Shown here in pieces: positions 1 to 64,000 of a DNA stretch of 64,000 nucleotides. A model generated the notes under the pieces. It did no database searches. It saw only the letters and a list, made by a program, of their open reading frames with translations, and was not told where the DNA came from. Made by a program: the position numbers and the translations under genes. The first letter of the stretch is position 1; the number at the start of each line of letters is the position of its first letter. Source of the stretch: Methylobacter sp. (GTDB lineage: Bacteria; Pseudomonadota; Gammaproteobacteria; Methylococcales; Methylomonadaceae); NCBI RefSeq assembly GCF_030680395.1, contig NZ_JAUXVR010000026.1, positions 1 through 64,000 of the forward strand, given 5' to 3'.

Positions 1-1
1 G

Positions 2-2095
2 GTATGGAGCAGCGTTTACCCGGCAAGCCGGGACGACCTGGACAGGCCGCTATCGATAGGTCGGCCGATCAGCAACGTCCGGCTTTACATCCTGGATCGC
101 AGCGGCAACCCGGCGCCTGTCGGCGTGCAGGGCGAACTCCATATCGGCGGCGCAGGCGTGGCGCGCGGCTATTGGCAGCGCCCCGAACTGACCGCGGACA
201 GGTTCATCCCCGATCCGTTTAAGCAAAACGGCGGCAGACTGTATAAAACCGGCGATCTGGCGCAATACCGCCCGGACGGCAACATCGAGTTTTTAGGCCG
301 CATCGACCATCAGGTGAAAATTCGCGGCTTCAGGATTGAGCTGGAGGAAATCGAAGCGCGGCTGATGGCGTACCCGGGTGTGGATGAGGCAGTCGTTTTG
401 GCGCGGGAAGATCAGCCTGGAAGCAAGCGTCTGGTTGCCTATATCGTCGGTCCCGGTGACGCGTTTTTAGAGGAAACGTTACGCGAAAATCTTAAAACCC
501 TATTGCCGGACATCATGTTGCCAAGCGCGTATGTTTTACTCAGTCAAATGCCGTTGACGGCAAACGGTAAAATAGACCGCAAGGCATTGCCCGAACCGGA
601 TATGACTGAAACTGCAAAAAACCGCTACGTGGCGCCTTCAACGGATACGGAAATGGCGTTGGCGGCTATTTGGAGCGAGATACTCGGCATTGAGCGTGTC
701 GGTAGGCATGACGATTTTTTCGAATTAGGCGGGCATTCATTGTTGGCGACTCAGTTGCCGTTTGCCGTGCAAAAAAGATTCGGCATCCATTTGCCGCTGA
801 AGAATTTTTTCGAGATGCCGACCATTGTCGGGCAAGCGCGGTTAATCGATAGCGGCGAAAGCAGTGAGACATGGGTTGATCTTGAAGCCGAAGCCGCACT
901 CGATCCTGCAATTATTCCCTTACCGTCTGCATCTATAAACGTAAACGTAGCCGCACGGAGTGTGTTTTTGACCGGTGCAACCGGTTTTCTGGGCGCGTTT
1001 TTACTGGCCGAATTGCTGGAGCAAACTCAGGCCGAGATATATTGTTTGATCAGGGCTGCCGATGAGCAAGCAGCGCTGACCCGGCTGCAACGTCAAGTCG
1101 GCTGTTATGAGCTGCAGGACGGTATTGACTGGAGCCGGGTTATTGCAGTCTGCGGCGATTTGTCTGAACCCCGGCTTGGGCTTTCTTCATTGCGTTACGA
1201 TGAAATTGCGGGGCAGGTTGAAGTCATTTATCACAACGGGGCGCTGGTCAATTTTGTCCAGCCTTACAAGGCGTTAAAAGCCGCCAATGTCTTGGGAACC
1301 GAAGAAGTGTTGCGTCTTGCCTGCTTAGGCAAAGCTAAAGCCATTCATTATGTGTCAACCTTGTCGGTATTTAGCGAAGCGTCTGCCATCAATCTGCAGG
1401 GTTATAAGGAAAATGACGAGCCGAACCCCAGCGTAAATTTGGCCAATGGTTATGCGCAGAGCAAATGGGTGGCTGAAAAACTGGTTACTTTGGCCAGGGA
1501 TAGAGGCTTGCAGGCGACTATTTATCGGCCGGCTACCGTTGCCGGCGATAGCCGTAGCGGGATATGGAATACCGAAGACTTCCTGTGCAGATTGATCAAA
1601 AGTTGTATACAGATGGGCTATGCGCCTGCTGAACGCATCCCTATGGATATGGCATCCGTCGATTACATGAGCCGTGCCATTGTTTCGCTATCGTTGCAGC
1701 CGGATTCTATCGGCGCTTGTTTTCATTTAAATCATCCCACCCCGGCTTATTCCGATGAATTGATCGATTGGTTTAGCCGCTCAGGTTATCGCCTGCATCG
1801 TATTCCTTATCGAGACTGGGTGGAAAAGGTAGTGGAGATCGGTCAGAGAAACCACAAAGACTTTGCCTTGTTGCCTTTACTGCCGATGTTTTCGGATCAA
1901 AGCCGGGATGATGCGTCGGAATTGTTGGAAGAAGACTCTATTCGCTACGATTGCAGCGAAACGCAAGGCGTCTTATCGAAGTTAGGCATTGAGTGCGCTT
2001 TGCTGGACGGTGAGTTATTGACGCGCTATCAGGCCTATTTTAGGCGGAGCGGTTTTGTCCGCGAGCCGGCGTATTACCAAGAAAAATTATTTTAA
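2..2095 (+). CDS. Non-ribosomal peptide synthetase, C-terminal part: adenylation (partial) - carrier - thioester reductase
   Basis: The frame is open from the window edge, so the 5' part is missing. It begins inside an adenylation domain: the A7 motif YKTGDL, the A8 stretch from GRIDHQVKIRG to ELEEIE, and the A10 motif LTANGKIDRKAL are all visible. A peptidyl-carrier domain follows (DDFFELGGHSLL; phosphopantetheine serine codon at 737-739). The rest is an NAD(P)H-dependent thioester reductase domain with the Rossmann motif TGATGFLG at about 970 and an active-site Y-x-x-x-K (YAQSK) at about 1450. In this family the terminal reductase releases the peptide as an aldehyde or alcohol instead of hydrolysing it. 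The specificity-determining A-domain pocket is outside the window, so the last amino acid cannot be predicted. The neighbouring receptor, exporter, MbtH and PPTase genes point to a metal-chelating product; that is inference. Confidence 0.95.
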   Translation, partial: VWSSVYPASRDDLDRPLSIGRPISNVRLYILDRSGNPAPVGVQGELHIGGAGVARGYWQRPELTADRFIPDPFKQNGGRLYKTGDLAQYRPDGNIEFLGRIDHQVKIRGFRIELEEIEARLMAYPGVDEAVVLAREDQPGSKRLVAYIVGPGDAFLEETLRENLKTLLPDIMLPSAYVLLSQMPLTANGKIDRKALPEPDMTETAKNRYVAPSTDTEMALAAIWSEILGIERVGRHDDFFELGGHSLLATQLPFAVQKRFGIHLPLKNFFEMPTIVGQARLIDSGESSETWVDLEAEAALDPAIIPLPSASINVNVAARSVFLTGATGFLGAFLLAELLEQTQAEIYCLIRAADEQAALTRLQRQVGCYELQDGIDWSRVIAVCGDLSEPRLGLSSLRYDEIAGQVEVIYHNGALVNFVQPYKALKAANVLGTEEVLRLACLGKAKAIHYVSTLSVFSEASAINLQGYKENDEPNPSVNLANGYAQSKWVAEKLVTLARDRGLQATIYRPATVAGDSRSGIWNTEDFLCRLIKSCIQMGYAPAERIPMDMASVDYMSRAIVSLSLQPDSIGACFHLNHPTPAYSDELIDWFSRSGYRLHRIPYRDWVEKVVEIGQRNHKDFALLPLLPMFSDQSRDDASELLEEDSIRYDCSETQGVLSKLGIECALLDGELLTRYQAYFRRSGFVREPAYYQEKLF

Positions 2096-2242
2096 ACAAA
2101 ATGATTTTTCAGGTGGGGTGGATTTTAAGTTTGCTCGTCTACTTGTTGTAAACATTGATGTACTGACAGCAAATTCTGCTCGTGTTGGGTCCGGTTTTTA
2201 AGCGCTTACCGCGAGTACGAAACTACTAAGGAAAACTCCAAA

Positions 2243-4771
2243 ATGGTTAATAATAAAAAGAAGAACTTTTATCCAGACGAAATTGACAAGAATTCAGGAA
2301 AAAAGCTCAGGGCATGTTTGATAAAAGGGGTCTTTGTTTTAACGTTTTGCCATGCAGTACCGGCGTTATCGGTTACCGATAACGCCCAAAAAATTCAATT
2401 CGACATGCCTTCCAGTGATTTGGCATCCGCATTGAATAACTTCGCAGAAAAAACGGGTATGGAATTAAGTTATCCGGCCTCTATGGTAGCGGGTGCAAAA
2501 TCAAAGCCGCTTAAAGGTAGTTATGGGGTTCAACAAGGCCTGAATGAGTTGTTGCGAGGCACCGGGCTGGCTTATCGCTTGACCGGGGACAATAGCGTAA
2601 CGTTGGAGAAGATGGCTGTTGCGGAGCCGCAATCGGATACGATCACGTTGAAAGCGATGACGGTGACCGAAAAAACCGAATACGATGCTGACAAACTTTA
2701 TGCGTCGCCCAATTCCAGTTCCGCCACCAAAACCGACACCCCGATTATGGAGACGCCGATGTCCATTCAGGTGGTGCCCAGGGCGGTGATGCAGGATCAA
2801 CAAACTACGCGGGTAAAAGACGCGGTTGAGAATGTCAGCGGCGTGCGCTCCAATACCACGTTGGGTTATGGGACGGGCTTTATTATTCGGGGCTTTCGGA
2901 ATAGCAGGGTTTTTCGAAACGGTCTTGTTGCCAACGGTATTTCTACGGGAACAGCGACTGAACTCGACACCGCCAACCTGCAAAGCGTCGAAGTGCTTAA
3001 GGGGCCTGCGGCCATGCTATTCGGCCGGATAGAACCCGGCGGCCTTATCAATGTGAATACCAAACGGGCTGAAAGGTCACCGCGTTACGCAGTGGAACAA
3101 CGTTTCGGTTCCTATGACTTTTACCGCACCGAATGGGATGCAACCGGCTCGCTTACAGACGATCAGTCGCTAAGTTATCGTTTTTCAGGTAGCTATCAAA
3201 ACAATAATTCGTTCAGGGATTTCAATTTTAATGATCGAGTCTCCGCTTACTCGTCCCTGACCTGGAACCCCAGCGATGCAACCGAAATGTCTTTGGATGT
3301 CGAAGGCTTGGATCAGGATTTTCAAGTTGATCGGGGCTTGTTTGCAATAGGCGATCGACCCGCCGCCGTTCCTGTCGAGCGTTCATATATTGACCCCAAC
3401 GACCCGGTGGACACATTATCGAATGTAAATTTGGGGTTCAATTTAACGCATGCCTTTAACAAGGATTGGACGTTACACAATCGTTTTTTAACGACCCATA
3501 ACGATAGCTCTGATATTTCCGTCAAACCGGCAAATGCTTTTACCGTGCAGCAATTCCTGGATCCAAGTCGAGGTAACCGTACTTATCTGCGTAATATATT
3601 TGCCCAAACAGTGAAAGCACAAACGTACACTACTAATGTGGATTTGACTGGAAATACCAATTTCCTGGGTACCCAGCATAAAACCTTAGTCGGCTTCGAT
3701 TATTTAAGATCGACCGGGACTTACCTGACTCGAGGCAATTTCGTGAATCCGGTCAATGGCTTGGGCATTGATATTTACGAGCCGGTATATGGTATTAATT
3801 CTTCGTTTTATGACACCGCTTTAGCAACGCCATATCCTGCCGGGCGTAATCATTCGTATATGAGGGATGAATGGTATGGCGTGTACTTTCAGGATGATAT
3901 AACACTTTGGGATTCTGTTCATTTGGTCGGAGGCGGTCGCTATGATTGGGCTAAAACCGGCCGCGGGGTGGGCGATTCGTATAGTGCGGCCGAAGCTGTG
4001 CTGCCTTCGCGAAATGACGAAGGATTCAGCCCAAGGGTCGGAGTCTTATATCAACCTGTATCATGGATGAGCGTTTATGGTAACTGGACTACGTCTTTTG
4101 GGGCAAATAACGGGGTTACGGCTTCCGGGGCGACAATCGATCCTGAGATTGGGGAACAGTTCGAAGCCGGGTTTAAATCTGAATTATTTGAGCAGCGTTT
4201 GACGACTACGCTGGCTTACTATCATTTAGCCAAAGAAAATATAATGACTCGCGACCTGAATAGTCCGGATCCTTCTGCCCGAACGGCAATCGGCGAAGCG
4301 CGTAGCCAAGGCATCGAATTGGATATGATAGGTCAAATGACTGATGGTTTCAGCTTGATCGGAAACTATGCGTATACCGATGCGCGTATTACAAAAGACA
4401 ACTCCGGGCTTCAGGATCATAAAATGAATAACGTGCCCGAGCATTCAGGCAGTCTGTGGTTAAAGTACGAGATTCAAAATTATGAACCGTTAAAAGGTTG
4501 GAGCGCCGGACTCGGGATGTTTGCCTCCGGACAAAGACAGGGCGACGACGCCAATACCTTTGCTTTACCCGGTTACGCCCGATTAGATGCGTTTGCCGCG
4601 TATCGTTACGATTTCAAGGGTACGCGTCTTACAACGCAATTTAATATCCGCAACCTGTTGGACAAAACCTATTACGAGTCGACCGATCCTTTTCAAAATG
4701 CACCGCCACGCGTCGGAATTTATCCGGGGGCGCCTTTGACTGCTATGGGTTCAATACGGCTGGAGTTTTAG
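2243..4771 (+). CDS. TonB-dependent siderophore receptor with N-terminal signalling (STN) domain, FecA type
   Basis: An 842-residue outer-membrane receptor. A basic N-terminus and hydrophobic stretch (about residues 24-45) look like a signal peptide. An STN domain follows (about 50-125, from IQFDMPSSDLASAL), then a linker, the plug domain (about 165-275) and a 22-strand-type barrel ending in the terminal aromatic residue typical of outer-membrane proteins (IRLEF). AAGGA lies about 10 bases before the ATG. STN domains belong to transducing receptors that signal through an inner-membrane FecR anti-sigma factor to a FecI-type sigma factor; both partners are found in this window at 9.7 and 15.7 kb. 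It probably imports the ferric form of the compound made by the adjacent NRPS. No Fur box was seen in the 147 bases upstream. Confidence 0.93.
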   Translation: MVNNKKKNFYPDEIDKNSGKKLRACLIKGVFVLTFCHAVPALSVTDNAQKIQFDMPSSDLASALNNFAEKTGMELSYPASMVAGAKSKPLKGSYGVQQGLNELLRGTGLAYRLTGDNSVTLEKMAVAEPQSDTITLKAMTVTEKTEYDADKLYASPNSSSATKTDTPIMETPMSIQVVPRAVMQDQQTTRVKDAVENVSGVRSNTTLGYGTGFIIRGFRNSRVFRNGLVANGISTGTATELDTANLQSVEVLKGPAAMLFGRIEPGGLINVNTKRAERSPRYAVEQRFGSYDFYRTEWDATGSLTDDQSLSYRFSGSYQNNNSFRDFNFNDRVSAYSSLTWNPSDATEMSLDVEGLDQDFQVDRGLFAIGDRPAAVPVERSYIDPNDPVDTLSNVNLGFNLTHAFNKDWTLHNRFLTTHNDSSDISVKPANAFTVQQFLDPSRGNRTYLRNIFAQTVKAQTYTTNVDLTGNTNFLGTQHKTLVGFDYLRSTGTYLTRGNFVNPVNGLGIDIYEPVYGINSSFYDTALATPYPAGRNHSYMRDEWYGVYFQDDITLWDSVHLVGGGRYDWAKTGRGVGDSYSAAEAVLPSRNDEGFSPRVGVLYQPVSWMSVYGNWTTSFGANNGVTASGATIDPEIGEQFEAGFKSELFEQRLTTTLAYYHLAKENIMTRDLNSPDPSARTAIGEARSQGIELDMIGQMTDGFSLIGNYAYTDARITKDNSGLQDHKMNNVPEHSGSLWLKYEIQNYEPLKGWSAGLGMFASGQRQGDDANTFALPGYARLDAFAAYRYDFKGTRLTTQFNIRNLLDKTYYESTDPFQNAPPRVGIYPGAPLTAMGSIRLEF

Positions 4772-4879
4772 CAGGCTATTCAGGCTTCGCCGGGTTCCAT
4801 GCTCTGCTCATGTCTTTATGCATAACTCCTGTAGATCAGGTTAGGCGTCAGCCATAATCTGACACGACGGCTTCGCATT

Positions 4880-4909
4880 GTCGGGTTACGCTCATCAAGC
4901 TAACCCGAC
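4880..4909. repeat. Inverted repeat containing a GGGTTACG-type unit
   Basis: GTCGGGTTA at 4880-4888 is exactly complementary to TAACCCGAC at 4901-4909. Similar GGGTTACG / CGTAACCC units occur at about 39470-39575 and 52185-52215, always between genes. It may act as a weak terminator for the receptor gene, but there is no T-run. Confidence 0.6.
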
Positions 4910-4932
4910 CTACATTTTGATTGAAATTTCGT

Positions 4933-6141
4933 ATGATCAAAGAACCCGATTTAAACAATTATAAGTATTTATTTTCCCGAAAAAACCTCCGCAAGTTCTG
5001 GCTAAGCCTGCATTTAACCATCGCGCTAACGGTCGGCTTTGAGTTCGTCATTCTGGGGCTGACCGGTTCGTGTATCGTTTTTTATAACGAACTGGAAGAA
5101 TGGGGTTTGCCCGCCGTGCCTGTCACAAGCCAATCCAGGATGCGCAGTCTGGACGACATTCTTCATACCGTTAAAGCCGCGCATCCGCAAAGAACCGGCG
5201 GCTGGAATATGATTTTGCCGGGTTACCAGAGCGATTATGTCTGGGTGAGCTATCCAAAACCTGAAGAAACCAAAGACGAGTTGTTTGCTCCGCTGCAAAT
5301 ACTGATTGATCCTTATAGTGGGGAGATCGTTTCAGAAAACTTCTGGGGGCGGACATTGATTAGCTTGATTTACGAAGTGCATGCCGCTTTTGTGACCGGA
5401 AAAATAAGTGCGGAGATGGGTAAAACAGGTTTTAAGGTGGTGTGTTTTTTCGGGATTTTCCTGTTTTTCTCCAGCCTGTCCGGGCTTTATCTGTGGTGGC
5501 CGCGCGGCGGAAAGTTCAAACAGGCCTTAACGATCAAACCCCATTCGAGTCCGCAACGGTTTTATTTTGACCTGCACAAAACCATCGGCTTTTATAGTTC
5601 GGCGTTATTGCTGGTCATTGCTTTTACCGGCTTTGCCTTTGGCTATAAGGACACTATCACTCCGTTGGTAAGCTATTTTTCTGCTGTCAAAGCGGATCAT
5701 TTAAAAGCGCCGATGCTTAAATCGAGCGTCCTGGATTTAAGCCCGCCTATTTCCATCGCACAAGCGGCCGTTATCGCCGATCAGGTTTTCCCCGGCGCGG
5801 AACTGCGCGGAATAGATACGCCGAATGGCAAAGAGGGTGTTTACATGGTTGCCAAACGACAAGCGGGTGAAGCCAATCGCCAGCGTCCGCGCAGTAAAGT
5901 CTGGATAGATCAATACAGCGGCAAGGTGCTGGCTGTTCAGGATCCGGGCAAGTTTACCGCAGGCGAGACATTTTTAAACCTGCTTTGGTGCTTGCACGAC
6001 GGCGAATTTCTAGGCCTTCCTAGTCGTATCCTGTGGTGCGTCACCGGTTTTGCACCGCTGGCTTTATACATCACCGGCATTTTGCGCTGGCTGCAAAAAC
6101 GTGACGCCAGAAACAGGCGCTTGGTTTGTGCAAATCAATAA
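4933..6141 (+). CDS. PepSY-associated transmembrane protein (siderophore-linked membrane protein, possible ferric reductase)
   Basis: About 402 residues. Hydrophobic segments lie near residues 28-52, 170-192, 220-240 and 370-392, separated by two periplasmic PepSY-like regions. This is the layout of the PepSY_TM family (PiuB and relatives). These proteins commonly sit beside TonB siderophore receptors; some have been linked to reduction of ferric siderophores in the periplasm, but the biochemical role of this one is inferred. An upstream in-frame TTG at 4921 is an alternative start; ATG 4933 was preferred because neither has a strong ribosome-binding site. It follows the receptor on the same strand after a 160-base gap with an inverted repeat. 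Confidence 0.85.
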   Translation: MIKEPDLNNYKYLFSRKNLRKFWLSLHLTIALTVGFEFVILGLTGSCIVFYNELEEWGLPAVPVTSQSRMRSLDDILHTVKAAHPQRTGGWNMILPGYQSDYVWVSYPKPEETKDELFAPLQILIDPYSGEIVSENFWGRTLISLIYEVHAAFVTGKISAEMGKTGFKVVCFFGIFLFFSSLSGLYLWWPRGGKFKQALTIKPHSSPQRFYFDLHKTIGFYSSALLLVIAFTGFAFGYKDTITPLVSYFSAVKADHLKAPMLKSSVLDLSPPISIAQAAVIADQVFPGAELRGIDTPNGKEGVYMVAKRQAGEANRQRPRSKVWIDQYSGKVLAVQDPGKFTAGETFLNLLWCLHDGEFLGLPSRILWCVTGFAPLALYITGILRWLQKRDARNRRLVCANQ

Positions 6142-6286
6142 TGTTCTCCATGCACAAAGTCAGTTGAGAGCAGGGCTTTAAATAGACGTCACTAATTGAG
6201 CTAAAAACATTAGTCATTTTTCGTTAAATCAAATTCAAAATGGGTAAAGCTATTGTGAATTCAAGTTGTACAAAAGGACATTAATC

Positions 6287-7525
6287 ATGGAAAACATCAA
6301 CAATTCTCATCAGGAACCGGTTGAACAACCGATTTTTATCTTATCTTGTGTCCGTTCGGGTTCGACAATGCTGCGGTGCATTGTCGATACACATCCTAAT
6401 CTATGCAGTCCGGGGCATTTGAACTTGGGGCCGTTATGCGCCAATTTATATGCGACGACTTATTATTCGTTGGGAAAATTGCCGGGTATGGAAACGGAGG
6501 AACAAAGGGAGCAATTGGCCATTAAAGAAACCCGGCGTGTAGTAACGGATATATTGGGCCGCTATACACAAGGGAAAGGCAAAAAAAAATGGTGCGAAAA
6601 ATCGACCGTCAATATCGATTATTTGGAGATATTGGCAAAAATTTTTCCGCAGGCCAAATATATCTGTTTATATCGCAATTGCCTGGATGTTGCGTATTCG
6701 TGCATTAAATTTAATCCATTGGGGTATATGCATGAATTGTCCGCTTATGTACAGAAGTGTCCGACTAATTTTGTTGCCGCGATGATTGCTAACTGGCAGG
6801 AAAAGACCGGTAAGCTGATAGCATTCGAACAGGCTCATGCCAACCAGTGCATCAGGATTAACTATGAGTCTTTGGTTTTACAGCCGGAGCATGTCTTGGC
6901 AAAATTGTTTGATTTTCTCGATGAGCCTTGGGATGCGCGTTTGATTGATTCGATATTTCAAGTGCCTCACGATCAGGGCGAGGGCGATCTGAAAGTCTGG
7001 TTTTCCGGCAAAATCAGCAAGGATTCTATAGGCAACGGGACAGCGATTCCGTTAACGGCAATTTCTGATGAGCTGATGGCCGAGGTTGACACGCTTCACC
7101 AGCAGTTAGGGTATCCGACGATAGACGCTTTATATGCCGAACAACGAGGTAATGACGAACCGGCGCTTTACGATCTGGACGTGAATGATTTTTTTCAAAA
7201 TCGTTTTTTGCAAAATACTGCTGCACAAATGGACAAATTCAGCCAATTACGCGGTGTTTGTAAATTCGTGGTAACCGGGTTGAAAGGAGGCGTGTGGACA
7301 ATTGAGAGTAATGGTGACGGCTTAACTTTAAAAGACAATGGCGGCTCCTGCGATTGTACAATCGCTACAACCTACAGCGTTTTTTGCGAGCTGATCGAAG
7401 GCAGGAAAACGGCAGGCGATGCTTATGAACAGGGCGAAATAACGGGCGACGGCAATATATTTATGGCATTGGAGTTCGGCGGGTTGCTGTTTGGCAACGC
7501 AACCCGGTCACTGCCATTAAGTTAA
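6287..7525 (+). CDS. Sulfotransferase family protein fused to a C-terminal SCP2-like domain
   Basis: 412 residues. AAAAGGA at 6272-6278 places the start at ATG 6287 rather than the upstream TTG. The N-terminal half has the PAPS-binding 5'-phosphosulfate loop (LSCVRSGSTML, about residues 19-29) and a downstream RNCLDVAYS segment matching the 3'-phosphate-binding region of Sulfotransfer_3-type enzymes. From about residue 310 the sequence changes character: KFVVTGLKGGVW, then a Gly/Asp-rich strand region, then GNIFMALEFGGLLFG. This resembles the SCP2/sterol-carrier fold that binds lipids or other hydrophobic ligands. Sulfation of the NRPS product or of a lipid intermediate is a reasonable guess from context; the SCP2-like domain could present an acylated substrate. 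Neither is shown by sequence alone. Confidence 0.8.
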   Translation: MENINNSHQEPVEQPIFILSCVRSGSTMLRCIVDTHPNLCSPGHLNLGPLCANLYATTYYSLGKLPGMETEEQREQLAIKETRRVVTDILGRYTQGKGKKKWCEKSTVNIDYLEILAKIFPQAKYICLYRNCLDVAYSCIKFNPLGYMHELSAYVQKCPTNFVAAMIANWQEKTGKLIAFEQAHANQCIRINYESLVLQPEHVLAKLFDFLDEPWDARLIDSIFQVPHDQGEGDLKVWFSGKISKDSIGNGTAIPLTAISDELMAEVDTLHQQLGYPTIDALYAEQRGNDEPALYDLDVNDFFQNRFLQNTAAQMDKFSQLRGVCKFVVTGLKGGVWTIESNGDGLTLKDNGGSCDCTIATTYSVFCELIEGRKTAGDAYEQGEITGDGNIFMALEFGGLLFGNATRSLPLS

Positions 7526-7535
7526 TGGCAGTGAC
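7507..7535 (+). terminator. Perfect 12-bp stem hairpin across the sulfotransferase stop codon
   Basis: GTCACTGCCATT at 7507-7518 pairs exactly with AATGGCAGTGAC at 7524-7535 around a 5-base loop. The stop codon TAA (7523-7525) is at the loop/stem border. No immediate T-run follows; one appears only about 20 bases later, so this is a terminator-like or mRNA-stabilising hairpin. Confidence 0.5.
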
Positions 7536-7670
7536 TTACGCTTAATTTATGGGTTTTTATAGTAGCCACAATGTCTTGGCTGGGTCTGTGGTATATGTGT
7601 CACCAGTTTGCTGAAAACCAGACTTAGTCTGACGCGATGTTGGTAAGGCTGAATAACGGGAGATTACACA

Positions 7671-8504
7671 ATGAATTCGAATGAAAAATTGCCATTGCAA
7701 GTGGATAGGTTGCATGCGCCATCGGTTGAAGAATTTAATAAGTTATATGCGGAACCCGGTAAGCCGGTATTGATAACCGGGGTTGTTTCCGAGTGGAATG
7801 CCTGCTCGCTTTGGAATACGCAATATTTCAATGCGCTTGCCGGTGAGCGCTCAGTTCCTGTCAAACGTATGCGTAACGGCGCCTATCTCGGAGCGAGCAC
7901 CGAATCGATGAAGTTGGCGGATTATTTGGCTGTCGTCAACAAGGAGCCGGTTGGCAGTGAGCGGGTTTATTTAAGCGAGCGGTCTGTTAAGGACATTTTG
8001 CCGGAAATCGCCGGCGACTATACGGTTCCGGCTTACGTTAATTCAACAAAATTCGCCGCAGTGGGTTACATCGGTAGTCATGTGCATTCGCAAATTCACT
8101 TCCACCCTTTCGGAAAGGCGTTGCTGTGTCAAGTTACGGGACGCAAGCGGGTAAAGCTTTTCGCCCCCGATCAAACCCCGTATCTTTACCAGAAGCTGCA
8201 TTTTAGCAAGATTGAAGGCGAGCCCGTTGATTTAGAGGAATATCCTTTGTATGGGAAGGCTCAGTATTACGAGTGCGAAGTTAACGCTGGGGAAATGCTG
8301 TTTTTTCCAATTTACTGGTGGCATGGCGTTGAGACAGAAGAGTTCAGTTCTGCGGTCGTTTTTTTCTGGGATGATTCTCGTAAGTTGAGATGGTTACCGC
8401 CGGAAGGAGTTCCCTGGCGCTATGTGCCGTTGTTTGAAATCATGTCATGGTTATTTAAGGGAAAACGTATGTTGAATCGGGTTTTGAAGTCGGTTCGCGG
8501 ATAG
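7671..8504 (+). CDS. Cupin-like / JmjC-domain protein (Cupin_8 family) with altered metal triad
   Basis: 277 residues, with GGGAGA upstream of ATG 7671. The fold is recognisable from the strand pattern around LLCQVTGRKRVKLFAP and the distal FFPIYWWHGVET motif, as in FIH-like JmjC hydroxylases. The usual Fe(II) motif is H-x-D ... H. Here the aligned residues read H143-F-H145 with H218 as the distal ligand, so the aspartate is replaced by histidine. Family members are 2-oxoglutarate/Fe(II) hydroxylases that often tailor amino-acid residues in peptide products, for example beta-hydroxy-aspartate or -histidine in siderophores. The changed triad makes either unusual chemistry or loss of activity possible. 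The gene lies between the sulfotransferase and PPTase genes on the same strand. Confidence 0.8.
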   Translation: MNSNEKLPLQVDRLHAPSVEEFNKLYAEPGKPVLITGVVSEWNACSLWNTQYFNALAGERSVPVKRMRNGAYLGASTESMKLADYLAVVNKEPVGSERVYLSERSVKDILPEIAGDYTVPAYVNSTKFAAVGYIGSHVHSQIHFHPFGKALLCQVTGRKRVKLFAPDQTPYLYQKLHFSKIEGEPVDLEEYPLYGKAQYYECEVNAGEMLFFPIYWWHGVETEEFSSAVVFFWDDSRKLRWLPPEGVPWRYVPLFEIMSWLFKGKRMLNRVLKSVRG

Positions 8505-8668
8505 GCGCGGTAGTTTATAGTGAAACGGGAGCGATGACTCTATCCTCCGGTCAGTATTGCTGTTTTTTGCATTCTCAAGTGAACTGAAACGGCATCTTCG
8601 ACCCCTCATCATATCGGCCTTAAACAAGGCGTAAAGCAAAAATCAAACTAAAGGGCTGATGATTCTGT

Positions 8669-9361
8669 ATGACTATCGATGTATGGCTTGAACAATTAGC
8701 CGTTACAGACGAAGAGCATCGATATTATTGGTCGTTGCTGGACAAGAACGAGCAAGACAAGGCCTCGCGTTTCGTGCAAGCAATGCACGGCAGGCGTTAT
8801 GTGGTAAGTCACGGCAAGCTCAGGCTGATCCTGTCCGGGTATCTGGGCATGCCTCCTGAAAAGATCGGTTATGCGGAGCAGGCGTTTGGCAAGCCGGTTA
8901 TTGTTATCAATGGCCTGGAGCATCAGGTTAAATTCAATTTGGCGCATTCCGTCGATAAAATGCTGGTGGCAGTGGGGGCGAATGAGCAGATAGGTGTCGA
9001 TATTGAAGTTTGGAACAGTAAAATTGACTGTGCTGCAATCGCCAATCTCTGTTTTGCCGAAGTCGAACGCCGTTTTTGGAACGGATTGCCAAAAAACAGC
9101 AAAGACGAGTTTTTCTATCGGCTCTGGACAAGGAAGGAAAGCTTTGTAAAAGCCGTCGGTGTAGGTCTTGGACTAGATGTTTCCAAGGTTGTTTCTTCGG
9201 CGGTTGGTGCGACGAGGTTTTTGTCTGTGCCGGAGGGGTATGGTTCGGCTGGAGATTGGGTGCTGGTCGATTTGGATTTTGACCGTGGCATCAGCGCTGC
9301 GCTGACGGTTCCTGCGAAATGTTATAACAGAATCGAGCTTAGACGGCTCGAACCAAGGTAA
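8669..9361 (+). CDS. 4'-phosphopantetheinyl transferase, Sfp type
   Basis: 230 residues, the usual size for Sfp/Gsp-type enzymes. It activates carrier domains by moving the phosphopantetheine arm of coenzyme A onto the conserved serine. The Mg2+-binding signature G-V-D-I-E (about residues 110-114) and the later W-T-R-K-E-S-F-V-K-A motif (about 152-161) are intact. Its natural substrate here is the NRPS carrier domain encoded at the left edge of the window. A perfect 9-bp hairpin lies just after the stop. Confidence 0.92.
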   Translation: MTIDVWLEQLAVTDEEHRYYWSLLDKNEQDKASRFVQAMHGRRYVVSHGKLRLILSGYLGMPPEKIGYAEQAFGKPVIVINGLEHQVKFNLAHSVDKMLVAVGANEQIGVDIEVWNSKIDCAAIANLCFAEVERRFWNGLPKNSKDEFFYRLWTRKESFVKAVGVGLGLDVSKVVSSAVGATRFLSVPEGYGSAGDWVLVDLDFDRGISAALTVPAKCYNRIELRRLEPR

Positions 9362-9367
9362 AGATAA

Positions 9368-9389
9368 AGACGGGATGTAAATCCCGTCT
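9368..9389. terminator. Hairpin after PPTase gene
   Basis: AGACGGGAT (9368-9376) pairs perfectly with ATCCCGTCT (9381-9389) around the loop GTAA. It separates the convergent PPTase (+) and MbtH (-) genes. It lacks a long T-run and resembles the palindrome at 12832-12856, so it could also be a dispersed DNA repeat. Confidence 0.5.
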
Positions 9390-9404
9390 CTCGCCATCCA
9401 TTGA

Positions 9405-9626
9405 CTATTGTGACGCCGTTTGTTGCATGTGTATCTGCAGGCTTAACGGACGCATATCCGTCCAGACTTTTTTGATGTAATCCAGGCACGCCTGCTTGTT
9501 GCCGATTTTATCGACCGTCCGCCAGCCGCCTGGTATTTCTTTGTATTCAGGCCAAATTGAGTATTGTTCTTCGTGATTGACCACAACCCGATAAAGGGTG
9601 GTGTCTTCTTCGTCGTTCCAAGCCAT
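9405..9626 (-). CDS. MbtH family NRPS chaperone
   Basis: 73 residues. The family hallmarks are present: an N-terminal acidic stretch, E-x-Q-Y-S-I-W-P, P-G-G-W-R-T-V, and the C-terminal W-T-D-M-R-P-L-S-L. MbtH proteins bind adenylation domains of NRPSs and are often required for their solubility or activity. A CGGAGC ribosome-binding site precedes the ATG. The gene is on the opposite strand to the NRPS-side genes and 108 bases downstream of the FecI-type sigma gene, so the two may be co-transcribed. The tail after PLSL is longer and Gln/Thr-rich but otherwise unremarkable. Confidence 0.95.
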
Positions 9627-9734
9627 TATTATGCTCCGTTAATGTAATTGCTTTAAACGCACCCCGCGATTTGTTGGGATGGGCCGGTTACTTTGATGTT
9701 TACGTGTAGTAGACGATAGAAGCGTTAAAACACC

Positions 9735-10253
9735 TCAGCTGTCATGCTGATCCAGTAACTGGGTTTTGAATTGGATGCGGCAGTGCAGCAGGGCTTTGGC
9801 CATGTGTTTTTCAACGGCGCTATCGGATATGCCGAGTTCCATGGCTGTTTCGGTATAGGTCATGCCGTAAACTCTATTCAGGATAAATATCTCCTGAGTG
9901 CGCAAAGGCAATTCATCTAATATCCGCTTGATGGCGGTCAACCTTTCGTCAATGGATACGAGTTTTTCGGCAGAGGGGAATTCGCTTGGCGGGAGTAGGG
10001 ACTGGTCTTTCGTCTGTTGGTAGTTTTCCGTTACTTTTCGATGCTTGATGTGATCGTACGCAAGGTTTTTGGCGACTCTGAACAGAAAACCGCGCGGATG
10101 ATCGATCGTTTGTTTTTGTGCTTCTCGGAAAAAAATAATGAAGCTTTCTTGTGCAATGTCGGCGGCTATATCCGGGCAGTTGACAATCCGGGTCAAATGA
10201 AACTGCAATTCGGACTGGTGATTTAAGTAAATGGCTTCTATGTTCAAGTTCAA
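9735..10253 (-). CDS. RNA polymerase ECF sigma factor, FecI type
   Basis: 172 residues with region 2 (about 10-75, including D-I-A-Q-E-S-F and the P-R-G-F-L-F-R-V-A-K-N segment typical of FecI-like iron-starvation factors) and region 4 (about 110-165, helix-turn-helix around M-T-Y-T-E-T-A-M-E-L-G-I-S). Such factors redirect RNA polymerase to siderophore receptor and biosynthesis promoters when released or activated by FecR. The FecR partner is probably the gene at 15733-16707 rather than an immediate neighbour. No Fur box is obvious upstream. Confidence 0.93.
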   Translation of the reverse strand: MNLNIEAIYLNHQSELQFHLTRIVNCPDIAADIAQESFIIFFREAQKQTIDHPRGFLFRVAKNLAYDHIKHRKVTENYQQTKDQSLLPPSEFPSAEKLVSIDERLTAIKRILDELPLRTQEIFILNRVYGMTYTETAMELGISDSAVEKHMAKALLHCRIQFKTQLLDQHDS

Positions 10254-11057
10254 ATCCCTCTTCGTTGTTGTTAAGACTGTTTACCTTGTTGTTACGCTTT
10301 CGGCATCGGAATAAGGTGGGCGGGTCTAACAGCGTTAGAGACTTGCGTTGGCAAACAGCTAAAGCGCCATATATTGGGTTGCATAAGCATAGGTGATTCC
10401 ATGGTCTCTGCTTTGTTAGTTAGCGGTTATCGGTACACAGGTAAGTAGCTGGTATCAAACCGGGTAAGTCGGTGAATATTGCCGTCAAGGCATGTTTTTT
10501 GTTTGTTGGCATGCCTGCGCGCGATGCTCTCAAAGTCAGCCTGTTGTCCTGAATGCATTGCGCCGGCTATAGTGAACAAAGCAATGAATGTGCCATTTTT
10601 ATGTCTGACTAATTTCAATGGGTTAGAAGTTTATTTGAGGACGGGCTTTAAAAAGCGAGGCAGATGATGCAGTGATAATGCGGCATATAACATAGTTTAA
10701 TTAAAGGCGACGCCGGCGTTGAATGGCATGGGGCGCTTTACTGCGTTCAGCACATCCTGCGCAGTTGCACGGGTGGTTCATGAGTATTTTTTAGCGAAAG
10801 GATGAGGTTAAACAAGGCTTAAGGCGTCCTATTACCAGTACTCGGTCAGTCTTGTTATGTCGCGTAAAAATTGTTTAGCTCAGCGTAAACCTGCTCATCT
10901 TATTCGACAAGCTCATGACGAACGGATTTACTTTGTCCGGTCAAAATAGAATTGACTGAATACTAAACCTGTTGTGGCTTTGATGCCGGATATGCGGCAT
11001 AGAATTTGTTCTAACGCATTGAGTTATGTGTACGCAAGCTTAAAGGAAAAATAGTTT
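10254..11057. other. Long intergenic region between sigma-factor gene and ABC exporter
   Basis: About 800 bases between divergent genes. Apart from one copy of a palindromic repeat (10835-10966) and a small hairpin at 10325-10339, nothing coding is supported. Short open frames on both strands at 10427-10667 have no ribosome-binding site or recognisable protein. It should contain the promoters of both flanking genes; no Fur consensus was found by eye. Confidence 0.5.
10835..10966. repeat. MITE-like palindromic repeat, copy 1
   Basis: Starts with CCAGTACTCGGTCAGT and ends with its approximate reverse complement (ATTGACTGAATACT). The body, including TTGTTATGTCGYGTAAAAATTG, TTAGCTCAGCGTAAA, TTCGACAAGCTCATGA, GAACGGATTTACTT and GTCAAAATAGA, is shared nearly word for word with the copy at 27497-27649. 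It has no coding capacity. Confidence 0.7.
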
Positions 11058-12686
11058 ATGTTAGTTTTTTTATGCCGCTCTTCCCGGCTAACGGTTGTTG
11101 GCGTAATGCTTGCCGGTATTATCAGCGGTTTAAGCAGTGCAGCCTTGGTGGCGCTGATTAATTCGACGTTGTCGAATGCTTTGGATGCCAGGCTTTTGCC
11201 ATGGCTGTTTGGCGGATTGTCTATTGCGGTATTGACCAGCGGTTTTCTATCCCATTATCTGCTCAAACGGCTCAGCGCTAAAATTATTTGCGATCTTCGT
11301 ATCCACATCAGCCGCTTGATTCTAGCCGCGCCTTATCCTTATCTGCAAAAGCTCGGCAAGTCGGCGTTATTGGCTAATTTGACTGAGGACATCGCGGCGA
11401 TTGCCAATGCCAGTCAATTATTGCCGGTAGTCTGCATTAATTTTGTGGTTGTGGCGGGCAGTATGGCCTATCTGAGCTGGCTGTCCTGGCAGTTGGCGCT
11501 GGTTTTGGGTGGAGTGATTGCATTCGGCGTATTGAGTTCCAGTCTGTTCAGAGAATGGCCGAAAGAAGCCGTGTTCAAGGCGCGGGAGGAATACGATGTA
11601 CTCAGCAGCGATTTTCGGGCTTTGACGGAAGGTATTCGCGAGCTGAAATTGCACCGGCAGCGTAGCGACGCATTTATGGCGCAGTCGTTGGCGGTCAGCG
11701 CCGAGACCTATAGCCGTTACTCTTTTCGGGGCGCAGTGGCTTATTTATGGGTTAATCAGTGGGCGCAGCTATTGTATTATTTAGCTATTGGCGTGATCCT
11801 CTATGTTTTTCCGGCTTGGCAAGCGATCGACCGGGAAGTGATCGGCGGCTATGCGCTGGTGTTTTTGTTTATGATGACCCCGTTGACCCTACTCACCACC
11901 AGTTTGCCGATTTTCAGCGGTGCCAAGGTGTCGCTGCAAAAAGTCGGACAGCTCGGCGACCAGCTCAAAAGACAAACGGTACCGGTCGATGTGCCTGATA
12001 AAAAAACCGAGGTTTGCGCAATGTTTTCAGGACTGTCGCTACAAGGTGTGACGCACAGTTTTCACCGGGAAAAGGAAAATCGCAATTTTATCTTGGGGCC
12101 TGTCGACCTGGACTTTAAGCCAGGGGAACTGGTATTTTTAATTGGCGGTAATGGTAGCGGCAAGACCACGCTGGCAATGCTGCTGATCGGGCTTTACATG
12201 CCGGAGCAAGGGCTAATTCGCTGGAACGGCAAGGTCGTTGATGACTGTAACCGGGATGATTACCTGCAAAACTTCTCGGTGATTTTTTCGGATTTTTATT
12301 TGTTTGACGAGCTGTATGGGGTCGATAACCAGAACGCACTCGTCGACGATTATTTGCAGCGCCTGCACTTACACCATAAAGTGCGGGTTGAGAACGGCCG
12401 GTTTTCTTCGGTGAACTTGTCTCAAGGCCAGCGCAAACGTTTGGCGCTATTGGTCGCTTATCTTGAAGATCGGCCTTTTTATGTTTTCGACGAGTGGGCT
12501 GCAGACCAGGACCCCGAGTTCAAGCATTTATTCTATACGGAATTACTGCCGGCCTTGAAAGCCCGAGGCAAAACAGTTTTGATTATCAGCCATGACGATC
12601 GCTATTTCTATTTGGCGGATCGCTGTATCAAGCTGGAAGAAGGTCGGATTATAGCCACGGAAAAGCCCGTAGCAGTCAGCAACTAG
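11058..12686 (+). CDS. Cyclic-peptide/siderophore exporter, ABC transporter with fused membrane and ATPase domains (PvdE/SyrD type)
   Basis: 542 residues. The N-terminal 300 residues contain about six membrane segments. The ATPase domain has Walker A (GGNGSGKTT, about 363-371), the signature LSQGQRKRL and Walker B ending in F-D-E-W-A-A-D-Q-D-P, the variant seen in the cyclic peptide exporter family (SyrD, PvdE). AAAGGA precedes the ATG. In pyoverdine producers PvdE moves the acylated precursor into the periplasm, where PvdQ removes the acyl chain. The next gene here is a PvdQ-like acylase, so the same export-then-trim order is inferred for this locus. Confidence 0.92.
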   Translation: MLVFLCRSSRLTVVGVMLAGIISGLSSAALVALINSTLSNALDARLLPWLFGGLSIAVLTSGFLSHYLLKRLSAKIICDLRIHISRLILAAPYPYLQKLGKSALLANLTEDIAAIANASQLLPVVCINFVVVAGSMAYLSWLSWQLALVLGGVIAFGVLSSSLFREWPKEAVFKAREEYDVLSSDFRALTEGIRELKLHRQRSDAFMAQSLAVSAETYSRYSFRGAVAYLWVNQWAQLLYYLAIGVILYVFPAWQAIDREVIGGYALVFLFMMTPLTLLTTSLPIFSGAKVSLQKVGQLGDQLKRQTVPVDVPDKKTEVCAMFSGLSLQGVTHSFHREKENRNFILGPVDLDFKPGELVFLIGGNGSGKTTLAMLLIGLYMPEQGLIRWNGKVVDDCNRDDYLQNFSVIFSDFYLFDELYGVDNQNALVDDYLQRLHLHHKVRVENGRFSSVNLSQGQRKRLALLVAYLEDRPFYVFDEWAADQDPEFKHLFYTELLPALKARGKTVLIISHDDRYFYLADRCIKLEEGRIIATEKPVAVSN

Positions 12687-12700
12687 GAAAGGATGTATTC

Positions 12701-12751
12701 ACCACGAAGACACGAAGGACACGAAGTTTTCACTCTGTTTTTCTTCGTGTC
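12701..12751. repeat. CACGAAG-type inverted repeat, copy A
   Basis: ACCACGAAGACACGAAGGAC at its left end is partly complementary to the TTCTTCGTGT end around a T-rich centre. Two related copies lie at 12923-12994 and 18330-18392. Confidence 0.65.
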
Positions 12752-12759
12752 GCATGGCT

Positions 12760-12782
12760 GGACGGGGCATGTTGCCCTGTCC
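12760..12782 (+). terminator. Hairpin downstream of exporter gene
   Basis: GGACGGGGCA (12760-12769) pairs with TGCCCTGTCC (12773-12782) with one G-T pair. It is followed by GAAGTGTTTTTGAG, so it could terminate the exporter transcript. Confidence 0.45.
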
Positions 12783-12831
12783 GAAGTGTTTTTGAGGTGA
12801 TTATAACGTAGCTAGTTAGGTTGAAACGTTA

Positions 12832-12856
12832 GGGACGGGGTTGCAAACCCCGTCCC
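12832..12856. repeat. Perfect palindrome GGGACGGGG...CCCCGTCCC
   Basis: Nine-base arms at 12832-12840 and 12848-12856 around TTGCAAA. Same style as the hairpin at 9368-9389. Function unknown; it forms part of a 350-base gene-free stretch (12687-13035) made almost wholly of short palindromes. Confidence 0.6.
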
Positions 12857-12922
12857 GCTCAGTAGCATAACCACGAACGACTTGTATGGATGTAAGAGGT
12901 AGAGCAACGTATGGAGCAGTTG

Positions 12923-12994
12923 CCAAGACACGAAGGGCACGAAGTTTTACTTTGTTTTTCTTCGTGTCCTTCGTGTCCTTCGTGTCTTCGTGGT
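12923..12994. repeat. CACGAAG-type inverted repeat, copy B
   Basis: Left arm CCAAGACACGAAGGGCACGA and right arm with three tandem CTTCGTGT-like units ending in CTTCGTGGTGAT. The right arm has one more unit than copies A and C, as expected from slippage. Confidence 0.7.
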
Positions 12995-13035
12995 GATAAT
13001 CTTTTAAGTTTTTTAATCGCATTTCATAGTATTGG

Positions 13036-15435
13036 ATGGCAATGGCGAATATTCGAAAATCTGTTTTGTATACCTGTCTGGGGCTGGCAAGTCTGGCGGC
13101 GATCGCTGTCGGCGGCGGTTTCTGGGTTTTGCATAAGTCCCTGCCGCAACTTGACGGCACGGTGAAGCTGGAACGGCTTACCGCGGAGGTTCGCGTACAT
13201 ACCGATGCGCACGGCATTCCGGTCATTGACGCCGCTAACCGTGCCGATGCGGTTCGGGCGCTGGGCTATGTCACCGCCCGAGACCGCCTGTTTCAGATGG
13301 AACTGATGCGGCGCAAAAATGCCGGGCGCTTGGCGGAAATCTTTGGCGACATCGCGCTGGACAGCGACATCAAGGCCCGAACCTACGGTTTTCATCGGGA
13401 GGCAAAAGCGATCCTGGCGAAACTGCCGCAGGATCATCTGCATTATCTGCAAAGCTATGCCGACGGCGTCAACAGCTATATGGCCGAATCCGGCAAACTG
13501 CCTTTCGAGTTTACGCTATTGAGCTATCAGCCGGAGCCTTGGACAGCCGAGGACAGCCTGCTGGTGGTATTAGGCATGTGTGAAACCTTGACTGCCGGTG
13601 AGGAGCGCAGCGAACGCATGCTGAGCGTGATGGAAAAAACCTTGCCGGATGCCGCCGTGCGTTTTCTGACGCCGGATACCGATCCTTACACCGAATCATT
13701 ACTGAAACAGGCTGAATCGTTGCGTCCGGCGCAGGCGATTCCGGTCGAGGCTTTGGCAACCGCATTGGCTCATCAGCCGATGGATAAAACCTTGTTGGCG
13801 CAGACGGTGCAGCAGTCCGATTTCATGGTCGGTTCCAATGCCTGGGCGGTCAGCGGCAAGAAGACCTGGGACGGTCGGGCCATTCTGGCTAACGATATGC
13901 ATTTGGGCCTATCGGTGCCCAATATCTGGTACCGCGTCGAGTTGAACTACGGCGACACGCATGCCGCAGGCGTAATTTTACCGGGCACACCCTTGATAAT
14001 CGTCGGCAGCAATCGGCATATTGCCTGGGGGGCCACCAACCTGACCGGCGATTTCCTGGATCTGGTACAGCTTGAGATTAATCCCGCCAATCCCGATCAA
14101 TACCGGGTAGGCGAACAATGGCAAGGCTTTGACGAATACCCGGAAACCATCCTCGTCAAGGGCGGGGAGGCCAAACAGGTCATGGTCAAGCAGACGCGTT
14201 GGGGGCCGGTTGCCAACCAGCCGTTGCTGGATAAATCGGTGGCAATTCATTGGGCGGCGCTGGATGCCGATGCCATCAACTTGAATATGTTTGACTTGGA
14301 GCAAGGCGAAATCCTGGAGCAAGCGGTAAAAGTCGTCAACAGCAGCGGCGGCCCGCAGTTGAATGTGTTGCTGGCCGACGACAAAGGCCGCATTGCCTGG
14401 ACATTGATGGGCAAAATCCCCAAGCGCTTCGGCAATGACGGTTTGGTCAGTCGCTCATGGGCGGACGGCAATGTGGGCTGGAACGGTTATATCGAACCCG
14501 AACATTTGCCGCGCGTCATCGATCCGCCCGAGGGCATCCTGGTGTCGGCCAACGACCGCCGTCTGGGCAAAAATTACCCGTATGTCATCGGCCACCAGTT
14601 CGGCAACGGCTACCGCGCCTACAGGATTACCCGGCAACTTGCGCAAATGCCCAAGATCGGCGAATGGGCCATGTTCGATTTGCAACTGGATACCGAAAGC
14701 GAGTTTTATGGCTTCTATCAGCAGTTGGCCCTGACCAGTCTGACCGCCGAAGCCATTGCCGGGCAAGCGGATTTGGCCGGGGTACGAGACTATTTGCTGG
14801 CCTGGAACGGGCGGGCTGATGTCGACAGCCTGGGTTTTGCGTTGCTGGTCGAGTTTCGCAAGCAATTGATCGAATCGGTATTTACGCCGTTTTTATCGGC
14901 CAGCCGGCAAGCCGATAAAAACTTCAGTTATGCGTGGACGTATATCGATACGCCGTTGCAAGCCCTGCTGAACGAAAAGCCCTTGCATGCACTGCCCGAT
15001 ACGGCGCATTACCGGAACTGGGACGACTTTATTTTGGGGCAATTGAAACACAGTCTTCAGCGAGTGCAAGCCCGGCAGCCGGAGGTGGCGCTAATGGCGT
15101 TGAACTGGGGCAGGCTGAACAAGGTCAAGCAAACGCATCCGTTTTCAAAGGCGATGCCGATACTGAGCGCTTTGCTGGATATGCCGGAGGAGGCATTGCC
15201 GGGTTGTGCTTTTTGCGTTCGCGCGGCGGGGCCGGGTTTTGGAGCCAGCCAGCGGCTGGTGGTTGCGCCGGGCCATTTTGAAGACGCCATTCTGCATATG
15301 CCCGGCGGCCAATCAGGTCAGCCCTTGTCGCCTTATTACCGGGACCAGCAGGACTATTGGCTCAAAGGCTTGGCGATGGCATTGACAGCAGGAAAGTCCG
15401 AACACATGCTGTTGTTACAACCGCATGACGATTAA
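13036..15435 (+). CDS. Penicillin-amidase family (Ntn-hydrolase) acylase, PvdQ/acyl-homoserine-lactone acylase-like
   Basis: 799 residues. A hydrophobic N-terminus (about 8-30) is a signal peptide or anchor, so the enzyme acts in the periplasm. The precursor layout is alpha chain, spacer and beta chain; the beta chain should start at Ser267 in the motif M-V-G-S-N-A-W, where the new N-terminal serine is the nucleophile. Further conserved motifs: ANDMHLGLSVPNIWY, and a later ANDRRLG region with an asparagine at the expected catalytic position. Members cleave amides, including the fatty-acyl group of pyoverdine precursor (PvdQ) and acyl-homoserine lactones. The adjacent PvdE-like exporter favours siderophore maturation. 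Both ATG 13036 and ATG 13042 are possible starts. Confidence 0.9.
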   Translation: MAMANIRKSVLYTCLGLASLAAIAVGGGFWVLHKSLPQLDGTVKLERLTAEVRVHTDAHGIPVIDAANRADAVRALGYVTARDRLFQMELMRRKNAGRLAEIFGDIALDSDIKARTYGFHREAKAILAKLPQDHLHYLQSYADGVNSYMAESGKLPFEFTLLSYQPEPWTAEDSLLVVLGMCETLTAGEERSERMLSVMEKTLPDAAVRFLTPDTDPYTESLLKQAESLRPAQAIPVEALATALAHQPMDKTLLAQTVQQSDFMVGSNAWAVSGKKTWDGRAILANDMHLGLSVPNIWYRVELNYGDTHAAGVILPGTPLIIVGSNRHIAWGATNLTGDFLDLVQLEINPANPDQYRVGEQWQGFDEYPETILVKGGEAKQVMVKQTRWGPVANQPLLDKSVAIHWAALDADAINLNMFDLEQGEILEQAVKVVNSSGGPQLNVLLADDKGRIAWTLMGKIPKRFGNDGLVSRSWADGNVGWNGYIEPEHLPRVIDPPEGILVSANDRRLGKNYPYVIGHQFGNGYRAYRITRQLAQMPKIGEWAMFDLQLDTESEFYGFYQQLALTSLTAEAIAGQADLAGVRDYLLAWNGRADVDSLGFALLVEFRKQLIESVFTPFLSASRQADKNFSYAWTYIDTPLQALLNEKPLHALPDTAHYRNWDDFILGQLKHSLQRVQARQPEVALMALNWGRLNKVKQTHPFSKAMPILSALLDMPEEALPGCAFCVRAAGPGFGASQRLVVAPGHFEDAILHMPGGQSGQPLSPYYRDQQDYWLKGLAMALTAGKSEHMLLLQPHDD

Positions 15436-15564
15436 AAACATCATAAGCAATAGGTTTAGGTCGTTTCAATCCGCATCTGAGGGGTAAAATACCACCCGCA
15501 GACAAGCGGTCGGTGGAGCCAAGGAGGGTTGTATTGCCTACACAGCGCTGTCAAGTTTTACTAA

Positions 15565-15586
15565 TCTCCCTAACGGAGAGGTTTTT
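15565..15586 (+). terminator. Possible terminator after acylase gene
   Basis: TCTCC (15565-15569) and GGAGA (15575-15579) form a short stem followed by GGTTTTT. The stem is only five pairs, so support is weak. Confidence 0.35.
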
Positions 15587-15604
15587 GGCCACAAGGGAAT
15601 ATTG

Positions 15605-15736
15605 ATGAATACTATGCAACGCAACTCTTTAGCGCTTTCATCTGAGGGCTATGGGTGCAATTGTGTCGCCGGTTGGGTGGCTGGTTTATCCGGCTGCGGA
15701 GAGCTTTCTATGCATAAACCGAGTAGTTATCTATGA
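15605..15736 (+). CDS. Small 43-residue ORF translationally coupled to fecR
   Basis: Too short for routine gene callers. AAGGGA at about 15593-15598 lies seven bases before the ATG at 15605. The frame encodes 43 residues and stops at 15734-15736, so its TGA overlaps the FecR start ATG (ATGA junction). The protein has a Cys/Gly-rich middle, S-E-G-Y-G-C-N-C-V-A-G-W-V-A-G-L-S-G-C-G, with no transmembrane segment or known motif. It may be a leader peptide that tunes FecR translation, or a small peptide in its own right. There is no similarity evidence, so it remains a candidate. Confidence 0.4.
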   Translation: MNTMQRNSLALSSEGYGCNCVAGWVAGLSGCGELSMHKPSSYL

Positions 15737-16707
15737 AACAGGAAAACGAAAACAACAGTTTGGAATCCGGGCTTGATAACGACCTTGACGAGCAAGCAGT
15801 GACCTGGTTTATACGGTTGCGGGCCGATAATGTTTCCAGCGAGGAAAAAACGTCATTTCTCCGATGGCTGAATCAGGACGATACGCATCGCGACGCCTTT
15901 AATGAAGTCAGCAAGCTATGGGGCGATGCCGATCTGTTGCAAGCGCTTGGCGAAACCGCCCGGAAACGTCGCATAACACCGCATAAAAAAACCACAGCCA
16001 GTTTCAAATTGCCGCTGGCGATGGCCGCCTGTCTGGCTTTGGGCTTGCTGTTTAACAACGAGCTGTGGATCTTGCTGCAAGGCGATTATTCGACCCAGGT
16101 GGGCGAACGTAAAACCGTCTATTTCGATGACGGTTCTACCGCGATGCTCAATACCGACACCGCTATCGCGGTCAGTATGGATGGCCCGCAACGCAGGATC
16201 GAACTATTGAAAGGCGAGGTTTACTTTGAGGTCAAACCCGACCCCAATCGGCCGTTCATTGTTCAGGCCGATCATTCGACGACTCGTGTGCTGGGAACCC
16301 GGTTTTTCGTGCATGAAAGGAGCCATAGCGACGAAGTCAAAGTCGTGTCCGGCCGGGTGGAAGTAACCGATCGGCGCACCTTGAAGCAGCCGTTGATTCT
16401 GCATGATCGCGAGGCTGTATCGGTCGATGCCGCAGGACTGGGTGAGACCCTGCTGCTGGATTCGGCGCTGGCAACCTCCTGGGTGAACGGTTTTCTGGCG
16501 TTTGAGAATGCCCCCCTGGAAAGCGTCATCAACCAGATTCTTCGCTACAGAGCCGGTTTGGTGGTTTACAGGGACAATAATTTGCGTGAACTCAAAATCA
16601 ATGGACGCATCAATTTGCGTGAGTCGGACGACATGCTGAAAGTTTTGGAAAAAAACCTGTCGGTAAAGATGACTTATCTGACCGACTGGCTGGTGATTGT
16701 CGGCTAA
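15733..16707 (+). CDS. FecR-type anti-sigma factor / transmembrane signal sensor
   Basis: 324 residues. An N-terminal cytoplasmic domain of the DUF4880 type (about 20-70, with W-F-I-R-L-R-A and F-L-R-W-L-N) binds the sigma factor. One membrane segment lies at about 95-115. The periplasmic FecR domain (about 118-215) has V-G-E-R-K-T-V, L-L-K-G-E-V-Y-F-E-V and V-L-G-T-R-F. A C-terminal STN-like region (about 245-320) contacts the receptor's signalling domain in known systems. The likely partners are the FecI-type sigma factor at 9735-10253 and the STN receptor at 2243-4771. The start overlaps the stop of a small upstream frame. Confidence 0.92.
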   Translation: MKQENENNSLESGLDNDLDEQAVTWFIRLRADNVSSEEKTSFLRWLNQDDTHRDAFNEVSKLWGDADLLQALGETARKRRITPHKKTTASFKLPLAMAACLALGLLFNNELWILLQGDYSTQVGERKTVYFDDGSTAMLNTDTAIAVSMDGPQRRIELLKGEVYFEVKPDPNRPFIVQADHSTTRVLGTRFFVHERSHSDEVKVVSGRVEVTDRRTLKQPLILHDREAVSVDAAGLGETLLLDSALATSWVNGFLAFENAPLESVINQILRYRAGLVVYRDNNLRELKINGRINLRESDDMLKVLEKNLSVKMTYLTDWLVIVG

Positions 16708-16882
16708 GGCGACTATGCTCCTTACACTGCTCGGCGATGTGTCCATGAAAGACACAAAAGATACTCCCGGAATCGAGTATTTGCCGGTTCTTCCGGGTGC
16801 AAAACTTCCTCATAGCCGCTGCTGCATTGCTCAAAACAAGCGTTCAGCGATAATAGCGACTCCCGACTCAAAGCACAGATAA

Positions 16883-17539
16883 TTATAGCGAAGTCAGTAC
16901 CTCAAACACCGCCAGTCCAAGCGAGGTCAGCGCCAGCCCGGCCATAGCCAAGCGCGAACCGTGTAGCTTGGTCCATAGTAAAAGGCCGGTCAGGGAAAGA
17001 AACACCAAACCGCCTGCCAGCGTATCGACCAACAGTATCCATGCCGTTCCCATGCCAACACCTCTGTGCAATCGGGTGATGAATGCGAATCCATTGGCAT
17101 CCTGACGTTTTACCGAAACAAAAGTATTACCTACCCAGTATTCGGCATTAAGAGACTGTTGCGGAGTGTGAAAATCCACCCGCCACTGGCTGGGCTGCTG
17201 GATGTTTTGATCGGCCCAGATGACGGTTTTTTCCGGTTCAGTGGTAACTTTGCCGGGTTCCCGGTCGATGCTTAGCTGTACTTGCAGCCATTTTGCCAAG
17301 GCTTTGGCATCGGCCGGAAGCGGTGTGGGTAAGGCCAGTTCGATTTGCGACTGTTCCATGTGCGCTGCCGGAATTTTCATCACCGCGCGGTGGTTGAGTA
17401 AAATCCCGCTAACGCCGAATAACAAACCCAACGCCGCTCCCCACAGTCCGACCCAGGCATGGAGTCGACGCAGCCATTTGAGCCATTGAATGCGTTTGGA
17501 TTTCCGGATCAATATCTCCGGATTCTGTATATTCGTCAT
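16883..17539 (-). CDS. PepSY-associated membrane protein (PiuB-like)
   Basis: 218 residues with an N-terminal membrane segment (about 28-52), a periplasmic domain, and two more hydrophobic segments (about 165-185 and 195-215). The R-x-L-H motif near residues 25-28 and L-H-R-G-V-G at about 157 are typical histidine-containing features of PepSY_TM proteins. It is the last gene of the minus-strand group receptor-PiuC-PepSY, 21 bases after the dioxygenase gene, the same content as the Pseudomonas piu locus. A role in handling ferric siderophore or iron in the periplasm is inferred. Confidence 0.82.
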   Translation of the reverse strand: MTNIQNPEILIRKSKRIQWLKWLRRLHAWVGLWGAALGLLFGVSGILLNHRAVMKIPAAHMEQSQIELALPTPLPADAKALAKWLQVQLSIDREPGKVTTEPEKTVIWADQNIQQPSQWRVDFHTPQQSLNAEYWVGNTFVSVKRQDANGFAFITRLHRGVGMGTAWILLVDTLAGGLVFLSLTGLLLWTKLHGSRLAMAGLALTSLGLAVFEVLTSL

Positions 17540-17560
17540 TATGATGATCTCCGTTCGTTG

Positions 17561-18232
17561 TTAGATGTCTGCCCACATACGCAGCAGATTGTGATAAGTG
17601 GCGACCAGCGGGACAATCTCCGGGCTTTCCGGGGCGCGGGCGCGCAGGCTCTGGATACCGGCATCCAGCTGAAATAACAGGCAGCGCTGGGCGACATCGC
17701 GAATCATGCTCTGCACCCAAAACACGGCGACATCGCGATGGCCGCCGGTGATGGGTTCCACTCGATGCAAGCTGCTGGATGGATAAAGCACCAGACTTCC
17801 GGCTGGCAGTTTAATTTGCTGCACGCCGTAAGTGTCTTCAATAATCAGTTCACCGCCTTCATATTCTTCCGGTTCGGACAGAAACAGGGTTCCGGATACA
17901 TCGGTGCGAAAAGTTGTTACGCCGACGCGGATCGCATTATCGACATGGATGCCGAAATCCATGCCGGGAACATAGCGGTTAAACAGGGGAGGGCAGACCA
18001 CTTTCGGCAATGCGGCGGAAACGAACAGCGGATTACAATGCAAGGCATCATGCACGAGGGCGGTCAGCACTTGTGTTTCCGCTGCATTGGCGGGCAATTG
18101 CATGTTGTTTTTTACCTTCGCGGCCAGTTGGCCTGCGGTGACCCAGCCATCGACGAATTGCGCCTTGGCAAACAGTTCGCGCGCACTGGCGAGTTCTTCA
18201 CCGGTTAAAACATTTTCAATGGCAAGTAGCAT
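17561..18232 (-). CDS. Fe(II)/2-oxoglutarate-dependent PKHD-type hydroxylase, PiuC/YbiX family
   Basis: 223 residues, the usual length for PiuC/YbiX. The metal triad is visible as H-V-D in F-G-I-H-V-D-N and the distal histidine in T-G-G-H-R-D-V-A-V-F-W, which also carries the 2-oxoglutarate-binding arginine. GAGG precedes the ATG. PiuC-type genes are regularly found next to Fiu/PiuA receptors and are iron-regulated, but their substrate is not established. Here it lies between the receptor gene and the PepSY gene. Confidence 0.9.
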   Translation of the reverse strand: MLLAIENVLTGEELASARELFAKAQFVDGWVTAGQLAAKVKNNMQLPANAAETQVLTALVHDALHCNPLFVSAALPKVVCPPLFNRYVPGMDFGIHVDNAIRVGVTTFRTDVSGTLFLSEPEEYEGGELIIEDTYGVQQIKLPAGSLVLYPSSSLHRVEPITGGHRDVAVFWVQSMIRDVAQRCLLFQLDAGIQSLRARAPESPEIVPLVATYHNLLRMWADI

Positions 18233-18329
18233 GGTTAGCCTCTTTCTATGATGTGATTGCAGTTGGGCATTAAAGATTTATAGTGATTTCTTTTAAAAAA
18301 CGTTTCTGGAGATAGGTATTTTCACTCGC

Positions 18330-18392
18330 TACAAAGACACGAAGGGCACGAAGTTATATTTTTTCGTGTCCTTCGTGTCTTTGTGATGAATA
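18330..18392. repeat. CACGAAG-type inverted repeat, copy C
   Basis: Left arm ACAAAGACACGAAGGGCACG and right arm CGTGTCCTTCGTGTCTTTGT are complementary around a T/A-rich centre. It lies between the receptor and dioxygenase genes of one transcription unit, where it may form an mRNA hairpin. Confidence 0.7.
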
Positions 18393-18433
18393 ATAGAATC
18401 TAACCGCAGGATAGATTACTGAGTGGGCGAGGC

Positions 18434-20575
18434 CTAATATTTCACCCGTAATGTAAGCTGCCCGGAAAGCGGCGTTCCCGGCAGGGCCGTATTGGTTTGT
18501 CCGGATTCGTAATAGACCTTGTCCAGCAGGTTGAAAGCATTGGCCTGTATATCGAAGTACTTATGGTGATAAGACACCGTCGCATCAAGACGGGCATAGC
18601 CGGGCAAAGTCACTTCATTAACCGCATCCGTGAAACGTGAGCTGGACATAAAGACCCCGCCGCCGACTTCCCATTCCGGAGTGATCTTGTAACTGGTCCA
18701 GACCACGCCGCTGTTCTCCGGCACATTCACGGCGTTCTTGCCTTCGAGCGATTTGGATAGGCCGCTGACCGAGCCTGTTGCGCTGTTATTCGATTTAACC
18801 ACTTCGGCATCGAGATAAGCGTAAGTTGCCGAAAGACTCCAGTCAGGCAATAGATCTCCAGCCAGACCTAATTCGAAACCGTCGGTGCGCTGTTCGCCAG
18901 CCAGAATGTTTCGGGTCGGATCGGTAGGGTCGGCGGTCCGCGCGTTGGTTTTTTCCAGGCGGAACAGTGCACCGGTCGCGCTGAGCCGTCCGTCAAAAAG
19001 ATCAATTTTGGCCCCGACTTCCAGGTTTTGGTTTTGCTCAGGTTTAAGGTTGGCGGTATTGCTGGCGAGCGAAAAAGTCTCGGCCGAAGGATTGAATGAA
19101 GTGCCGTAACTGAAATAGTACGCCTGCCAATTTTTCGGTTGCCAAACTAGCCCGGCGCGCGGGTTCCATTGGTGATCGGTGCGCTCGAAATCATTGGCAT
19201 TACTAAGGTTGTCGTCCTGTTTCGCCTGAAAGACATCGTAACGTCCACCGGCAAGCAGCTTCCACTCGGGCGTAATTTCAAACTGATCGAGCACGTAACC
19301 GGCGACGGTATTGGTTTTGGTGTTTCTGTCGGTTGCCAGCACGCCTGAAAAATCGTTGGCCCGTCCTAAACCGACGGTTGACGTTCCTATCGGGTTATAG
19401 ACCGAAACCCGGCTGACGCCGGTCGAATTTTTGCCCCGGAAGCTATAATCTTCCCAACCGACTTCCGCGCCAAAAAGAAAGGTGTTGTTAAAACCGAACA
19501 GCGGTTTTTTGAAGGTAAAATCGGTCTGATTGTAATAATTCTCTTGCGGACTTTCGCGCAGTGCCTGGGTTCGGGCTATGGTCGCTGTCGGCCCAGTATT
19601 GGAGGGTGATCCGGAAAATAACAAAGAGCGGTAGGTACGGTCGTAATTGCCGTATCGGGCAGTATTCCGCACCGAAAAATGCGAGTTAAAACGGTGGTTG
19701 AATATCGCGGTGACTACCGAAGTATCATAAGTTTGCAGCAGGTCATCCTTGAAACCGTAGAATTGATTGACAGGGACATTGGCAGGCCTTCCACCGACCA
19801 TCGGCACGCCGTAATCGAAGACGCTGTCTTCTTCCTGGTGCAGCAGCATCAGGGTTAGATCGGTGTCCTTGGTGAAGTCGACTTTAATCGACGGCGCTAC
19901 CCCCCAGCGGTTGGTGTAATTGTAATCGCGGAAAGAATCGGCATCCTGATAGAGGGCGTTGAGCCTCACGGCCACGTTATCGGTCAGTTTTTTTCCCGCA
20001 TCCAGCGTGGTGCGTTTGAAATCGTAGTTACCGTAAGTAAAATCGGCATTGGCGAATGACTTTCCCATGACCGGTTTTTTGGCAATCGGATTGATGACGC
20101 CACCTGTCGATCCCCGCCCGAACAGTACCGAAGACGCGCCTTTGAGCACTTCGACGCGATCCAGGAAAAAAGTGTCGCGAGAGTATTGACCGTTTTCTTT
20201 TGCACCGTCGAGATAGGTATCGGAGTTCGCTGAAAACCCGCGCAAGGTGATCGAATCGCCGGTACGCCCGCCTTCGCCGGCGGCGATGGTCAGTCCACTG
20301 ACATTCTTCAATGCATCGCGCAGGTTGAAGGCGTTCTGGGATTTGACCAACTCTTCCTTCACTACGCTGACGGATTGGGGAATATCGCGGATAGCTGTTT
20401 CAAACTTAAGTCCGGTGCTGGATGTATCAGCTTTGTAGGCAGGTTCTTTTTCAGCGGCGGCTTTTACCTTAACTTCCGGTAGTACTGACTTTGCAATCTC
20501 TGCGCCCTCGGTATGCGATGCGTTCAGTAATGCAGCAATAGCCAGCATTAACGGTCGGTTCTTGTGATTCTTCAT
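18434..20575 (-). CDS. TonB-dependent siderophore receptor, Fiu/PiuA-like (catecholate type)
   Basis: 713 residues from the ATG at 20575; an upstream in-frame start at 20626 is less likely because the signal peptide begins M-K-N-H-K-N-R-P. There is no STN domain, so it is a plain importer. The plug domain covers about 60-170 (D-I-P-Q-S-V-S-V-V, L-R-G-F-S, V-L-K-G-A-S-S-V-L-F-G-R-G) and the rest is the barrel, ending L-R-V-K-Y with a terminal aromatic. The linked PiuC and PepSY genes match Fiu/PiuA-type loci for catecholate siderophores; substrate is inferred. A Fur box lies upstream of the small genes that precede it. Confidence 0.92.
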   Translation of the reverse strand: MKNHKNRPLMLAIAALLNASHTEGAEIAKSVLPEVKVKAAAEKEPAYKADTSSTGLKFETAIRDIPQSVSVVKEELVKSQNAFNLRDALKNVSGLTIAAGEGGRTGDSITLRGFSANSDTYLDGAKENGQYSRDTFFLDRVEVLKGASSVLFGRGSTGGVINPIAKKPVMGKSFANADFTYGNYDFKRTTLDAGKKLTDNVAVRLNALYQDADSFRDYNYTNRWGVAPSIKVDFTKDTDLTLMLLHQEEDSVFDYGVPMVGGRPANVPVNQFYGFKDDLLQTYDTSVVTAIFNHRFNSHFSVRNTARYGNYDRTYRSLLFSGSPSNTGPTATIARTQALRESPQENYYNQTDFTFKKPLFGFNNTFLFGAEVGWEDYSFRGKNSTGVSRVSVYNPIGTSTVGLGRANDFSGVLATDRNTKTNTVAGYVLDQFEITPEWKLLAGGRYDVFQAKQDDNLSNANDFERTDHQWNPRAGLVWQPKNWQAYYFSYGTSFNPSAETFSLASNTANLKPEQNQNLEVGAKIDLFDGRLSATGALFRLEKTNARTADPTDPTRNILAGEQRTDGFELGLAGDLLPDWSLSATYAYLDAEVVKSNNSATGSVSGLSKSLEGKNAVNVPENSGVVWTSYKITPEWEVGGGVFMSSSRFTDAVNEVTLPGYARLDATVSYHHKYFDIQANAFNLLDKVYYESGQTNTALPGTPLSGQLTLRVKY

Positions 20576-20715
20576 AAATATCTCGCTTGTTGTGTGTAGC
20601 TTGTAGTTGGCTGGCTGGTCACACAAGAGGCGATGGCTGGCTGTTTGTTTTATTTGGTCAGAATTAATTTATACTTTGACGCGTCAATCGCAATCGGTAT
20701 TCTTCTCCGGCCTCT

Positions 20716-20985
20716 CTATAAGTTGAATTCATAAGGCTGAATAAAATCATTAAGCTGATGTTGCATTTTTTGGGAATGCCTTGGGTTGTTTATATGGCAA
20801 ATAAGCCATGACTTTGAGTATTTGGCGTACTTTTCCTGCTTGGTTTTGGTAACATTTAAATTGGCAAGCAAGCGGTAATATCGAGAAATGAGCAGAGCAA
20901 TACAGGGATTTTGCAGAGATTCATATTGAGTTTTCAAATACTCAATAGCCATTAATAACGTCTCTTGCTGATCTTTTTCAGACAT
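20716..20985 (-). CDS. Small hypothetical protein, 89 residues
   Basis: Encodes a soluble, Lys/Gln/Tyr-rich alpha-helical protein with no recognised domain. AGGAGA a few bases before the ATG supports translation. The start lies 34 bases inside the end of the upstream 72-residue frame, so the two are probably coupled. It sits between the Fur box and the receptor gene and is likely iron-regulated with them. Function unknown. Confidence 0.6.
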   Translation of the reverse strand: MSEKDQQETLLMAIEYLKTQYESLQNPCIALLISRYYRLLANLNVTKTKQEKYAKYSKSWLICHINNPRHSQKMQHQLNDFIQPYEFNL

Positions 20986-21170
20986 AATAATTCTCCTGAT
21001 CCGGTTTTATTCTTTTTTGTTAATTTCACAGTGGATAGGAATAATTTCCAAACCGTTTTTTTCGAATCTATATCCAGACATTTAAAATCCACGGCATGAA
21101 TACATTCGCTTTCAATGAGTGATGCTAAGGTATTTACTGAGATTGCTATATGTACCAAGTTATTTTCCAT
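20952..21170 (-). CDS. Small hypothetical protein, 72 residues, first gene behind the Fur box
   Basis: The N-terminal 48 residues look like a folded small domain: V-N-T-L-A-S-L-I, then H-A-V-D-F-K-C-L-D, then S-K-K-T-V-W-K-L-F-L. The C-terminal end is Lys-rich and overlaps the next gene, so it is less certain. I do not recognise the family. The start is about 30 bases from the Fur box, so the gene should be switched on by iron limitation. No strong ribosome-binding site is visible. Confidence 0.55.
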   Translation of the reverse strand: MENNLVHIAISVNTLASLIESECIHAVDFKCLDIDSKKTVWKLFLSTVKLTKKNKTGSGELLCLKKISKRRY

Positions 21171-21199
21171 AGTGAAAGCAAGGCAAGTTACTTTGAATC

Positions 21200-21220
21200 A
21201 AATGATAATGATTATCATTT
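21200..21220. promoter_or_regulatory. Fur box (perfect 10-1-10 palindrome)
   Basis: AAATGATAAT, a central G, then ATTATCATTT: a perfect inverted repeat holding the 7-1-7 core TGATAAT-N-ATTATCA of the Fur operator. It lies 30 bases upstream of the minus-strand gene at 21170 and should repress the small-gene/receptor/PiuC/PepSY unit when iron is plentiful. Confidence 0.9.
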
Positions 21221-21467
21221 ATCAAGTCAACACTTGTTAATCTTTGATGTTATGCATAGCGCCGAAAAGCTTGTTATTTTAGGTTTGAAAAAAACCTGAG
21301 CCATAAATGGACTGGACAACCTTGTCTTTATGGCAATTCGAGCTGTGTTCAAGCTGGAGTGCTAAAAGATAAAAGGCAGGGCAAAGCGGCTGATTAAAGT
21401 AACCCCGATGGCACATTCCGAAGTGCAACAAATAAAGACTGCGTAACATCAATAACTAACCGGTTTT
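21221..21467. other. Intergenic region between two Fur-type sites
   Basis: About 250 bases between the divergent iron-regulated genes. No open frame, hairpin or RNA gene is convincing. It probably holds the promoter of the small membrane-protein gene. Confidence 0.4.
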
Positions 21468-21482
21468 AAATAATGATTATCA
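21468..21482. promoter_or_regulatory. Second Fur-like site
   Basis: AAATAAT-G-ATTATCA matches the Fur 7-1-7 core at 12 of 14 arm positions; the right half is perfect. It overlaps the earliest possible ATG (21473) of the next gene, which favours a later start for that gene. Confidence 0.5.
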
Positions 21483-21526
21483 ACACATTAAATTCATTTG
21501 TTTTTAAATATATTAAATTTATCGAA

Positions 21527-21802
21527 ATGCTCGGCGTACTGATGCGTATTTTTAGTTTTTCGCTGGTCAGTTGGATGGGACCGGAAAGTCCTTTTCTGTT
21601 TGTGTGGGCTTTTAATACCACCGATGCGGTAATACTTTCCTGGTGCTCCATACTCAAGAAAGACAGTGCCTATACCTTGCTGAATGTATTCTGGATTATG
21701 GTCGGCATAATTGGAATGGTTAGAGCCAGTCAAATTTCAGTGATGGATTTTAAATCCGCCTGGCTGCATTTGTTAACGCAAGCCATAGCGCTGTTCAGTT
21801 AA
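21527..21802 (+). CDS. Small multi-pass membrane protein, probably iron-regulated
   Basis: About 91 residues from ATG 21527, or 109 from ATG 21473, which lies inside a Fur-like site. Three hydrophobic segments are visible, with F-V-W-A-F-N-T-T-D-A between the first two and W-C-S-I-L-K-K-D after the second. The overall look is of a small PQ-loop-like or related membrane family, but I do not recognise it with confidence. Divergent from the Fur-controlled receptor group. Ribosome-binding sites are weak for all candidate starts. Confidence 0.55.
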   Translation: MLGVLMRIFSFSLVSWMGPESPFLFVWAFNTTDAVILSWCSILKKDSAYTLLNVFWIMVGIIGMVRASQISVMDFKSAWLHLLTQAIALFS

Positions 21803-21990
21803 ACAGCGCTCCAGGCACAAATGAGCGAATGCGATAAATAAAGCTTGTTATAATGGCCGCCATTAAAATAATGAGATAAACCACTGAGTTAGTAAGGTAC
21901 GTACCACGTATCTTTACTGAACTTGGAAAATGGTGCGTGATGCGTACCCTACATTTCTTGATAATTCTGGTTCAAAAGGAGACGCTGGTT

Positions 21991-23382
21991 TTGACAACAA
22001 CGCAAGACATTACAAGTTCGATGACTTCATCGGAAAAACGCGCCACATGGTCTTTGGCAGGCATTTATGCTTTGCGGATGCTGGGGCTATTTATGATTTT
22101 GCCGGTGTTATCTTTATTTGCCGAACAGCTTGAGGGATCAACGCCTGCGCTGATCGGTCTGGCCATGAGCATTTACGGCTTGCCCCAAGTTCTATTGCAA
22201 ATTCCTTTCGGTTTGCTATCCGATCGCTTCGGTCGCAAAAAAATCATTATTATTGGCTTGGTGATGTTTTTTATCGGCAGTGTGATCGCGGCATTGTCGA
22301 CAACCATTTACGGGATTTTGGTGGGTCGGGCTTTTCAGGGCGCCGGTGCGGTTTCGGCCGTTATCATGGCCTTGGTGGCCGATTTGACTCAGGAAGTTCA
22401 TCGCACCAAAGCCATGGCGATTATCGGAATCAGCATCGGTGGATCGTTTGGCGTCGGCATCATAGCCGGGCCTGTTATTTCCGGATTCGGCGGTGTGCAG
22501 AGCGTTTTTGGGGTAACAGCGGTGCTTACCCTTCTGGCTATTCTGGCGATTATTTATATCGTTCCCAATCCCCAGCAATCCAAATTGCATCGGGATGCGG
22601 AGTTCGTTCCCGAAGAAACCATGCAGGTATTGAAAAATCCGGACTTATTGCGCCTGAATTACGGCATTTTTACCTTGCACCTGATTTTAATGGCTATCTT
22701 TGTGGTGGTGCCTTCGTTAATGAGAGGGGCGGGATTACCGGCAGGGCATGAATGGCAGGTTTATTTACCGGTTTTTGTTATTTCGATGGCTTTCGCCGTG
22801 CCGTTTGTGATTCTGGCCGAAAAGAAACGCAAAATGAAACAGGTGTTTCTCGGGGCCATCGCGGTCTTGGTGATTGCGGAATTGGGCTTGTCGACAGTTC
22901 ATCAAAACCTGATCGGGATTGTAGGTTTCTTGTGGCTGTTTTTTTGCGGCTTTAATTTATTGGAAGCAACACTGCCTTCTTTAATATCGAAGACAGCGCC
23001 GGCTGACCTGAAAGGCACGGCCATGGGCGCTTATTCAAGCTCCCAATTCATGGGTCTTTTTATGGGCGGACTGGTGGGCGGCTGGTTTAACGGCGAATTT
23101 GGAGTCACGGCGGTGTTTTTATTTTGCGCCGCTGCCGCATTCAGCTGGCTGGTCGTGTCTTTATGGATGAAGCCTCCGCGGTATGTGGCAAATCTGCTTA
23201 TTTCGCTGGAAAAACTCAGTGAACAGGGCGCAAATGAATTTATTGCCGAAATGCTTAAAATCAGCGGTGTAGAAGAGATTACCCTGCATTATGAAGAAGG
23301 TTTGGTTTATCTCAAGGTTGATAATCAAAAACTTGATAAAGACCAATTACAAGGTTTGATCACGCAGTATGTCAATGCATAA
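21991..23382 (+). CDS. Major facilitator superfamily transporter, YajR-like with C-terminal cytoplasmic domain
   Basis: About 463 residues. AAAAGGAG at 21974-21981 fits a TTG start at 21991 better than the upstream ATG at 21937. Twelve membrane segments span about 25-395; the MFS signature G-L-L-S-D-R-F-G-R-K-K is in the loop between segments 2 and 3. The last 70 residues (from about 395) form a ferredoxin-like domain, as in E. coli YajR. Substrate unknown; family members are proton-coupled exporters. It is 25 bases upstream of ssb. Confidence 0.88.
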   Translation: MTTTQDITSSMTSSEKRATWSLAGIYALRMLGLFMILPVLSLFAEQLEGSTPALIGLAMSIYGLPQVLLQIPFGLLSDRFGRKKIIIIGLVMFFIGSVIAALSTTIYGILVGRAFQGAGAVSAVIMALVADLTQEVHRTKAMAIIGISIGGSFGVGIIAGPVISGFGGVQSVFGVTAVLTLLAILAIIYIVPNPQQSKLHRDAEFVPEETMQVLKNPDLLRLNYGIFTLHLILMAIFVVVPSLMRGAGLPAGHEWQVYLPVFVISMAFAVPFVILAEKKRKMKQVFLGAIAVLVIAELGLSTVHQNLIGIVGFLWLFFCGFNLLEATLPSLISKTAPADLKGTAMGAYSSSQFMGLFMGGLVGGWFNGEFGVTAVFLFCAAAAFSWLVVSLWMKPPRYVANLLISLEKLSEQGANEFIAEMLKISGVEEITLHYEEGLVYLKVDNQKLDKDQLQGLITQYVNA

Positions 23383-23407
23383 TCGCGTAAACAATGAGGA
23401 GAAATAG

Positions 23408-23887
23408 ATGCTTAATAAAGTGATGTTAATAGGAAGGCTAGGCGCTGACCCTGAAGTTCGGTACATGCCGAGTGGCGGTGCAGTTACGACCCTGAGTCTG
23501 GCAACCTCCAGGCGTTGGAAAGATAAGCAAACAGGCGAGCGCCGCGAAGAAACCGAATGGCATAGGGTGGTGCTTTTTAACCGCTTGGCTGAAGTCGCCG
23601 GTGAATATTTAAAAAAAGGCAGTCAAGCCTATATCGAAGGTCATATCCGCACGCGAAAATGGCAAGCTCAAGACGGCCAGGATCGCTACACCACCGAAAT
23701 TGTCGCCGACTCTATGAACATGCTGGACAGCCGTAGCGGCGGCACTTCCGAGTTTGGCGGCGAGCAGCCACAGGGCGGATATTCCAAGCCTGCCGGTCAG
23801 CCTCAGCAACCGGCGCCGCAGAGCAGTTCCGGCTCCATGCCGCCACCGCCAAATTATGACGACTTTGATGACGATATCCCGTTCTAA
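23408..23887 (+). CDS. ssb: Single-stranded DNA-binding protein
   Basis: 159 residues. OB fold from residue 1 ([17 protein letters not shown]) to about 110, a Gly/Gln/Pro-rich linker, and the acidic C-terminal tip D-D-D-I-P-F that binds repair and replication partners. AGGAG precedes the ATG. It coats single-stranded DNA during replication, recombination and repair. A strong terminator follows. Confidence 0.98.
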
Positions 23888-23923
23888 CAGACACCTGGTG
23901 TCTATTATGTAAAGAATACAATT

Positions 23924-23953
23924 AAGAATCCTGTTGTCTGGCAGGATTCTTTG
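23924..23953 (+). terminator. Rho-independent-type hairpin after ssb
   Basis: AAGAATCCTG (23924-23933) pairs perfectly with CAGGATTCTT (23942-23951) around TTGTCTGG; only a short T-run follows. Confidence 0.75.
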
Positions 23954-23986
23954 CCATTGCTGACGCTTTAAAAGTAATAACTGATG

Positions 23987-24485
23987 TTACGCACTGAGCC
24001 GATGCAGTTCGGCAAAACCGGCTTGTAAGGCTTTGATGTAAAGCTTACTTCTAAGTGTGAAATGGTTGAGCTGATGCTTAAGCTTGAGTTGTTCAAGTTT
24101 GAAAAAAAAGCATAGATGGATGCAAAAATGGTCCTGATTAGCAAGATGCTTCAGCTAGCGCCAAAAAGCTCGTCATTCTGGCAGGGATGCCGGAATCCAG
24201 TCACATGGATGTGAGGCTATGGCTTGGCATCAAGCCTAAGTCATGCCACAGCGGTATCGGAAAGTTACCATCCCTGGCTCTGGATACTGGCATCCCTGCC
24301 AGTATGACGGTGCTAGCTGGAGCATCTTGCTAATCAAGAAAATGGTTGCTTTGGGTCCGAATGGTGCGGGTCGGCGAGCGGGCCAAGCCGGTGTTGGATT
24401 TAATAGCTTTGTGGAAGACTTCGATGTTCCACCGTTTTTGATAGAGAATCGTGATCTGGTCGTAAGTATGCTGGAGATCGCTGGA
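23987..24485 (-). pseudogene. Remnant of a DDE (IS4-superfamily type) transposase, C-terminal part, interrupted by a palindromic element
   Basis: Read on the minus strand, 24485 to 24339 encodes S-D-L-x-x-x-Y-D-Q-I-T-x-L-Y-Q-K-R-W-N-I-E-V-F-H-K-A-I-K-S-N and ends R-T-Q-S-N-H-F, the conserved Y-x-K-R-W-x-x-E motif region of DDE transposases. The frame then hits the inserted element. If 24125-24338 is removed, it resumes exactly in frame at 24124 with F-F-F-K-L-E-Q-L-K, L-N-H-F and a natural stop at 23987-23989, which is the usual C-terminus of such enzymes. The N-terminal two thirds are missing, and similarity stops near 24485. It is inactive. Confidence 0.85.
24133..24338. mobile_element. 206-bp MITE-like palindromic element with 8-bp target-site duplication
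   Basis: Terminal inverted repeats at 24133-24159 and 24312-24338 (GATTAGCAAGATGCT and its complement at the core; 25 of 27 positions pair). The inner parts also pair: a CGTCATTCTGGCAGGGATGC-type arm at 24171-24190 and its complement near 24290-24310. It is flanked directly by AAAATGGT at 24125-24132 and 24339-24346. Removing the element and one AAAATGGT restores the reading frame of the host transposase, which proves insertion. It carries no gene, so it must have been moved by an enzyme in trans. Confidence 0.88.
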
Positions 24486-24693
24486 CGGACAAGGCGCTGC
24501 GAAATCATGATCATCGATGGGATAAGTTGCAACGCTTGCAGAAAGAAGTCGCTAAATCTATCGAGGAGGTTGTAATATTAAAAACACGACAGATTTATTT
24601 ATTGTCGGAGTATGCTTCAATTTGATGAAATCCAAGAATAGGCTTTGCGCCTAAGCATCTAAAAATTTTTCTCCGTGGTTTGAGGTTTTGCGC

Positions 24694-25890
24694 ATGTGGA
24701 AAAAAATTTACTCGACTGTCTTCATGCCTCGTCTTGATGATGAGGAACTCGGCAAGCGCCTTGAAGCCATCAAGTCATCTATACCCACGCCGGTTTTTTG
24801 GCTGTTGGGAAAGACCCAATCGGGAAAAACTTCGATCATCAGGGCCTTGACCGGAGACAGCCGCGCCCAGATAGGCAACGGTATGCACGCCTGCACCAAA
24901 ACCGCATTCATTTATGATTTCCCTGATTCCCAGGATTGCATCATGCGCTTCCTGGACACGCGAGGACTGGGCGAAGTGGATTATGAACCGGATGACGATA
25001 TCGAAGCTTTTCAAGAACAGGCGCACGTACTGATCGTGGTCATGAAAGCCATGGATCATTCCCAGCAGGCTGTTATGGCGGCTGTCCGATTGATTCATAA
25101 AGCCAAGCCCGATTGGCCGGTTATTGTTGCGCAAACGGCATTGCACGAGGGGTATCCCGACTCGGCTTTCGAACACATAAATCCTTATCCTTTTGACGCT
25201 GAAGACTGGACTAAAATAATTCCTGAGGACTTGCGCCGGTCTTTACTTGAACAAAGAAAACTGTTTAAGGGTATCGATGCTCAGTTTGTCGCGGTTGATT
25301 TTACGCTGCCGGAAGATGGTTACCAGCCGATCAATTACGGTTTGGAAGCGTTTTGGCATAGCTTGGAAATCGCTTTGCCGCACGGCGTTGCCATGGTGCT
25401 TCATGGCATGAAAGAAATCCGCAGGGAGCTGCATGATGTCTACAGCAAGGCGGCGCATCCGCATATTATTGCCTATGCGCTTACTTCAGGCGCGGCCGGA
25501 GCCGTTCCTGTCCCTTTTGTCGATATTCCTATCGTGACGCTGATTCAGGCCAAAATGTTTCAGACCATCGCGTCCATTTATAATTATCAGCTGGACCGAA
25601 AAAGTTGGGTTGAAATCAGCGGTTCACTCGGCCTTTCTCTGCTGACAAATATCGGCCGCCGCGAATTAATCAAATTAATCCCCGTTTATGGCTCGGCTGC
25701 GTCTTCCGCGCTGACCGCTGCAACAACCTATGCATTAGGCAAGACGCTGACGATTTACTTTCAAAACTTACGTAGCGGGACCGCGTTATCCAGTGAGGCA
25801 TTCCAGGTTATTTACAAGGAACAGTTTGAGCTGGGCCGATCGATGTTGAAAGATTATGTGAGTGAGATTCAGCAGAAGGTATTGAAATGA
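24694..25890 (+). CDS. GTPase with C-terminal DUF697-like region
   Basis: 398 residues from ATG 24694, with TGAGG eight bases upstream; the TTG at 24688 is too close. The P-loop is G-K-T-Q-S-G-K-T-S (about 39-47), a G2-type threonine and D-T-R-G (G3, about 88-91) follow, and a possible base-recognition region near V-A-Q-T-A is degenerate. The C-terminal half has alpha-helical, partly hydrophobic stretches around G-A-A-G-A-V-P-V-P-F-V-D-I-P, as in DUF697/YcjF-like proteins that associate with membranes. It overlaps the next GTPase gene by four bases (ATGA). Function is unknown; the pair probably works as one system. Confidence 0.82.
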   Translation: MWKKIYSTVFMPRLDDEELGKRLEAIKSSIPTPVFWLLGKTQSGKTSIIRALTGDSRAQIGNGMHACTKTAFIYDFPDSQDCIMRFLDTRGLGEVDYEPDDDIEAFQEQAHVLIVVMKAMDHSQQAVMAAVRLIHKAKPDWPVIVAQTALHEGYPDSAFEHINPYPFDAEDWTKIIPEDLRRSLLEQRKLFKGIDAQFVAVDFTLPEDGYQPINYGLEAFWHSLEIALPHGVAMVLHGMKEIRRELHDVYSKAAHPHIIAYALTSGAAGAVPVPFVDIPIVTLIQAKMFQTIASIYNYQLDRKSWVEISGSLGLSLLTNIGRRELIKLIPVYGSAASSALTAATTYALGKTLTIYFQNLRSGTALSSEAFQVIYKEQFELGRSMLKDYVSEIQQKVLK

Positions 25891-27467
25891 AAATGAAAAC
25901 CCGCTGGACGATCCATTTTTTAATCATAATGATTCCGTTCAGCATTCCTTTAGCAGCAGGCTTTTATTGGTTATGGCTGCATCAGCTGCTGATTTTATGG
26001 CTCTCAGCTGCGGCTGTGTTGGGCGGGATATGGTGGCTCATTAACCAACGTTTGAGCCGACAGGATTTGGAACTGGAATTACTCGACATTTCTCCATCAG
26101 TCGAAAAAACCGCTCAAAGCAAACGGGCGTATGAAAAAATTGAGCAGATTTCCGCAGTACACAGAAACAGCAATCCTGATCTGGCCTCTTCGGAATTTTA
26201 TATGCAGACCCTGCTTGAAGTGATGCGGGCCGTAGCGGAGCAGTATTATCCGAAACGTAAAGACGCTCTGTTGGAAATTAAGCTGCCCTATCTGCTCAAA
26301 GTCATCGAAATGTTGGCGCAGGAATTACGCGTGAGTCTTTCGGAAAACGTGCCGGGCAGTCATATTTTCTCGGTGAACGATATTGTTCGCAGTCAGCGCT
26401 TAGCTAATCGCGGACGTGAGCTCTATCGCCTGTTTCGTATCGTATCCGCCGGGTTGGACCCGATATCCGCCATGGTTCGCGAACTAAGAATACTCGCTAC
26501 CGATAGTCTATTGACGCATTCCACCGAGGACATCAAGCGCTGGCTTATCGACGCTTATATCAAGAAAATAGGCTATTACGCGATAGAGCTTTACAGCGGA
26601 AACCTGATTCTGGATAACAGTTTGTTCGCTCACGCGACCCGATCATCTCAGCAGGAACTGGACAAAATCAAGCACCGGGAAGCAGCTGCGTCTGCGGAAC
26701 CGTTCCGCATACTGGTGCTGGGCCAGACCAATGCCGGTAAATCCAGCCTGATCAATGTTCTGTTTGGGGTCAAAAAAGCCGAAACCGATGTGGTTCCTAC
26801 AACAGAAGGCATCACTTCTTATCTGCTGGAACGTCCCGGATTGGAAACCGCGATTATATCGGACTGCGAAGGTTATGGCAGCGATGGTTATCAGGGGGCG
26901 CTTTCCACCAGGGTTTCGGAAGAAATCGTCCGCAGTGACATTATTATTTTGGTGATTTCCGCAATCAATGTCGCGCGTGCCCCCGATAAAAAAATGCTGC
27001 AAACCATTCGGGATTGTTTTGAAGCCAAGAACAGGAACAGTTTACCGCCCATCGCTGTGGCATTGACGCATGTCGATCAGTTGCGACCGCTCAGGGAATG
27101 GAGCCCGCCTTATGATGTTATCAAGCCAGGCTCGCCCAAAGCACAGGCAATAAGACTGATGATGGAGACTGTAACGACGGAATTGGGCTTAAAAATCGAA
27201 CAAATTGCACCGGTCAATTTAAAACCGGGCTTTGAATATAATGTTGAGGAAGGGTTAATTCCGGCCGTTTTTCAGCAGCTCGAACAAGCCAAGCAGGTGC
27301 GCTATCTGCGTTGTCTTAAAGAATATCGTAAAGAGGATTATTGGCGCAGACTTTGGAATCAATCCAAGCGAGCCGGGCAATATTTTGCTAAAAAAGGTTT
27401 CAGCAGTCTGGAAAAATCGTCTGCCGCCCTGCCTGAAAAGGCAGAACGAGGCGGGGAAAGTCGCTGA
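25887..27467 (+). CDS. Membrane-anchored GTPase (YfjP/YeeP or dynamin-like type)
   Basis: 526 residues. Two membrane segments at about 8-30 and 35-50 anchor it. A helical region (60-250) precedes a G domain: P-loop G-Q-T-N-A-G-K-S-S-L-I-N-V-L-F-G (about 279-294), T-T-E-G-I-T-S (G2), D-C-E-G-Y-G (G3, unusual for D-x-x-G) and a T-H-V-D motif (G4). The C-terminus is Lys/Arg-rich. The start overlaps the stop of the preceding GTPase, so both are co-translated. The family is common in gammaproteobacteria; the function is not defined. Confidence 0.82.
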   Translation: MKMKTRWTIHFLIIMIPFSIPLAAGFYWLWLHQLLILWLSAAAVLGGIWWLINQRLSRQDLELELLDISPSVEKTAQSKRAYEKIEQISAVHRNSNPDLASSEFYMQTLLEVMRAVAEQYYPKRKDALLEIKLPYLLKVIEMLAQELRVSLSENVPGSHIFSVNDIVRSQRLANRGRELYRLFRIVSAGLDPISAMVRELRILATDSLLTHSTEDIKRWLIDAYIKKIGYYAIELYSGNLILDNSLFAHATRSSQQELDKIKHREAAASAEPFRILVLGQTNAGKSSLINVLFGVKKAETDVVPTTEGITSYLLERPGLETAIISDCEGYGSDGYQGALSTRVSEEIVRSDIIILVISAINVARAPDKKMLQTIRDCFEAKNRNSLPPIAVALTHVDQLRPLREWSPPYDVIKPGSPKAQAIRLMMETVTTELGLKIEQIAPVNLKPGFEYNVEEGLIPAVFQQLEQAKQVRYLRCLKEYRKEDYWRRLWNQSKRAGQYFAKKGFSSLEKSSAALPEKAERGGESR

Positions 27468-27496
27468 CTGCCCCGCCTATTCACTTATTTAAGAAG

Positions 27497-27649
27497 CCGG
27501 TACTCAGTCAGTCTTGTTATGTCGTGTAAAAATTGTTTAGCTCAGCGTAAATCCGTTCATCTCATTCGACAAGCTCATGACAGGCTTCGGCAGGCTCAGG
27601 ACGAACGGATTTACTTTTACCCGTCAAAATAGAGTTGCCTGAGTACTGG
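27497..27649. repeat. MITE-like palindromic repeat, copy 2
   Basis: Ends CCGGTACTCAGTCAGT and its approximate reverse complement GTTGCCTGAGTACTGG. Inside, GTAAATCCGTTC (27547-27558) and GAACGGATTTAC (27603-27614) pair perfectly. It carries about 20 extra bases (a second TTCGGCAGGCTCAGGACGAA-type unit) compared with copy 1 at 10835-10966. It separates the GTPase pair from the convergent GGDEF/EAL gene. Confidence 0.75.
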
Positions 27650-27713
27650 AGGATATCGTGGGAACGTAAATTCCATCCTGAATTAGGAGCGAAAGGGGAT
27701 CATGTCTTGTTGT

Positions 27714-29939
27714 TCAAATCCCCAGAGAACGCTCAAACTCCTCCAGCGACATGGCCTTGCCGATCAGGTTGCCCTGGTAAGTGAGGCAGCCGTGCAGTTC
27801 CAGAAATGCACGCTGCTCTTCGGTTTCTACGCCCTCGGCAATAATATCCATTCCCAAGTTGCTGGCCATGCCGATGATGGTCTGCACGATCACCGTATCG
27901 GCAGGCTTAACGCCAATGTTATGCACGAAAGACTGATCGATTTTCAGTTGATCGAATGGCAGTTGCGCCAGGCAAGCCAACGATGAATAGCCGGTGCCGA
28001 AATCATCGATAGAGAAGCTCACGCCGATTTCTTTGAGTCTTTCCATTTTGGCAATAGTGTCGTCAATGTCGTCGAATACCAGGCTTTCGGTGAATTCGAG
28101 TTTGAGCCGATCCGCTTTGATAGCGGATTTGTTCAGTATCGCGCACACTTGTTCGGTAAAGTCGGGTTGATGGAACTGGCGAGCGCTGACGTTAACGGCA
28201 AGCTGCAAATCACGGGTTTGTGCATGGCTTTCCCATCGTTTAAGCTGGGCGCAGGTGTCTTCCAGCACCCACTGTCCAACGGGCATTATTAATCCGATTT
28301 CTTCAGCCAGTGGAATGAATTCGTGCGGCGGGACAAAACCGCGCTCAGGGTGTTCCCAGCGCAACAACACTTCGGCGCCGACCGTTTGACCGTCGTGGCG
28401 CGTCTGCCGCTGAAAATAGAGCTTGAATTGGTTTTTTATCAGCGCAAAGCGCAAGTCTGCTTCCAAGGCGGCCCGAGCCGTAACCGCCTCTTGCATATCC
28501 TGGTCGAAAAAACGCAAGGTGTTGCGGCCTGCGGCCTTGGCGCCATACATGGCGATATCCGCCCGTTTCAGAAGCGTGTTTATTTCATGCTGATGATTGA
28601 TGAATAGCGTGATGCCGATGCTCGGCGTGTTTCGATACTCATGGCTGGTGAGTTGGTAGGCCTGGTTGAGCGAAATAATAATTTTTTCGCCGATGGTCTT
28701 AGCCTTGACAGCGGCTTCTTTAATATTCTTGCTCAGTTCTTCCAGCATGATGACAAACTCGTCGCCGCCCTGACGAGACACGGTGTCGCCTTTTCGCACA
28801 CAGTCCATAAGCCGCTGTGCGACCTGTTGCAGTAATACGTCCCCCATGTCATGCCCGAGATGGTCATTAAGGGATTTGAAGTTATCCAGATCAATGAACA
28901 GCAATGCGCCGTATTTTTTACTGCGCGTGCTGGTGGCCAGTGCTTGTTGCAACCTGTCCAACAACAGTCTGCGGTTCGGCAAGGCGGTCAGTGGATCGTA
29001 GTAAGCGAGCTGTTTTATTTCCTCCTCCGAGGCTTTGCGTACAGATATATCGGTCTGTGAGCCGACGTAGTGAGTGATGTTTCCAGTGCTGTCCTTTACG
29101 GCTGTGATGGTTAGCCATTTAGGGTAGATTTCACCATTTTTGCGTTGATCCCATATTTCGCCCTGCCAGGATCCGGTGCGATTAATGCACTCCCACATAT
29201 CAGTGTAAAAGGCCTCGTCGTGGTATCCCGATTTGAACAGGCGGGGCGTTTGGCCTATCAGTTCTTCGGCGCTGTAGCCGGTAATGTCGGTAAAGGCCCG
29301 GTTAACCCGTAAAATCAGGTTATCGGCATTGGTGATCATGATGCCTTCCTGAGCCTCAAAGGCGACCGCGGCGATACGCAATTCTTCTTCTGCGTGCTTG
29401 CTTTCAGTGATATCGGTGAGAGTGATGCGCAGCATCGGGGATTGATCGTCGCTCATTACCCGCAGACAGTCCAGCCGGGCATAAAAGTGGCTATCGTCGC
29501 GTTTGATTGTCAGTTCGATGTTTTTCTGCTCTCCTTCGTGCTTCAGTGCATTTTTGAATAGAAGATACCAGCGGTCGCTGTCTTGGGGGGCGATCAAGTT
29601 GGCGAAAGGGTGGTTTATCAGGCTGCTGCGTTGCACTCCGAGTAGCGCGGCGGCGGTAAGGTTGATCTCGATAATCTTACCTTCGGGCGTGAGGGTGAGG
29701 TAGCCAACGGGAGCGAATTCATAAAGATTGAGGTAGCGGTTATGAGATGCTTCCAGAGCTGCACGGGCGTGCTGTAATTCCTCGTTTTGCATCTCCAGTT
29801 CAATCTGGTGCGCCCGTAGTTCATGGAGCAGCTTCTCCATGGAATGAGATGATGGCTCGACCGGAGTGCGGGCGCGTCGATCTACGGCCCCGATGCGTGG
29901 TTTTAATTGCCGATTCAGTTTGGTGGGTTTGCTGTTCAT
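27714..29939 (-). CDS. PAS-PAS-GGDEF-EAL protein (cyclic-di-GMP synthase/phosphodiesterase)
   Basis: 741 residues. A short coiled coil (about 30-65) is followed by two PAS domains (about 65-180 and 185-305), a GGDEF domain (about 310-470) and an EAL domain (about 485-735). The GGDEF motif is intact (R-Q-G-G-D-E-F), with the RxxD inhibitory site R-K-G-D five residues before it, so synthesis should be feedback-inhibited. The EAL signature reads E-V-L-L-R and the loop-6 motif D-D-F-G-T-G is intact, so hydrolysis is also possible. No signal peptide or membrane segment, so it is cytosolic. It lies 90 bases downstream of the CheB/CheR gene. Confidence 0.93.
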   Translation of the reverse strand: MNSKPTKLNRQLKPRIGAVDRRARTPVEPSSHSMEKLLHELRAHQIELEMQNEELQHARAALEASHNRYLNLYEFAPVGYLTLTPEGKIIEINLTAAALLGVQRSSLINHPFANLIAPQDSDRWYLLFKNALKHEGEQKNIELTIKRDDSHFYARLDCLRVMSDDQSPMLRITLTDITESKHAEEELRIAAVAFEAQEGIMITNADNLILRVNRAFTDITGYSAEELIGQTPRLFKSGYHDEAFYTDMWECINRTGSWQGEIWDQRKNGEIYPKWLTITAVKDSTGNITHYVGSQTDISVRKASEEEIKQLAYYDPLTALPNRRLLLDRLQQALATSTRSKKYGALLFIDLDNFKSLNDHLGHDMGDVLLQQVAQRLMDCVRKGDTVSRQGGDEFVIMLEELSKNIKEAAVKAKTIGEKIIISLNQAYQLTSHEYRNTPSIGITLFINHQHEINTLLKRADIAMYGAKAAGRNTLRFFDQDMQEAVTARAALEADLRFALIKNQFKLYFQRQTRHDGQTVGAEVLLRWEHPERGFVPPHEFIPLAEEIGLIMPVGQWVLEDTCAQLKRWESHAQTRDLQLAVNVSARQFHQPDFTEQVCAILNKSAIKADRLKLEFTESLVFDDIDDTIAKMERLKEIGVSFSIDDFGTGYSSLACLAQLPFDQLKIDQSFVHNIGVKPADTVIVQTIIGMASNLGMDIIAEGVETEEQRAFLELHGCLTYQGNLIGKAMSLEEFERSLGI

Positions 29940-30029
29940 GTAAACTCCATACTGTTATTTAAGATAGCGATAGCTTGGGTTGTTCCTTTTGCGCACTTAA
30001 ACCGGTAAGTTTGAATAATATAATACAAC

Positions 30030-32966
30030 CTATGGCTTGTCGGTAACATTATCCATCGCCAGCAGGATCAATTGTGGTTCGCCGCTCGGGCCGATAATAC
30101 TGCGGGCGTTGAGCAATATTTTACGGTAACCGATGTTGGGGAAATCATGCTCCACCTGATAGTTATCAAAAGCCTGATTGTGCGGCAGGACGGTCTCCAG
30201 CAGGTCGCGCAAGGCGGGGATGTTCCATTGGCCGTTGCCCAGTTCGTAGATCGGCCGACCCACGGTTTCTTTGGCCGTCACTTGAAAACCTTGATAAAAC
30301 GAGCGGCTGGCAGTGACGACTTTTAAGGCGTCATTAAGTACGATCAGCGGTTCGCGCACTGTATTGACGATGCCTTCGGCCAATAGCCGTGCTTCTTGTG
30401 TGGCTATAGCCCGGGTGCGTTCGGTGATGTTGGTGAAAGTCAGCACCACGCCGTCAATCATGTTGTCCAGGGTTCGGTAAGGCTGAATGCGTGCCAAGTA
30501 ACAGTTGCCGTTCAAGGTTTTTACTTCGCGTTCTATGGGCGCCAGATTATCGAGAACGGCATGGGCGGCATCCAGCAGGTCGTCTTTACCTTCCAGTTCA
30601 GGTCTGATGTCGCTCAGTGCGCGGCCCACGTCCGAGGCAACCAGGCGGTAGACTTGGGCTGCATCGCGGGTAAAACGCCGGATGATCAGGTTTTGATCGA
30701 GGAAGATGGTACCGACATGGATGTTGTCGAGCAAGTTCTTCATGTCGTTTTGCATGTCGGCCAGTTGTATAATTTTGGCCTGTAGTTCGGAGTTTACGGT
30801 GACCAGTTCTTCATTGATGGATTGTAATTCCTCTTTGGAAGTTTCCAGTTCTTCATTGGTGGATTGCAGTTCTTCATTGGTGGATTGCATCTCTTCGTTA
30901 GTGCACTTAAGCTCCTCGTTGGATGCAAACTGTTCCTCGATGGTAGCCTGGAGATTTTCTTTGGTGTAGGCCAGCTCACGTTCCAGTTCCTCAATATGAT
31001 GCAGTCCATCCAGCTTGGAGGTGCGCTTGGCACGCGCCGGTTTCGGTTTGTCTGATGCGGGGTGTGTTATATCTTGAAAACTGACCAGCAGCAGGTTTTG
31101 CTGATCATTCGGATTCGACAAGGGGCGTACCCAAAGGTGCACAGGGTGGAAATCGCCGTTGGTCTTGACCGATAGTTCCCGGCTCAGGGTCGGTGTGCCT
31201 TGGTTTGAGGCCGAAATAGCTGAGCGCAGTTCCAGTTGCAGACCCTCCCGAGCCATATCGATTATGTTGAGGGTGGCATGGCCGGGCGCAGGGCGCAAGT
31301 AGTTGCCGGTTTCGCCATAGACGTAAAGGATATTGCCTTTGAGGTCCGTCACTACCGAGGTGGGGGCGTAGAATTGAAGCAGTACACGCCGGGTCAGTTC
31401 GGCCAGGTTGTTCTCCCTGGCGGATTTCATGATGTCTTCCGGCGATTTGTGAGCCTGTTCTGTCGTCCAGCTCAAGTTGCTGGTCAACATAGCGCGGGTT
31501 GACGCGGCGGTGGGAATGGTGCGGTAGAGTTTCCATTTACGATTGAGTGGGGTAAACAGCTCGGTATGGTTGCCGATGCCCTCCGACGGCGACAGAAACA
31601 GCACCCCGCCCGGTTTGAGTGCGTAGTGAAAGGCGGGGATAAGGCGGTTTTGCAGTTCCGGTTCGAGGTAAATCATCAGATTGCGACAACTGAGCAGATC
31701 GAGCTTGGTAAAAGGCGGATCTTTGATGACATTCTGAACGGCGAACACCACCATTTCACGTATTTCTTTCTTGACCCGATAGCCGCCGTTTTCTTTGATG
31801 AAGAAACGGCGTAAACGCTCAGGCGTGACATCCAGAGTGATGTTGGGGGGGTAGAGACCGGCACGGGCGATGGTAACGGGGTCATCGGCAATGTCAGTGC
31901 TGTAAATCTGCGTTTTAAACTCAGTCTGGTCTTTATCCATGAGTTCACGCAACACCATGGCAATGGAATAGGCCTCCTCACCGGTGGCGCATCCCGCCAC
32001 CCAGGCGCGGAAAACGTAATCTTGCGGTTTGTCCGCCAACAGTGTCGGCAGGATGTCCTGCTTCAGCGCAATGAAAGCCTCCGGGTCGCGAAAGAAGCTG
32101 GTGACATTGATCAGCAGTTCTTTGAACAGTGACGCTGTCTCGGATGGATGTTCCTTAAGGTAGCAAGCATAGGTTTCGGTATCGTCAATGCCGTTTTGCG
32201 ACATGCGTCGCTGGATGCGGCGGGTAATGGTGCTTTTTTTGTAGAGCGAGAAATCGTGGCCGGTGCTGGTGCGTAACTGCAGCAGGATGTGATTGATGCC
32301 GCTTAATGCAACCGGAGGTGAGGGAGGGCGCTGGAGAGTCAGAGTGAGCATGTCGGATAGCAATACTTCGGGCATTTTTTCCACAGGCAAAACATGGGTG
32401 ACATAGCCTGTCTGAATGGCGCTGACCGGCATGCCGTCGAATTTGGCGGTAGTCGGTTCCTGTGCCAGGGTGATGCCGCCGGCGCCGAGGATGGCGCGTA
32501 ATCCTAAAGTACCGTCAGTGCCGGTGCCGGAGAGAATGATGCCGACGGACTTTTCGGCCTGATCTTCGGCCAGTGAACGCAGGAAGCTATCGATAGGCAT
32601 ACGCTGCCCGTGCGGCACTGCCGGTATGCTTAGTTGCAAAGCCCCATGAAAAATGGTCATGTCGCGGTTGGGGGGGATGACATAGACGCAGTTAGGCATA
32701 GCTTGCATTTGGTCTTGCGCCTCAACTACCGGCATAGTCGTGGTGCGCTGCAGGATTTCGGTGAGGATGCTGGCATGGCTGGGGTCGAGATGCGAAACCA
32801 ATACGAAGGCCATGCCGGTATCGGGGGGGGCGTGGCGAAAGAATTGCTCGAAGGCTTCCAGGCCACCGGCGGAAGCGCCTAAGCCGACAATGGGAAAGTC
32901 GCCTCTTTGTCGAGGCTGATTTTCCGGGTAAGCCAATGGAGTTGATTGGGTTTTATTCTGGGTCAT
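30030..32966 (-). CDS. CheB-CheR-PAS fusion protein
   Basis: 978 residues. An N-terminal CheB-type methylesterase domain (about 20-210) has its serine in G-L-G-A-S-A-G-G, histidine in V-S-H-L-D and aspartate in G-T-G-T-D-G-T. A CheR-type methyltransferase domain (about 220-490) contains N-V-T-S-F-F-R-D-P and S-C-R-N-L-M-I-Y. A PAS-like region precedes a striking coiled coil (about 650-725) made of repeated N-E-E-L/M-x-S-T units, then two PAS domains. There is no receiver domain. No methyl-accepting receptor or CheA is nearby, so it probably acts in non-motility signalling together with the GGDEF/EAL gene, which follows on the same strand. Confidence 0.93.
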   Translation of the reverse strand: MTQNKTQSTPLAYPENQPRQRGDFPIVGLGASAGGLEAFEQFFRHAPPDTGMAFVLVSHLDPSHASILTEILQRTTTMPVVEAQDQMQAMPNCVYVIPPNRDMTIFHGALQLSIPAVPHGQRMPIDSFLRSLAEDQAEKSVGIILSGTGTDGTLGLRAILGAGGITLAQEPTTAKFDGMPVSAIQTGYVTHVLPVEKMPEVLLSDMLTLTLQRPPSPPVALSGINHILLQLRTSTGHDFSLYKKSTITRRIQRRMSQNGIDDTETYACYLKEHPSETASLFKELLINVTSFFRDPEAFIALKQDILPTLLADKPQDYVFRAWVAGCATGEEAYSIAMVLRELMDKDQTEFKTQIYSTDIADDPVTIARAGLYPPNITLDVTPERLRRFFIKENGGYRVKKEIREMVVFAVQNVIKDPPFTKLDLLSCRNLMIYLEPELQNRLIPAFHYALKPGGVLFLSPSEGIGNHTELFTPLNRKWKLYRTIPTAASTRAMLTSNLSWTTEQAHKSPEDIMKSARENNLAELTRRVLLQFYAPTSVVTDLKGNILYVYGETGNYLRPAPGHATLNIIDMAREGLQLELRSAISASNQGTPTLSRELSVKTNGDFHPVHLWVRPLSNPNDQQNLLLVSFQDITHPASDKPKPARAKRTSKLDGLHHIEELERELAYTKENLQATIEEQFASNEELKCTNEEMQSTNEELQSTNEELETSKEELQSINEELVTVNSELQAKIIQLADMQNDMKNLLDNIHVGTIFLDQNLIIRRFTRDAAQVYRLVASDVGRALSDIRPELEGKDDLLDAAHAVLDNLAPIEREVKTLNGNCYLARIQPYRTLDNMIDGVVLTFTNITERTRAIATQEARLLAEGIVNTVREPLIVLNDALKVVTASRSFYQGFQVTAKETVGRPIYELGNGQWNIPALRDLLETVLPHNQAFDNYQVEHDFPNIGYRKILLNARSIIGPSGEPQLILLAMDNVTDKP

Positions 32967-33309
32967 GGTGGGATGCTCTGTTCGTAGGGCACTGCGGCGG
33001 ATAGGTGATTTGTCAGGATTTAATAATGTTTTATCAGGGTAAAGTCAATTCATTTCCCCCGTGATGCATTTAACTGCGTGTCATCCGCGTCTGTTTTTGG
33101 CATGCGTGTCAAGCTGGTTTCGCCGTGTGCAGATACTAAAATACCGGTAAATTGATAGTATGTGATTATAGTCATCTTTGTCAGCTTTAGACTACACGCT
33201 TGCGTTCTTTTTGCTGTTTATTGAACGTAATGGCGGTTGGACAAGCGGAAATGATGGGAGTCTGTGTTTTTGCATTTGTTAAAAGACTCATCGGTAAGCC
33301 TTGTGGCTG
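32967..33309. other. Intergenic region upstream of the nqr operon
   Basis: About 340 bases between divergent genes. No convincing open frame, RNA or repeat was seen. It should contain the CheB/CheR promoter on the minus strand. Confidence 0.4.
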
Positions 33310-33338
33310 TTGAGAATGCCTCGCTTTTGTGGTTTAAT
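33310..33338 (+). promoter_or_regulatory. Candidate sigma-70 promoter of nqr operon
   Basis: TTGAGA (33310-33315) and TTTAAT (33333-33338) with a 17-base spacer, about 100 bases before nqrA. Position and spacing fit, but the match is imperfect. Confidence 0.4.
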
Positions 33339-33414
33339 GCCAGCGTTTTACGTCTTAATGCGCCTCTTGTTTTATTGGTATTTGAAATGAAAGGATGGTT
33401 TCGCCGCAACTTGA

Positions 33415-34784
<1,370 letters not shown>

Positions 34785-34785
<1 letters not shown>

Positions 34786-35987
34786 TGTCGCCTAGAGATA
34801 TTTTAGATAGCATGGAGCCGCATTTCACCAAGGGTGGGCGGTTCGAAAAGTATTACGGTCTCTACGAGATGGTGGATACTTTTATTTATACACCGGCTGA
34901 TGTAACGCGTGGAGCAACGCATGTTCGCGATGGTAATGACCTGAAACGAACCATGACTTTTGTTGTTATCGCAACATTGTTCTGTGTTTTGATGGCCTTG
35001 TATAACACGGGCTATCAGGCCAATTTGGCCATGGCAGCGATGGGCTTGGAGCAAGCTCAGGGCTGGCGCAGTATCCCGATGATGATCTTTGGATACAGCA
35101 CGATGAATCCGTTTTCGAATATGGTTCACGGCGCGTTGTATTTTCTGCCTATTTATCTGGTCACGCTGGCTGTCGGCGGCGTGTGGGAAGTATTGTTCGC
35201 AACCGTTCGCGGCCATGAAGTCAATGAAGGCTTTCTGGTGTCGTCAATGTTATACACATTGATTATGCCGCCCGATATGCCTTTATGGCAGGTGGCTTTG
35301 GGTATTTCCTTCGGTATTGTTATCGGCAAGGAAGTATTCGGCGGCACAGGTAAAAATTTCCTGAATCCGGCGTTAACCGGGCGGGCGTTTTTATATTTCG
35401 CTTATCCCGCGTCTATTTCAGGTGATTCGGTCTGGGTTGCAGTCGACGGCTATACCGCAGCTACGCCTTTGGGATTGGCGGCAAATGGCGGTCTTGAAGC
35501 GATTTATTCGGCCAATTACAGTTGGATGCAAACTTTCTTTGGTTTTGAGCCGGGCTGTCTTGGCGAAACCTCAACGCTGGCTATTTTAATTGGCGCGGCA
35601 TTCCTGCTGTACACGAAGGTTGCGTCGTACCGCATCATGGGCGGCGTATTTGCAGGCATGGTGGCGACTTCGTTGCTGTTCAATTTTATCGGCAGCGACA
35701 CCAATCATATGTTTGCGTTGCCTTGGTACTGGCATTTGACGCTGGGCGGCTTTGCTTTCGGTATGGTTTATATGGCCACCGATCCTGTGAGTGCGGCAAT
35801 GACCGATACCGGTCGCTGGGTGTTCGGGGCTTTAGTCGGAGGTATGACGGTATTAATCAGGGTTGTTAATCCGGCGTTCCCGGAAGGTATTATGCTGGCT
35901 ATTCTATTTTCCAACATGTTTGCGCCTACGATAGATTATTTTGTCATTCAGGCCAATATCAGAAGAAGGATGAAACGTCATGCTTAA
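34785..35987 (+). CDS. nqrB: Na+-translocating NADH:quinone reductase subunit B
   Basis: 400 residues with about ten membrane segments. It carries riboflavin and a covalent FMN; the threonine attachment motif is D-G-Y-T-A-A-T-P-L (about residues 225-235). It forms the membrane core of the sodium pump with NqrD and NqrE. It overlaps nqrC by eight bases. Confidence 0.97.
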
Positions 35988-36903
35988 GTGCGAACAGTTC
36001 AATAAAATATGCGTCGCGCTGGATAATTGCGAGCATTACCAAAAATTCAAGGTTTACCGGGATAATGTTCTTGCCCTGGGGAATGACAGTCTGGAAAAAA
36101 CCATTGCCATTGCGGTTGCGCTGTGTCTGGTTTGTGCGGTTCTGGTTTCATTCTCTGCGGTCGCCTTAAAGTCTCTTCAAGTCCATAACAAAGAACTGGA
36201 TATGAAGAAGAATATTCTCGATGTGGCAGGTTTGCTTCAGGAAGGTGGCGATATAGACTCGGATTTTGCGGAAAAAATTGAAGCTAAAATCGTCAATCTG
36301 GAAACAGGCGACTATGTCGAGGATATGAATGTTGCTGAATACGATCAACGTAAAGCGGCGAAAGATCCGGCTTTAAGTGTGGCTATTCCGAAAGATAAAG
36401 ATATTGCCCACATCCGGATCAAGGCTAAATACGCCAAGGTCTATTTGGTCAAGGAGTCGGGTGCGATCAGGTCGATTATTCTGCCGGTAAACGGTTATGG
36501 ATTGTGGTCTACGTTATATGGCTTTTTGTCATTGGATGCTGACGGGCAGACCGTACAAAGCATCAACTTTTATGATCAGCAGGAAACGCCGGGACTGGGC
36601 GGCGAAGTCGTCAATCCCAAATGGCGTGCGCTGTGGAAAGGCAAGAAAGTCTATGCGGAAAGCGATCAGCCTTCACTGGAAAAAGGCCTGATAGAGGAAG
36701 CTGAGATTGGCGAACCTGCGTTGAGTCTGATTAAAGGCGTGGTCGATAACACCAAGCCGGGTTCGCAATATCAGGTCGATGGTCTGGCGGGCGCGTCATT
36801 AACCAGTACCGGTGTAACTAATCTGGTCAGATACTGGATGAGTAATGAAGGTTTTGCCCCGTATTTAGCTAAAGTAAGAACAGTTAAAGGAGTTAAATCA
36901 TGA
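35980..36903 (+). CDS. nqrC: Na+-translocating NADH:quinone reductase subunit C, with N-terminal extension
   Basis: 307 residues, longer than the roughly 260 common for NqrC. One membrane segment (about 43-64) and a periplasmic FMN-binding domain; the covalent FMN threonine is in [10 protein letters not shown] near residue 270. The first 40 residues (three cysteines: K-C-E, K-I-C-V, D-N-C-E) precede the usual start region. No ATG, GTG or TTG lies in frame between 35980 and the membrane segment, so the extension appears genuine. It overlaps nqrD by four bases. Confidence 0.95.
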
Positions 36904-37583
36904 GTGCGGTATTATTAAATGATGAAACAAAAAAGGTACTAATTACTCCATTGGTTAATGATAATCCCATTACTTTGCAGGTTTTGGGGATTTGTTCAGC
37001 CTTGGCGGTGACTTCACAAATGTCGACATCGCTGATTATGGCGTTGGCGTTGACCTTGGTGACGGCGTTTTCCAGTGCGGCAATCAGTGCGATCAGAAAT
37101 CATATTCCCAGCAGTATTCGGATTATTGTGCAAATGACCATTATTGCGTCATTAGTTATCGTGGTTGATCAGTTATTAAAAGCCTTTGCTTATGATGTCA
37201 GTAAGCAATTATCGGTATTCGTGGGCTTGATTATTACCAACTGTATCGTTATGGGGCGTGCTGAAGGTTATGCGATGAAAAATCCGCCTTTAGAAAGTTT
37301 CATGGACGGCATCGGTAATGGTTTGGGTTATAGCCTGATATTGATTATCGTGGCATTTTTTAGAGAAACGTTGGGTTCTGGTAAATTATTGGGTATCGAA
37401 GTCTTCAAGCTAACCAAGGATGGCGGCTGGTATGACCCTAATGGCTTGATGTTGCTGCCGCCCAGCGCTTTCTTTATTATCGGTTTGATTATCTGGTCTG
37501 TCCGTCAATGGAAGCCGGAGCAAACTGAAAAGGTAGAATTCAAGATTATGTCGATTGCGCACGGTGAAGGAGGGCATCACTAA
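36900..37583 (+). CDS. nqrD: Na+-translocating NADH:quinone reductase subunit D
   Basis: 227 residues, six membrane segments. Typical NqrD motifs: [14 protein letters not shown] (about 110-123), whose cysteine takes part in the iron site shared with NqrE, and G-N-G-L-G-Y. ATGA overlap with nqrC; its stop overlaps the nqrE start. Confidence 0.97.
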
Positions 37584-38191
37584 TGGAAGCTTATATTAGT
37601 TTGTTTGTTAAGGCTGTCTTTATTGAAAACCTGGCGCTGTCCTTCTTTTTGGGCATGTGTACTTTCATCGCGGTGTCCAAGAAAATTTCGACAGCGATGG
37701 GTTTAGGTGTCGCGGTCATGGTGGTGCAAGCCATTACGGTGCCTGCCAACAATATTGTTTATCATGCCTTATTAAAAGAAGATGCATTGTCATGGATGGG
37801 TATAACCGGCGTTGATTTAAGCTTTTTAGCGTTGTTAAGCTGTATCGGTATGATTGCCGCGTTGGTGCAAATACTGGAAATGATTCTGGATAAGTTTTTT
37901 CCAGCGTTGTATCACGCTCTAGGCGTGTTTCTTCCTCTAATCACGGTTAACTGCGCGATTCTTGGCGGCAGTTTGTTTATGATTGAGCGGGATTATAATT
38001 TCGGGGAAAGTGTTACTTACGGTGTGGGCAGTGGTTTGGGTTGGGCATTGGCTATTACTGTTATGGCCGGTGTACGCGAAAAACTTAAATACAGTGATAT
38101 TCCCGCCGGCTTACAAGGCCTGGGTATTACTTTTATTACTGCGGGTCTGATGTCGCTTGGCTTCATGGCTTTCTCTGGAATCCAACTTTAA
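37583..38191 (+). CDS. nqrE: Na+-translocating NADH:quinone reductase subunit E
   Basis: 202 residues with six membrane segments. Start [16 protein letters not shown] and motif T-V-N-C-A-I-L-G-G (about 112-120, intramembrane iron-ligand cysteine) are characteristic. NqrD and NqrE are inverted paralogues that form the ion channel core. Confidence 0.97.
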
Positions 38192-38203
38192 GAAGGTAGT
38201 GTA

Positions 38204-39424
38204 ATGCTGGAAATTCTATTAGGGATTATTATTTTCACGGCTTTTGTTATAGCGCTGGTATTCGTTATTATCGGTGCAAAGAGCAAATTGGTCGCTGAAG
38301 GAGATGTTGAGATCCTGATCAATGATGAAAAGAAAATTCATGTACCTGCGGGTTCAAAACTGTTAACTGCTTTAGCTGATAATGGCTTGTTTGTTTCATC
38401 AGCTTGTGGTGGTGGTGGTACTTGCGGACAATGTAAAGTAAAAATTCATACAGGCGGCGGGGAGATTTTACCTACTGAGTTAAGCCATATCACCAAGCGT
38501 GAGGCTGCAGAAGGTGAGCGTCTTTCTTGCCAAGTCTCGGTAAAGCATGACATGAGCATAGAAGTCGAAGATGATGTGTTTGGTGTCAAGAAGTGGGAAT
38601 GTACGGTCAAATCAAACAATAACGTTGCTACGTTTATTAAAGAGCTGGTGCTTGACTTGCCGGCAGGCGAGGAAATTAATTATCGGGCGGGCGGTTATAT
38701 TCAAATTGAATGTCCATCGTATATTGCCAAATACAGCGATTTCGATGTTGAAGAAAAATTCCGCGATGATTGGGATAAATTTAATTTATGGCGTTATGTT
38801 TCTGATGTAAAAGAGCCGGCATTACGTGCCTATTCGATGGCAAGTTATCCTGAAGAAAAAGAAATCATGCTGAACGTTCGTATCGCGACACCGCCTCCCG
38901 GTGCGCCCGATAACATACCGCCAGGCATTATGTCTTCATACATCTTTAACTTGAAGCCCGGCGATAAATGTATTATTTCAGGGCCTTACGGCGAGTTCTA
39001 CGCTAAAGAAACTGATGCGGAAATGGTCTTTGTCGGTGGTGGTGCAGGTATGGCACCGATGCGTTCGCACATCTTCGATCAATTACGCAGGCTGAAATCC
39101 AAGCGCAAAATGAGCTTCTGGTATGGCGCTCGTAGTAAGCGCGAAATGTTCTATGTAGAAGATTTCGACATGCTGGCCAAGGAAAATGACAATTTTGAAT
39201 GGCATGTGGCGCTGTCCGATCCGTTACCGGAAGATAACTGGACAGGCTATACCGGTTTTATTCATAATGTTCTTTTTGAAGAATACATTAAGAATCATCC
39301 GGCTCCGGAAGATTGCGAGTTTTACATGTGCGGGCCGCCGATGATGAACTCAGCGGTAATCAAGATGCTGTTGGATAATGGCGTAGAGCCGGAAAATATC
39401 TTGCTGGATGATTTTGGCGGATAA
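38204..39424 (+). CDS. nqrF: Na+-translocating NADH:quinone reductase subunit F
   Basis: 406 residues: an N-terminal membrane segment (about 4-24), a 2Fe-2S ferredoxin domain with cysteines in [11 protein letters not shown] and the later L-S-C, then an FAD-binding domain (R-A-Y-S-M-A-S-Y) and an NADH domain ([16 protein letters not shown]). It is the electron entry point of the pump. AAGAAGG precedes the start, 12 bases after nqrE. A strong terminator lies 150 bases downstream. Confidence 0.97.
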
Positions 39425-39577
39425 GAATTCTGGGCTGGATCACCTAAAGCGCCTACTGTTGGTGGCTTTAGCGTAACCCAGCATTTATGGCTTCGATTGT
39501 TGGGTTACGCCAAGGCTCGGCAATAGCTCCTGCATTGCTCTACCTTCTGCATCCATGCAGTCGTAACCCAATCTACA

Positions 39578-39614
39578 CGAGGAGTGCGGCTAGTCCCACT
39601 CCTCGTTTTTTATT
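39578..39614 (+). terminator. Strong intrinsic terminator between nqrF and nqrM
   Basis: CGAGGAGTG (39578-39586) pairs perfectly with CACTCCTCG (39597-39605), followed by six T residues. It lies 33 bases before the nqrM start. Confidence 0.88.
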
Positions 39615-39646
39615 ATGGGTCTTTACAAACTTTACGAGGTGATACC

Positions 39647-39841
39647 ATGGCTTACTTTCTAGTGACTTTTGTTTTTATGGCTTTTGTTATTGCCATTATG
39701 GCGATAGGTGTTATTTTTGGCAGACGCGCTATTAAAGGATCATGTGGCGGCGCGGCAAACAACGCGGATTGTGTTTGTGTGGAAAAGTGTGATAAAAGAA
39801 AGAAAATGGAAGCAGAAGTTCGGTTGAATCAAGGATCGTAG
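39647..39841 (+). CDS. nqrM: Na+-NQR maturation protein NqrM (DUF539)
   Basis: 64 residues from ATG 39647, with AGGTGA just upstream; the longer frame from 39584 would run through the terminator and lacks family similarity. One membrane segment (about 3-25) precedes G-S-C-G-G and four cysteines in all (S-C-G, D-C-V-C, K-C-D). In other bacteria NqrM delivers iron to the NqrD/NqrE cysteine site. Its expression must either read through the terminator or use its own promoter. Confidence 0.9.
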   Translation: MAYFLVTFVFMAFVIAIMAIGVIFGRRAIKGSCGGAANNADCVCVEKCDKRKKMEAEVRLNQGS

Positions 39842-39876
39842 GATTATTACAATAATAAACAACGCAGGAGTTCATC

Positions 39877-40272
39877 ATGTTGACGAAAATTACTGTTGCA
39901 GATTATATGTCGAAAAGATTGGTTACACTTGCCAAGGATAACGATGTAGTCGATGCCGTAAAGAAATTACTGGATCATAAAATCACCAGCGCTCCGGTTG
40001 TTGATCAAGTAGGTCGATTGCTGGGTATGTTTTCTGAAAAGGACGTCATGAACATTGTTTTGGAAGCCGCCTATAACCAAAGCATGAGTGGTAAGGTTGG
40101 CGATTATATGACTAAAGAAACCATTAGTGTGGATGCCGAATCCAGCATTGTAGATTTGGCGGAGAAGTTTCAGCAAACTTCAGTCAGAAGTTTTCCGGTT
40201 TTTCAGGATAATGATTTGGTTGGAATTGTCAGTCGCACGGATGTCTTAAGGGCTCTGGCTTCAATTCATTAA
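39877..40272 (+). CDS. CBS-domain pair protein
   Basis: 131 residues made almost only of two CBS motifs (about 8-62 and 72-128), a fold that binds adenine nucleotides and regulates other proteins. V-A-D-Y-M-S-K-R-L-V-T and V-G-D-Y-M-T-K-E-T-I-S start the two halves. CAGGAG precedes the ATG. Target unknown; its position after nqrM is the only context. Confidence 0.9.
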   Translation: MLTKITVADYMSKRLVTLAKDNDVVDAVKKLLDHKITSAPVVDQVGRLLGMFSEKDVMNIVLEAAYNQSMSGKVGDYMTKETISVDAESSIVDLAEKFQQTSVRSFPVFQDNDLVGIVSRTDVLRALASIH

Positions 40273-40346
40273 GGTTTATTTGTGCGCCGAGTCCGTTGTC
40301 GTAGCGGCTCCTGCGGCATTTCCAGTATTTATGGCTGTCAAAAATA

Positions 40347-41807
40347 ATGAGTGGTACGCAGACCTTTTATTGGCATGATTATGAAACATTCGGTACGGAC
40401 CCTCGAAAAGACAAGCCCGTTCAATTCGCCGGGATTCGTACTGATTTTGATTTCAATATCGTCGGCGATCCTTTAGTTGTTTACTGCAAGCCTTCGACAG
40501 ACTGTCTTCCTCATCCTGAAGCCTGTTTAATTACCGGGATTACACCGCAGCTTGCCGAACAAAAAGGTGTTTGCGAAGCCGAGTTTATTCGTTTGATTCA
40601 TGAGCAATTAGCTCAGCCCAATACCTGTACCCTCGGCTATAACAGTCTTCGTTTTGATGATGAGGTTACTCGTAATTGCCTTTATCGTAACTTTTATGAT
40701 CCCTACGCAAGGGAATGGCAAAACGGCAATTCCCGTTGGGATTTAATCGATGTGGTCAGGGCGGCCAGAGCCCTGCGTCCTGATGGCATCGTCTGGCCTG
40801 TTAACGAAGAGGGTGGTCCCAGTTTCAGGCTGGATCAGCTCACCCGCGTCAATAACATAGCTCATGAAGCAGCGCATGATGCGCTTTCAGATGTTTATGC
40901 CACTTTGGCAATCACCAAGCTGGTCAAACAGGCCCAGCCCAAGCTCTACCAGTTTCTGTTACAACACCGGGTTAAAGCCGAAGCGCTTAATTTACTTCAG
41001 CTAGGCAGTTTGAAGCCTGTGGTTCATATTTCAGGCAAATACCCGGCCGTTAAAAATTGCTTAGCCGTAGTGCTTCCGGTTTGCAAGCATCCTACCAATG
41101 CCAACGGTGTAATTGTCTATGATTTATCCGTTGATCCTGAGTCGATGCTTCGCTTAACGGCGGAAGAAATTCAGCAAAGAATCTTTACAGCAACTGCGGA
41201 CTTGCCGGAAGGTATGGCAAGAATCCCGTTAAAAGCCGTGCATATTAACAAATGTCCTGTTTTAGCGCCTGTGTCTGTTATCAGGCCGGAGGATGCTCAG
41301 CGTCTGGAAATTGATCTGGCATTGTGTCATGCTAATATAGACAAGATTAAAGCCGCTTCCGGTTTATCTGAAAAGTTGGCGGCGGTTTTTAGCGGTCAAA
41401 CTTATATCGAACAAGACTCTGATCCTGATCTGGAAATATACAGTGGCGGTTTTTTTTCTGAAAACGATAAAAAGCAAATGTTTAAAATCAGGGGGATGTC
41501 GCCCGAGCAATTAGCAAAGTCTGTATTCAAATTTACTGATAGTCGATTGCCGGAAATGTTGTTTAGATACCGTGCCAGAAATTATCCTGAAACCTTGAAT
41601 ACTGATGATCTACGAAGATGGAATGAGTTCTGTGTTAACAGGTTAACAGGGCGTCAAACAGGGGCCGGTATTGTGCTCGGCAATTATTTCAGTCGATTGG
41701 AAGAATTGTGTCAAAGCGAAAATATAAATAGTCAGATTATTAATGCCTTGGAAGTTTATGCGCTTGAGAAAATACAGCACTTGGGACTCAATAAGTCACT
41801 CATTTAG
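40347..41807 (+). CDS. sbcB: Exodeoxyribonuclease I
   Basis: 486 residues (E. coli enzyme 475). The DnaQ-like exonuclease motif I, W-H-D-Y-E-T-F-G-T-D-P, is at the N-terminus, and motif III H-E-A-A-H-D-A-L-S-D-V is near residue 170. It degrades single-stranded DNA 3' to 5' in recombination and mismatch repair. The C-terminal SH3-like and helical domains appear complete. No overlap with neighbours; the tRNA promoter follows at once. Confidence 0.96.
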   Translation: MSGTQTFYWHDYETFGTDPRKDKPVQFAGIRTDFDFNIVGDPLVVYCKPSTDCLPHPEACLITGITPQLAEQKGVCEAEFIRLIHEQLAQPNTCTLGYNSLRFDDEVTRNCLYRNFYDPYAREWQNGNSRWDLIDVVRAARALRPDGIVWPVNEEGGPSFRLDQLTRVNNIAHEAAHDALSDVYATLAITKLVKQAQPKLYQFLLQHRVKAEALNLLQLGSLKPVVHISGKYPAVKNCLAVVLPVCKHPTNANGVIVYDLSVDPESMLRLTAEEIQQRIFTATADLPEGMARIPLKAVHINKCPVLAPVSVIRPEDAQRLEIDLALCHANIDKIKAASGLSEKLAAVFSGQTYIEQDSDPDLEIYSGGFFSENDKKQMFKIRGMSPEQLAKSVFKFTDSRLPEMLFRYRARNYPETLNTDDLRRWNEFCVNRLTGRQTGAGIVLGNYFSRLEELCQSENINSQIINALEVYALEKIQHLGLNKSLI

Positions 41808-41825
41808 ACTAAAGAGATAAATAGG

Positions 41826-41853
41826 TTGCTAAATGCTGAGAATCCCCTATAAT
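41826..41853 (+). promoter_or_regulatory. Promoter of initiator tRNA gene
   Basis: TTGCTA (41826-41831) and a perfect TATAAT (41848-41853) with a 16-base spacer, ending 12 bases before the tRNA. Confidence 0.75.
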
Positions 41854-41865
41854 ACACAAATCAAT

Positions 41866-41942
<77 letters not shown>

Positions 41943-41995
41943 TATAAAACTGCATGGATGCAGGAGTTAGAGTGACTCAAGGATTGGTTGCTGAG

Positions 41996-42018
41996 AAACC
42001 CCATTTTGGGGTTTTTTA
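41996..42018 (+). terminator. Intrinsic terminator after tRNA-fMet
   Basis: AAACCCC (41996-42002) pairs with GGGGTTT (42008-42014) followed by a T-rich run. Partial read-through would feed the rimP operon. Confidence 0.8.
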
Positions 42019-42112
42019 TTTTCTGGGCTTTGATGATTTGGAAGCTCATAGTTGATTGTTAATGGAAGAGCCGTCGGCTCTTTTTTTTTGTGCGAAAGTA
42101 AGTGAGGAAAAA

Positions 42113-42598
42113 ATGAAACAGGCTCCTGAGCACTTGGTTAATCTAATTGAGCCAATTGTTGAAGGTTTAGGTTATGAATGCGTAGGCATTGAATATAATC
42201 CTCATCCTAAACATGGCCTGTTAAGAATCTTTATTGATAGTGATAACGGGATATTGGTTGAAGACTGCACTAAGGTCAGTCATCAAATCAGCGGCGTCAT
42301 GGACGTAGAAGACCCTATATTAGGTAACTATCATTTGGAGATTTCTTCACCGGGCGAAGACAGACCTTTTTTTAAAGTGAGCCAGTTCGAACGGTATATC
42401 GGCAGTACGGTGTTGGTTCATTTATTTAAAGCCATAGATGGACGTAGAAAAATTACAGGCCTGATCGAGAAAGTTGAAGGCGATATTATTACGCTAAAAG
42501 ATGGCGAGCAGGTTTTTGAGGTTCCATTTATCGCGATGAGTAAAGCGCGTTTGGTTCCTGAGTATTTAATTGAAAAAGGAGGGCGCAGTGGCAAATAA
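42113..42598 (+). CDS. rimP: Ribosome maturation factor RimP
   Basis: 161 residues from ATG 42113, preceded by GAGG; the longer frame adds an unrelated N-terminus. The family pattern is clear: [30 protein letters not shown], and [11 protein letters not shown]. It assists assembly of the 30S subunit. Overlaps the nusA start by 11 bases. Confidence 0.96.
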
Positions 42599-44105
42599 AG
42601 AAATTTTGTTGGTGGTGGATGTTTTTTCTAATGAAAAGGATATTGAAAAAGAAGTCGTTTTCCAGGCGATAGAATCAGCATTAGAAGCTGCTACAATTAA
42701 ACGTCACGCGAATCAAATTAAAGCTCGTGTCAGCATTAACAGAAAAACCGGCGACTATGTTACTTATAGAGTCTGGGAAGTGGTTGATGCCAACAGTCAA
42801 ATTGACGGCGATGTAGAGTTTCCGGAAACACAAGTGTTGCTGGAAGTTGCAAGACTTGATAATCCGGATGTCCAGATCGGTGATTTGGTGGAAGAGGAAA
42901 TTGAATCTGTCGATTTCGGCCGTATTGCTGCACAGACAGCCAAACAGGTTATTATTCACAAAGTCAGGGAAGCAGAGCGCAAGAAGATTGTTGATGCCTA
43001 CCAGAGTCGCGTGGGCGAGCTGATTACCGGTATCGTAAAGCGTATTGAAAAAGGCAGTGTCTATCTGGATTTGGGTGGGCATGTCGAAGCTTATATCGCC
43101 AAAGAAGACATGATTCCCCGTGAAGCCATTCGTATTGGCGATAGAATCAGGGGGTATTTGAAGGATGTACGTTTAGAGCCTCGCGGTCCTCAATTGTTTG
43201 TGAGCCGAACCGCACCGGAGTTGTTGATTGCATTGTTTCGTCTTGAAGTGCCTGAAGTGGGCGAAGGCTTGATCGAAGTGATGGGAGCGGCGCGTGATCC
43301 CGGTTCCAGAGCTAAAATTGCCGTCAAAGGCAATGATCCCAGATTGGATCCAGTCGGCGCTTGCGTTGGCATGAGAGGATCAAGAGTGCAGTCGGTTTCA
43401 AATGAACTGGCCGGAGAGCGTGTTGACATTATTCTTTGGAATCCAAGTGATGCCCAATATGTAATCAATGCCATGTCACCGGCTGAAATCCAGTCCATTG
43501 TTGTCGATGAAGATAAACACAGTATGGATCTGGCGGTAAGTTCGGATAATTTGTCCCAGGCTATAGGTCGTGGCGGACAAAATGTACGTCTTGCAACCCA
43601 GTTAACAGGTTGGGAATTGAATGTTATTGATGCTTCTAAAGCGGAACAAAACAGTGAAGCCGAAGCTGACAAGATAAAGCAGTTATTTGTTGAGCAGTTG
43701 GATGTCGATGAAGACATTGCATTGATTTTAGTTGAAGAGGGTTTTAATACGGTTGAAGAAATCGCCTATGTTCCGGTCAGTGAAATGCTGGAAATTGAAG
43801 GCTTTGATGAAGATCTTGTTACTGCACTCAGAAGCCGAGCTAAAGATGCCTTACTGATTAGCGCAATTGCTGCTGAAGAAAAAATAGAGACGGCCGAACC
43901 TGCACAGGATTTGCTGGAAATGGAAGGTATGGACAGGGATTTGGCTTATGATATGGCAAGCCAAGGTATAATTACGATGGATGATTTAGCGGAGCAAGCA
44001 GTAGATGATTTGTTGAATTTTCCGGGAATGAACGAAGATCGGGCGGCAAAATTGATTATGAAGGCGCGTGAGCCTTGGTTTGCTGAGGAACAGGCGAGTA
44101 GGTAA
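42588..44105 (+). CDS. nusA: Transcription termination/antitermination factor NusA
   Basis: 505 residues from GTG 42588, with AAAGGAGG ideally spaced; this gives the family start (V/M)[10 protein letters not shown]. Domains in order: N-terminal RNA-polymerase-binding (1-125), S1 (about 135-200), two KH domains (to about 345), and two acidic C-terminal helix-hairpin-helix repeats (about 360-495), as in enteric NusA. Overlaps rimP. Confidence 0.97.
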
Positions 44106-44115
44106 GGGGTATGAA

Positions 44116-46791
44116 ATGAGTAATAAAACGGTACGGCAATTAGCAGAGGTGGTAAAAATACCTCTGGAACGATTATTAGAGCAGCTGAAAGAAGCAGGAT
44201 TATCTGCGAGTGCCCCTGATGATGTCATTAATGAAGACGAAAAGATGCAGCTGCTTGCGCATTTGCGCAAACGCCACGGTAAGGATGAAGGGGCGACCGA
44301 AGGTTCACTGAAACGGGTGACTTTAAAGCGCAGAACTGTTAGCGAGCTTAAACAGGCGAGCGTACCAGGCAGTACTACCAAAACGATTAGCGTTGAAGTT
44401 CGTAAACAGAAAACTTATATAAAGCGTAGTGAAGTTGCGGATTCTGACGAGCAAAAAAATCTGGAGTTGGCCAAGCACGCTCTTGAAGAGCAGATTGCAA
44501 AGCAAGCCGAAAGTCTTCCTTCTTCAGTTGAAGAGTCGGTAAATCCAAAAGAAGTCGCTTTGGAGCCAAAGAAAGAAGAAGTTGCAATTGAGCCGGAAAT
44601 TAAGGCTGCTGTCGAGCCGGTTGAGACCGAAGTGGCTATTATCGTACCTGAAATTGGCAGTACCGATTCCCTACCGATGACAATACTTCCTCCATCTTTG
44701 CCCGTCGAAGAAAAGATTGAAGTGCCGGTTCAGGAAGAAAAGAAAGTTGACCATGAAAAGGCGGCTAAAGTCAAAGAAGCGACAGAAGCCAGAAAAAAAC
44801 AACAGGAAAAGGATCTTCGACTGGAAGAATCCATCAAAAGAAATGCTGACAAAGTAAGGCAGCAAGCAACGGCCAAACAAGAAATTTTGCATAGAAAAAA
44901 ACAGGAAGAAGGATCGCGCGCCGGAGCGGGCGGTAGAGACACCAAAAAAGCCAAGAAAAAAGGCAAGAAGACTGAACGCGTCAGTGTAAAGGCTGAAGGC
45001 AAACATCAATTTGAAATGCCGGTTGAACCTATTGTAAAAGAGGTTGCCATTCCGGAAATGATTATTGTGTCCGATCTTGCGCAAAAGATGAGTGTTAAAG
45101 CTGCGATGGTGATTAAACACCTCATGAAGCTTGGCATTATGGCAACTATTAATCAAAGCATAGACCAGGAAACAGCGGCAATTTTAGTTGAAGAAATGGG
45201 TCACAAAGCGATTATGCAGAGTGAAGACGATCTTGAACAGGAAATGCTGGCTGAGGCGCAAGAAGAAGATAATCGTGTCGAATTGCCGCGAGCGCCGATT
45301 GTTACCATCATGGGGCATGTCGATCACGGTAAAACCTCGCTGCTGGATTACATTCGTAAAACCCGCGTTGCTGCCGGTGAAGCGGGCGGTATTACCCAGC
45401 ATATCGGTGCCTATCAGGTAAAAACCGATCACGGATCGGTAACCTTTTTGGATACACCGGGTCACGCGGCATTTACCGCCATGCGCGCCAGAGGCGCGGA
45501 TGTTACCGACGTGGTGATTGTCGTTGTTGCCGCGGATGACGGCGTTATGCCGCAAACCAAAGAAGCGGTCGAGCATGCCCGAGCGGCCAATGTGCCGATT
45601 ATTGTGGCGATGAACAAGATTGACAAGCCCGATGCAAACCCCGATAAAGTGATGCAAGAGCTGTCTACCATCAACGTGCTTGCGGAAGAGTGGGGCGGCG
45701 ATGTGCAGTTCCTCAAAATTTCGGCAAAAACCGGTGAAGGTATCGATGAATTAATTGAAGCTTTAATTGTTCAAACTGAAATTCTTGAATTAAAAGCACC
45801 TGTTGAAGGTGCGGCATCCGGTATTGTTATTGAGTCAAGACTTGATAAAGGTCGTGGTGTCGTGGCAACGGTGCTGATTCAAAAAGGCACTCTGGAAAGC
45901 GGGCAAATGGTGCTGTGCGGCCATGAATACGGTCGTGTTCGAGCCATGTTTAACGAGAACGGCGTAAACATCAAAGAAGCCGGGCCTTGTGCTCCTGTTG
46001 AGATTTTAGGGCTTTCGGGTACACCGAATGCCGGTGATGAATTTCTGGTGGTACAAAACGAACGTATTGCCAAAGATTTGGCCAAGCATCGTGAAGACCG
46101 CAAAAAACTGTCCCGGCATGCCGTACAACAAGCCTCCAAGCTGGACGAAGTATTTTCCAGAATGGCTACCGGTGAGATTGCCAGCGTCAATCTGGTACTT
46201 AAAACGGATGTTCAGGGCAGTCTGGAAGCGTTGCGCAGCTCCTTGGTCGGGTTGTCGAATGACGAAGTCGAAGTCAAAGTCGTTTTCGGTGGCGTCGGCG
46301 GTATTAATGAAGGCGATGCGAATTTGGCATTGGCTTCCGGTGCGATTCTGATGGGTTTTAATGTCCGGGCTGATGCAGCTGCACGAAGACTGATTGAAGA
46401 AAAAGGCATCGATCTGCATTACTACAGCATCATTTATGAAGCGATTGATGAGGTTAAAAAAGCCATCAGCGGCATGTTGGCGCCTGAAATCAGAGAGCAG
46501 ATTGTCGGTCTTGCCGAAGTGCGCGATGTCTTTAAATCGCCGAAATTCGGCGCGATTGCCGGTTGTATGGTTGTTGACGGTTATGTGAAGAGAAATCTGC
46601 CGATACGGGTTCTGCGTAATAACGTAGTAATCTATGAAGGACAGCTGGAATCTTTACGTCGTTTCAAAGACGATGCGGCCGAGGTCAAGATGGGCATGGA
46701 GTGCGGCATCGGTGTAAAAAATTACAACGATGTACAGCCCGGCGATCAGATCGAAGTGTTTGAACGCATAGAAGTTAAACGGGAACTGTAA
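44116..46791 (+). CDS. infB: Translation initiation factor IF-2
   Basis: 891 residues from ATG 44116, which gives the family start [10 protein letters not shown]. An N-terminal helical domain is followed by a long charged, Lys/Glu-rich region (about 130-300) and then IF2N and the G domain with G-H-V-D-H-G-K-T-S (about 400-408), D-T-P-G-H and N-K-I-D. The C-terminal domains that bind fMet-tRNA are complete. It brings initiator tRNA to the 30S subunit. Confidence 0.97.
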
Positions 46792-46796
46792 ACCTT

Positions 46797-47165
46797 ATGG
46801 CAAGAGAATTCGGTCGTAATGCCCGCGTTTCATCGCAGATGCAAAAAGAGCTTTCTTTGGTTTTGCAAAGGGATATTGATGACTCCAGGCTGGGTTTTAT
46901 TACTATCAATGAAGTGGTAGTCACTAAAGACCTTGCTGTTGCAAAAGTATATGTCACGGTATTGAATGTCGATGAGCAAGGCAAAAAAGCCAATGTTAAA
47001 TTGCTTAACGAAATGTCGCCGGTCATCCGGCATCAATTGGCCAAAAGAATGCGCTTAAGGCACATTTCTGACTTGCGTTTTTATTACGATGACTCGTTTG
47101 ATACCGGCATGCGGGTATCGGAACTATTAAGCGGTTTGGATAAGCGCGACGAAGACGAAGGTTAG
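46797..47165 (+). CDS. rbfA: Ribosome-binding factor A
   Basis: 122 residues. Typical motifs: R-V-S-S-Q-M-Q-K-E-L, V-V-T-K-D-L-A-V-A-K-V-Y-V-T, and the C-terminal H-I-S-D-L-R-F-Y-Y-D-D-S. It acts in late 16S rRNA maturation. Five bases after infB and five before truB. Confidence 0.97.
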   Translation: MAREFGRNARVSSQMQKELSLVLQRDIDDSRLGFITINEVVVTKDLAVAKVYVTVLNVDEQGKKANVKLLNEMSPVIRHQLAKRMRLRHISDLRFYYDDSFDTGMRVSELLSGLDKRDEDEG

Positions 47166-47170
47166 TTCAG

Positions 47171-48142
47171 ATGAGTAAACGCAAGTCCGGGTGCAATATT
47201 CACGGCATATTGCTGTTAGATAAGCGCCTGGGAGTGTCTTCAAACAAAGCCTTACAGGAAGTCAGGCGCTTGTTTAATGCCAATAAAGCTGGGCATACCG
47301 GCAGTCTTGATCCTCTGGCTACCGGTTTGTTGCCGCTTTGTTTTGGCGAAGCGACCAAAGTGTCGGCGTTGATGCTTGATGACCATAAACGTTATCAAGT
47401 TGTTATTCAACTCGGAATCATGACCGATACCGGCGATCTGGAAGGCGCTGTTATAGAGACCAAGCCGGTGCCGGAGCTATCCATCGACGACATACACGCC
47501 TGTCTGGAAAAATTTACCGGCGAAATCGATCAAGTTCCCCCCATGTATTCGGCTTTAAAGCATAACGGTAAAAAGCTGTATGAACTGGCGAGGGAAGGCA
47601 AAACTGTTGAGCGCAAAGCCAGACGTATCACCATATTTGAATTGAAGTTGCTGACCGATTCTCAAGCTCTGGCTGAGCAACCGGATCAATTGACGCTGGA
47701 CGTATTTTGCTCAAAAGGCACTTATATTCGCTCGCTCGCGGAAGACATCGGGCACACTTTGGGCTGCGGCGGAACGGTAAAGGAATTACGCCGACTGGAA
47801 GCGGGTCAATTCAACATTGAAAATGCCAGAACCATCGAACAATTGACGGAAATGGATCAGCAAAGCTTGTTTCAATGCCTGATTAATGTCGATAAACCAT
47901 TGGAAGCTCTACCCGCTGTGCAGTTGTCTGATGAACAGACAATCTGCATAAAATACGGTCAGTCGCTCGATTTTTTGCCTTCCGATGAACTCGGCGCGAA
48001 CGGAACGGATGCAAGCTTGGAAAGTAAGCAAGGTACAGTGCGTATGTACAATGATGCGGTCTTTTTAGGCTTGGGGGAAATGCTAAGGGATGGTAAACTA
48101 GCGCCTAAGAAGTTGTTTAATATGAGCAACGAATCAGTTTGA
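47171..48142 (+). CDS. truB: tRNA pseudouridine-55 synthase
   Basis: 323 residues. The catalytic aspartate lies in G-H-T-G-S-L-D-P-L-A-T-G-L-L-P (about residues 40-54). Motifs V-P-P-M-Y-S-A-L-K and K-G-T-Y-I-R-S-L-A follow. It makes the T-loop pseudouridine 55 in tRNAs. Same operon as rbfA. Confidence 0.97.
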   Translation: MSKRKSGCNIHGILLLDKRLGVSSNKALQEVRRLFNANKAGHTGSLDPLATGLLPLCFGEATKVSALMLDDHKRYQVVIQLGIMTDTGDLEGAVIETKPVPELSIDDIHACLEKFTGEIDQVPPMYSALKHNGKKLYELAREGKTVERKARRITIFELKLLTDSQALAEQPDQLTLDVFCSKGTYIRSLAEDIGHTLGCGGTVKELRRLEAGQFNIENARTIEQLTEMDQQSLFQCLINVDKPLEALPAVQLSDEQTICIKYGQSLDFLPSDELGANGTDASLESKQGTVRMYNDAVFLGLGEMLRDGKLAPKKLFNMSNESV

Positions 48143-48263
48143 GCTAGATGCTCAAACTGAAAGAATACACCTGTTTCTACACCCTATCGCGGAAACAGTG
48201 TACTTAAGGAGTCGTCATGTTGGCGGCTTTATTTTTAATTTTTAATCTAAATAGGGATTACAA

Positions 48264-48533
48264 ATGCCATTTACAGCAGAACAAAAAAAAGCGGTCGTTG
48301 AGGCCTATCGTCAATCAGAAACCGACACAGGTTCGCCTGAAGTACAAGTCGCTTTATTGACAGCGCATATCACGCATTTAACACCGCACTTTGCAGAACA
48401 TAAAAAAGACAACCATTCACGTCGTGGATTGTTGCGCATGGTTAATCAGCGTCGTAAATTGCTGGATTATCTAAAAAATAAAGATGTAGCCCGTTACCGC
48501 ACTTTGATTGAACGTCTCGGATTACGTAAGTAA
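48264..48533 (+). CDS. rpsO: 30S ribosomal protein S15
   Basis: 89 residues, exactly the normal length. Contains [27 protein letters not shown] and [12 protein letters not shown]. It binds 16S rRNA and in enteric bacteria represses its own translation. The 121-base leader has weak stems that may serve that control. Confidence 0.98.
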
Positions 48534-48542
48534 TAGAACAAA

Positions 48543-48577
48543 GAAACGGCACAGACTTCTTGTGCCGTTTCTGTTTT
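48543..48577 (+). terminator. Terminator/attenuator between rpsO and pnp
   Basis: GAAACGGCACA (48543-48553) pairs perfectly with TGTGCCGTTTC (48561-48571) and is followed by TGTTTT. Confidence 0.85.
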
Positions 48578-48633
48578 AACATTTCATGGATTGAACAAAT
48601 TTTCAAACAACCTCTACACAAAGGAACCTTATA

Positions 48634-50712
48634 GTGAATCCTATCAGGAAAGAATTTCAGTACGGCGATCGACTCGTTAAATTAGAAACTGGTGAAATAG
48701 CACGTCAAGCAGACGGTGCTGTCATGATCGATGTAGATGGTACAACACTGTTGGTCACTGTCGTCGGTAAAAAACAGGCAAGCGGCGGCGACTTTTTTCC
48801 GTTGACTGTTAACTATCAAGAAAAAGCTTATGCAGCCGGTAAAATACCAGGCGGCTTTTTTAAGAGAGAAGGTCGTCCGAGTGAAAAAGAGACTTTAACG
48901 TCTCGTCTGATTGACCGTCCTATTCGTCCTCTTTTCCCTGAGGGCTATACCAACGAAGTTCAGATCATTGCAACAGTCGTATCGCTCAATCCTGAAGTTG
49001 ATCCCGAAATTCCTGCTTTACTGGGTGCCTCTGCTGCCTTGGCAGTTTCAGGTTTGCCTTTTAACGGCCCGGTAGGCGCTGCTACTGTTGGATATAAAGA
49101 CGGCGAATACATATTAAACCCTACTCCTGCTGCATTAAAGGAATCACAGCTGGAATTGGTGGTTGCCGGAACGGCACATGCCGTATTAATGGTTGAGTCT
49201 GAAGCTGACAATTTGTCGGAAGAAGTGATGTTGGGCGCAGTTTTATTCGGTCACCAGCAAATGCAGGTTGCCATTAACGCCATTAACGAATTTGCAGCCG
49301 CTGCCGGTGCAGGCGTTGTTGAGTGGGTAGCCCCCGCAGTTAATGCCGAACTTAAAAAACTGGTCACTGCCGAAGTTGAAGCAGGCATTAAAGCCGCTTA
49401 TCAAGTCGCGGAAAAACTGGTTAGACAAGAACAACTGAAAGAGATTAGAAATGCCGTAGTTGAAAAACTGACGGTAAATGGCGAGTATGCAGAAAGCGAC
49501 ATACGCGGCATTATCGAACATCTGGAATACAGTATCGTTCGTAACGCTATCCTTAACGAAGGCAAACGTATTGACGGGCGCGAATTAGACAAAATCAGAC
49601 CGATTACTGTCAGAACCGGCGTATTGCCTAGAACTCACGGGTCAGCATTATTTACCCGCGGCGAAACTCAGGCCTTGGTTGTTGCAACACTGGGAACGCA
49701 ACGCGATGCGCAAATCATCGACGCATTGGCCGGTGAGTACAAAGAGCCGTTCATGCTGCACTATAACTTCCCTCCGTACAGCGTTGGCGAAACCGGTTTT
49801 GTCGGTTCACCAAAACGTCGTGAAATCGGTCATGGCCGTTTGGCGAAACGTGGGGTTGCCGCCGTGTTGCCAAACATGGAAGAGTTCCCGTACACCATTC
49901 GCGTGGTCTCGGAAGTAACAGAATCCAACGGATCAAGCTCCATGGCTTCGGTCTGCGGAAGCAGTCTGGCGTTAATGGATGCCGGTGTGCCCATTAAATC
50001 ACCTGTTGCCGGTATCGCGATGGGTCTGATTAAAGAAGGCGACAGCTTTGCAGTATTGTCTGACATCATGGGTGATGAAGATCACCTGGGCGATATGGAC
50101 TTTAAAGTTGCCGGTTCAGTGGACGGCATTACCGCACTGCAAATGGACATCAAAATAGATGGCATTACCGCAGAAATCATGAAGTCGGCTCTGGATCAAG
50201 CAAAACACGGTCGTTTGCATATCCTGAACGAAATGAATAAGGCATTGTCCACCACCCGTGAAGAAATGTCAGACTTCGCACCGCGTATCATCACTTTTAA
50301 AATCGATCCTAGCAAAATTCGCGAAGTTATCGGTAAAGGCGGCGCAACCATACGCAGCATTACCGAGCAAACCGGTGCCAGCGTTGATTTGACCGATGAT
50401 GGTGTCGTTAAAGTGGCTTCTGTTGATAAAGCAGCCGGTGAAGAAGCTCGTCGTATGATCGAAGAAATTACCGCAGAAGTTGAGGTCGGTAAGATCTACG
50501 AAGGCAAAGTAGTCAGATTAATGGACTTCGGTGCATTTGTTACCATTCTTCCTGGCAAAGACGGCTTGGTTCATATCTCGCAAATTTCAGACGAACGCGT
50601 TGATAAAGTCAGCGACAGATTGAATGAAGGCGATGTGGTCAAAGTCAAAGTACTTGAAATAGACCGTCAAGGCAGAGTCAGATTGAGTATGAAAGAAGTC
50701 GAAGTAGAATAA
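48634..50712 (+). CDS. pnp: Polyribonucleotide nucleotidyltransferase
   Basis: 692 residues from a GTG start with AAGGAA upstream. Two RNase PH domains (about 10-215 and 310-545), a KH domain (I-G-K-G-G-A-T-I-R, about 565) and a C-terminal S1 domain (F-G-A-F-V, about 635). It degrades RNA 3' to 5' and is a degradosome component. The GTG start and the hairpin upstream fit known autoregulated pnp leaders. Confidence 0.97.
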
Positions 50713-50760
50713 CCTATGCTTGGTTGCCGCTCTTGACAAAAGGGCGGCTTAAGGGTGTAA

Positions 50761-50793
50761 AAAGGGATTGTGATTCGTCGCAGTCCCTTTTTT
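50761..50793 (+). terminator. Terminator of the rimP-pnp cluster
   Basis: AAAGGGATTG (50761-50770) pairs with CAGTCCCTTT (50781-50790) with one G-T pair, followed by T residues. A second stem (GCCGCTCT with AGGGCGGC, 50726-50748) lies just before it. Confidence 0.82.
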
Positions 50794-50912
50794 CGTTTGG
50801 CTTATTACATAAAAATTTAGGCGAATAAAGTAAGCTGGAAGATATTTAAAACATGTGCTCAGGGATAATGCATGGAATATAAGTGCAGATAAAGTATATT
50901 CACTTCAACATC

Positions 50913-51422
50913 ATGAAAAAAATATCACTGATCCTTTTATCCATAGTGATTGCCTTCGGTTTTCTGATTCCGACAAGCCACAAAATTCCGGTAGAGGGTG
51001 CGAGCGAGGCCGATTGGAATCCGGCATCCTTCTGGTACCATCCTTGGGGGCGTTCCGGTACACACAAAGGTATAGATATTTTTGCCAAACAAGGGGTTCC
51101 GGTATTGGCGGCGAGTAGCGGCGTGGTGGTCTATACCGGTTTTAATGACATAGGCGGTAATATGGTAGTGGTATTGGGTGCGAAATGGCGTTTTTATTAC
51201 TATGCTCATTTGCAGCAAATTGATACCCGTGTTTTACGACTGATCAGCATGGGCGATGCTATTGGTACAGTCGGTAATACCGGCAATGCACAAGGGAAAC
51301 CTCCACATTTACATTTTGTTGTTCGCAGTTTGTTTCCATTATTTTGGCAATACGATGACAGTAAGCCGGAGTCTTGGAGCAGAATGTTTTACATTGATCC
51401 CGTTACGCTTTTAACTCCATAG
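50913..51422 (+). CDS. M23 family metallopeptidase (peptidoglycan endopeptidase)
   Basis: 169 residues from ATG 50913. An N-terminal hydrophobic segment (about 4-22) is a signal peptide or anchor. The LytM-type zinc site is visible as G-T-H-K-G-I-D-I (H-x-x-x-D) and the later H-L-H-F. It should cut peptide bridges in peptidoglycan in the periplasm. The stand-alone, short form lacks extra binding domains. It lies after the pnp terminator with its own promoter presumably in the 120-base gap. Confidence 0.88.
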   Translation: MKKISLILLSIVIAFGFLIPTSHKIPVEGASEADWNPASFWYHPWGRSGTHKGIDIFAKQGVPVLAASSGVVVYTGFNDIGGNMVVVLGAKWRFYYYAHLQQIDTRVLRLISMGDAIGTVGNTGNAQGKPPHLHFVVRSLFPLFWQYDDSKPESWSRMFYIDPVTLLTP

Positions 51423-51457
51423 TAGGGAGCGCAGAGCAAGAAATACCGCCGAGGGCG

Positions 51458-51552
51458 TTTGCTGATTGCCAATCTCCAGATTGGGAATCTCTAAACAAAA
51501 AGCCGGAGTTTCTAAGAACTGATTCCCAAGCTTGAACTTGAGAATCAGCAAA
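51458..51552. repeat. Pair of inverted palindromes (BIME-like)
   Basis: The 32-base arm starting TTTGCTGATTGCCAATCTCC (51458-51489) and the arm ending TTGAGAATCAGCAAA (51521-51552) are imperfect reverse complements, and each arm is itself a small hairpin (for example CCAATCT...AGATTGGG). This is the layout of two REP units facing each other. Confidence 0.6.
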
Positions 51553-51655
51553 GTTGTCCCACAGCCCGAGTTAGCATAATCGATGTTTATCGCTTCGAGG
51601 CATCGGGGAGTTAAATGACGTCAGTCAATCCACAAATAATCAATCGTGAATAAAA

Positions 51656-52000
51656 ATGATCAGCGACAGTCAAAAAATACAAATAGCTAAAAATTTCTCA
51701 GAGCTGCACAAAACGCCATTTGCTGCATGGACGCCGGATAAGGAATATCTGTCAGATGATGATCGTTATTTGGCGGTTTATGACAACCTTATTCTTGGCG
51801 TTTACGGCGATTGCTATGGGATTAACGCCGAGTACGATGAAGATGATAATTTAATCCAAGAAGCTACAGAGTTTGAAGTTGAGGTTGAAGGATTTGAATC
51901 AAAAGCAGGGCAGCCTGAAGTATTCTTTTTTGAAATAACCAGTGAATTGACAGGGGTAGGTAAATTCATTGAAGAACATGGCAGACATGGCGATTGGTAG
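51656..52000 (+). CDS. Hypothetical acidic protein, 114 residues
   Basis: A soluble, acidic protein with a run of Asp/Glu in N-A-E-Y-D-E-D-D-N-L-I-Q-E-A-T and no membrane segment or recognised motif. No strong ribosome-binding site is seen. Composition is protein-like over its whole length, so it is probably a real gene. Function unknown. Confidence 0.6.
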   Translation: MISDSQKIQIAKNFSELHKTPFAAWTPDKEYLSDDDRYLAVYDNLILGVYGDCYGINAEYDEDDNLIQEATEFEVEVEGFESKAGQPEVFFFEITSELTGVGKFIEEHGRHGDW

Positions 52001-52257
52001 CCAAGATGGAGTTTACGAGATCCGGGATATTCCTGCAGCGTGCTCGCGGATTACACTATGTTTCCATCCCAGCCACTTGCTTCATGGGATTATTAATCTA
52101 AGTTGCTTTATTTAAGGTAGGATGAAGTGGACTTGGTAACCTCAATCTACGCGCTTTCCCATACCCAGTATTGGAAAGTTCCGTAGATCGGGTTAGCCGT
52201 ATAAGCGCGTAACCCAAACTATGGAGCTTACCTACATGCTTCTTTTATTGATTATGC

Positions 52258-53481
52258 TTACGGCGCGTAATGCGTTTCAATATAGCGTTGTACGATTTCC
52301 TGAAACTCTTCAGCAATCCGGTCGCCTTTCAAAGTAACCGTTTTTTCGCCGTCTTCATAAACCGGCGCTACCGGGGTTTCGCCGGTGCCGGGCAGGCTGA
52401 TGCCGATGTTGGCGCTTTTGCTTTCGCCCGGCCCGTTGACTACGCAACCCATAACCGCCACTTCCATGGTTTCAACGCCCGGATATTGGGTGCGCCATAC
52501 CGGCATTTGATCGCGTAAATAGCTTTGTATATCCATCGCCAGTTTCTGGAAATAATCGCTGGTGGTGCGACCGCAACCGGGGCAGGAGATAACCATCGGG
52601 GTGAATGAACGAAAGCCCATGGTTTGCAGGATTTCCTGACCGACAATGACTTCCTGGGTTCTGGATGCGCCGGGTTCGGGCGTCAGGGAAATGCGGATGG
52701 TGTCGCCGATACCTTGTTGCATTAATACCGATAAAGCGGCAGCCGATGAGACGATGCCTTTGGAGCCCATGCCCGCTTCGGTCAATCCCAGATGCAACGC
52801 GTAATCGCAACGGCCGGAAAGGTCTTGGTAGATGTTGATCAGTTCCTGCACATTGCTGATCTTGCAGGACAGGATGATTTTGTTTTTGCCAAGCCCCAGT
52901 TCTTCGGCTTTAGCGGCGCTTTCAAGTGCCGACAGTACGATCGCTTTGCGGGTGACCGCCGCCAGAGGCTCAGGTGTTTGCAGACTTCTGTTTTCATCCA
53001 GTAAACGGGTCAACACCGCTGGATCCAAACTGCCGCCGTTGACGCCGATGCGTACCGGTTTGTCATACTGGCAGGCAAATTCAATCATTTGCTGGAATTG
53101 GGGATCACGGCTTTTACCGCGGCCTACGTTGCCCGGATTAATGCGGTATTTATCCAGAGCCTGAGCGCAGTCCGGGTATTTTTCCAGCAGTTTATGGCCG
53201 TTAAAATGGAAGTCGCCGACGATCGGGGTCGAGTTGCCTTTTTTATCCAACTGGTTGCGGATTTCGGCAACGGCCGCAGCCGCCTCTTCGGAATTAACTG
53301 TGATGCGGACCAGCTCGGAACCGGCAGCGGCCAGTTCGATGATTTGGTTAACGGTTGCAGTAATGTTGGCGGTATCGGTATTCGTCATTGACTGAACAAC
53401 GATTGGAGCGCCGCCGCCGACTTTAACATCGCCGATTAAAACTTGATGAGTGATTTTTCTAAGGCTAATAGACATATACAA
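52258..53481 (-). CDS. ispG: 4-hydroxy-3-methylbut-2-enyl-diphosphate synthase
   Basis: 407 residues. IspG (GcpE) is the penultimate enzyme of the MEP isoprenoid pathway and carries a 4Fe-4S cluster. The cluster cysteines are in S-C-P-G-C-G-R and [10 protein letters not shown]. The N-terminal TIM-barrel starts with [10 protein letters not shown]. The start may be the first or the third residue (M-Y-M). The electron donor is usually flavodoxin. Confidence 0.97.
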
Positions 53482-53561
53482 AATCTTTTGGAAAAGGTTA
53501 CAGTTATCTGAAAGAATGTTGTTAAATTATACGCCGTACAGGCCATTAAGTAGAGTTTAGT

Positions 53562-54290
53562 GTGAGGATAAATTATTTTTCCGATATACATTTGGAGTTC
53601 GGATTACTGAAAACCCCGGACAATGATGCCGACATCATCGTCGCAGCGGGCGATATAGGCATCGGTATGCAAGGCGTCGAGTGGCTCAAAACGTTGAATA
53701 AACCGGTCATTTACGTTGCCGGTAATCACGAGTTTTACACTCATGAATATCAACAAACATTGCAGTCGATCCGTAATCAATGCGCCGGCAGCAATGTGCA
53801 TTTTCTTGAGAACGACCGCTTTATATTTCAAGGTGTGCGTTTTTTAGGCTGTACTCTTTGGACCGATCTGTTTGTTGAAGGTGACAAAACAGCAGCGGCT
53901 TTAGGTAAGACGTTAAATGATTTCAGGCGAATTCAATTTGCCGAAAAGCCTTTTGATGCGACGCAGTTTAGCCATTTACATCAAAGCTCAAAGATGTGGC
54001 TGGAACAAGAATTAGCTCAGCCGTTTTCAGGAAAAACTGTAGTGATAACGCATCATGCGCCTTCCTTGTGGAGCTGGAATGATTCGGCTTATGCGCTTAA
54101 AAAATTGGCCTATTGTAATGATATGAAACCCTTGCTGCATGAATACGAGATTGCAGCCTGGTTCCACGGCCATATCCACAGCCAGATAGATTATCGTATA
54201 GCGGGCGCCAGAATATTGTGTAATCCCAGAGGTTATGTGGGTACAAAAGTCGTCCCCCGATTTGATCAGAACAGGATGGTGGAGATTTAG
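53562..54290 (+). CDS. Calcineurin-like metallophosphoesterase
   Basis: 242 residues from a GTG start. Metal-binding motifs of the family are complete: S-D-I-H-L-E (D-x-H), V-A-A-G-D-I-G (G-D), G-N-H-E (G-N-H-E), then T-H-H-A-P and G-H-I-H. Related short proteins of this class hydrolyse phosphodiesters, but the substrate cannot be read from the sequence. Divergent from ispG with an 80-base gap. Confidence 0.87.
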   Translation: MRINYFSDIHLEFGLLKTPDNDADIIVAAGDIGIGMQGVEWLKTLNKPVIYVAGNHEFYTHEYQQTLQSIRNQCAGSNVHFLENDRFIFQGVRFLGCTLWTDLFVEGDKTAAALGKTLNDFRRIQFAEKPFDATQFSHLHQSSKMWLEQELAQPFSGKTVVITHHAPSLWSWNDSAYALKKLAYCNDMKPLLHEYEIAAWFHGHIHSQIDYRIAGARILCNPRGYVGTKVVPRFDQNRMVEI

Positions 54291-54389
54291 ACTAATGCTG
54301 TTTAGCCTTGTGCCCGTGCTGAGCTATTACGAAAATCATTCAAAGTAAACAGACTTTTTACCCATATAACCTTACAAACCAAACACCCC

Positions 54390-55832
54390 ATGACAAAAAT
54401 CAATATCCAACAAATGATGGCCGAAAGCGGTGTGGCTTTCGGTACCAGCGGCGCGCGCGGACTGGTTAGCCAAATGACCGATCAGGTCTGTACTGCCTAC
54501 ACGCTGGCGTTTTTGCACGGTCTCGGCCTTGCGCAACCGGGGCAAAAAATCGCCTTGGGCATGGACTTGCGCCCGTCCAGTCCGGCCATCGTCCTCGCTT
54601 GCGTGGCCGGTATCCGCCAAGCCGGTTGCGAGGTGGATTTCTGCGGGATGCTGCCCACCCCGGCGCTGGCTTTGTACGCCTTGAAACAAGGCATACCGGC
54701 AATCATGGTTACCGGCAGTCACATTCCGTTCGATCGCAACGGCATCAAGTTTTATCGGGCCGAAGGCGAGATCAGCAAAGCCGACGAAGCGGCTATTACC
54801 CATGCCGAAGTCGAGTTGCAAGCGATTACCGACAATACGCTATTACCGACCGTCAATTCCACCGCCTTGCAGCAATACCGGCAGCGCTACACCAGCCTGT
54901 TTGCCGCCGATTTGCTGACCGGTTGGCGGATCGGGGTTTATGAGCATTCGAGCGCGGCGCGCGATTGTCTGCGTGATGTGCTGAGCGCTCTGGGCGCGGA
55001 TGTGGTCGGTTTGGGGCGTACGGATACCTTTGTGCCTCTCGATACCGAAGCGGTCAGCGAAGAAGACCGCCAACGGGGACTGACCTGGGCGGCAGAGCAT
55101 CATCTGGATGCCATTATCTCCACCGACGGCGACGGCGATCGGCCACTGGTCGCCGATGAGACCGGTAACTGGTTGCGCGGCGATATCGTCGGCTTATTGT
55201 GCGCGCATTTTCTGGGTGTCGACACCGTAGTCACTCCGGTGAGTTGCAATACTGCAATCGAAACATCAGGATTGTTTCGGCAGGTTAGCCGTACCCGCAT
55301 CGGTTCGCCGTACGTAATTGCCGGTATGGAACAGATGCTCGCGGCCGGTAGCCCCAGCGTGGTCGGTTTTGAAGCCAACGGCGGTTTTCTGGTGGGCAAC
55401 GATTTGACGGTTGGAGAACAAATCCTGACCGCGCTGCCGACCCGCGATGCCGTATTGCCCGCCTTGGCTGTATTGGCGATGGCTCGGCAACAGGGCGACA
55501 AAGTATCGGCTCTGCTCAGCGCTTTGCCGCAACGTTATACCGCCAGCAACCGTTTGCAGGACTTTCCTGTTGCCAATAGCCGGGCCTTGTTGGATAGCCT
55601 GCAAAGCGATGATACGGCCTATCAAAACTTGTGGGGTAATGAGTTGGGCGCGGTTACCCGGCGGGATTTGACCGATGGCCTGCGCCTGATTTTCAGCAAT
55701 GGCGAGATCGTGCATTTGCGTCCGTCCGGCAATGCGCCGGAACTGCGCTGTTATGCCGAAGCCGACAACATGGATCGGGCGCAGACGCTGGTTACATTGA
55801 GTCTGCAACGCATTGCCGAAGACTACAAATAA
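54390..55832 (+). CDS. Phosphohexomutase (phosphomannomutase/phosphoglucomutase family)
   Basis: 480 residues. Four mutase domains are recognisable. The phosphoserine loop is V-T-G-S-H-I-P-F-D-R-N-G (about 109-120), a variant of the common T-A-S-H-N-P. The metal loop is S-T-D-G-D-G-D-R, the sugar-binding loop is V-G-F-E-A-N-G-G-F, and the phosphate-binding loop is R-P-S-G-N-A-P-E. It interconverts hexose 6- and 1-phosphates for sugar-nucleotide or polysaccharide synthesis; the exact sugar is uncertain. Its GC is higher than flanking genes. Confidence 0.88.
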   Translation: MTKINIQQMMAESGVAFGTSGARGLVSQMTDQVCTAYTLAFLHGLGLAQPGQKIALGMDLRPSSPAIVLACVAGIRQAGCEVDFCGMLPTPALALYALKQGIPAIMVTGSHIPFDRNGIKFYRAEGEISKADEAAITHAEVELQAITDNTLLPTVNSTALQQYRQRYTSLFAADLLTGWRIGVYEHSSAARDCLRDVLSALGADVVGLGRTDTFVPLDTEAVSEEDRQRGLTWAAEHHLDAIISTDGDGDRPLVADETGNWLRGDIVGLLCAHFLGVDTVVTPVSCNTAIETSGLFRQVSRTRIGSPYVIAGMEQMLAAGSPSVVGFEANGGFLVGNDLTVGEQILTALPTRDAVLPALAVLAMARQQGDKVSALLSALPQRYTASNRLQDFPVANSRALLDSLQSDDTAYQNLWGNELGAVTRRDLTDGLRLIFSNGEIVHLRPSGNAPELRCYAEADNMDRAQTLVTLSLQRIAEDYK

Positions 55833-55860
55833 GCACTTCAATGCATTGCTGGGGAACTTT

Positions 55861-56196
55861 ATGAATGTCTATATAACCGTATTTGCCGCCATAATGACAT
55901 TATCAGGCAGTGCTGTTGCAAGTCCGGCTTTCCTGCCGGAAGACCCGAAACGACCTGCTGACAAGATTGCTCATGACCTCAATATCGCGCCGGAACAGTT
56001 CACCGCCTGTTTTAGGAATGTTTCCCCGGCCCCGCAGGGAACACGACCCACTGCGGGTCGTGTCCATTCCAACAAGGCGATTCTTCTAAGCTATTTGCAG
56101 AAAGAAAACTCCCATATCACCAATGTCATGCTGGACGAAGTGATGGATCGATACCGCCCAGGCGGGCGTAAAGCACAATTACCGATAAACGAATAG
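55861..56196 (+). CDS. Small secreted protein, hypothetical
   Basis: 111 residues from ATG 55861. The first 20 residues are a clear Sec signal peptide ending A-V-A-S. The mature part has one cysteine (F-T-A-C-F) and ends Y-R-P-G-G-R. I do not recognise a family with certainty. It follows the phosphohexomutase gene by 28 bases. Confidence 0.65.
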   Translation: MNVYITVFAAIMTLSGSAVASPAFLPEDPKRPADKIAHDLNIAPEQFTACFRNVSPAPQGTRPTAGRVHSNKAILLSYLQKENSHITNVMLDEVMDRYRPGGRKAQLPINE

Positions 56197-56223
56197 ACTT
56201 GACCTTTGCCCCAGGCGCAATTG

Positions 56224-56694
56224 TCAGGTATTGCCCTGTTGGAAGAGCGCTTCAGCGCGCCTGTTGATTTCCTCTGGTGCAATATCTTCCTTATGGGTAG
56301 CAAGAAACCAAATGTGCCCGAAAGGATCTTGCAACGTACCGGTGCGATCGCCGTAAAACTGGTCGAACACTGGCTTGACTGCCTTTGCCCCGGCGCTAAC
56401 GGCCTGAGCAAATTGAGCGTCCACATCTTGCACATAAACATGCAGAGCAACCGACGAGCCGCCGAGTGACTGGGGGGTGCGAAATGCGCCTTGTTCACAG
56501 GGATCGGCCAGCATGACGGATGAATCGCCGATTTTAATTTCGGCGTGTCCAATTTGGCCGTTTGGATGCGATAAACGAAATATTTCAGTTGCACCAAACG
56601 CCCGCTTGTAAAATTCAATGGCTTCGGATGCCCCTTTAACCATCAGGTATGGGGTTATAGAATGATAGCCATCCGGAATCGGTTTTACTGTCAT
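56224..56694 (-). CDS. VOC (glyoxalase/bleomycin-resistance) family protein, PhnB-like
   Basis: 156 residues; AAGGAG lies inside the longer frame, so ATG 56694 is the start. I-T-P-Y-L-M-V-K-G-A-S-E-A-I-E-F-Y-K-R-A-F-G-A-type N-terminus and D-P-F-G-H-I-W are typical of PhnB-like VOC proteins. Metal-dependent enzymes of this fold act on small molecules; the substrate is unknown. First of six minus-strand genes with similar accessory character. Confidence 0.87.
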   Translation of the reverse strand: MTVKPIPDGYHSITPYLMVKGASEAIEFYKRAFGATEIFRLSHPNGQIGHAEIKIGDSSVMLADPCEQGAFRTPQSLGGSSVALHVYVQDVDAQFAQAVSAGAKAVKPVFDQFYGDRTGTLQDPFGHIWFLATHKEDIAPEEINRRAEALFQQGNT

Positions 56695-56805
56695 GAGTTT
56701 CTCCTTAATTAACAATGTCTACAGTGGAAATGAGGGATTGGGCAGCTTTATCGCACAGCGGTCGTATTGTTAGGCTGGACGAGTAATGGCAAGACCTCAT
56801 GATTC

Positions 56806-57336
56806 TTACCTCTCAGCGATAGTCTTTAGATTGACAAGACCTTCCTCAAAGTCGTTGCCGACCATGCTGTCCCGGTCGCAAAAGATTTCCATAATTTTCC
56901 CAATGTAGGAATTGGTGCCATGCATATCCCATGTAACGTCAGTCTGATCGCCTTTGGTTTCCAGCTTGAACTCTACGATGCTGCAGCTTTCGAAAGGTTT
57001 GCTCAAATCCAGTTGAATAGCGATCTTGGACGGTGGCGACGACTCGATGATCTCCATGCGACCGATACCGGCTTTACTACTATTGCTTTCCCACTCATAC
57101 ACGGCGCCTTTACCGCGTGGCGTACCGCTGATGTTTCGCTTCATAGCCGGATCCATTTTCTCGTAGGGCGACCAAGCATCCCAATTGTGAAAATCATTGA
57201 TTAGCGCAAAGATCCTGTCGGGCGACGCTTTGATGCTTTTGACGCGCCAGATACGGAATATATCAGGCTTGGTCGCTGCATAGATGAGCAGGGCGGCTAA
57301 CAGAACGGCGATTATGATAACTATTGTCTCGATCAT
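56806..57336 (-). CDS. SRPBCC (START-like) family membrane-anchored protein
   Basis: 176 residues. A membrane anchor at about 3-22 precedes a polyketide-cyclase/START-like ligand-binding domain (about 30-172) with I-K-A-S-P-D-R-I-F-A-L-I-N-D-F-H-N-W and W-S-P-Y-E-K. Such proteins bind hydrophobic molecules; function here is unknown. Confidence 0.82.
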   Translation of the reverse strand: MIETIVIIIAVLLAALLIYAATKPDIFRIWRVKSIKASPDRIFALINDFHNWDAWSPYEKMDPAMKRNISGTPRGKGAVYEWESNSSKAGIGRMEIIESSPPSKIAIQLDLSKPFESCSIVEFKLETKGDQTDVTWDMHGTNSYIGKIMEIFCDRDSMVGNDFEEGLVNLKTIAER

Positions 57337-57405
57337 TTATTATCCCGGTACGGCGATGGAATCAAATATAACGATTAGAGGAGCGGTTCTTGCCATTGGA
57401 TATGG

Positions 57406-57855
57406 CTAAGGTTCGATAGCGAGTAATGTTTTGGACGTTTCAGGATCGAAGGAGACCGAGCAATGCTCATGTACGATCTGCCATCTGTCTTGATGCCGCT
57501 GATAGCCGACGGTGCTCCGTATCCATGTCTGTATTGTCGGATGATCTTGTTCCATTCCTGTAAAACGCCAGAACCAGTGGGCGAGCGCCAAGTCGCCGCT
57601 CACGAAGATACCAAGGTCGCGCATCTCTGTTCCGAAGGAGACCGGGAGGCAGGGCAAGCACGCATCCCAAGCGCGGCGCAGCTCATTTGCATTTTTGATT
57701 TTTTGGAACAGCGGTTTCACGTCGAAGATGATGGCCTCCGGTGCGTAATGGCTCATGATTCGATCCGTATTTTTCGTGCAAATAGCGGTCATTTGATCGC
57801 TAATGAGTTGTCGAATCTGGGTTTTGTCGAGCATTTTTGCGGTTTCGGTTATCAT
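57406..57855 (-). CDS. SnoaL/NTF2-like protein
   Basis: 149 residues with the cone-shaped NTF2-like pattern: I-S-D-Q-M-T-A-I, S-H-Y-A-P-E-A-I-I-F-D-V, and V-G-Y-Q-R-H-Q-D-R-W-Q-I-V-H-E-H at the C-terminal strand. Related proteins are ketosteroid-isomerase-like. Enzymatic activity cannot be judged. Confidence 0.82.
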   Translation of the reverse strand: MITETAKMLDKTQIRQLISDQMTAICTKNTDRIMSHYAPEAIIFDVKPLFQKIKNANELRRAWDACLPCLPVSFGTEMRDLGIFVSGDLALAHWFWRFTGMEQDHPTIQTWIRSTVGYQRHQDRWQIVHEHCSVSFDPETSKTLLAIEP

Positions 57856-57896
57856 CGGTATCTCTTATATTTTAAGTATTAATTGGTGATTGTTTA

Positions 57897-58304
57897 TTAG
57901 CCTTGATTTGTTGCATTGGGCTCCATGAAGATGATCTCCCAAATGTGGCCATCCAGATCCTGAAACCCATGTCCATACATAAAACCGTGATCTTGCGGTT
58001 CGTTATAGAGTGTGCCACCGGCGGCGACAGCCTTGCTAACCATTTCATCGACTTTTTCCCGGCTCCCGGAAGTTAAGCATACAAGCACTTCTGTGCAGTT
58101 CGTGGCATCGCAAATTTCTTTTGGGGTAAAGGTCTTGAACTTGGCCTCGGTCAGCAGCATGACGAAAATGTCTTCGGCCACAATCATGCAAGTTGCAGTT
58201 TCGTCAGTAAATTGTGGGTTAAACGTGAAACCGAGTTGAGTAAAGAATTGCACGGATGTATTGAGATTTTTTACCGGTAAATTTACGAAAATCTTGGTAG
58301 CCAC
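57897..58304 (-). CDS. VOC family protein (glyoxalase-like)
   Basis: 135 residues from a GTG start with AAGGAG close upstream. I-F-V-N-L-P-V-K-N-L begins the fold and F-Q-D-L-D-G-H-I-W-E is the usual C-terminal metal-site region. The intervening G-H-G-F-Q also fits. It belongs to the same minus-strand group. Confidence 0.87.
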   Translation of the reverse strand: MATKIFVNLPVKNLNTSVQFFTQLGFTFNPQFTDETATCMIVAEDIFVMLLTEAKFKTFTPKEICDATNCTEVLVCLTSGSREKVDEMVSKAVAAGGTLYNEPQDHGFMYGHGFQDLDGHIWEIIFMEPNATNQG

Positions 58305-58412
58305 ATTTTCTCCTTTTGAAAATGTTGTATCGACAACACAACGTTAACGCTCGCTATAACCGACAGCCTGAGTGGCGTGGCGACAACAGGAGTGCTTCGG
58401 CACCGTGTTCTG

Positions 58413-59042
58413 TCAGACTCTGCTTTTAGCGGCATAACTGATCATGAGGTCCTGGTAAACCGGGGTATGGCCGCAAAGGAGCTTACCGAAGCCCTGGACA
58501 TCGCTGCGCCAGTCGCGTTGCAGTTCCGAAGCCACGGCGAACCAGTTTAACAGTTGCACACCTGCGGTCGCCATCCGAAGCCATGCAGCCTCGCGGCTAG
58601 CCTGGTTGAATGTGCCGCTTGCGTCGGTGACGACAAAGACCTCGTAGCCTGCCTCTAACGCAGATAGCGCAGGAAATGCTACGCAGACCTCGGTTACTAT
58701 GCCGGCGATGATAAGCTGCTTGCAGCCGGTATCCTTCACCGCCCTGACGAAATCTTCGTTGTCCCAGGCGTTGATTTGGCCTGGACGGGCGATAAACGGA
58801 ACGTGGGGAAACATTTCTTTCAGCTCGGGCATAATGGGACCGTTCGGCCCTGTCTCGAAACTGGTAGTGAGGATAGTCGGTAGATTGAAGAATTTCGCCA
58901 TATCGGCCAAGGCCATAATGCTGTTCTTGAATTCGCTGGGCGGATAGTCCTGTACTAACGTAGTCAGACCGCATTGGTGATCCACGAAGAGAACCGCTGC
59001 GTCTTCTTTGGAAATGCGATGATATTGATAAGTGTTGCTCAT
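58413..59042 (-). CDS. Isochorismatase-family cysteine hydrolase, YcaC-like
   Basis: 209 residues. The family triad is present: an aspartate in V-D-H-Q near residue 21, a lysine in the middle region, and cysteine in G-I-V-T-E-V-C-V. AGAGGTG precedes the ATG. YcaC-like hydrolases are of unknown physiological role. Not a siderophore isochorismatase: it lacks the carrier domain and lies away from the NRPS locus. Confidence 0.9.
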   Translation of the reverse strand: MSNTYQYHRISKEDAAVLFVDHQCGLTTLVQDYPPSEFKNSIMALADMAKFFNLPTILTTSFETGPNGPIMPELKEMFPHVPFIARPGQINAWDNEDFVRAVKDTGCKQLIIAGIVTEVCVAFPALSALEAGYEVFVVTDASGTFNQASREAAWLRMATAGVQLLNWFAVASELQRDWRSDVQGFGKLLCGHTPVYQDLMISYAAKSRV

Positions 59043-59161
59043 AATGTCACCTCTTTCATGGTTTCGATGTGTGCATACAGGGTGTAGTAAAGGCTGGGAA
59101 CTTTGCCTTGTTGCATCGTCTCGTTATGCGCAGTCGTGTAATTTGTTTGGCATTATGCATT

Positions 59162-59851
59162 TCAATTGTCCACGCTACTAATGAACCGATAAATGACCGC
59201 GCCGAGTGCTGCGCCAACGATCGGTGCCAGCCAAAATAACCAGAGCTGGGCAACAGCCCAGTCGCCAACGAAGACGGCGACACCTGTACTGCGAGCAGGA
59301 TTTACAGAAGTATTGGTGACGGGAATACTGATCAGGTGAATCAGGGTAAGACAAAGACCGATAGCTACAGGTGCCATTCCCTGCGGCGCGCGTTTGTCGG
59401 TCGCACCGAGAATGACCAGCAAAAACATCATGGTCATAACAACTTCAGTCACTAGGGCAGCAAGCAAGGAATAACCTCCTGGCGAATGGGTGCCATAGCC
59501 GTTGGAAGCGAAACCCGCTGAAACATCGAAACCCGCCTTGCCGCTGGCGATAAGATAAAGAACGCCTCCCGAAACAACAGCGCCGAATACTTGAGCGACG
59601 ATATAAGGCAGCAATTGGTTTGCCGGGAAACGACCGCCAACCCATAATCCTACAGAAACTGCCGGATTTAGATGGCAACCGGAGATGTGTCCGATTGCGT
59701 AAGCCATAGTGAGTACGGTTAAGCCAAAAGCCAACGAAACGCCGAGCAATCCGATGCCAACATCAGGAAATGCTGCTGCCAATACAGCACTGCCGCACCC
59801 GCCAAGAACCAGCCAAAATGTCCCCAAAAATTCTGTAAGATATATTTTCAT
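59162..59851 (-). CDS. aqpZ: Aquaporin Z-type water channel
   Basis: 229 residues, six membrane segments and two half-helices bearing the NPA motifs: C-H-L-N-P-A-V-S and S-V-N-P-A-R-S. The second motif is followed by the arginine of the selectivity filter. AAGGAAG precedes the ATG. It passes water, and is the most upstream gene of the minus-strand accessory group. Confidence 0.95.
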
Positions 59852-60090
59852 AAGTTATCTTCCTTTACGCCTTTGACAATGATGCTTAACAAGTGATTAT
59901 TTAGTTCCTGTACAATTTTTTCTTAAAATATCAATATTTAAGCGGAGCGCACAATTCGTATAAACACCTACGCACGCTAGCTTACAGTCGCAGTGGCCGG
60001 GAATAGTAAAGTCTGTTGAGGGGAGGTTAGCATGTATCAAGCTCCAACCAAGTGCGGTCGGGTGCAGGCAGGTAAGCGGATATTTTGTTA

Positions 60091-60122
60091 AGGAACGCGC
60101 ATTTTATGTTGTGCGCGTTCCT
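60091..60122. terminator. Perfect 11-bp hairpin at end of DUF4186 gene
   Basis: AGGAACGCGCA (60091-60101) pairs with TGCGCGTTCCT (60112-60122) and overlaps the stop codon of the DUF4186 gene. Confidence 0.65.
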
Positions 60123-60483
60123 AAGCGAGCTTGCTCATTTCGTTATTCAGCCATCGTTCCAGGACTTTGAGCACATAAGCTTGTTCATCCGGAGTAAGAG
60201 CGCTGCCTCTTGCTATGCCATGCCATTTTTCCAGGCAGCCGCGGCAGCAACAGGCCGTTGCATGTTGTGCTACAAAAACCGGATGGCCTCGAAAAGGGGT
60301 TTGTTTGCCATCATTTTGAAGCACTGCCGGTGCCAGACGTTTTGCGACAAAGTCTCCGGCATGAACGATAACCGTTGGCAGCCCTTTAGTGCGCAAATAG
60401 ACAAGATCTTTGCCTTGGAGGTGAAACTTGCTGCGGAAAGGTGACTTTGAGAGGGTCTCAAAGAGCTTGTCTAAATTTCTCAT
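60121..60483 (-). CDS. DUF4186 family protein
   Basis: 120 residues from ATG 60483; the frame is open further upstream to 60624, but that part overlaps the divergent gene and is not family-like. The family pattern is clear: F-R-S-K-F-H-L, G-D-F-V-A-K-R-L-A-P-A and N-D-G-K-Q-T-P-F-R-G-H-P-V-F-V-A-Q-H-A-T. C-C-C-R-G-C-L-E-K-W-H-G looks like a metal site. Function unknown. It has a divergent neighbour in DUF434. Confidence 0.8.
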   Translation of the reverse strand: MRNLDKLFETLSKSPFRSKFHLQGKDLVYLRTKGLPTVIVHAGDFVAKRLAPAVLQNDGKQTPFRGHPVFVAQHATACCCRGCLEKWHGIARGSALTPDEQAYVLKVLERWLNNEMSKLA

Positions 60484-60572
60484 CAGGTGTTTTATAGCTT
60501 CTGTTTCTATAGTTTCATTATGGGCGGATGTTTTATCATGAATCAAGTTCTGAATCCTGATTGAGTGCTTAT

Positions 60573-61310
60573 ATGAATATCCACGAGCAAAGACATCGCG
60601 GCATGCATCTGAATGACCAAGCATTATTTAGCGGTGAACAATTGCATCGTTTACGCGATGCAGTTTATGAATTCTGCTGGTTGCTGGATCGCGGTTATGC
60701 CCGACATTCGGTTATCCGATTGGTAGGCGACCGCCATCAGCTTACCAAACGTCAACGTTTGGCTATTTCCAGGGCAGCCTGTTCGAGCAGTAACCGCGAG
60801 TTAAGGAAGGCAACCTGCCTTCGGATGGAACAAACCAAAGATCGGCAATTGGTTATTGACGGGTTTAATTTGGTTATTTCCGTTGAAACGGCGATGGCGG
60901 GAGGATTATTGCTACGTTGCTGCGATGGCTGTATACGGGATATTGCCAGTATTCATGGGACTTACCGACTGGTGCATGAAACCCGGCAGGCAATTGAGCT
61001 CATTGGCAATGTGCTGCAAGCTTTTTCTCCTGCGAGCGTGTTGTGGTTGTTTGACAAACCCGTCTCCAACAGCGGACGGCTTGCCGGGATGGTACGGGAT
61101 ATTGCCAAGGTTCATTGCTGGAACTGGCAGGCGGAGTTGATTGACAATCTGGATCAGGTCATTCGGAATAGCGGTAAAGTTGCTATCACCTCCGATTCGG
61201 CGATATTGGACGGAGGGGTACAGTGGTTAAATTTGGGCGCTTATCTGATAACACATCATTTTCATGAATCCTGGCTGATTGATTTTTCAGATGCTTTGAA
61301 TAAAACCTGA
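60573..61310 (+). CDS. DUF434 family protein
   Basis: 245 residues from ATG 60573. The N-terminal region D-R-G-Y-A-R-H-S-V-I-R-L-V-G-D-R-H-Q-L matches DUF434 (about 35-85). The C-terminal part (about 90-245), with V-I-D-G-F-N-L-V and S-D-S-A-I-L-D, looks like a PIN/NYN-type fold, the shape of a nuclease, but that is inference. Function unknown. Confidence 0.75.
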   Translation: MNIHEQRHRGMHLNDQALFSGEQLHRLRDAVYEFCWLLDRGYARHSVIRLVGDRHQLTKRQRLAISRAACSSSNRELRKATCLRMEQTKDRQLVIDGFNLVISVETAMAGGLLLRCCDGCIRDIASIHGTYRLVHETRQAIELIGNVLQAFSPASVLWLFDKPVSNSGRLAGMVRDIAKVHCWNWQAELIDNLDQVIRNSGKVAITSDSAILDGGVQWLNLGAYLITHHFHESWLIDFSDALNKT

Positions 61311-61340
61311 GATATTGTGGTTGGAACGGTACGCATAGGC

Positions 61341-61904
61341 TTATGCCGACAGGTTGATTTTTGTTCCAAGATGGTCTGTATTACCATTGTGGGTGTCTTG
61401 ATTTTTCTGCAACAATTCGGCCTGTGCCTGTGCGGCCATTGCCATTGCACTGGCTGCAACTTGCATATCAGGACCGGAAGGTTGGGACGGAGACAGTGCG
61501 GCTCTTCTGATGGTGTCGGCTTTTCGTAATGTTGCGGCCGGGTCGCCTGAAACCGGAGAGGTATCGATACTGACTTCGCCGCCAATTGCATACTGAATTC
61601 CGTCGGGGCCTTGCTGATATTCAAAACTGGCGCCACCGGTGGCAATGCTGCCTGCCGCAGCCAGATGCGCTGCTTCATGAGTCCTGACTTCAGCGTCCCT
61701 TTGCCTAAGTTCGCTGATGACCTTCAGGTCGGATTCGGAAATTCCCACGGTTTTTTTATCGCTCGTTGATGCGGAAACATCAGTTTTTAATGCGGGATCT
61801 CTTTGAACGTCCTGATCTGAATGGGTTGCAGAGGCGGCCGGTGGCTTCTGAGAATACTCAGTTTGTTGGACAGCGGGTCTATTACCGGCTATGGATGAAA
61901 TCAT
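61341..61904 (-). CDS. SprA-related putative metalloprotease
   Basis: 187 residues. The zinc motif H-E-A-A-H lies in E-V-R-T-H-E-A-A-H-L-A-A-A-G (about 76), and the family pattern Y-Q-x-G-P-D-G and Y-A-I-G-G-E-V-S-I-D-T follows. The N-terminal 50 residues are low-complexity Ser/Gln/Asp-rich. GAAGG precedes the ATG. Substrate is unknown. Confidence 0.85.
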   Translation of the reverse strand: MISSIAGNRPAVQQTEYSQKPPAASATHSDQDVQRDPALKTDVSASTSDKKTVGISESDLKVISELRQRDAEVRTHEAAHLAAAGSIATGGASFEYQQGPDGIQYAIGGEVSIDTSPVSGDPAATLRKADTIRRAALSPSQPSGPDMQVAASAMAMAAQAQAELLQKNQDTHNGNTDHLGTKINLSA

Positions 61905-62017
61905 GATGCACCTTCACATCAGATGAATAATTTTGAGTTTAATAAACAATCAATCAATAGTCTATCGATAAGTTAAAAATAAATAAATTAACGTATAATG
62001 CCCATTTATCCAATGCG

Positions 62018-62078
62018 GTTAAGCCGTTCGGCCTTTAGTCCTGAGCATAGTCGAAGGGTCGCCACGAACGCGTTTAAC
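62018..62078. repeat. Inverted repeat of the GTTAAGCCGTTCG family
   Basis: GTTAAGCCGTTCG (62018-62030) is nearly complementary to CGAACGCGTTTAAC (62065-62078). The middle, AGTCCTGAGCATAGTCGAAG, is a short unit also found, reversed, in the repeat at 27497-27649. Confidence 0.6.
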
Positions 62079-62112
62079 TTGATGGTATTGTCATTTTACC
62101 GGCTGTTTTTTG

Positions 62113-64000
62113 ATGTCCACCCCCGATCTTTTCAAGCAACTCATCCATCAATTATCTCTCTGCCTTAACCAGGACAGACACGTATTAAAGCGGCAGTTAG
62201 ACCGCTGTCGCAGCAAAAACTCAGTAGAAGAATTAAACGCGCTGGCGAGCCGTATTGAAAGATCGGTTGCCGCCAGAAACAAGCGCCTGGCCAGTTTCCC
62301 GGTGCTTACCTTTCCCGATTTGCCGGTCACCGGCAAAAAAGACGACATCGCCAAACTGATACTGGAAAACCAGGTAGTGATTCTGTGCGGCGAAACCGGC
62401 TCCGGTAAGACCACGCAGCTGCCCAAGATTTGCCTGTCGATAGGCCGGGGAGCGGCAGGGTTTATCGGCCATACCCAGCCCCGGCGTATTGCGGCGCGCA
62501 CTGTCGCCGACCGCATTGCGGAAGAGCTTGGCGAACCGATGGGCAAATCGGTCGGCTACAAAATCCGCTTTAACGATAAAACCCACGCCGAATCGTTGGT
62601 CAAGCTGATGACCGACGGTATCTTGCTGGCCGAGTCGCAAAACGATCCTTACTTAAACCAATACGACACCATCATTATCGATGAGGCGCATGAGCGCAGC
62701 TTGAATATCGATTTCCTGATCGGTTACATGAAGTGGCTGCTGCCAAAACGTCCCGATTTAAAGCTGATCATTACTTCGGCAACTATCGATACGCAACGCT
62801 TTTCGACGCATTTTAACAATGCACCGATTATCGAAGTTTCAGGGCGGACTTATCCGGTGGAAATGCGCTATCGGCCAATCGTTCCGAAGGAGGAAGCTGA
62901 CGACGAAAAAGCAACTGACGAAACCGGCGACGAACTGCAAAACGCGATACTTGATGCGGTTGATGAGCTGCACCGGGATTTGCGCGGCGACATCCTGATT
63001 TTTCTCAGCGGCGAGCGGGAAATCAGGGAAACGGCCGATTCGCTGAAAAAGCATCATCCGACCCAATATGAAATCCTGCCGCTGTATTCAAAGCTCAGCG
63101 TCAGCGAGCAGGAGCGGGTGTTCAAACCTAAAGGCGGCAAGCTGCGCATCGTGCTGGCGACCAACGTTGCGGAAACCTCATTGACGGTGCCGGGTATTCG
63201 TTGCGTAATCGATACCGGCCACGCGCGTATCAGCCGCTACAGCCATCGCAGCAAAATCCAGCGTTTGCCGATCGAGCGCATCTCGCAATCTTCCGCCAAC
63301 CAAAGGGCAGGGCGCTGCGGCCGCGTCGCCGAAGGTATCTGCATCCGGCTGTATTCGCACGACGATTATCTGGCACGGCCGGAATTTACCGAGCCGGAAA
63401 TCATGCGCACCAACTTGTCTGCGGTTATTTTGCAGATGATCTCGTTGAAGCTTGGCGATATTGAAGACTTCCCGTTCATCGAGCCGCCCGAAGACAAGAT
63501 GATCCGCGACGGCAAAACCGTGCTGCATGAAGTCAACGCGCTGGATAAATCGGGCAAGCTGACCGAAGTCGGCAAACAGCTGGCCAAATTTCCGACCGAC
63601 CCCAAACTTGCCCGGATGCTGATCGCTGCCGCGCATGAGCATTGCCTGACCGAAGTTGCGATTATCGTGTCCGCGTTAAGCGTGCAAGACCCGAGGGAAA
63701 AGCCCGCCGATAAAATGCAGCAGGCCGACGCCAAACACGCGGCATTTCGTCATCCCGAGTCCGATTTTTTAACCATCTTAAATATCTGGAATACTTACGA
63801 GGACAAGAAAAAGCACTTGTCCAACAGCAAGCTGCGCAAATACTGCACTGATAACTTCCTGTCGTATATGCGGATGCGCGAATGGTTCGACATCCACGCG
63901 CAAATCATGCAGGTGGTTAAGGGCGATCTAAAAATGCACCCGAATACCTATGATCCTGGATATGACCAATCCGCTGGGAGCGGATTGGCACGCACAGCGC
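62113..64000 (+). CDS. hrpA: ATP-dependent RNA helicase HrpA, C-terminus beyond window
   Basis: At least 629 residues; the gene continues past the window. Helicase motifs: G-E-T-G-S-G-K-T-T (Walker A, about 95-103), I-I-D-E-A-H-E-R-S (DEAH, about 190-198), S-A-T, L-A-T-N-V-A-E-T-S-L-T and Q-R-A-G-R-C-G-R. The helicase-associated and OB-type regions begin but are incomplete. No strong ribosome-binding site precedes ATG 62113. The last 45 bases no longer resemble the expected HrpA sequence (see findings). Confidence 0.9.
   Translation, partial: MSTPDLFKQLIHQLSLCLNQDRHVLKRQLDRCRSKNSVEELNALASRIERSVAARNKRLASFPVLTFPDLPVTGKKDDIAKLILENQVVILCGETGSGKTTQLPKICLSIGRGAAGFIGHTQPRRIAARTVADRIAEELGEPMGKSVGYKIRFNDKTHAESLVKLMTDGILLAESQNDPYLNQYDTIIIDEAHERSLNIDFLIGYMKWLLPKRPDLKLIITSATIDTQRFSTHFNNAPIIEVSGRTYPVEMRYRPIVPKEEADDEKATDETGDELQNAILDAVDELHRDLRGDILIFLSGEREIRETADSLKKHHPTQYEILPLYSKLSVSEQERVFKPKGGKLRIVLATNVAETSLTVPGIRCVIDTGHARISRYSHRSKIQRLPIERISQSSANQRAGRCGRVAEGICIRLYSHDDYLARPEFTEPEIMRTNLSAVILQMISLKLGDIEDFPFIEPPEDKMIRDGKTVLHEVNALDKSGKLTEVGKQLAKFPTDPKLARMLIAAAHEHCLTEVAIIVSALSVQDPREKPADKMQQADAKHAAFRHPESDFLTILNIWNTYEDKKKHLSNSKLRKYCTDNFLSYMRMREWFDIHAQIMQVVKGDLKMHPNTYDPGYDQSAGSGLARTA

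Follow-up and report, generated by a model that had tools for sequence, protein, structure and literature searches.

Which product does the gene cluster at the left end of this stretch make, and which metal, if any, does that product serve? The window, that is, the whole stretch of 64,000 nucleotides analyzed here from a Methylobacter sp., holds all the parts that a sequence-only reading had named between positions 2 and 16,707, as verified by profile scans (Table 1), with corrections concerning the acylase and the left part of the cluster. Genes for an NRPS, TonB-type uptake and metal-type regulation stand together in one locus. We consider it likely that this is a FecI/FecR-controlled nonribosomal metallophore system of a gammaproteobacterial methanotroph, based on an acyl-(D-)His-Ser-His peptide. 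The genes, the domain order, the promoter-like sites and the co-conservation are directly evident from the sequence.

Table 1. Predicted features at the left end of the window
Feature	Position	Strand	Basis
NRPS C-terminal part, second NRPS protein: A (3' part)-PCP-terminal thioester reductase	2..2095	+	domain models
TGRGG-N17-CGTC ECF (FecI-type) promoter-like site, ahead of receptor gene	2114..2142	+	pattern scan
TonB-dependent siderophore-type receptor, N-terminal STN	2243..4771	+	TIGR01783, STN
PepSY_TM inner-membrane protein	4921..6141	+	Pfam/NCBIfam scan
Sulfotransferase PF13469 with C-terminal SCP2 domain	6266..7525	+	profile match
Cupin_8/JmjC-type protein, nearest JMJD5	7671..8504	+	profile and structure-relative match
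4'-phosphopantetheinyl transferase (PPTase)	8669..9361	+	profile match
MbtH-like protein	9405..9626	-	PF03621, E=1.5e-22
ECF promoter-like site ahead of mbtH	9709..9737	-	pattern scan
FecI-type ECF sigma factor	9735..10253	-	ECF superfamily model
fecI-exporter spacer, ending at promoter-like site	10254..10802		Fur-like site scan
ECF promoter-like site ahead of exporter-acylase-fecR	10803..10831	+	pattern scan
SyrD/PvdE-type ABC peptide exporter	11058..12686	+	TIGR01194
Ntn-hydrolase acylase, penicillin-amidase family	13036..15435	+	PF01804
FecR-type anti-sigma regulator	15733..16707	+	PF04773

The assembly line and its predicted product

The left part of the NRPS, which the sequence-only reading had placed outside the window, was located on C20 and C46, two further contigs of this genome. 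The window start is the end of contig C11 and overlaps C20 by an exact 141-bp repeat, and C46 terminates in a half-domain matching C20, with consistent reading frames. C46 carries an APS kinase and the acyl starter FAAL-ACP-C-A; fatty-acid-AMP ligases are among the models that best match the first 615 residues of its FAAL protein (504 bits, under the cutoff of 775). The domain order of the whole line is FAAL-ACP-C-A(His, partial code)-PCP-E-C-A(Ser)-PCP / C-A(His)-PCP-Red. Its E domain matches TIGR01720 at 142 bits (cutoff 74), and the code of the first A domain is incomplete, owing to a gap of about 204 bp between C46 and C20. The terminal A domain, joined from the window and C20, has the His code DSALIAEVW(K), in which positions 235-331 were used and the terminal K was added by convention. 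The assignment of this code to His follows PMC12283262, according to which DSALIAEVWK is also able to take beta-OH-His. In our reading, the domain order predicts an N-acyl D-His-Ser-His peptide. The His-activating A domain of corrugatin-type siderophores is matched here by code only. The predicted metal-binding residues are histidines, one of the reasons for which iron is proposed rather than shown.

The reductase domain (NAD_binding_4, E=2.4e-71) matched TIGR01746 at 355 bits, over the cutoff of 213 for terminal thioester reductases, and the MxcG model matched the NRPS at 494 bits, under its cutoff of 2300. Its closest solved relative is the terminal reductase of MxaA (4u7w, 314 bits), a four-electron, alcohol-forming enzyme. 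These matches agree with the earlier proposal of reductive rather than thioesterase release, which would probably yield an alcohol.

For comparison, we examined the related loci of 12 further genomes in the same family, drawn, mostly as best matches, from 41 other genomes with the reductase; they were chosen for having it, so that its presence in all 12 is by selection. Entries G031 and G001 (a MAG) were taken as one genome, as were G106 and G002 (M. fluvii), and each was counted once. A FAAL at least 60% identical to that of C46 was found in 9 of the 12, and in the remaining three the stretch examined starts, or may start, inside the NRPS; together with FAAL-ACP-C on C46, this supports an upstream acyl starter. 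Of 13 clusters, 11 showed His-type codes and 12 showed Ser codes. The gene order across C46, C20 and the window (cysC, FAAL, His, E, Ser) is that of G041 and G063, the latter differing by an intervening ankyrin gene. The reductase is present in 42 family genomes; 31 of these also have the acylase, which in 23 lies within 25 kb of it. The cluster family spans several genera of one methanotroph family.

Predicted modification, export and deacylation

The APS kinase of C46 (P0018; TIGR00455, 270 bits, cutoff 139) shares a promoter-like motif with the units of the locus, and relatives of the sulfotransferase occur in 7 of the 12 other clusters; the pair argues for the sulfation that had been suggested. 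The suggested hydroxylation fared less well. It rests on the JMJD5-like Cupin_8 protein, which has HxH...H where the JMJD5 type has HxD/E...H, the acidic metal ligand being swapped for His, and which thus lacks the metal triad of a JmjC 2-oxoglutarate hydroxylase; HxH was found in all four homologues. A search of the own genome returned no TauD-type hydroxylase; G102, G109 and G120 do have TauD matches, which sit far from their clusters. CmlA-type hydroxylase is absent here and in the G001 MAG and is present in M. fluvii.

Pfam and NCBIfam scans covering the proteins of the main window locus, C20 and C46 gave, among the matches listed, no known chelator-biosynthesis gene (catechol, hydroxamate, IBH/TBH hydroxylase), and catechol, hydroxamate and TauD-type chelator pathways were rejected on this ground. 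One current metallophore detection method relies on such marker genes, as described in PMC12971057; among the matches listed, the locus has none of those used by it. The same paper presents IBH_His as a siderophore His hydroxylase of TauD fold (PMC12971057). In this respect the locus differs from a corrugatin-type beta-OH-His siderophore, TauD proteins, and with them IBH_His, being absent from the own genome.

The exporter matched TIGR01194, the cyclic-peptide export subfamily, at 454 bits (cutoff 286). The acylase matched PF01804 at 554 bits and the PvdQ equivalog NF051460 at 67 bits, far under the cutoff of 950; its best solved relative is D-succinylase (188 bits, against 49 bits for the best PvdQ chain), and in sequence both D-succinylase and glutaryl acylase are closer to it than PvdQ is. 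The description of this protein as a PvdQ-like Ntn-hydrolase thus stands for the broad family and the presumed location, whereas PvdQ orthology is ruled out by the model score and the nearest structures. Ser267 begins the predicted beta chain, with His289 at beta position 23, a PvdQ-like Ser/His arrangement, and Asn506 further on; an N-terminal hydrophobic stretch was taken, by eye, as a membrane anchor.

The acylase has both the exporter and FecR as neighbors, at a distance of no more than 1.5 kb, in 16 of the 32 acylase loci checked and in 12 of the 13 most similar, which supports the unit of acylation, export and deacylation that had been postulated. In 13 of the 32, no exporter match was found in the 1.5-kb flanks of the acylase, and 4 of these 13 have FecI and FecR; a 14th locus (L079) has only a partial exporter match (28%). 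At G038 and G111, the acylase is the sole matched cluster gene in the stretch examined, except for an OEP-type match at G038. Because of these two and the loci lacking an exporter, the acylase is not necessarily dedicated to the His-Ser-His pathway.

This acylase also frames a reading that we regard as improbable, namely that acylase, exporter and FecI/FecR are an old core used for several NRPS products, the proximity of the reductase NRPS being incidental. The acylase was found in 81 of the 237 family genomes and the reductase in 42; in G049 a distance of 0.65 Mb separates the block from the sole reductase match of that genome (39% identical), and G025 has FecI-acylase-FecR and no exporter match. 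However, in G042, which has no reductase match, the same MbtH/FecI/exporter/acylase/FecR block adjoins His/Ser modules with a terminal thioesterase, and in G102, where the block is 2.8 Mb from the NRPS, the promoter motif is still common to both.

Signalling and the nature of the metal

The receptor matched TIGR01783 at 317 bits (cutoff 223.5) and STN at 38 bits (cutoff 28); among solved structures, the chains closest to it carry the names FoxA and CntO, with FhuA and FpvA next. The sigma factor matched the ECF superfamily at 61 bits (cutoff 43), with FecI-named models under their cutoffs (89 vs 185 and 82 vs 260 bits), and FecR matched PF04773 at 83.5 bits (cutoff 24), with FecR-named NCBIfam models below cutoff. 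ECF sigma factor, FecR, STN receptor and a common ECF promoter-like site make up a surface-signalling set. The sigma factor presumably acts on the sites TGRGG-N17-CGTC, found ahead of each of the APS kinase, NRPS, receptor, MbtH and exporter-acylase-FecR units; the APS-kinase site was left out of the motif definition. Of seven exact matches in the genome, five are in the locus, against five genome-wide for the reversed-pattern control. The two on C12 and C47 were dismissed as regulon sites, since they fall within other ORFs or antisense to them and appear to be chance matches. In 541 kb of clusters there were 39 matches against none for the reversed pattern, 37 of them within 700 bp ahead of a cluster gene, a count that is no independent test because several sites in the same clusters were already known when the pattern was set.

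A scan for Fur-like sites with a 19-bp consensus gave no hit in the fecI-exporter spacer at a threshold of 12 matching bases, and Fur control of fecI was rejected for this locus. The scan works in this genome, since a strong site (16/19) was recovered at 21198-21222. Sites of at least 13/19 at fecI were seen in none of the seven clusters aligned and in 2 of 11 clusters (G120 and M. fluvii); such weak hits mean little, because the window has 30 at this level against a mean of 13.2 in mono-shuffled copies. The spacer also contains a conserved palindrome-like block, which fits no operator that could be named.

We infer the order of steps, the acylase substrate, the sulfation target and the metal as follows. 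The FAAL would put a fatty acid on the ACP, the two NRPS proteins would assemble acyl-(D-)His-Ser-His, and the MxaA-type reductase would release the peptide, most likely as an alcohol, with sulfate added by the APS kinase and the sulfotransferase. The SyrD/PvdE-type ABC protein would carry the acyl-peptide into the periplasm, where the membrane-anchored Ntn-hydrolase would strip it of its acyl chain. The resulting histidine chelator would exit the cell, bind metal and re-enter via the STN-type TonB receptor, which, once loaded, would act through FecR on FecI, turning on all units. The PepSY_TM protein is possibly a metal-chelate reductase. Iron is the likely metal, though unproven, given that fecI here shows no Fur box. 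A testable structure for a chelator family emerges from this combination: a fatty-acyl starter, a peptide of His and Ser, release by reduction, sulfation, trimming of the acyl chain and a single FecI-type promoter for all units.

That the product is instead a copper chelator (chalkophore) serving the copper-dependent methane monooxygenase seems unlikely to us, although the predicted product is His-rich and, once deacylated, would begin His-Ser-His, thus offering an amino-terminal Cu/Ni-binding (ATCUN-type) arrangement. The genome also has a pMMO/AMO-type gene, and the window fecI lacks a Fur box. According to PMC3621798, the methanobactin loci of some methanotrophs combine a TonB receptor with a FecIR-like pair or a sulfotransferase. 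MbnB was over its cutoff in none of the nine genomes searched, all nine having weak matches (43-59 bits vs 325). Copper is opposed by the receptor, which is nearest the siderophore receptors FoxA and FhuA, yet the metal-pseudopaline receptor CntO is also named among its top chains; by the two clusters with Fur-like sites at fecI; and by the PepSY protein beside the receptor, an arrangement typical of iron uptake. Moreover, in nine lines read from FAAL to reductase by a script that could miss modules, the line of this genome with its partly read first code among them, His is at position 3 in five and at position 2 in four. More doubtful still is the specific proposal that gammaproteobacterial methanotrophs make a sulfated nonribosomal copper pro-chelator, N-acyl-His-Ser-His-ol, deacylated outside the cytoplasm and sensed by FecI/FecR in its copper-loaded form; there, deacylation would free the N-terminal amine, thereby creating the ATCUN-type site, and would be the pro-chelator switch. 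If the metal were copper, the locus would bear on copper supply for methane oxidation in methanotrophs without recognizable methanobactin.

It is very improbable that the product is a lipopeptide aldehyde or alcohol secreted to inhibit proteases, to act as a surfactant or to signal, and that receptor and FecIR merely stand by. FAAL-initiated, reductively released short lipopeptides of this kind are known and the reductase is present, but one promoter motif is common to receptor, exporter, MbtH and NRPS, an STN receptor accompanied by FecR and FecI points to uptake of the substrate, and the acylase adjoins the exporter in this locus as in roughly half of the acylase loci examined.

Comparison with known systems

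The sequence-only reading knew of no described siderophore with this combination, and among the top-ranked papers listed, judged by titles and abstract openings, a search likewise found none, nor any description of the locus or its product; subscription journals lay mostly outside the search, so absence is unproven.

The metallophore system proposed here resembles pyoverdine of Pseudomonas (PvdE, PvdQ, FpvA/FpvR/PvdS-type) in its acylated NRPS precursor, its Ntn-hydrolase acylase, its STN receptor with FecR and ECF sigma factor, and its exporter, PvdE being a member of the TIGR01194 subfamily. It differs by reductase release, a His/Ser peptide, sulfation genes, an acylase far under the PvdQ cutoff and nearer D-succinylase, and no chromophore genes seen. 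Corrugatin, ornicorrugatin and histicorrugatin are lipopeptide siderophores whose NRPSs likewise have a His-type A-domain code; the locus departs from them by the lack of IBH_His in the genome, predicted acyl removal, reductive release and sulfation. The myxochelin synthetase MxcG and MxaA end in a reductase of the same kind, but the starter here is a FAAL-loaded fatty acyl group rather than a catechol. The MAG and M. fluvii loci, unlike the window locus, have a UDPGT and a carbamoyltransferase, recalling decorated beta-OH-His peptides of the bleomycin type. Methanobactin shares with the locus the methanotroph host, the TonB receptor and, in some loci, the regulators or sulfotransferase mentioned above, but it is a ribosomal peptide, whereas the product predicted here is nonribosomal.

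Genome setting and the predicted product

Judged from its sequence, the locus is real, conserved and coherent, and of predicted metallophore type, and literature searches found no match in print for its combination of features. Every gene named in the sequence-only reading was confirmed by domain searches. The genome (4.36 Mb, 49 contigs, the window being the first 64 kb of C11) contains a single gene for a pMMO/AMO-type subunit. It also has a second NRPS locus, with the A-domain codes DVQTIGEVKK, DLKNIGISSK, and DAFWLGGTFK.

Positions of the features discussed
Feature	Sequence	Position	Strand
Metallophore-type locus	window	2–16707	
Spacer between fecI and exporter	window	10254–11057	
Acylase (Ntn-hydrolase)	window	13036–15435	
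piuABC-like operon	window	16883–20626	minus
Strong Fur-like box	window	21198–21222	
APS kinase	C46	4739–5374	
DDE transposase ORF (G160)	L108	8167–9513	
Second NRPS locus (L010, L011)	C18	196000–235000	

The NRPS reading frame is open at base 2, and an acyl-starter module had been expected further left. Such a starter is present on contig C46, whose reverse strand encodes FAAL-ACP-C plus an A domain broken off after its first half at the contig end; among single-domain models, those for fatty-acid-AMP ligases matched the N-terminus of this protein best (504 bits, below the cutoff of 775). Both ends of contig C20 (8,336 bp) carry the same 141 bases as the window start; the genome has no other exact copy of them, and all three copies sit at contig ends. 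C20 encodes an A-domain end, PCP, epimerization domain (TIGR01720, 142 bits, cutoff 74), C, A (Ser code), and PCP, and then a second protein, in which a weakly matching TubC_N docking domain (23.6 bits against a cutoff of 26) is followed by C and an A-domain start. C46 and C20 have 129 exact bases in common, and the gap of ~204 bp (68 codons) indicated by the reading frames is probably a short repeat contig dropped from the assembly. Joining C46, then C20, predicts the gene order found in two family genomes, G041 and G063, with uninterrupted APS kinase, FAAL, His module, E, and Ser module (in G063 an ankyrin gene follows the kinase).

The middle A domain has the code DVWHISLVD(K), which we take to specify Ser, while the first, readable by eye at five positions (DSA on C46, VW on C20), is His-compatible. 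The last, joined over the exact C20-window overlap, reads DSALIAEVW(K), reported as a His code able to accept beta-OH (PMC12283262). Taken together, the three readings would yield acyl-(D)His-Ser-His.

The terminal reductase is nearest to MxaA (4u7w, 314 bits), which presumably forms alcohols. The suggestion that the product may be sulfated gains support, because the window sulfotransferase is accompanied by an APS kinase on C46 (270 bits, cutoff 139) preceded by the same promoter motif. For possible hydroxylation a Cupin_8 gene is present, but in its product, nearest to JMJD5, HxD is replaced by HxH in four of four homologues, which leaves the predicted hydroxylase activity uncertain. Neither TauD nor CmlA hydroxylases were found in this genome. 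In the acylase, a hydrophobic stretch was read by eye at the N-terminus; Ser267 lies where the chain is predicted to begin, and His289 and Asn506 are present too.

Distribution and variation in the family

The reductase was found in 42 of 237 family genomes (E≤1e-60) and the acylase in 81 (E≤1e-150). Among the 42, 31 also have the acylase and 11 do not; the two lie ≤25 kb apart in 23 genomes, far apart on one contig in three, and on separate contigs in five. When 369 genomes sampled across the class were searched, only two reached E≤1e-100, both from Methylomonadaceae.

We compared 13 clusters, the window locus and 12 family loci chosen for having the reductase. His-type codes occur in 11, Ser codes in 12, FAAL in 10, a window-like sulfotransferase in eight (G120 and G160 carry other sulfotransferases), APS kinase in five, and Cupin_8 and CmlA in four each. 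Predicted peptides differ, e.g., His-Ser-His, His-Ser-His-Ser, His-His-Asp-Ser-His, and His-His-Thr-Ser-His. G042 has His and Ser modules with the common downstream block, yet its line finishes with a thioesterase (83 bits, cutoff 26) in place of the reductase; a methyltransferase-like stretch was seen by eye in its last module (L116, L117). One A domain of G226 (L112), in an otherwise His-type line, reads DMENVGAVNK, presumably close to a hydroxyornithine-type code. The NRPS of G160 looks interrupted, with a DDE transposase ORF separating FAAL from the first A domain identified. In M. fluvii (L031-L033), compared with the MAG Methylobacter sp. DP16D_bin.19, which is of the same genus as the window genome, the receptor, UDPGT, and carbamoyltransferase are broken over several ORFs, through either decay or sequencing errors.

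Around 32 acylase loci (1.5-kb flanks), exporter and FecR matches both occur in 16. The exporter match is absent from these flanks in 13 loci, four of which keep FecI and FecR, and only weak in a 14th. No other core gene matched near the acylase in G038 and G111, and no exporter in G025. These loci speak against tight acylase linkage.

Regulation and candidate metal

From sites seen in several clusters we derived the ECF-type pattern TGRGG-N17-CGTCYWM. It matches the window genome exactly seven times (a reversed control, five times), with three matches in the window (receptor, mbtH, exporter), two on C46 (NRPS, APS kinase), and two elsewhere. Of the five locus sites, only the one before the APS kinase played no part in defining the pattern. 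Across 541 kb of clusters there were 39 matches versus none for the control, many of them at sites already known when the pattern was drawn up, and 37 lie ≤700 bp before a cluster gene. Sites on both C46 and the window tie the two together independently of the assembly overlap. This arrangement suggests that FecI may control every step. In G102 (L099, L100, L127) the regulon occupies two loci 2.8 Mb apart, both with the motif. A palindrome-like block, AATGCGTTAwATAACATAG, lies between fecI and the exporter and is conserved in the seven closest clusters.

We rank iron first and copper second as the target metal. The receptor is nearest to siderophore receptors, the top chains carrying two names, FoxA (ferrioxamine receptor) and CntO (metal-pseudopaline receptor); this likeness, the PepSY protein, and Fur-like sites before fecI in some clusters (≥13/19 in two of 11 spacers) argue for iron. 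Less in favor of iron, the window spacer has no Fur-like site at ≥12/19, though a strong one lies further right. That box is upstream of a piuABC-like operon, whose genes encode a PepSY protein, a PKHD-type Fe dioxygenase, and a TonB receptor matching Fiu below cutoff; the operon is a separate uptake unit, probably iron-regulated. Copper is suggested by the His-rich peptide, the methanotroph host, the lack of an above-cutoff MbnB match in all nine genomes searched (each has weak matches), and the similar regulators or a sulfotransferase reported in methanobactin loci of some species (PMC3621798).
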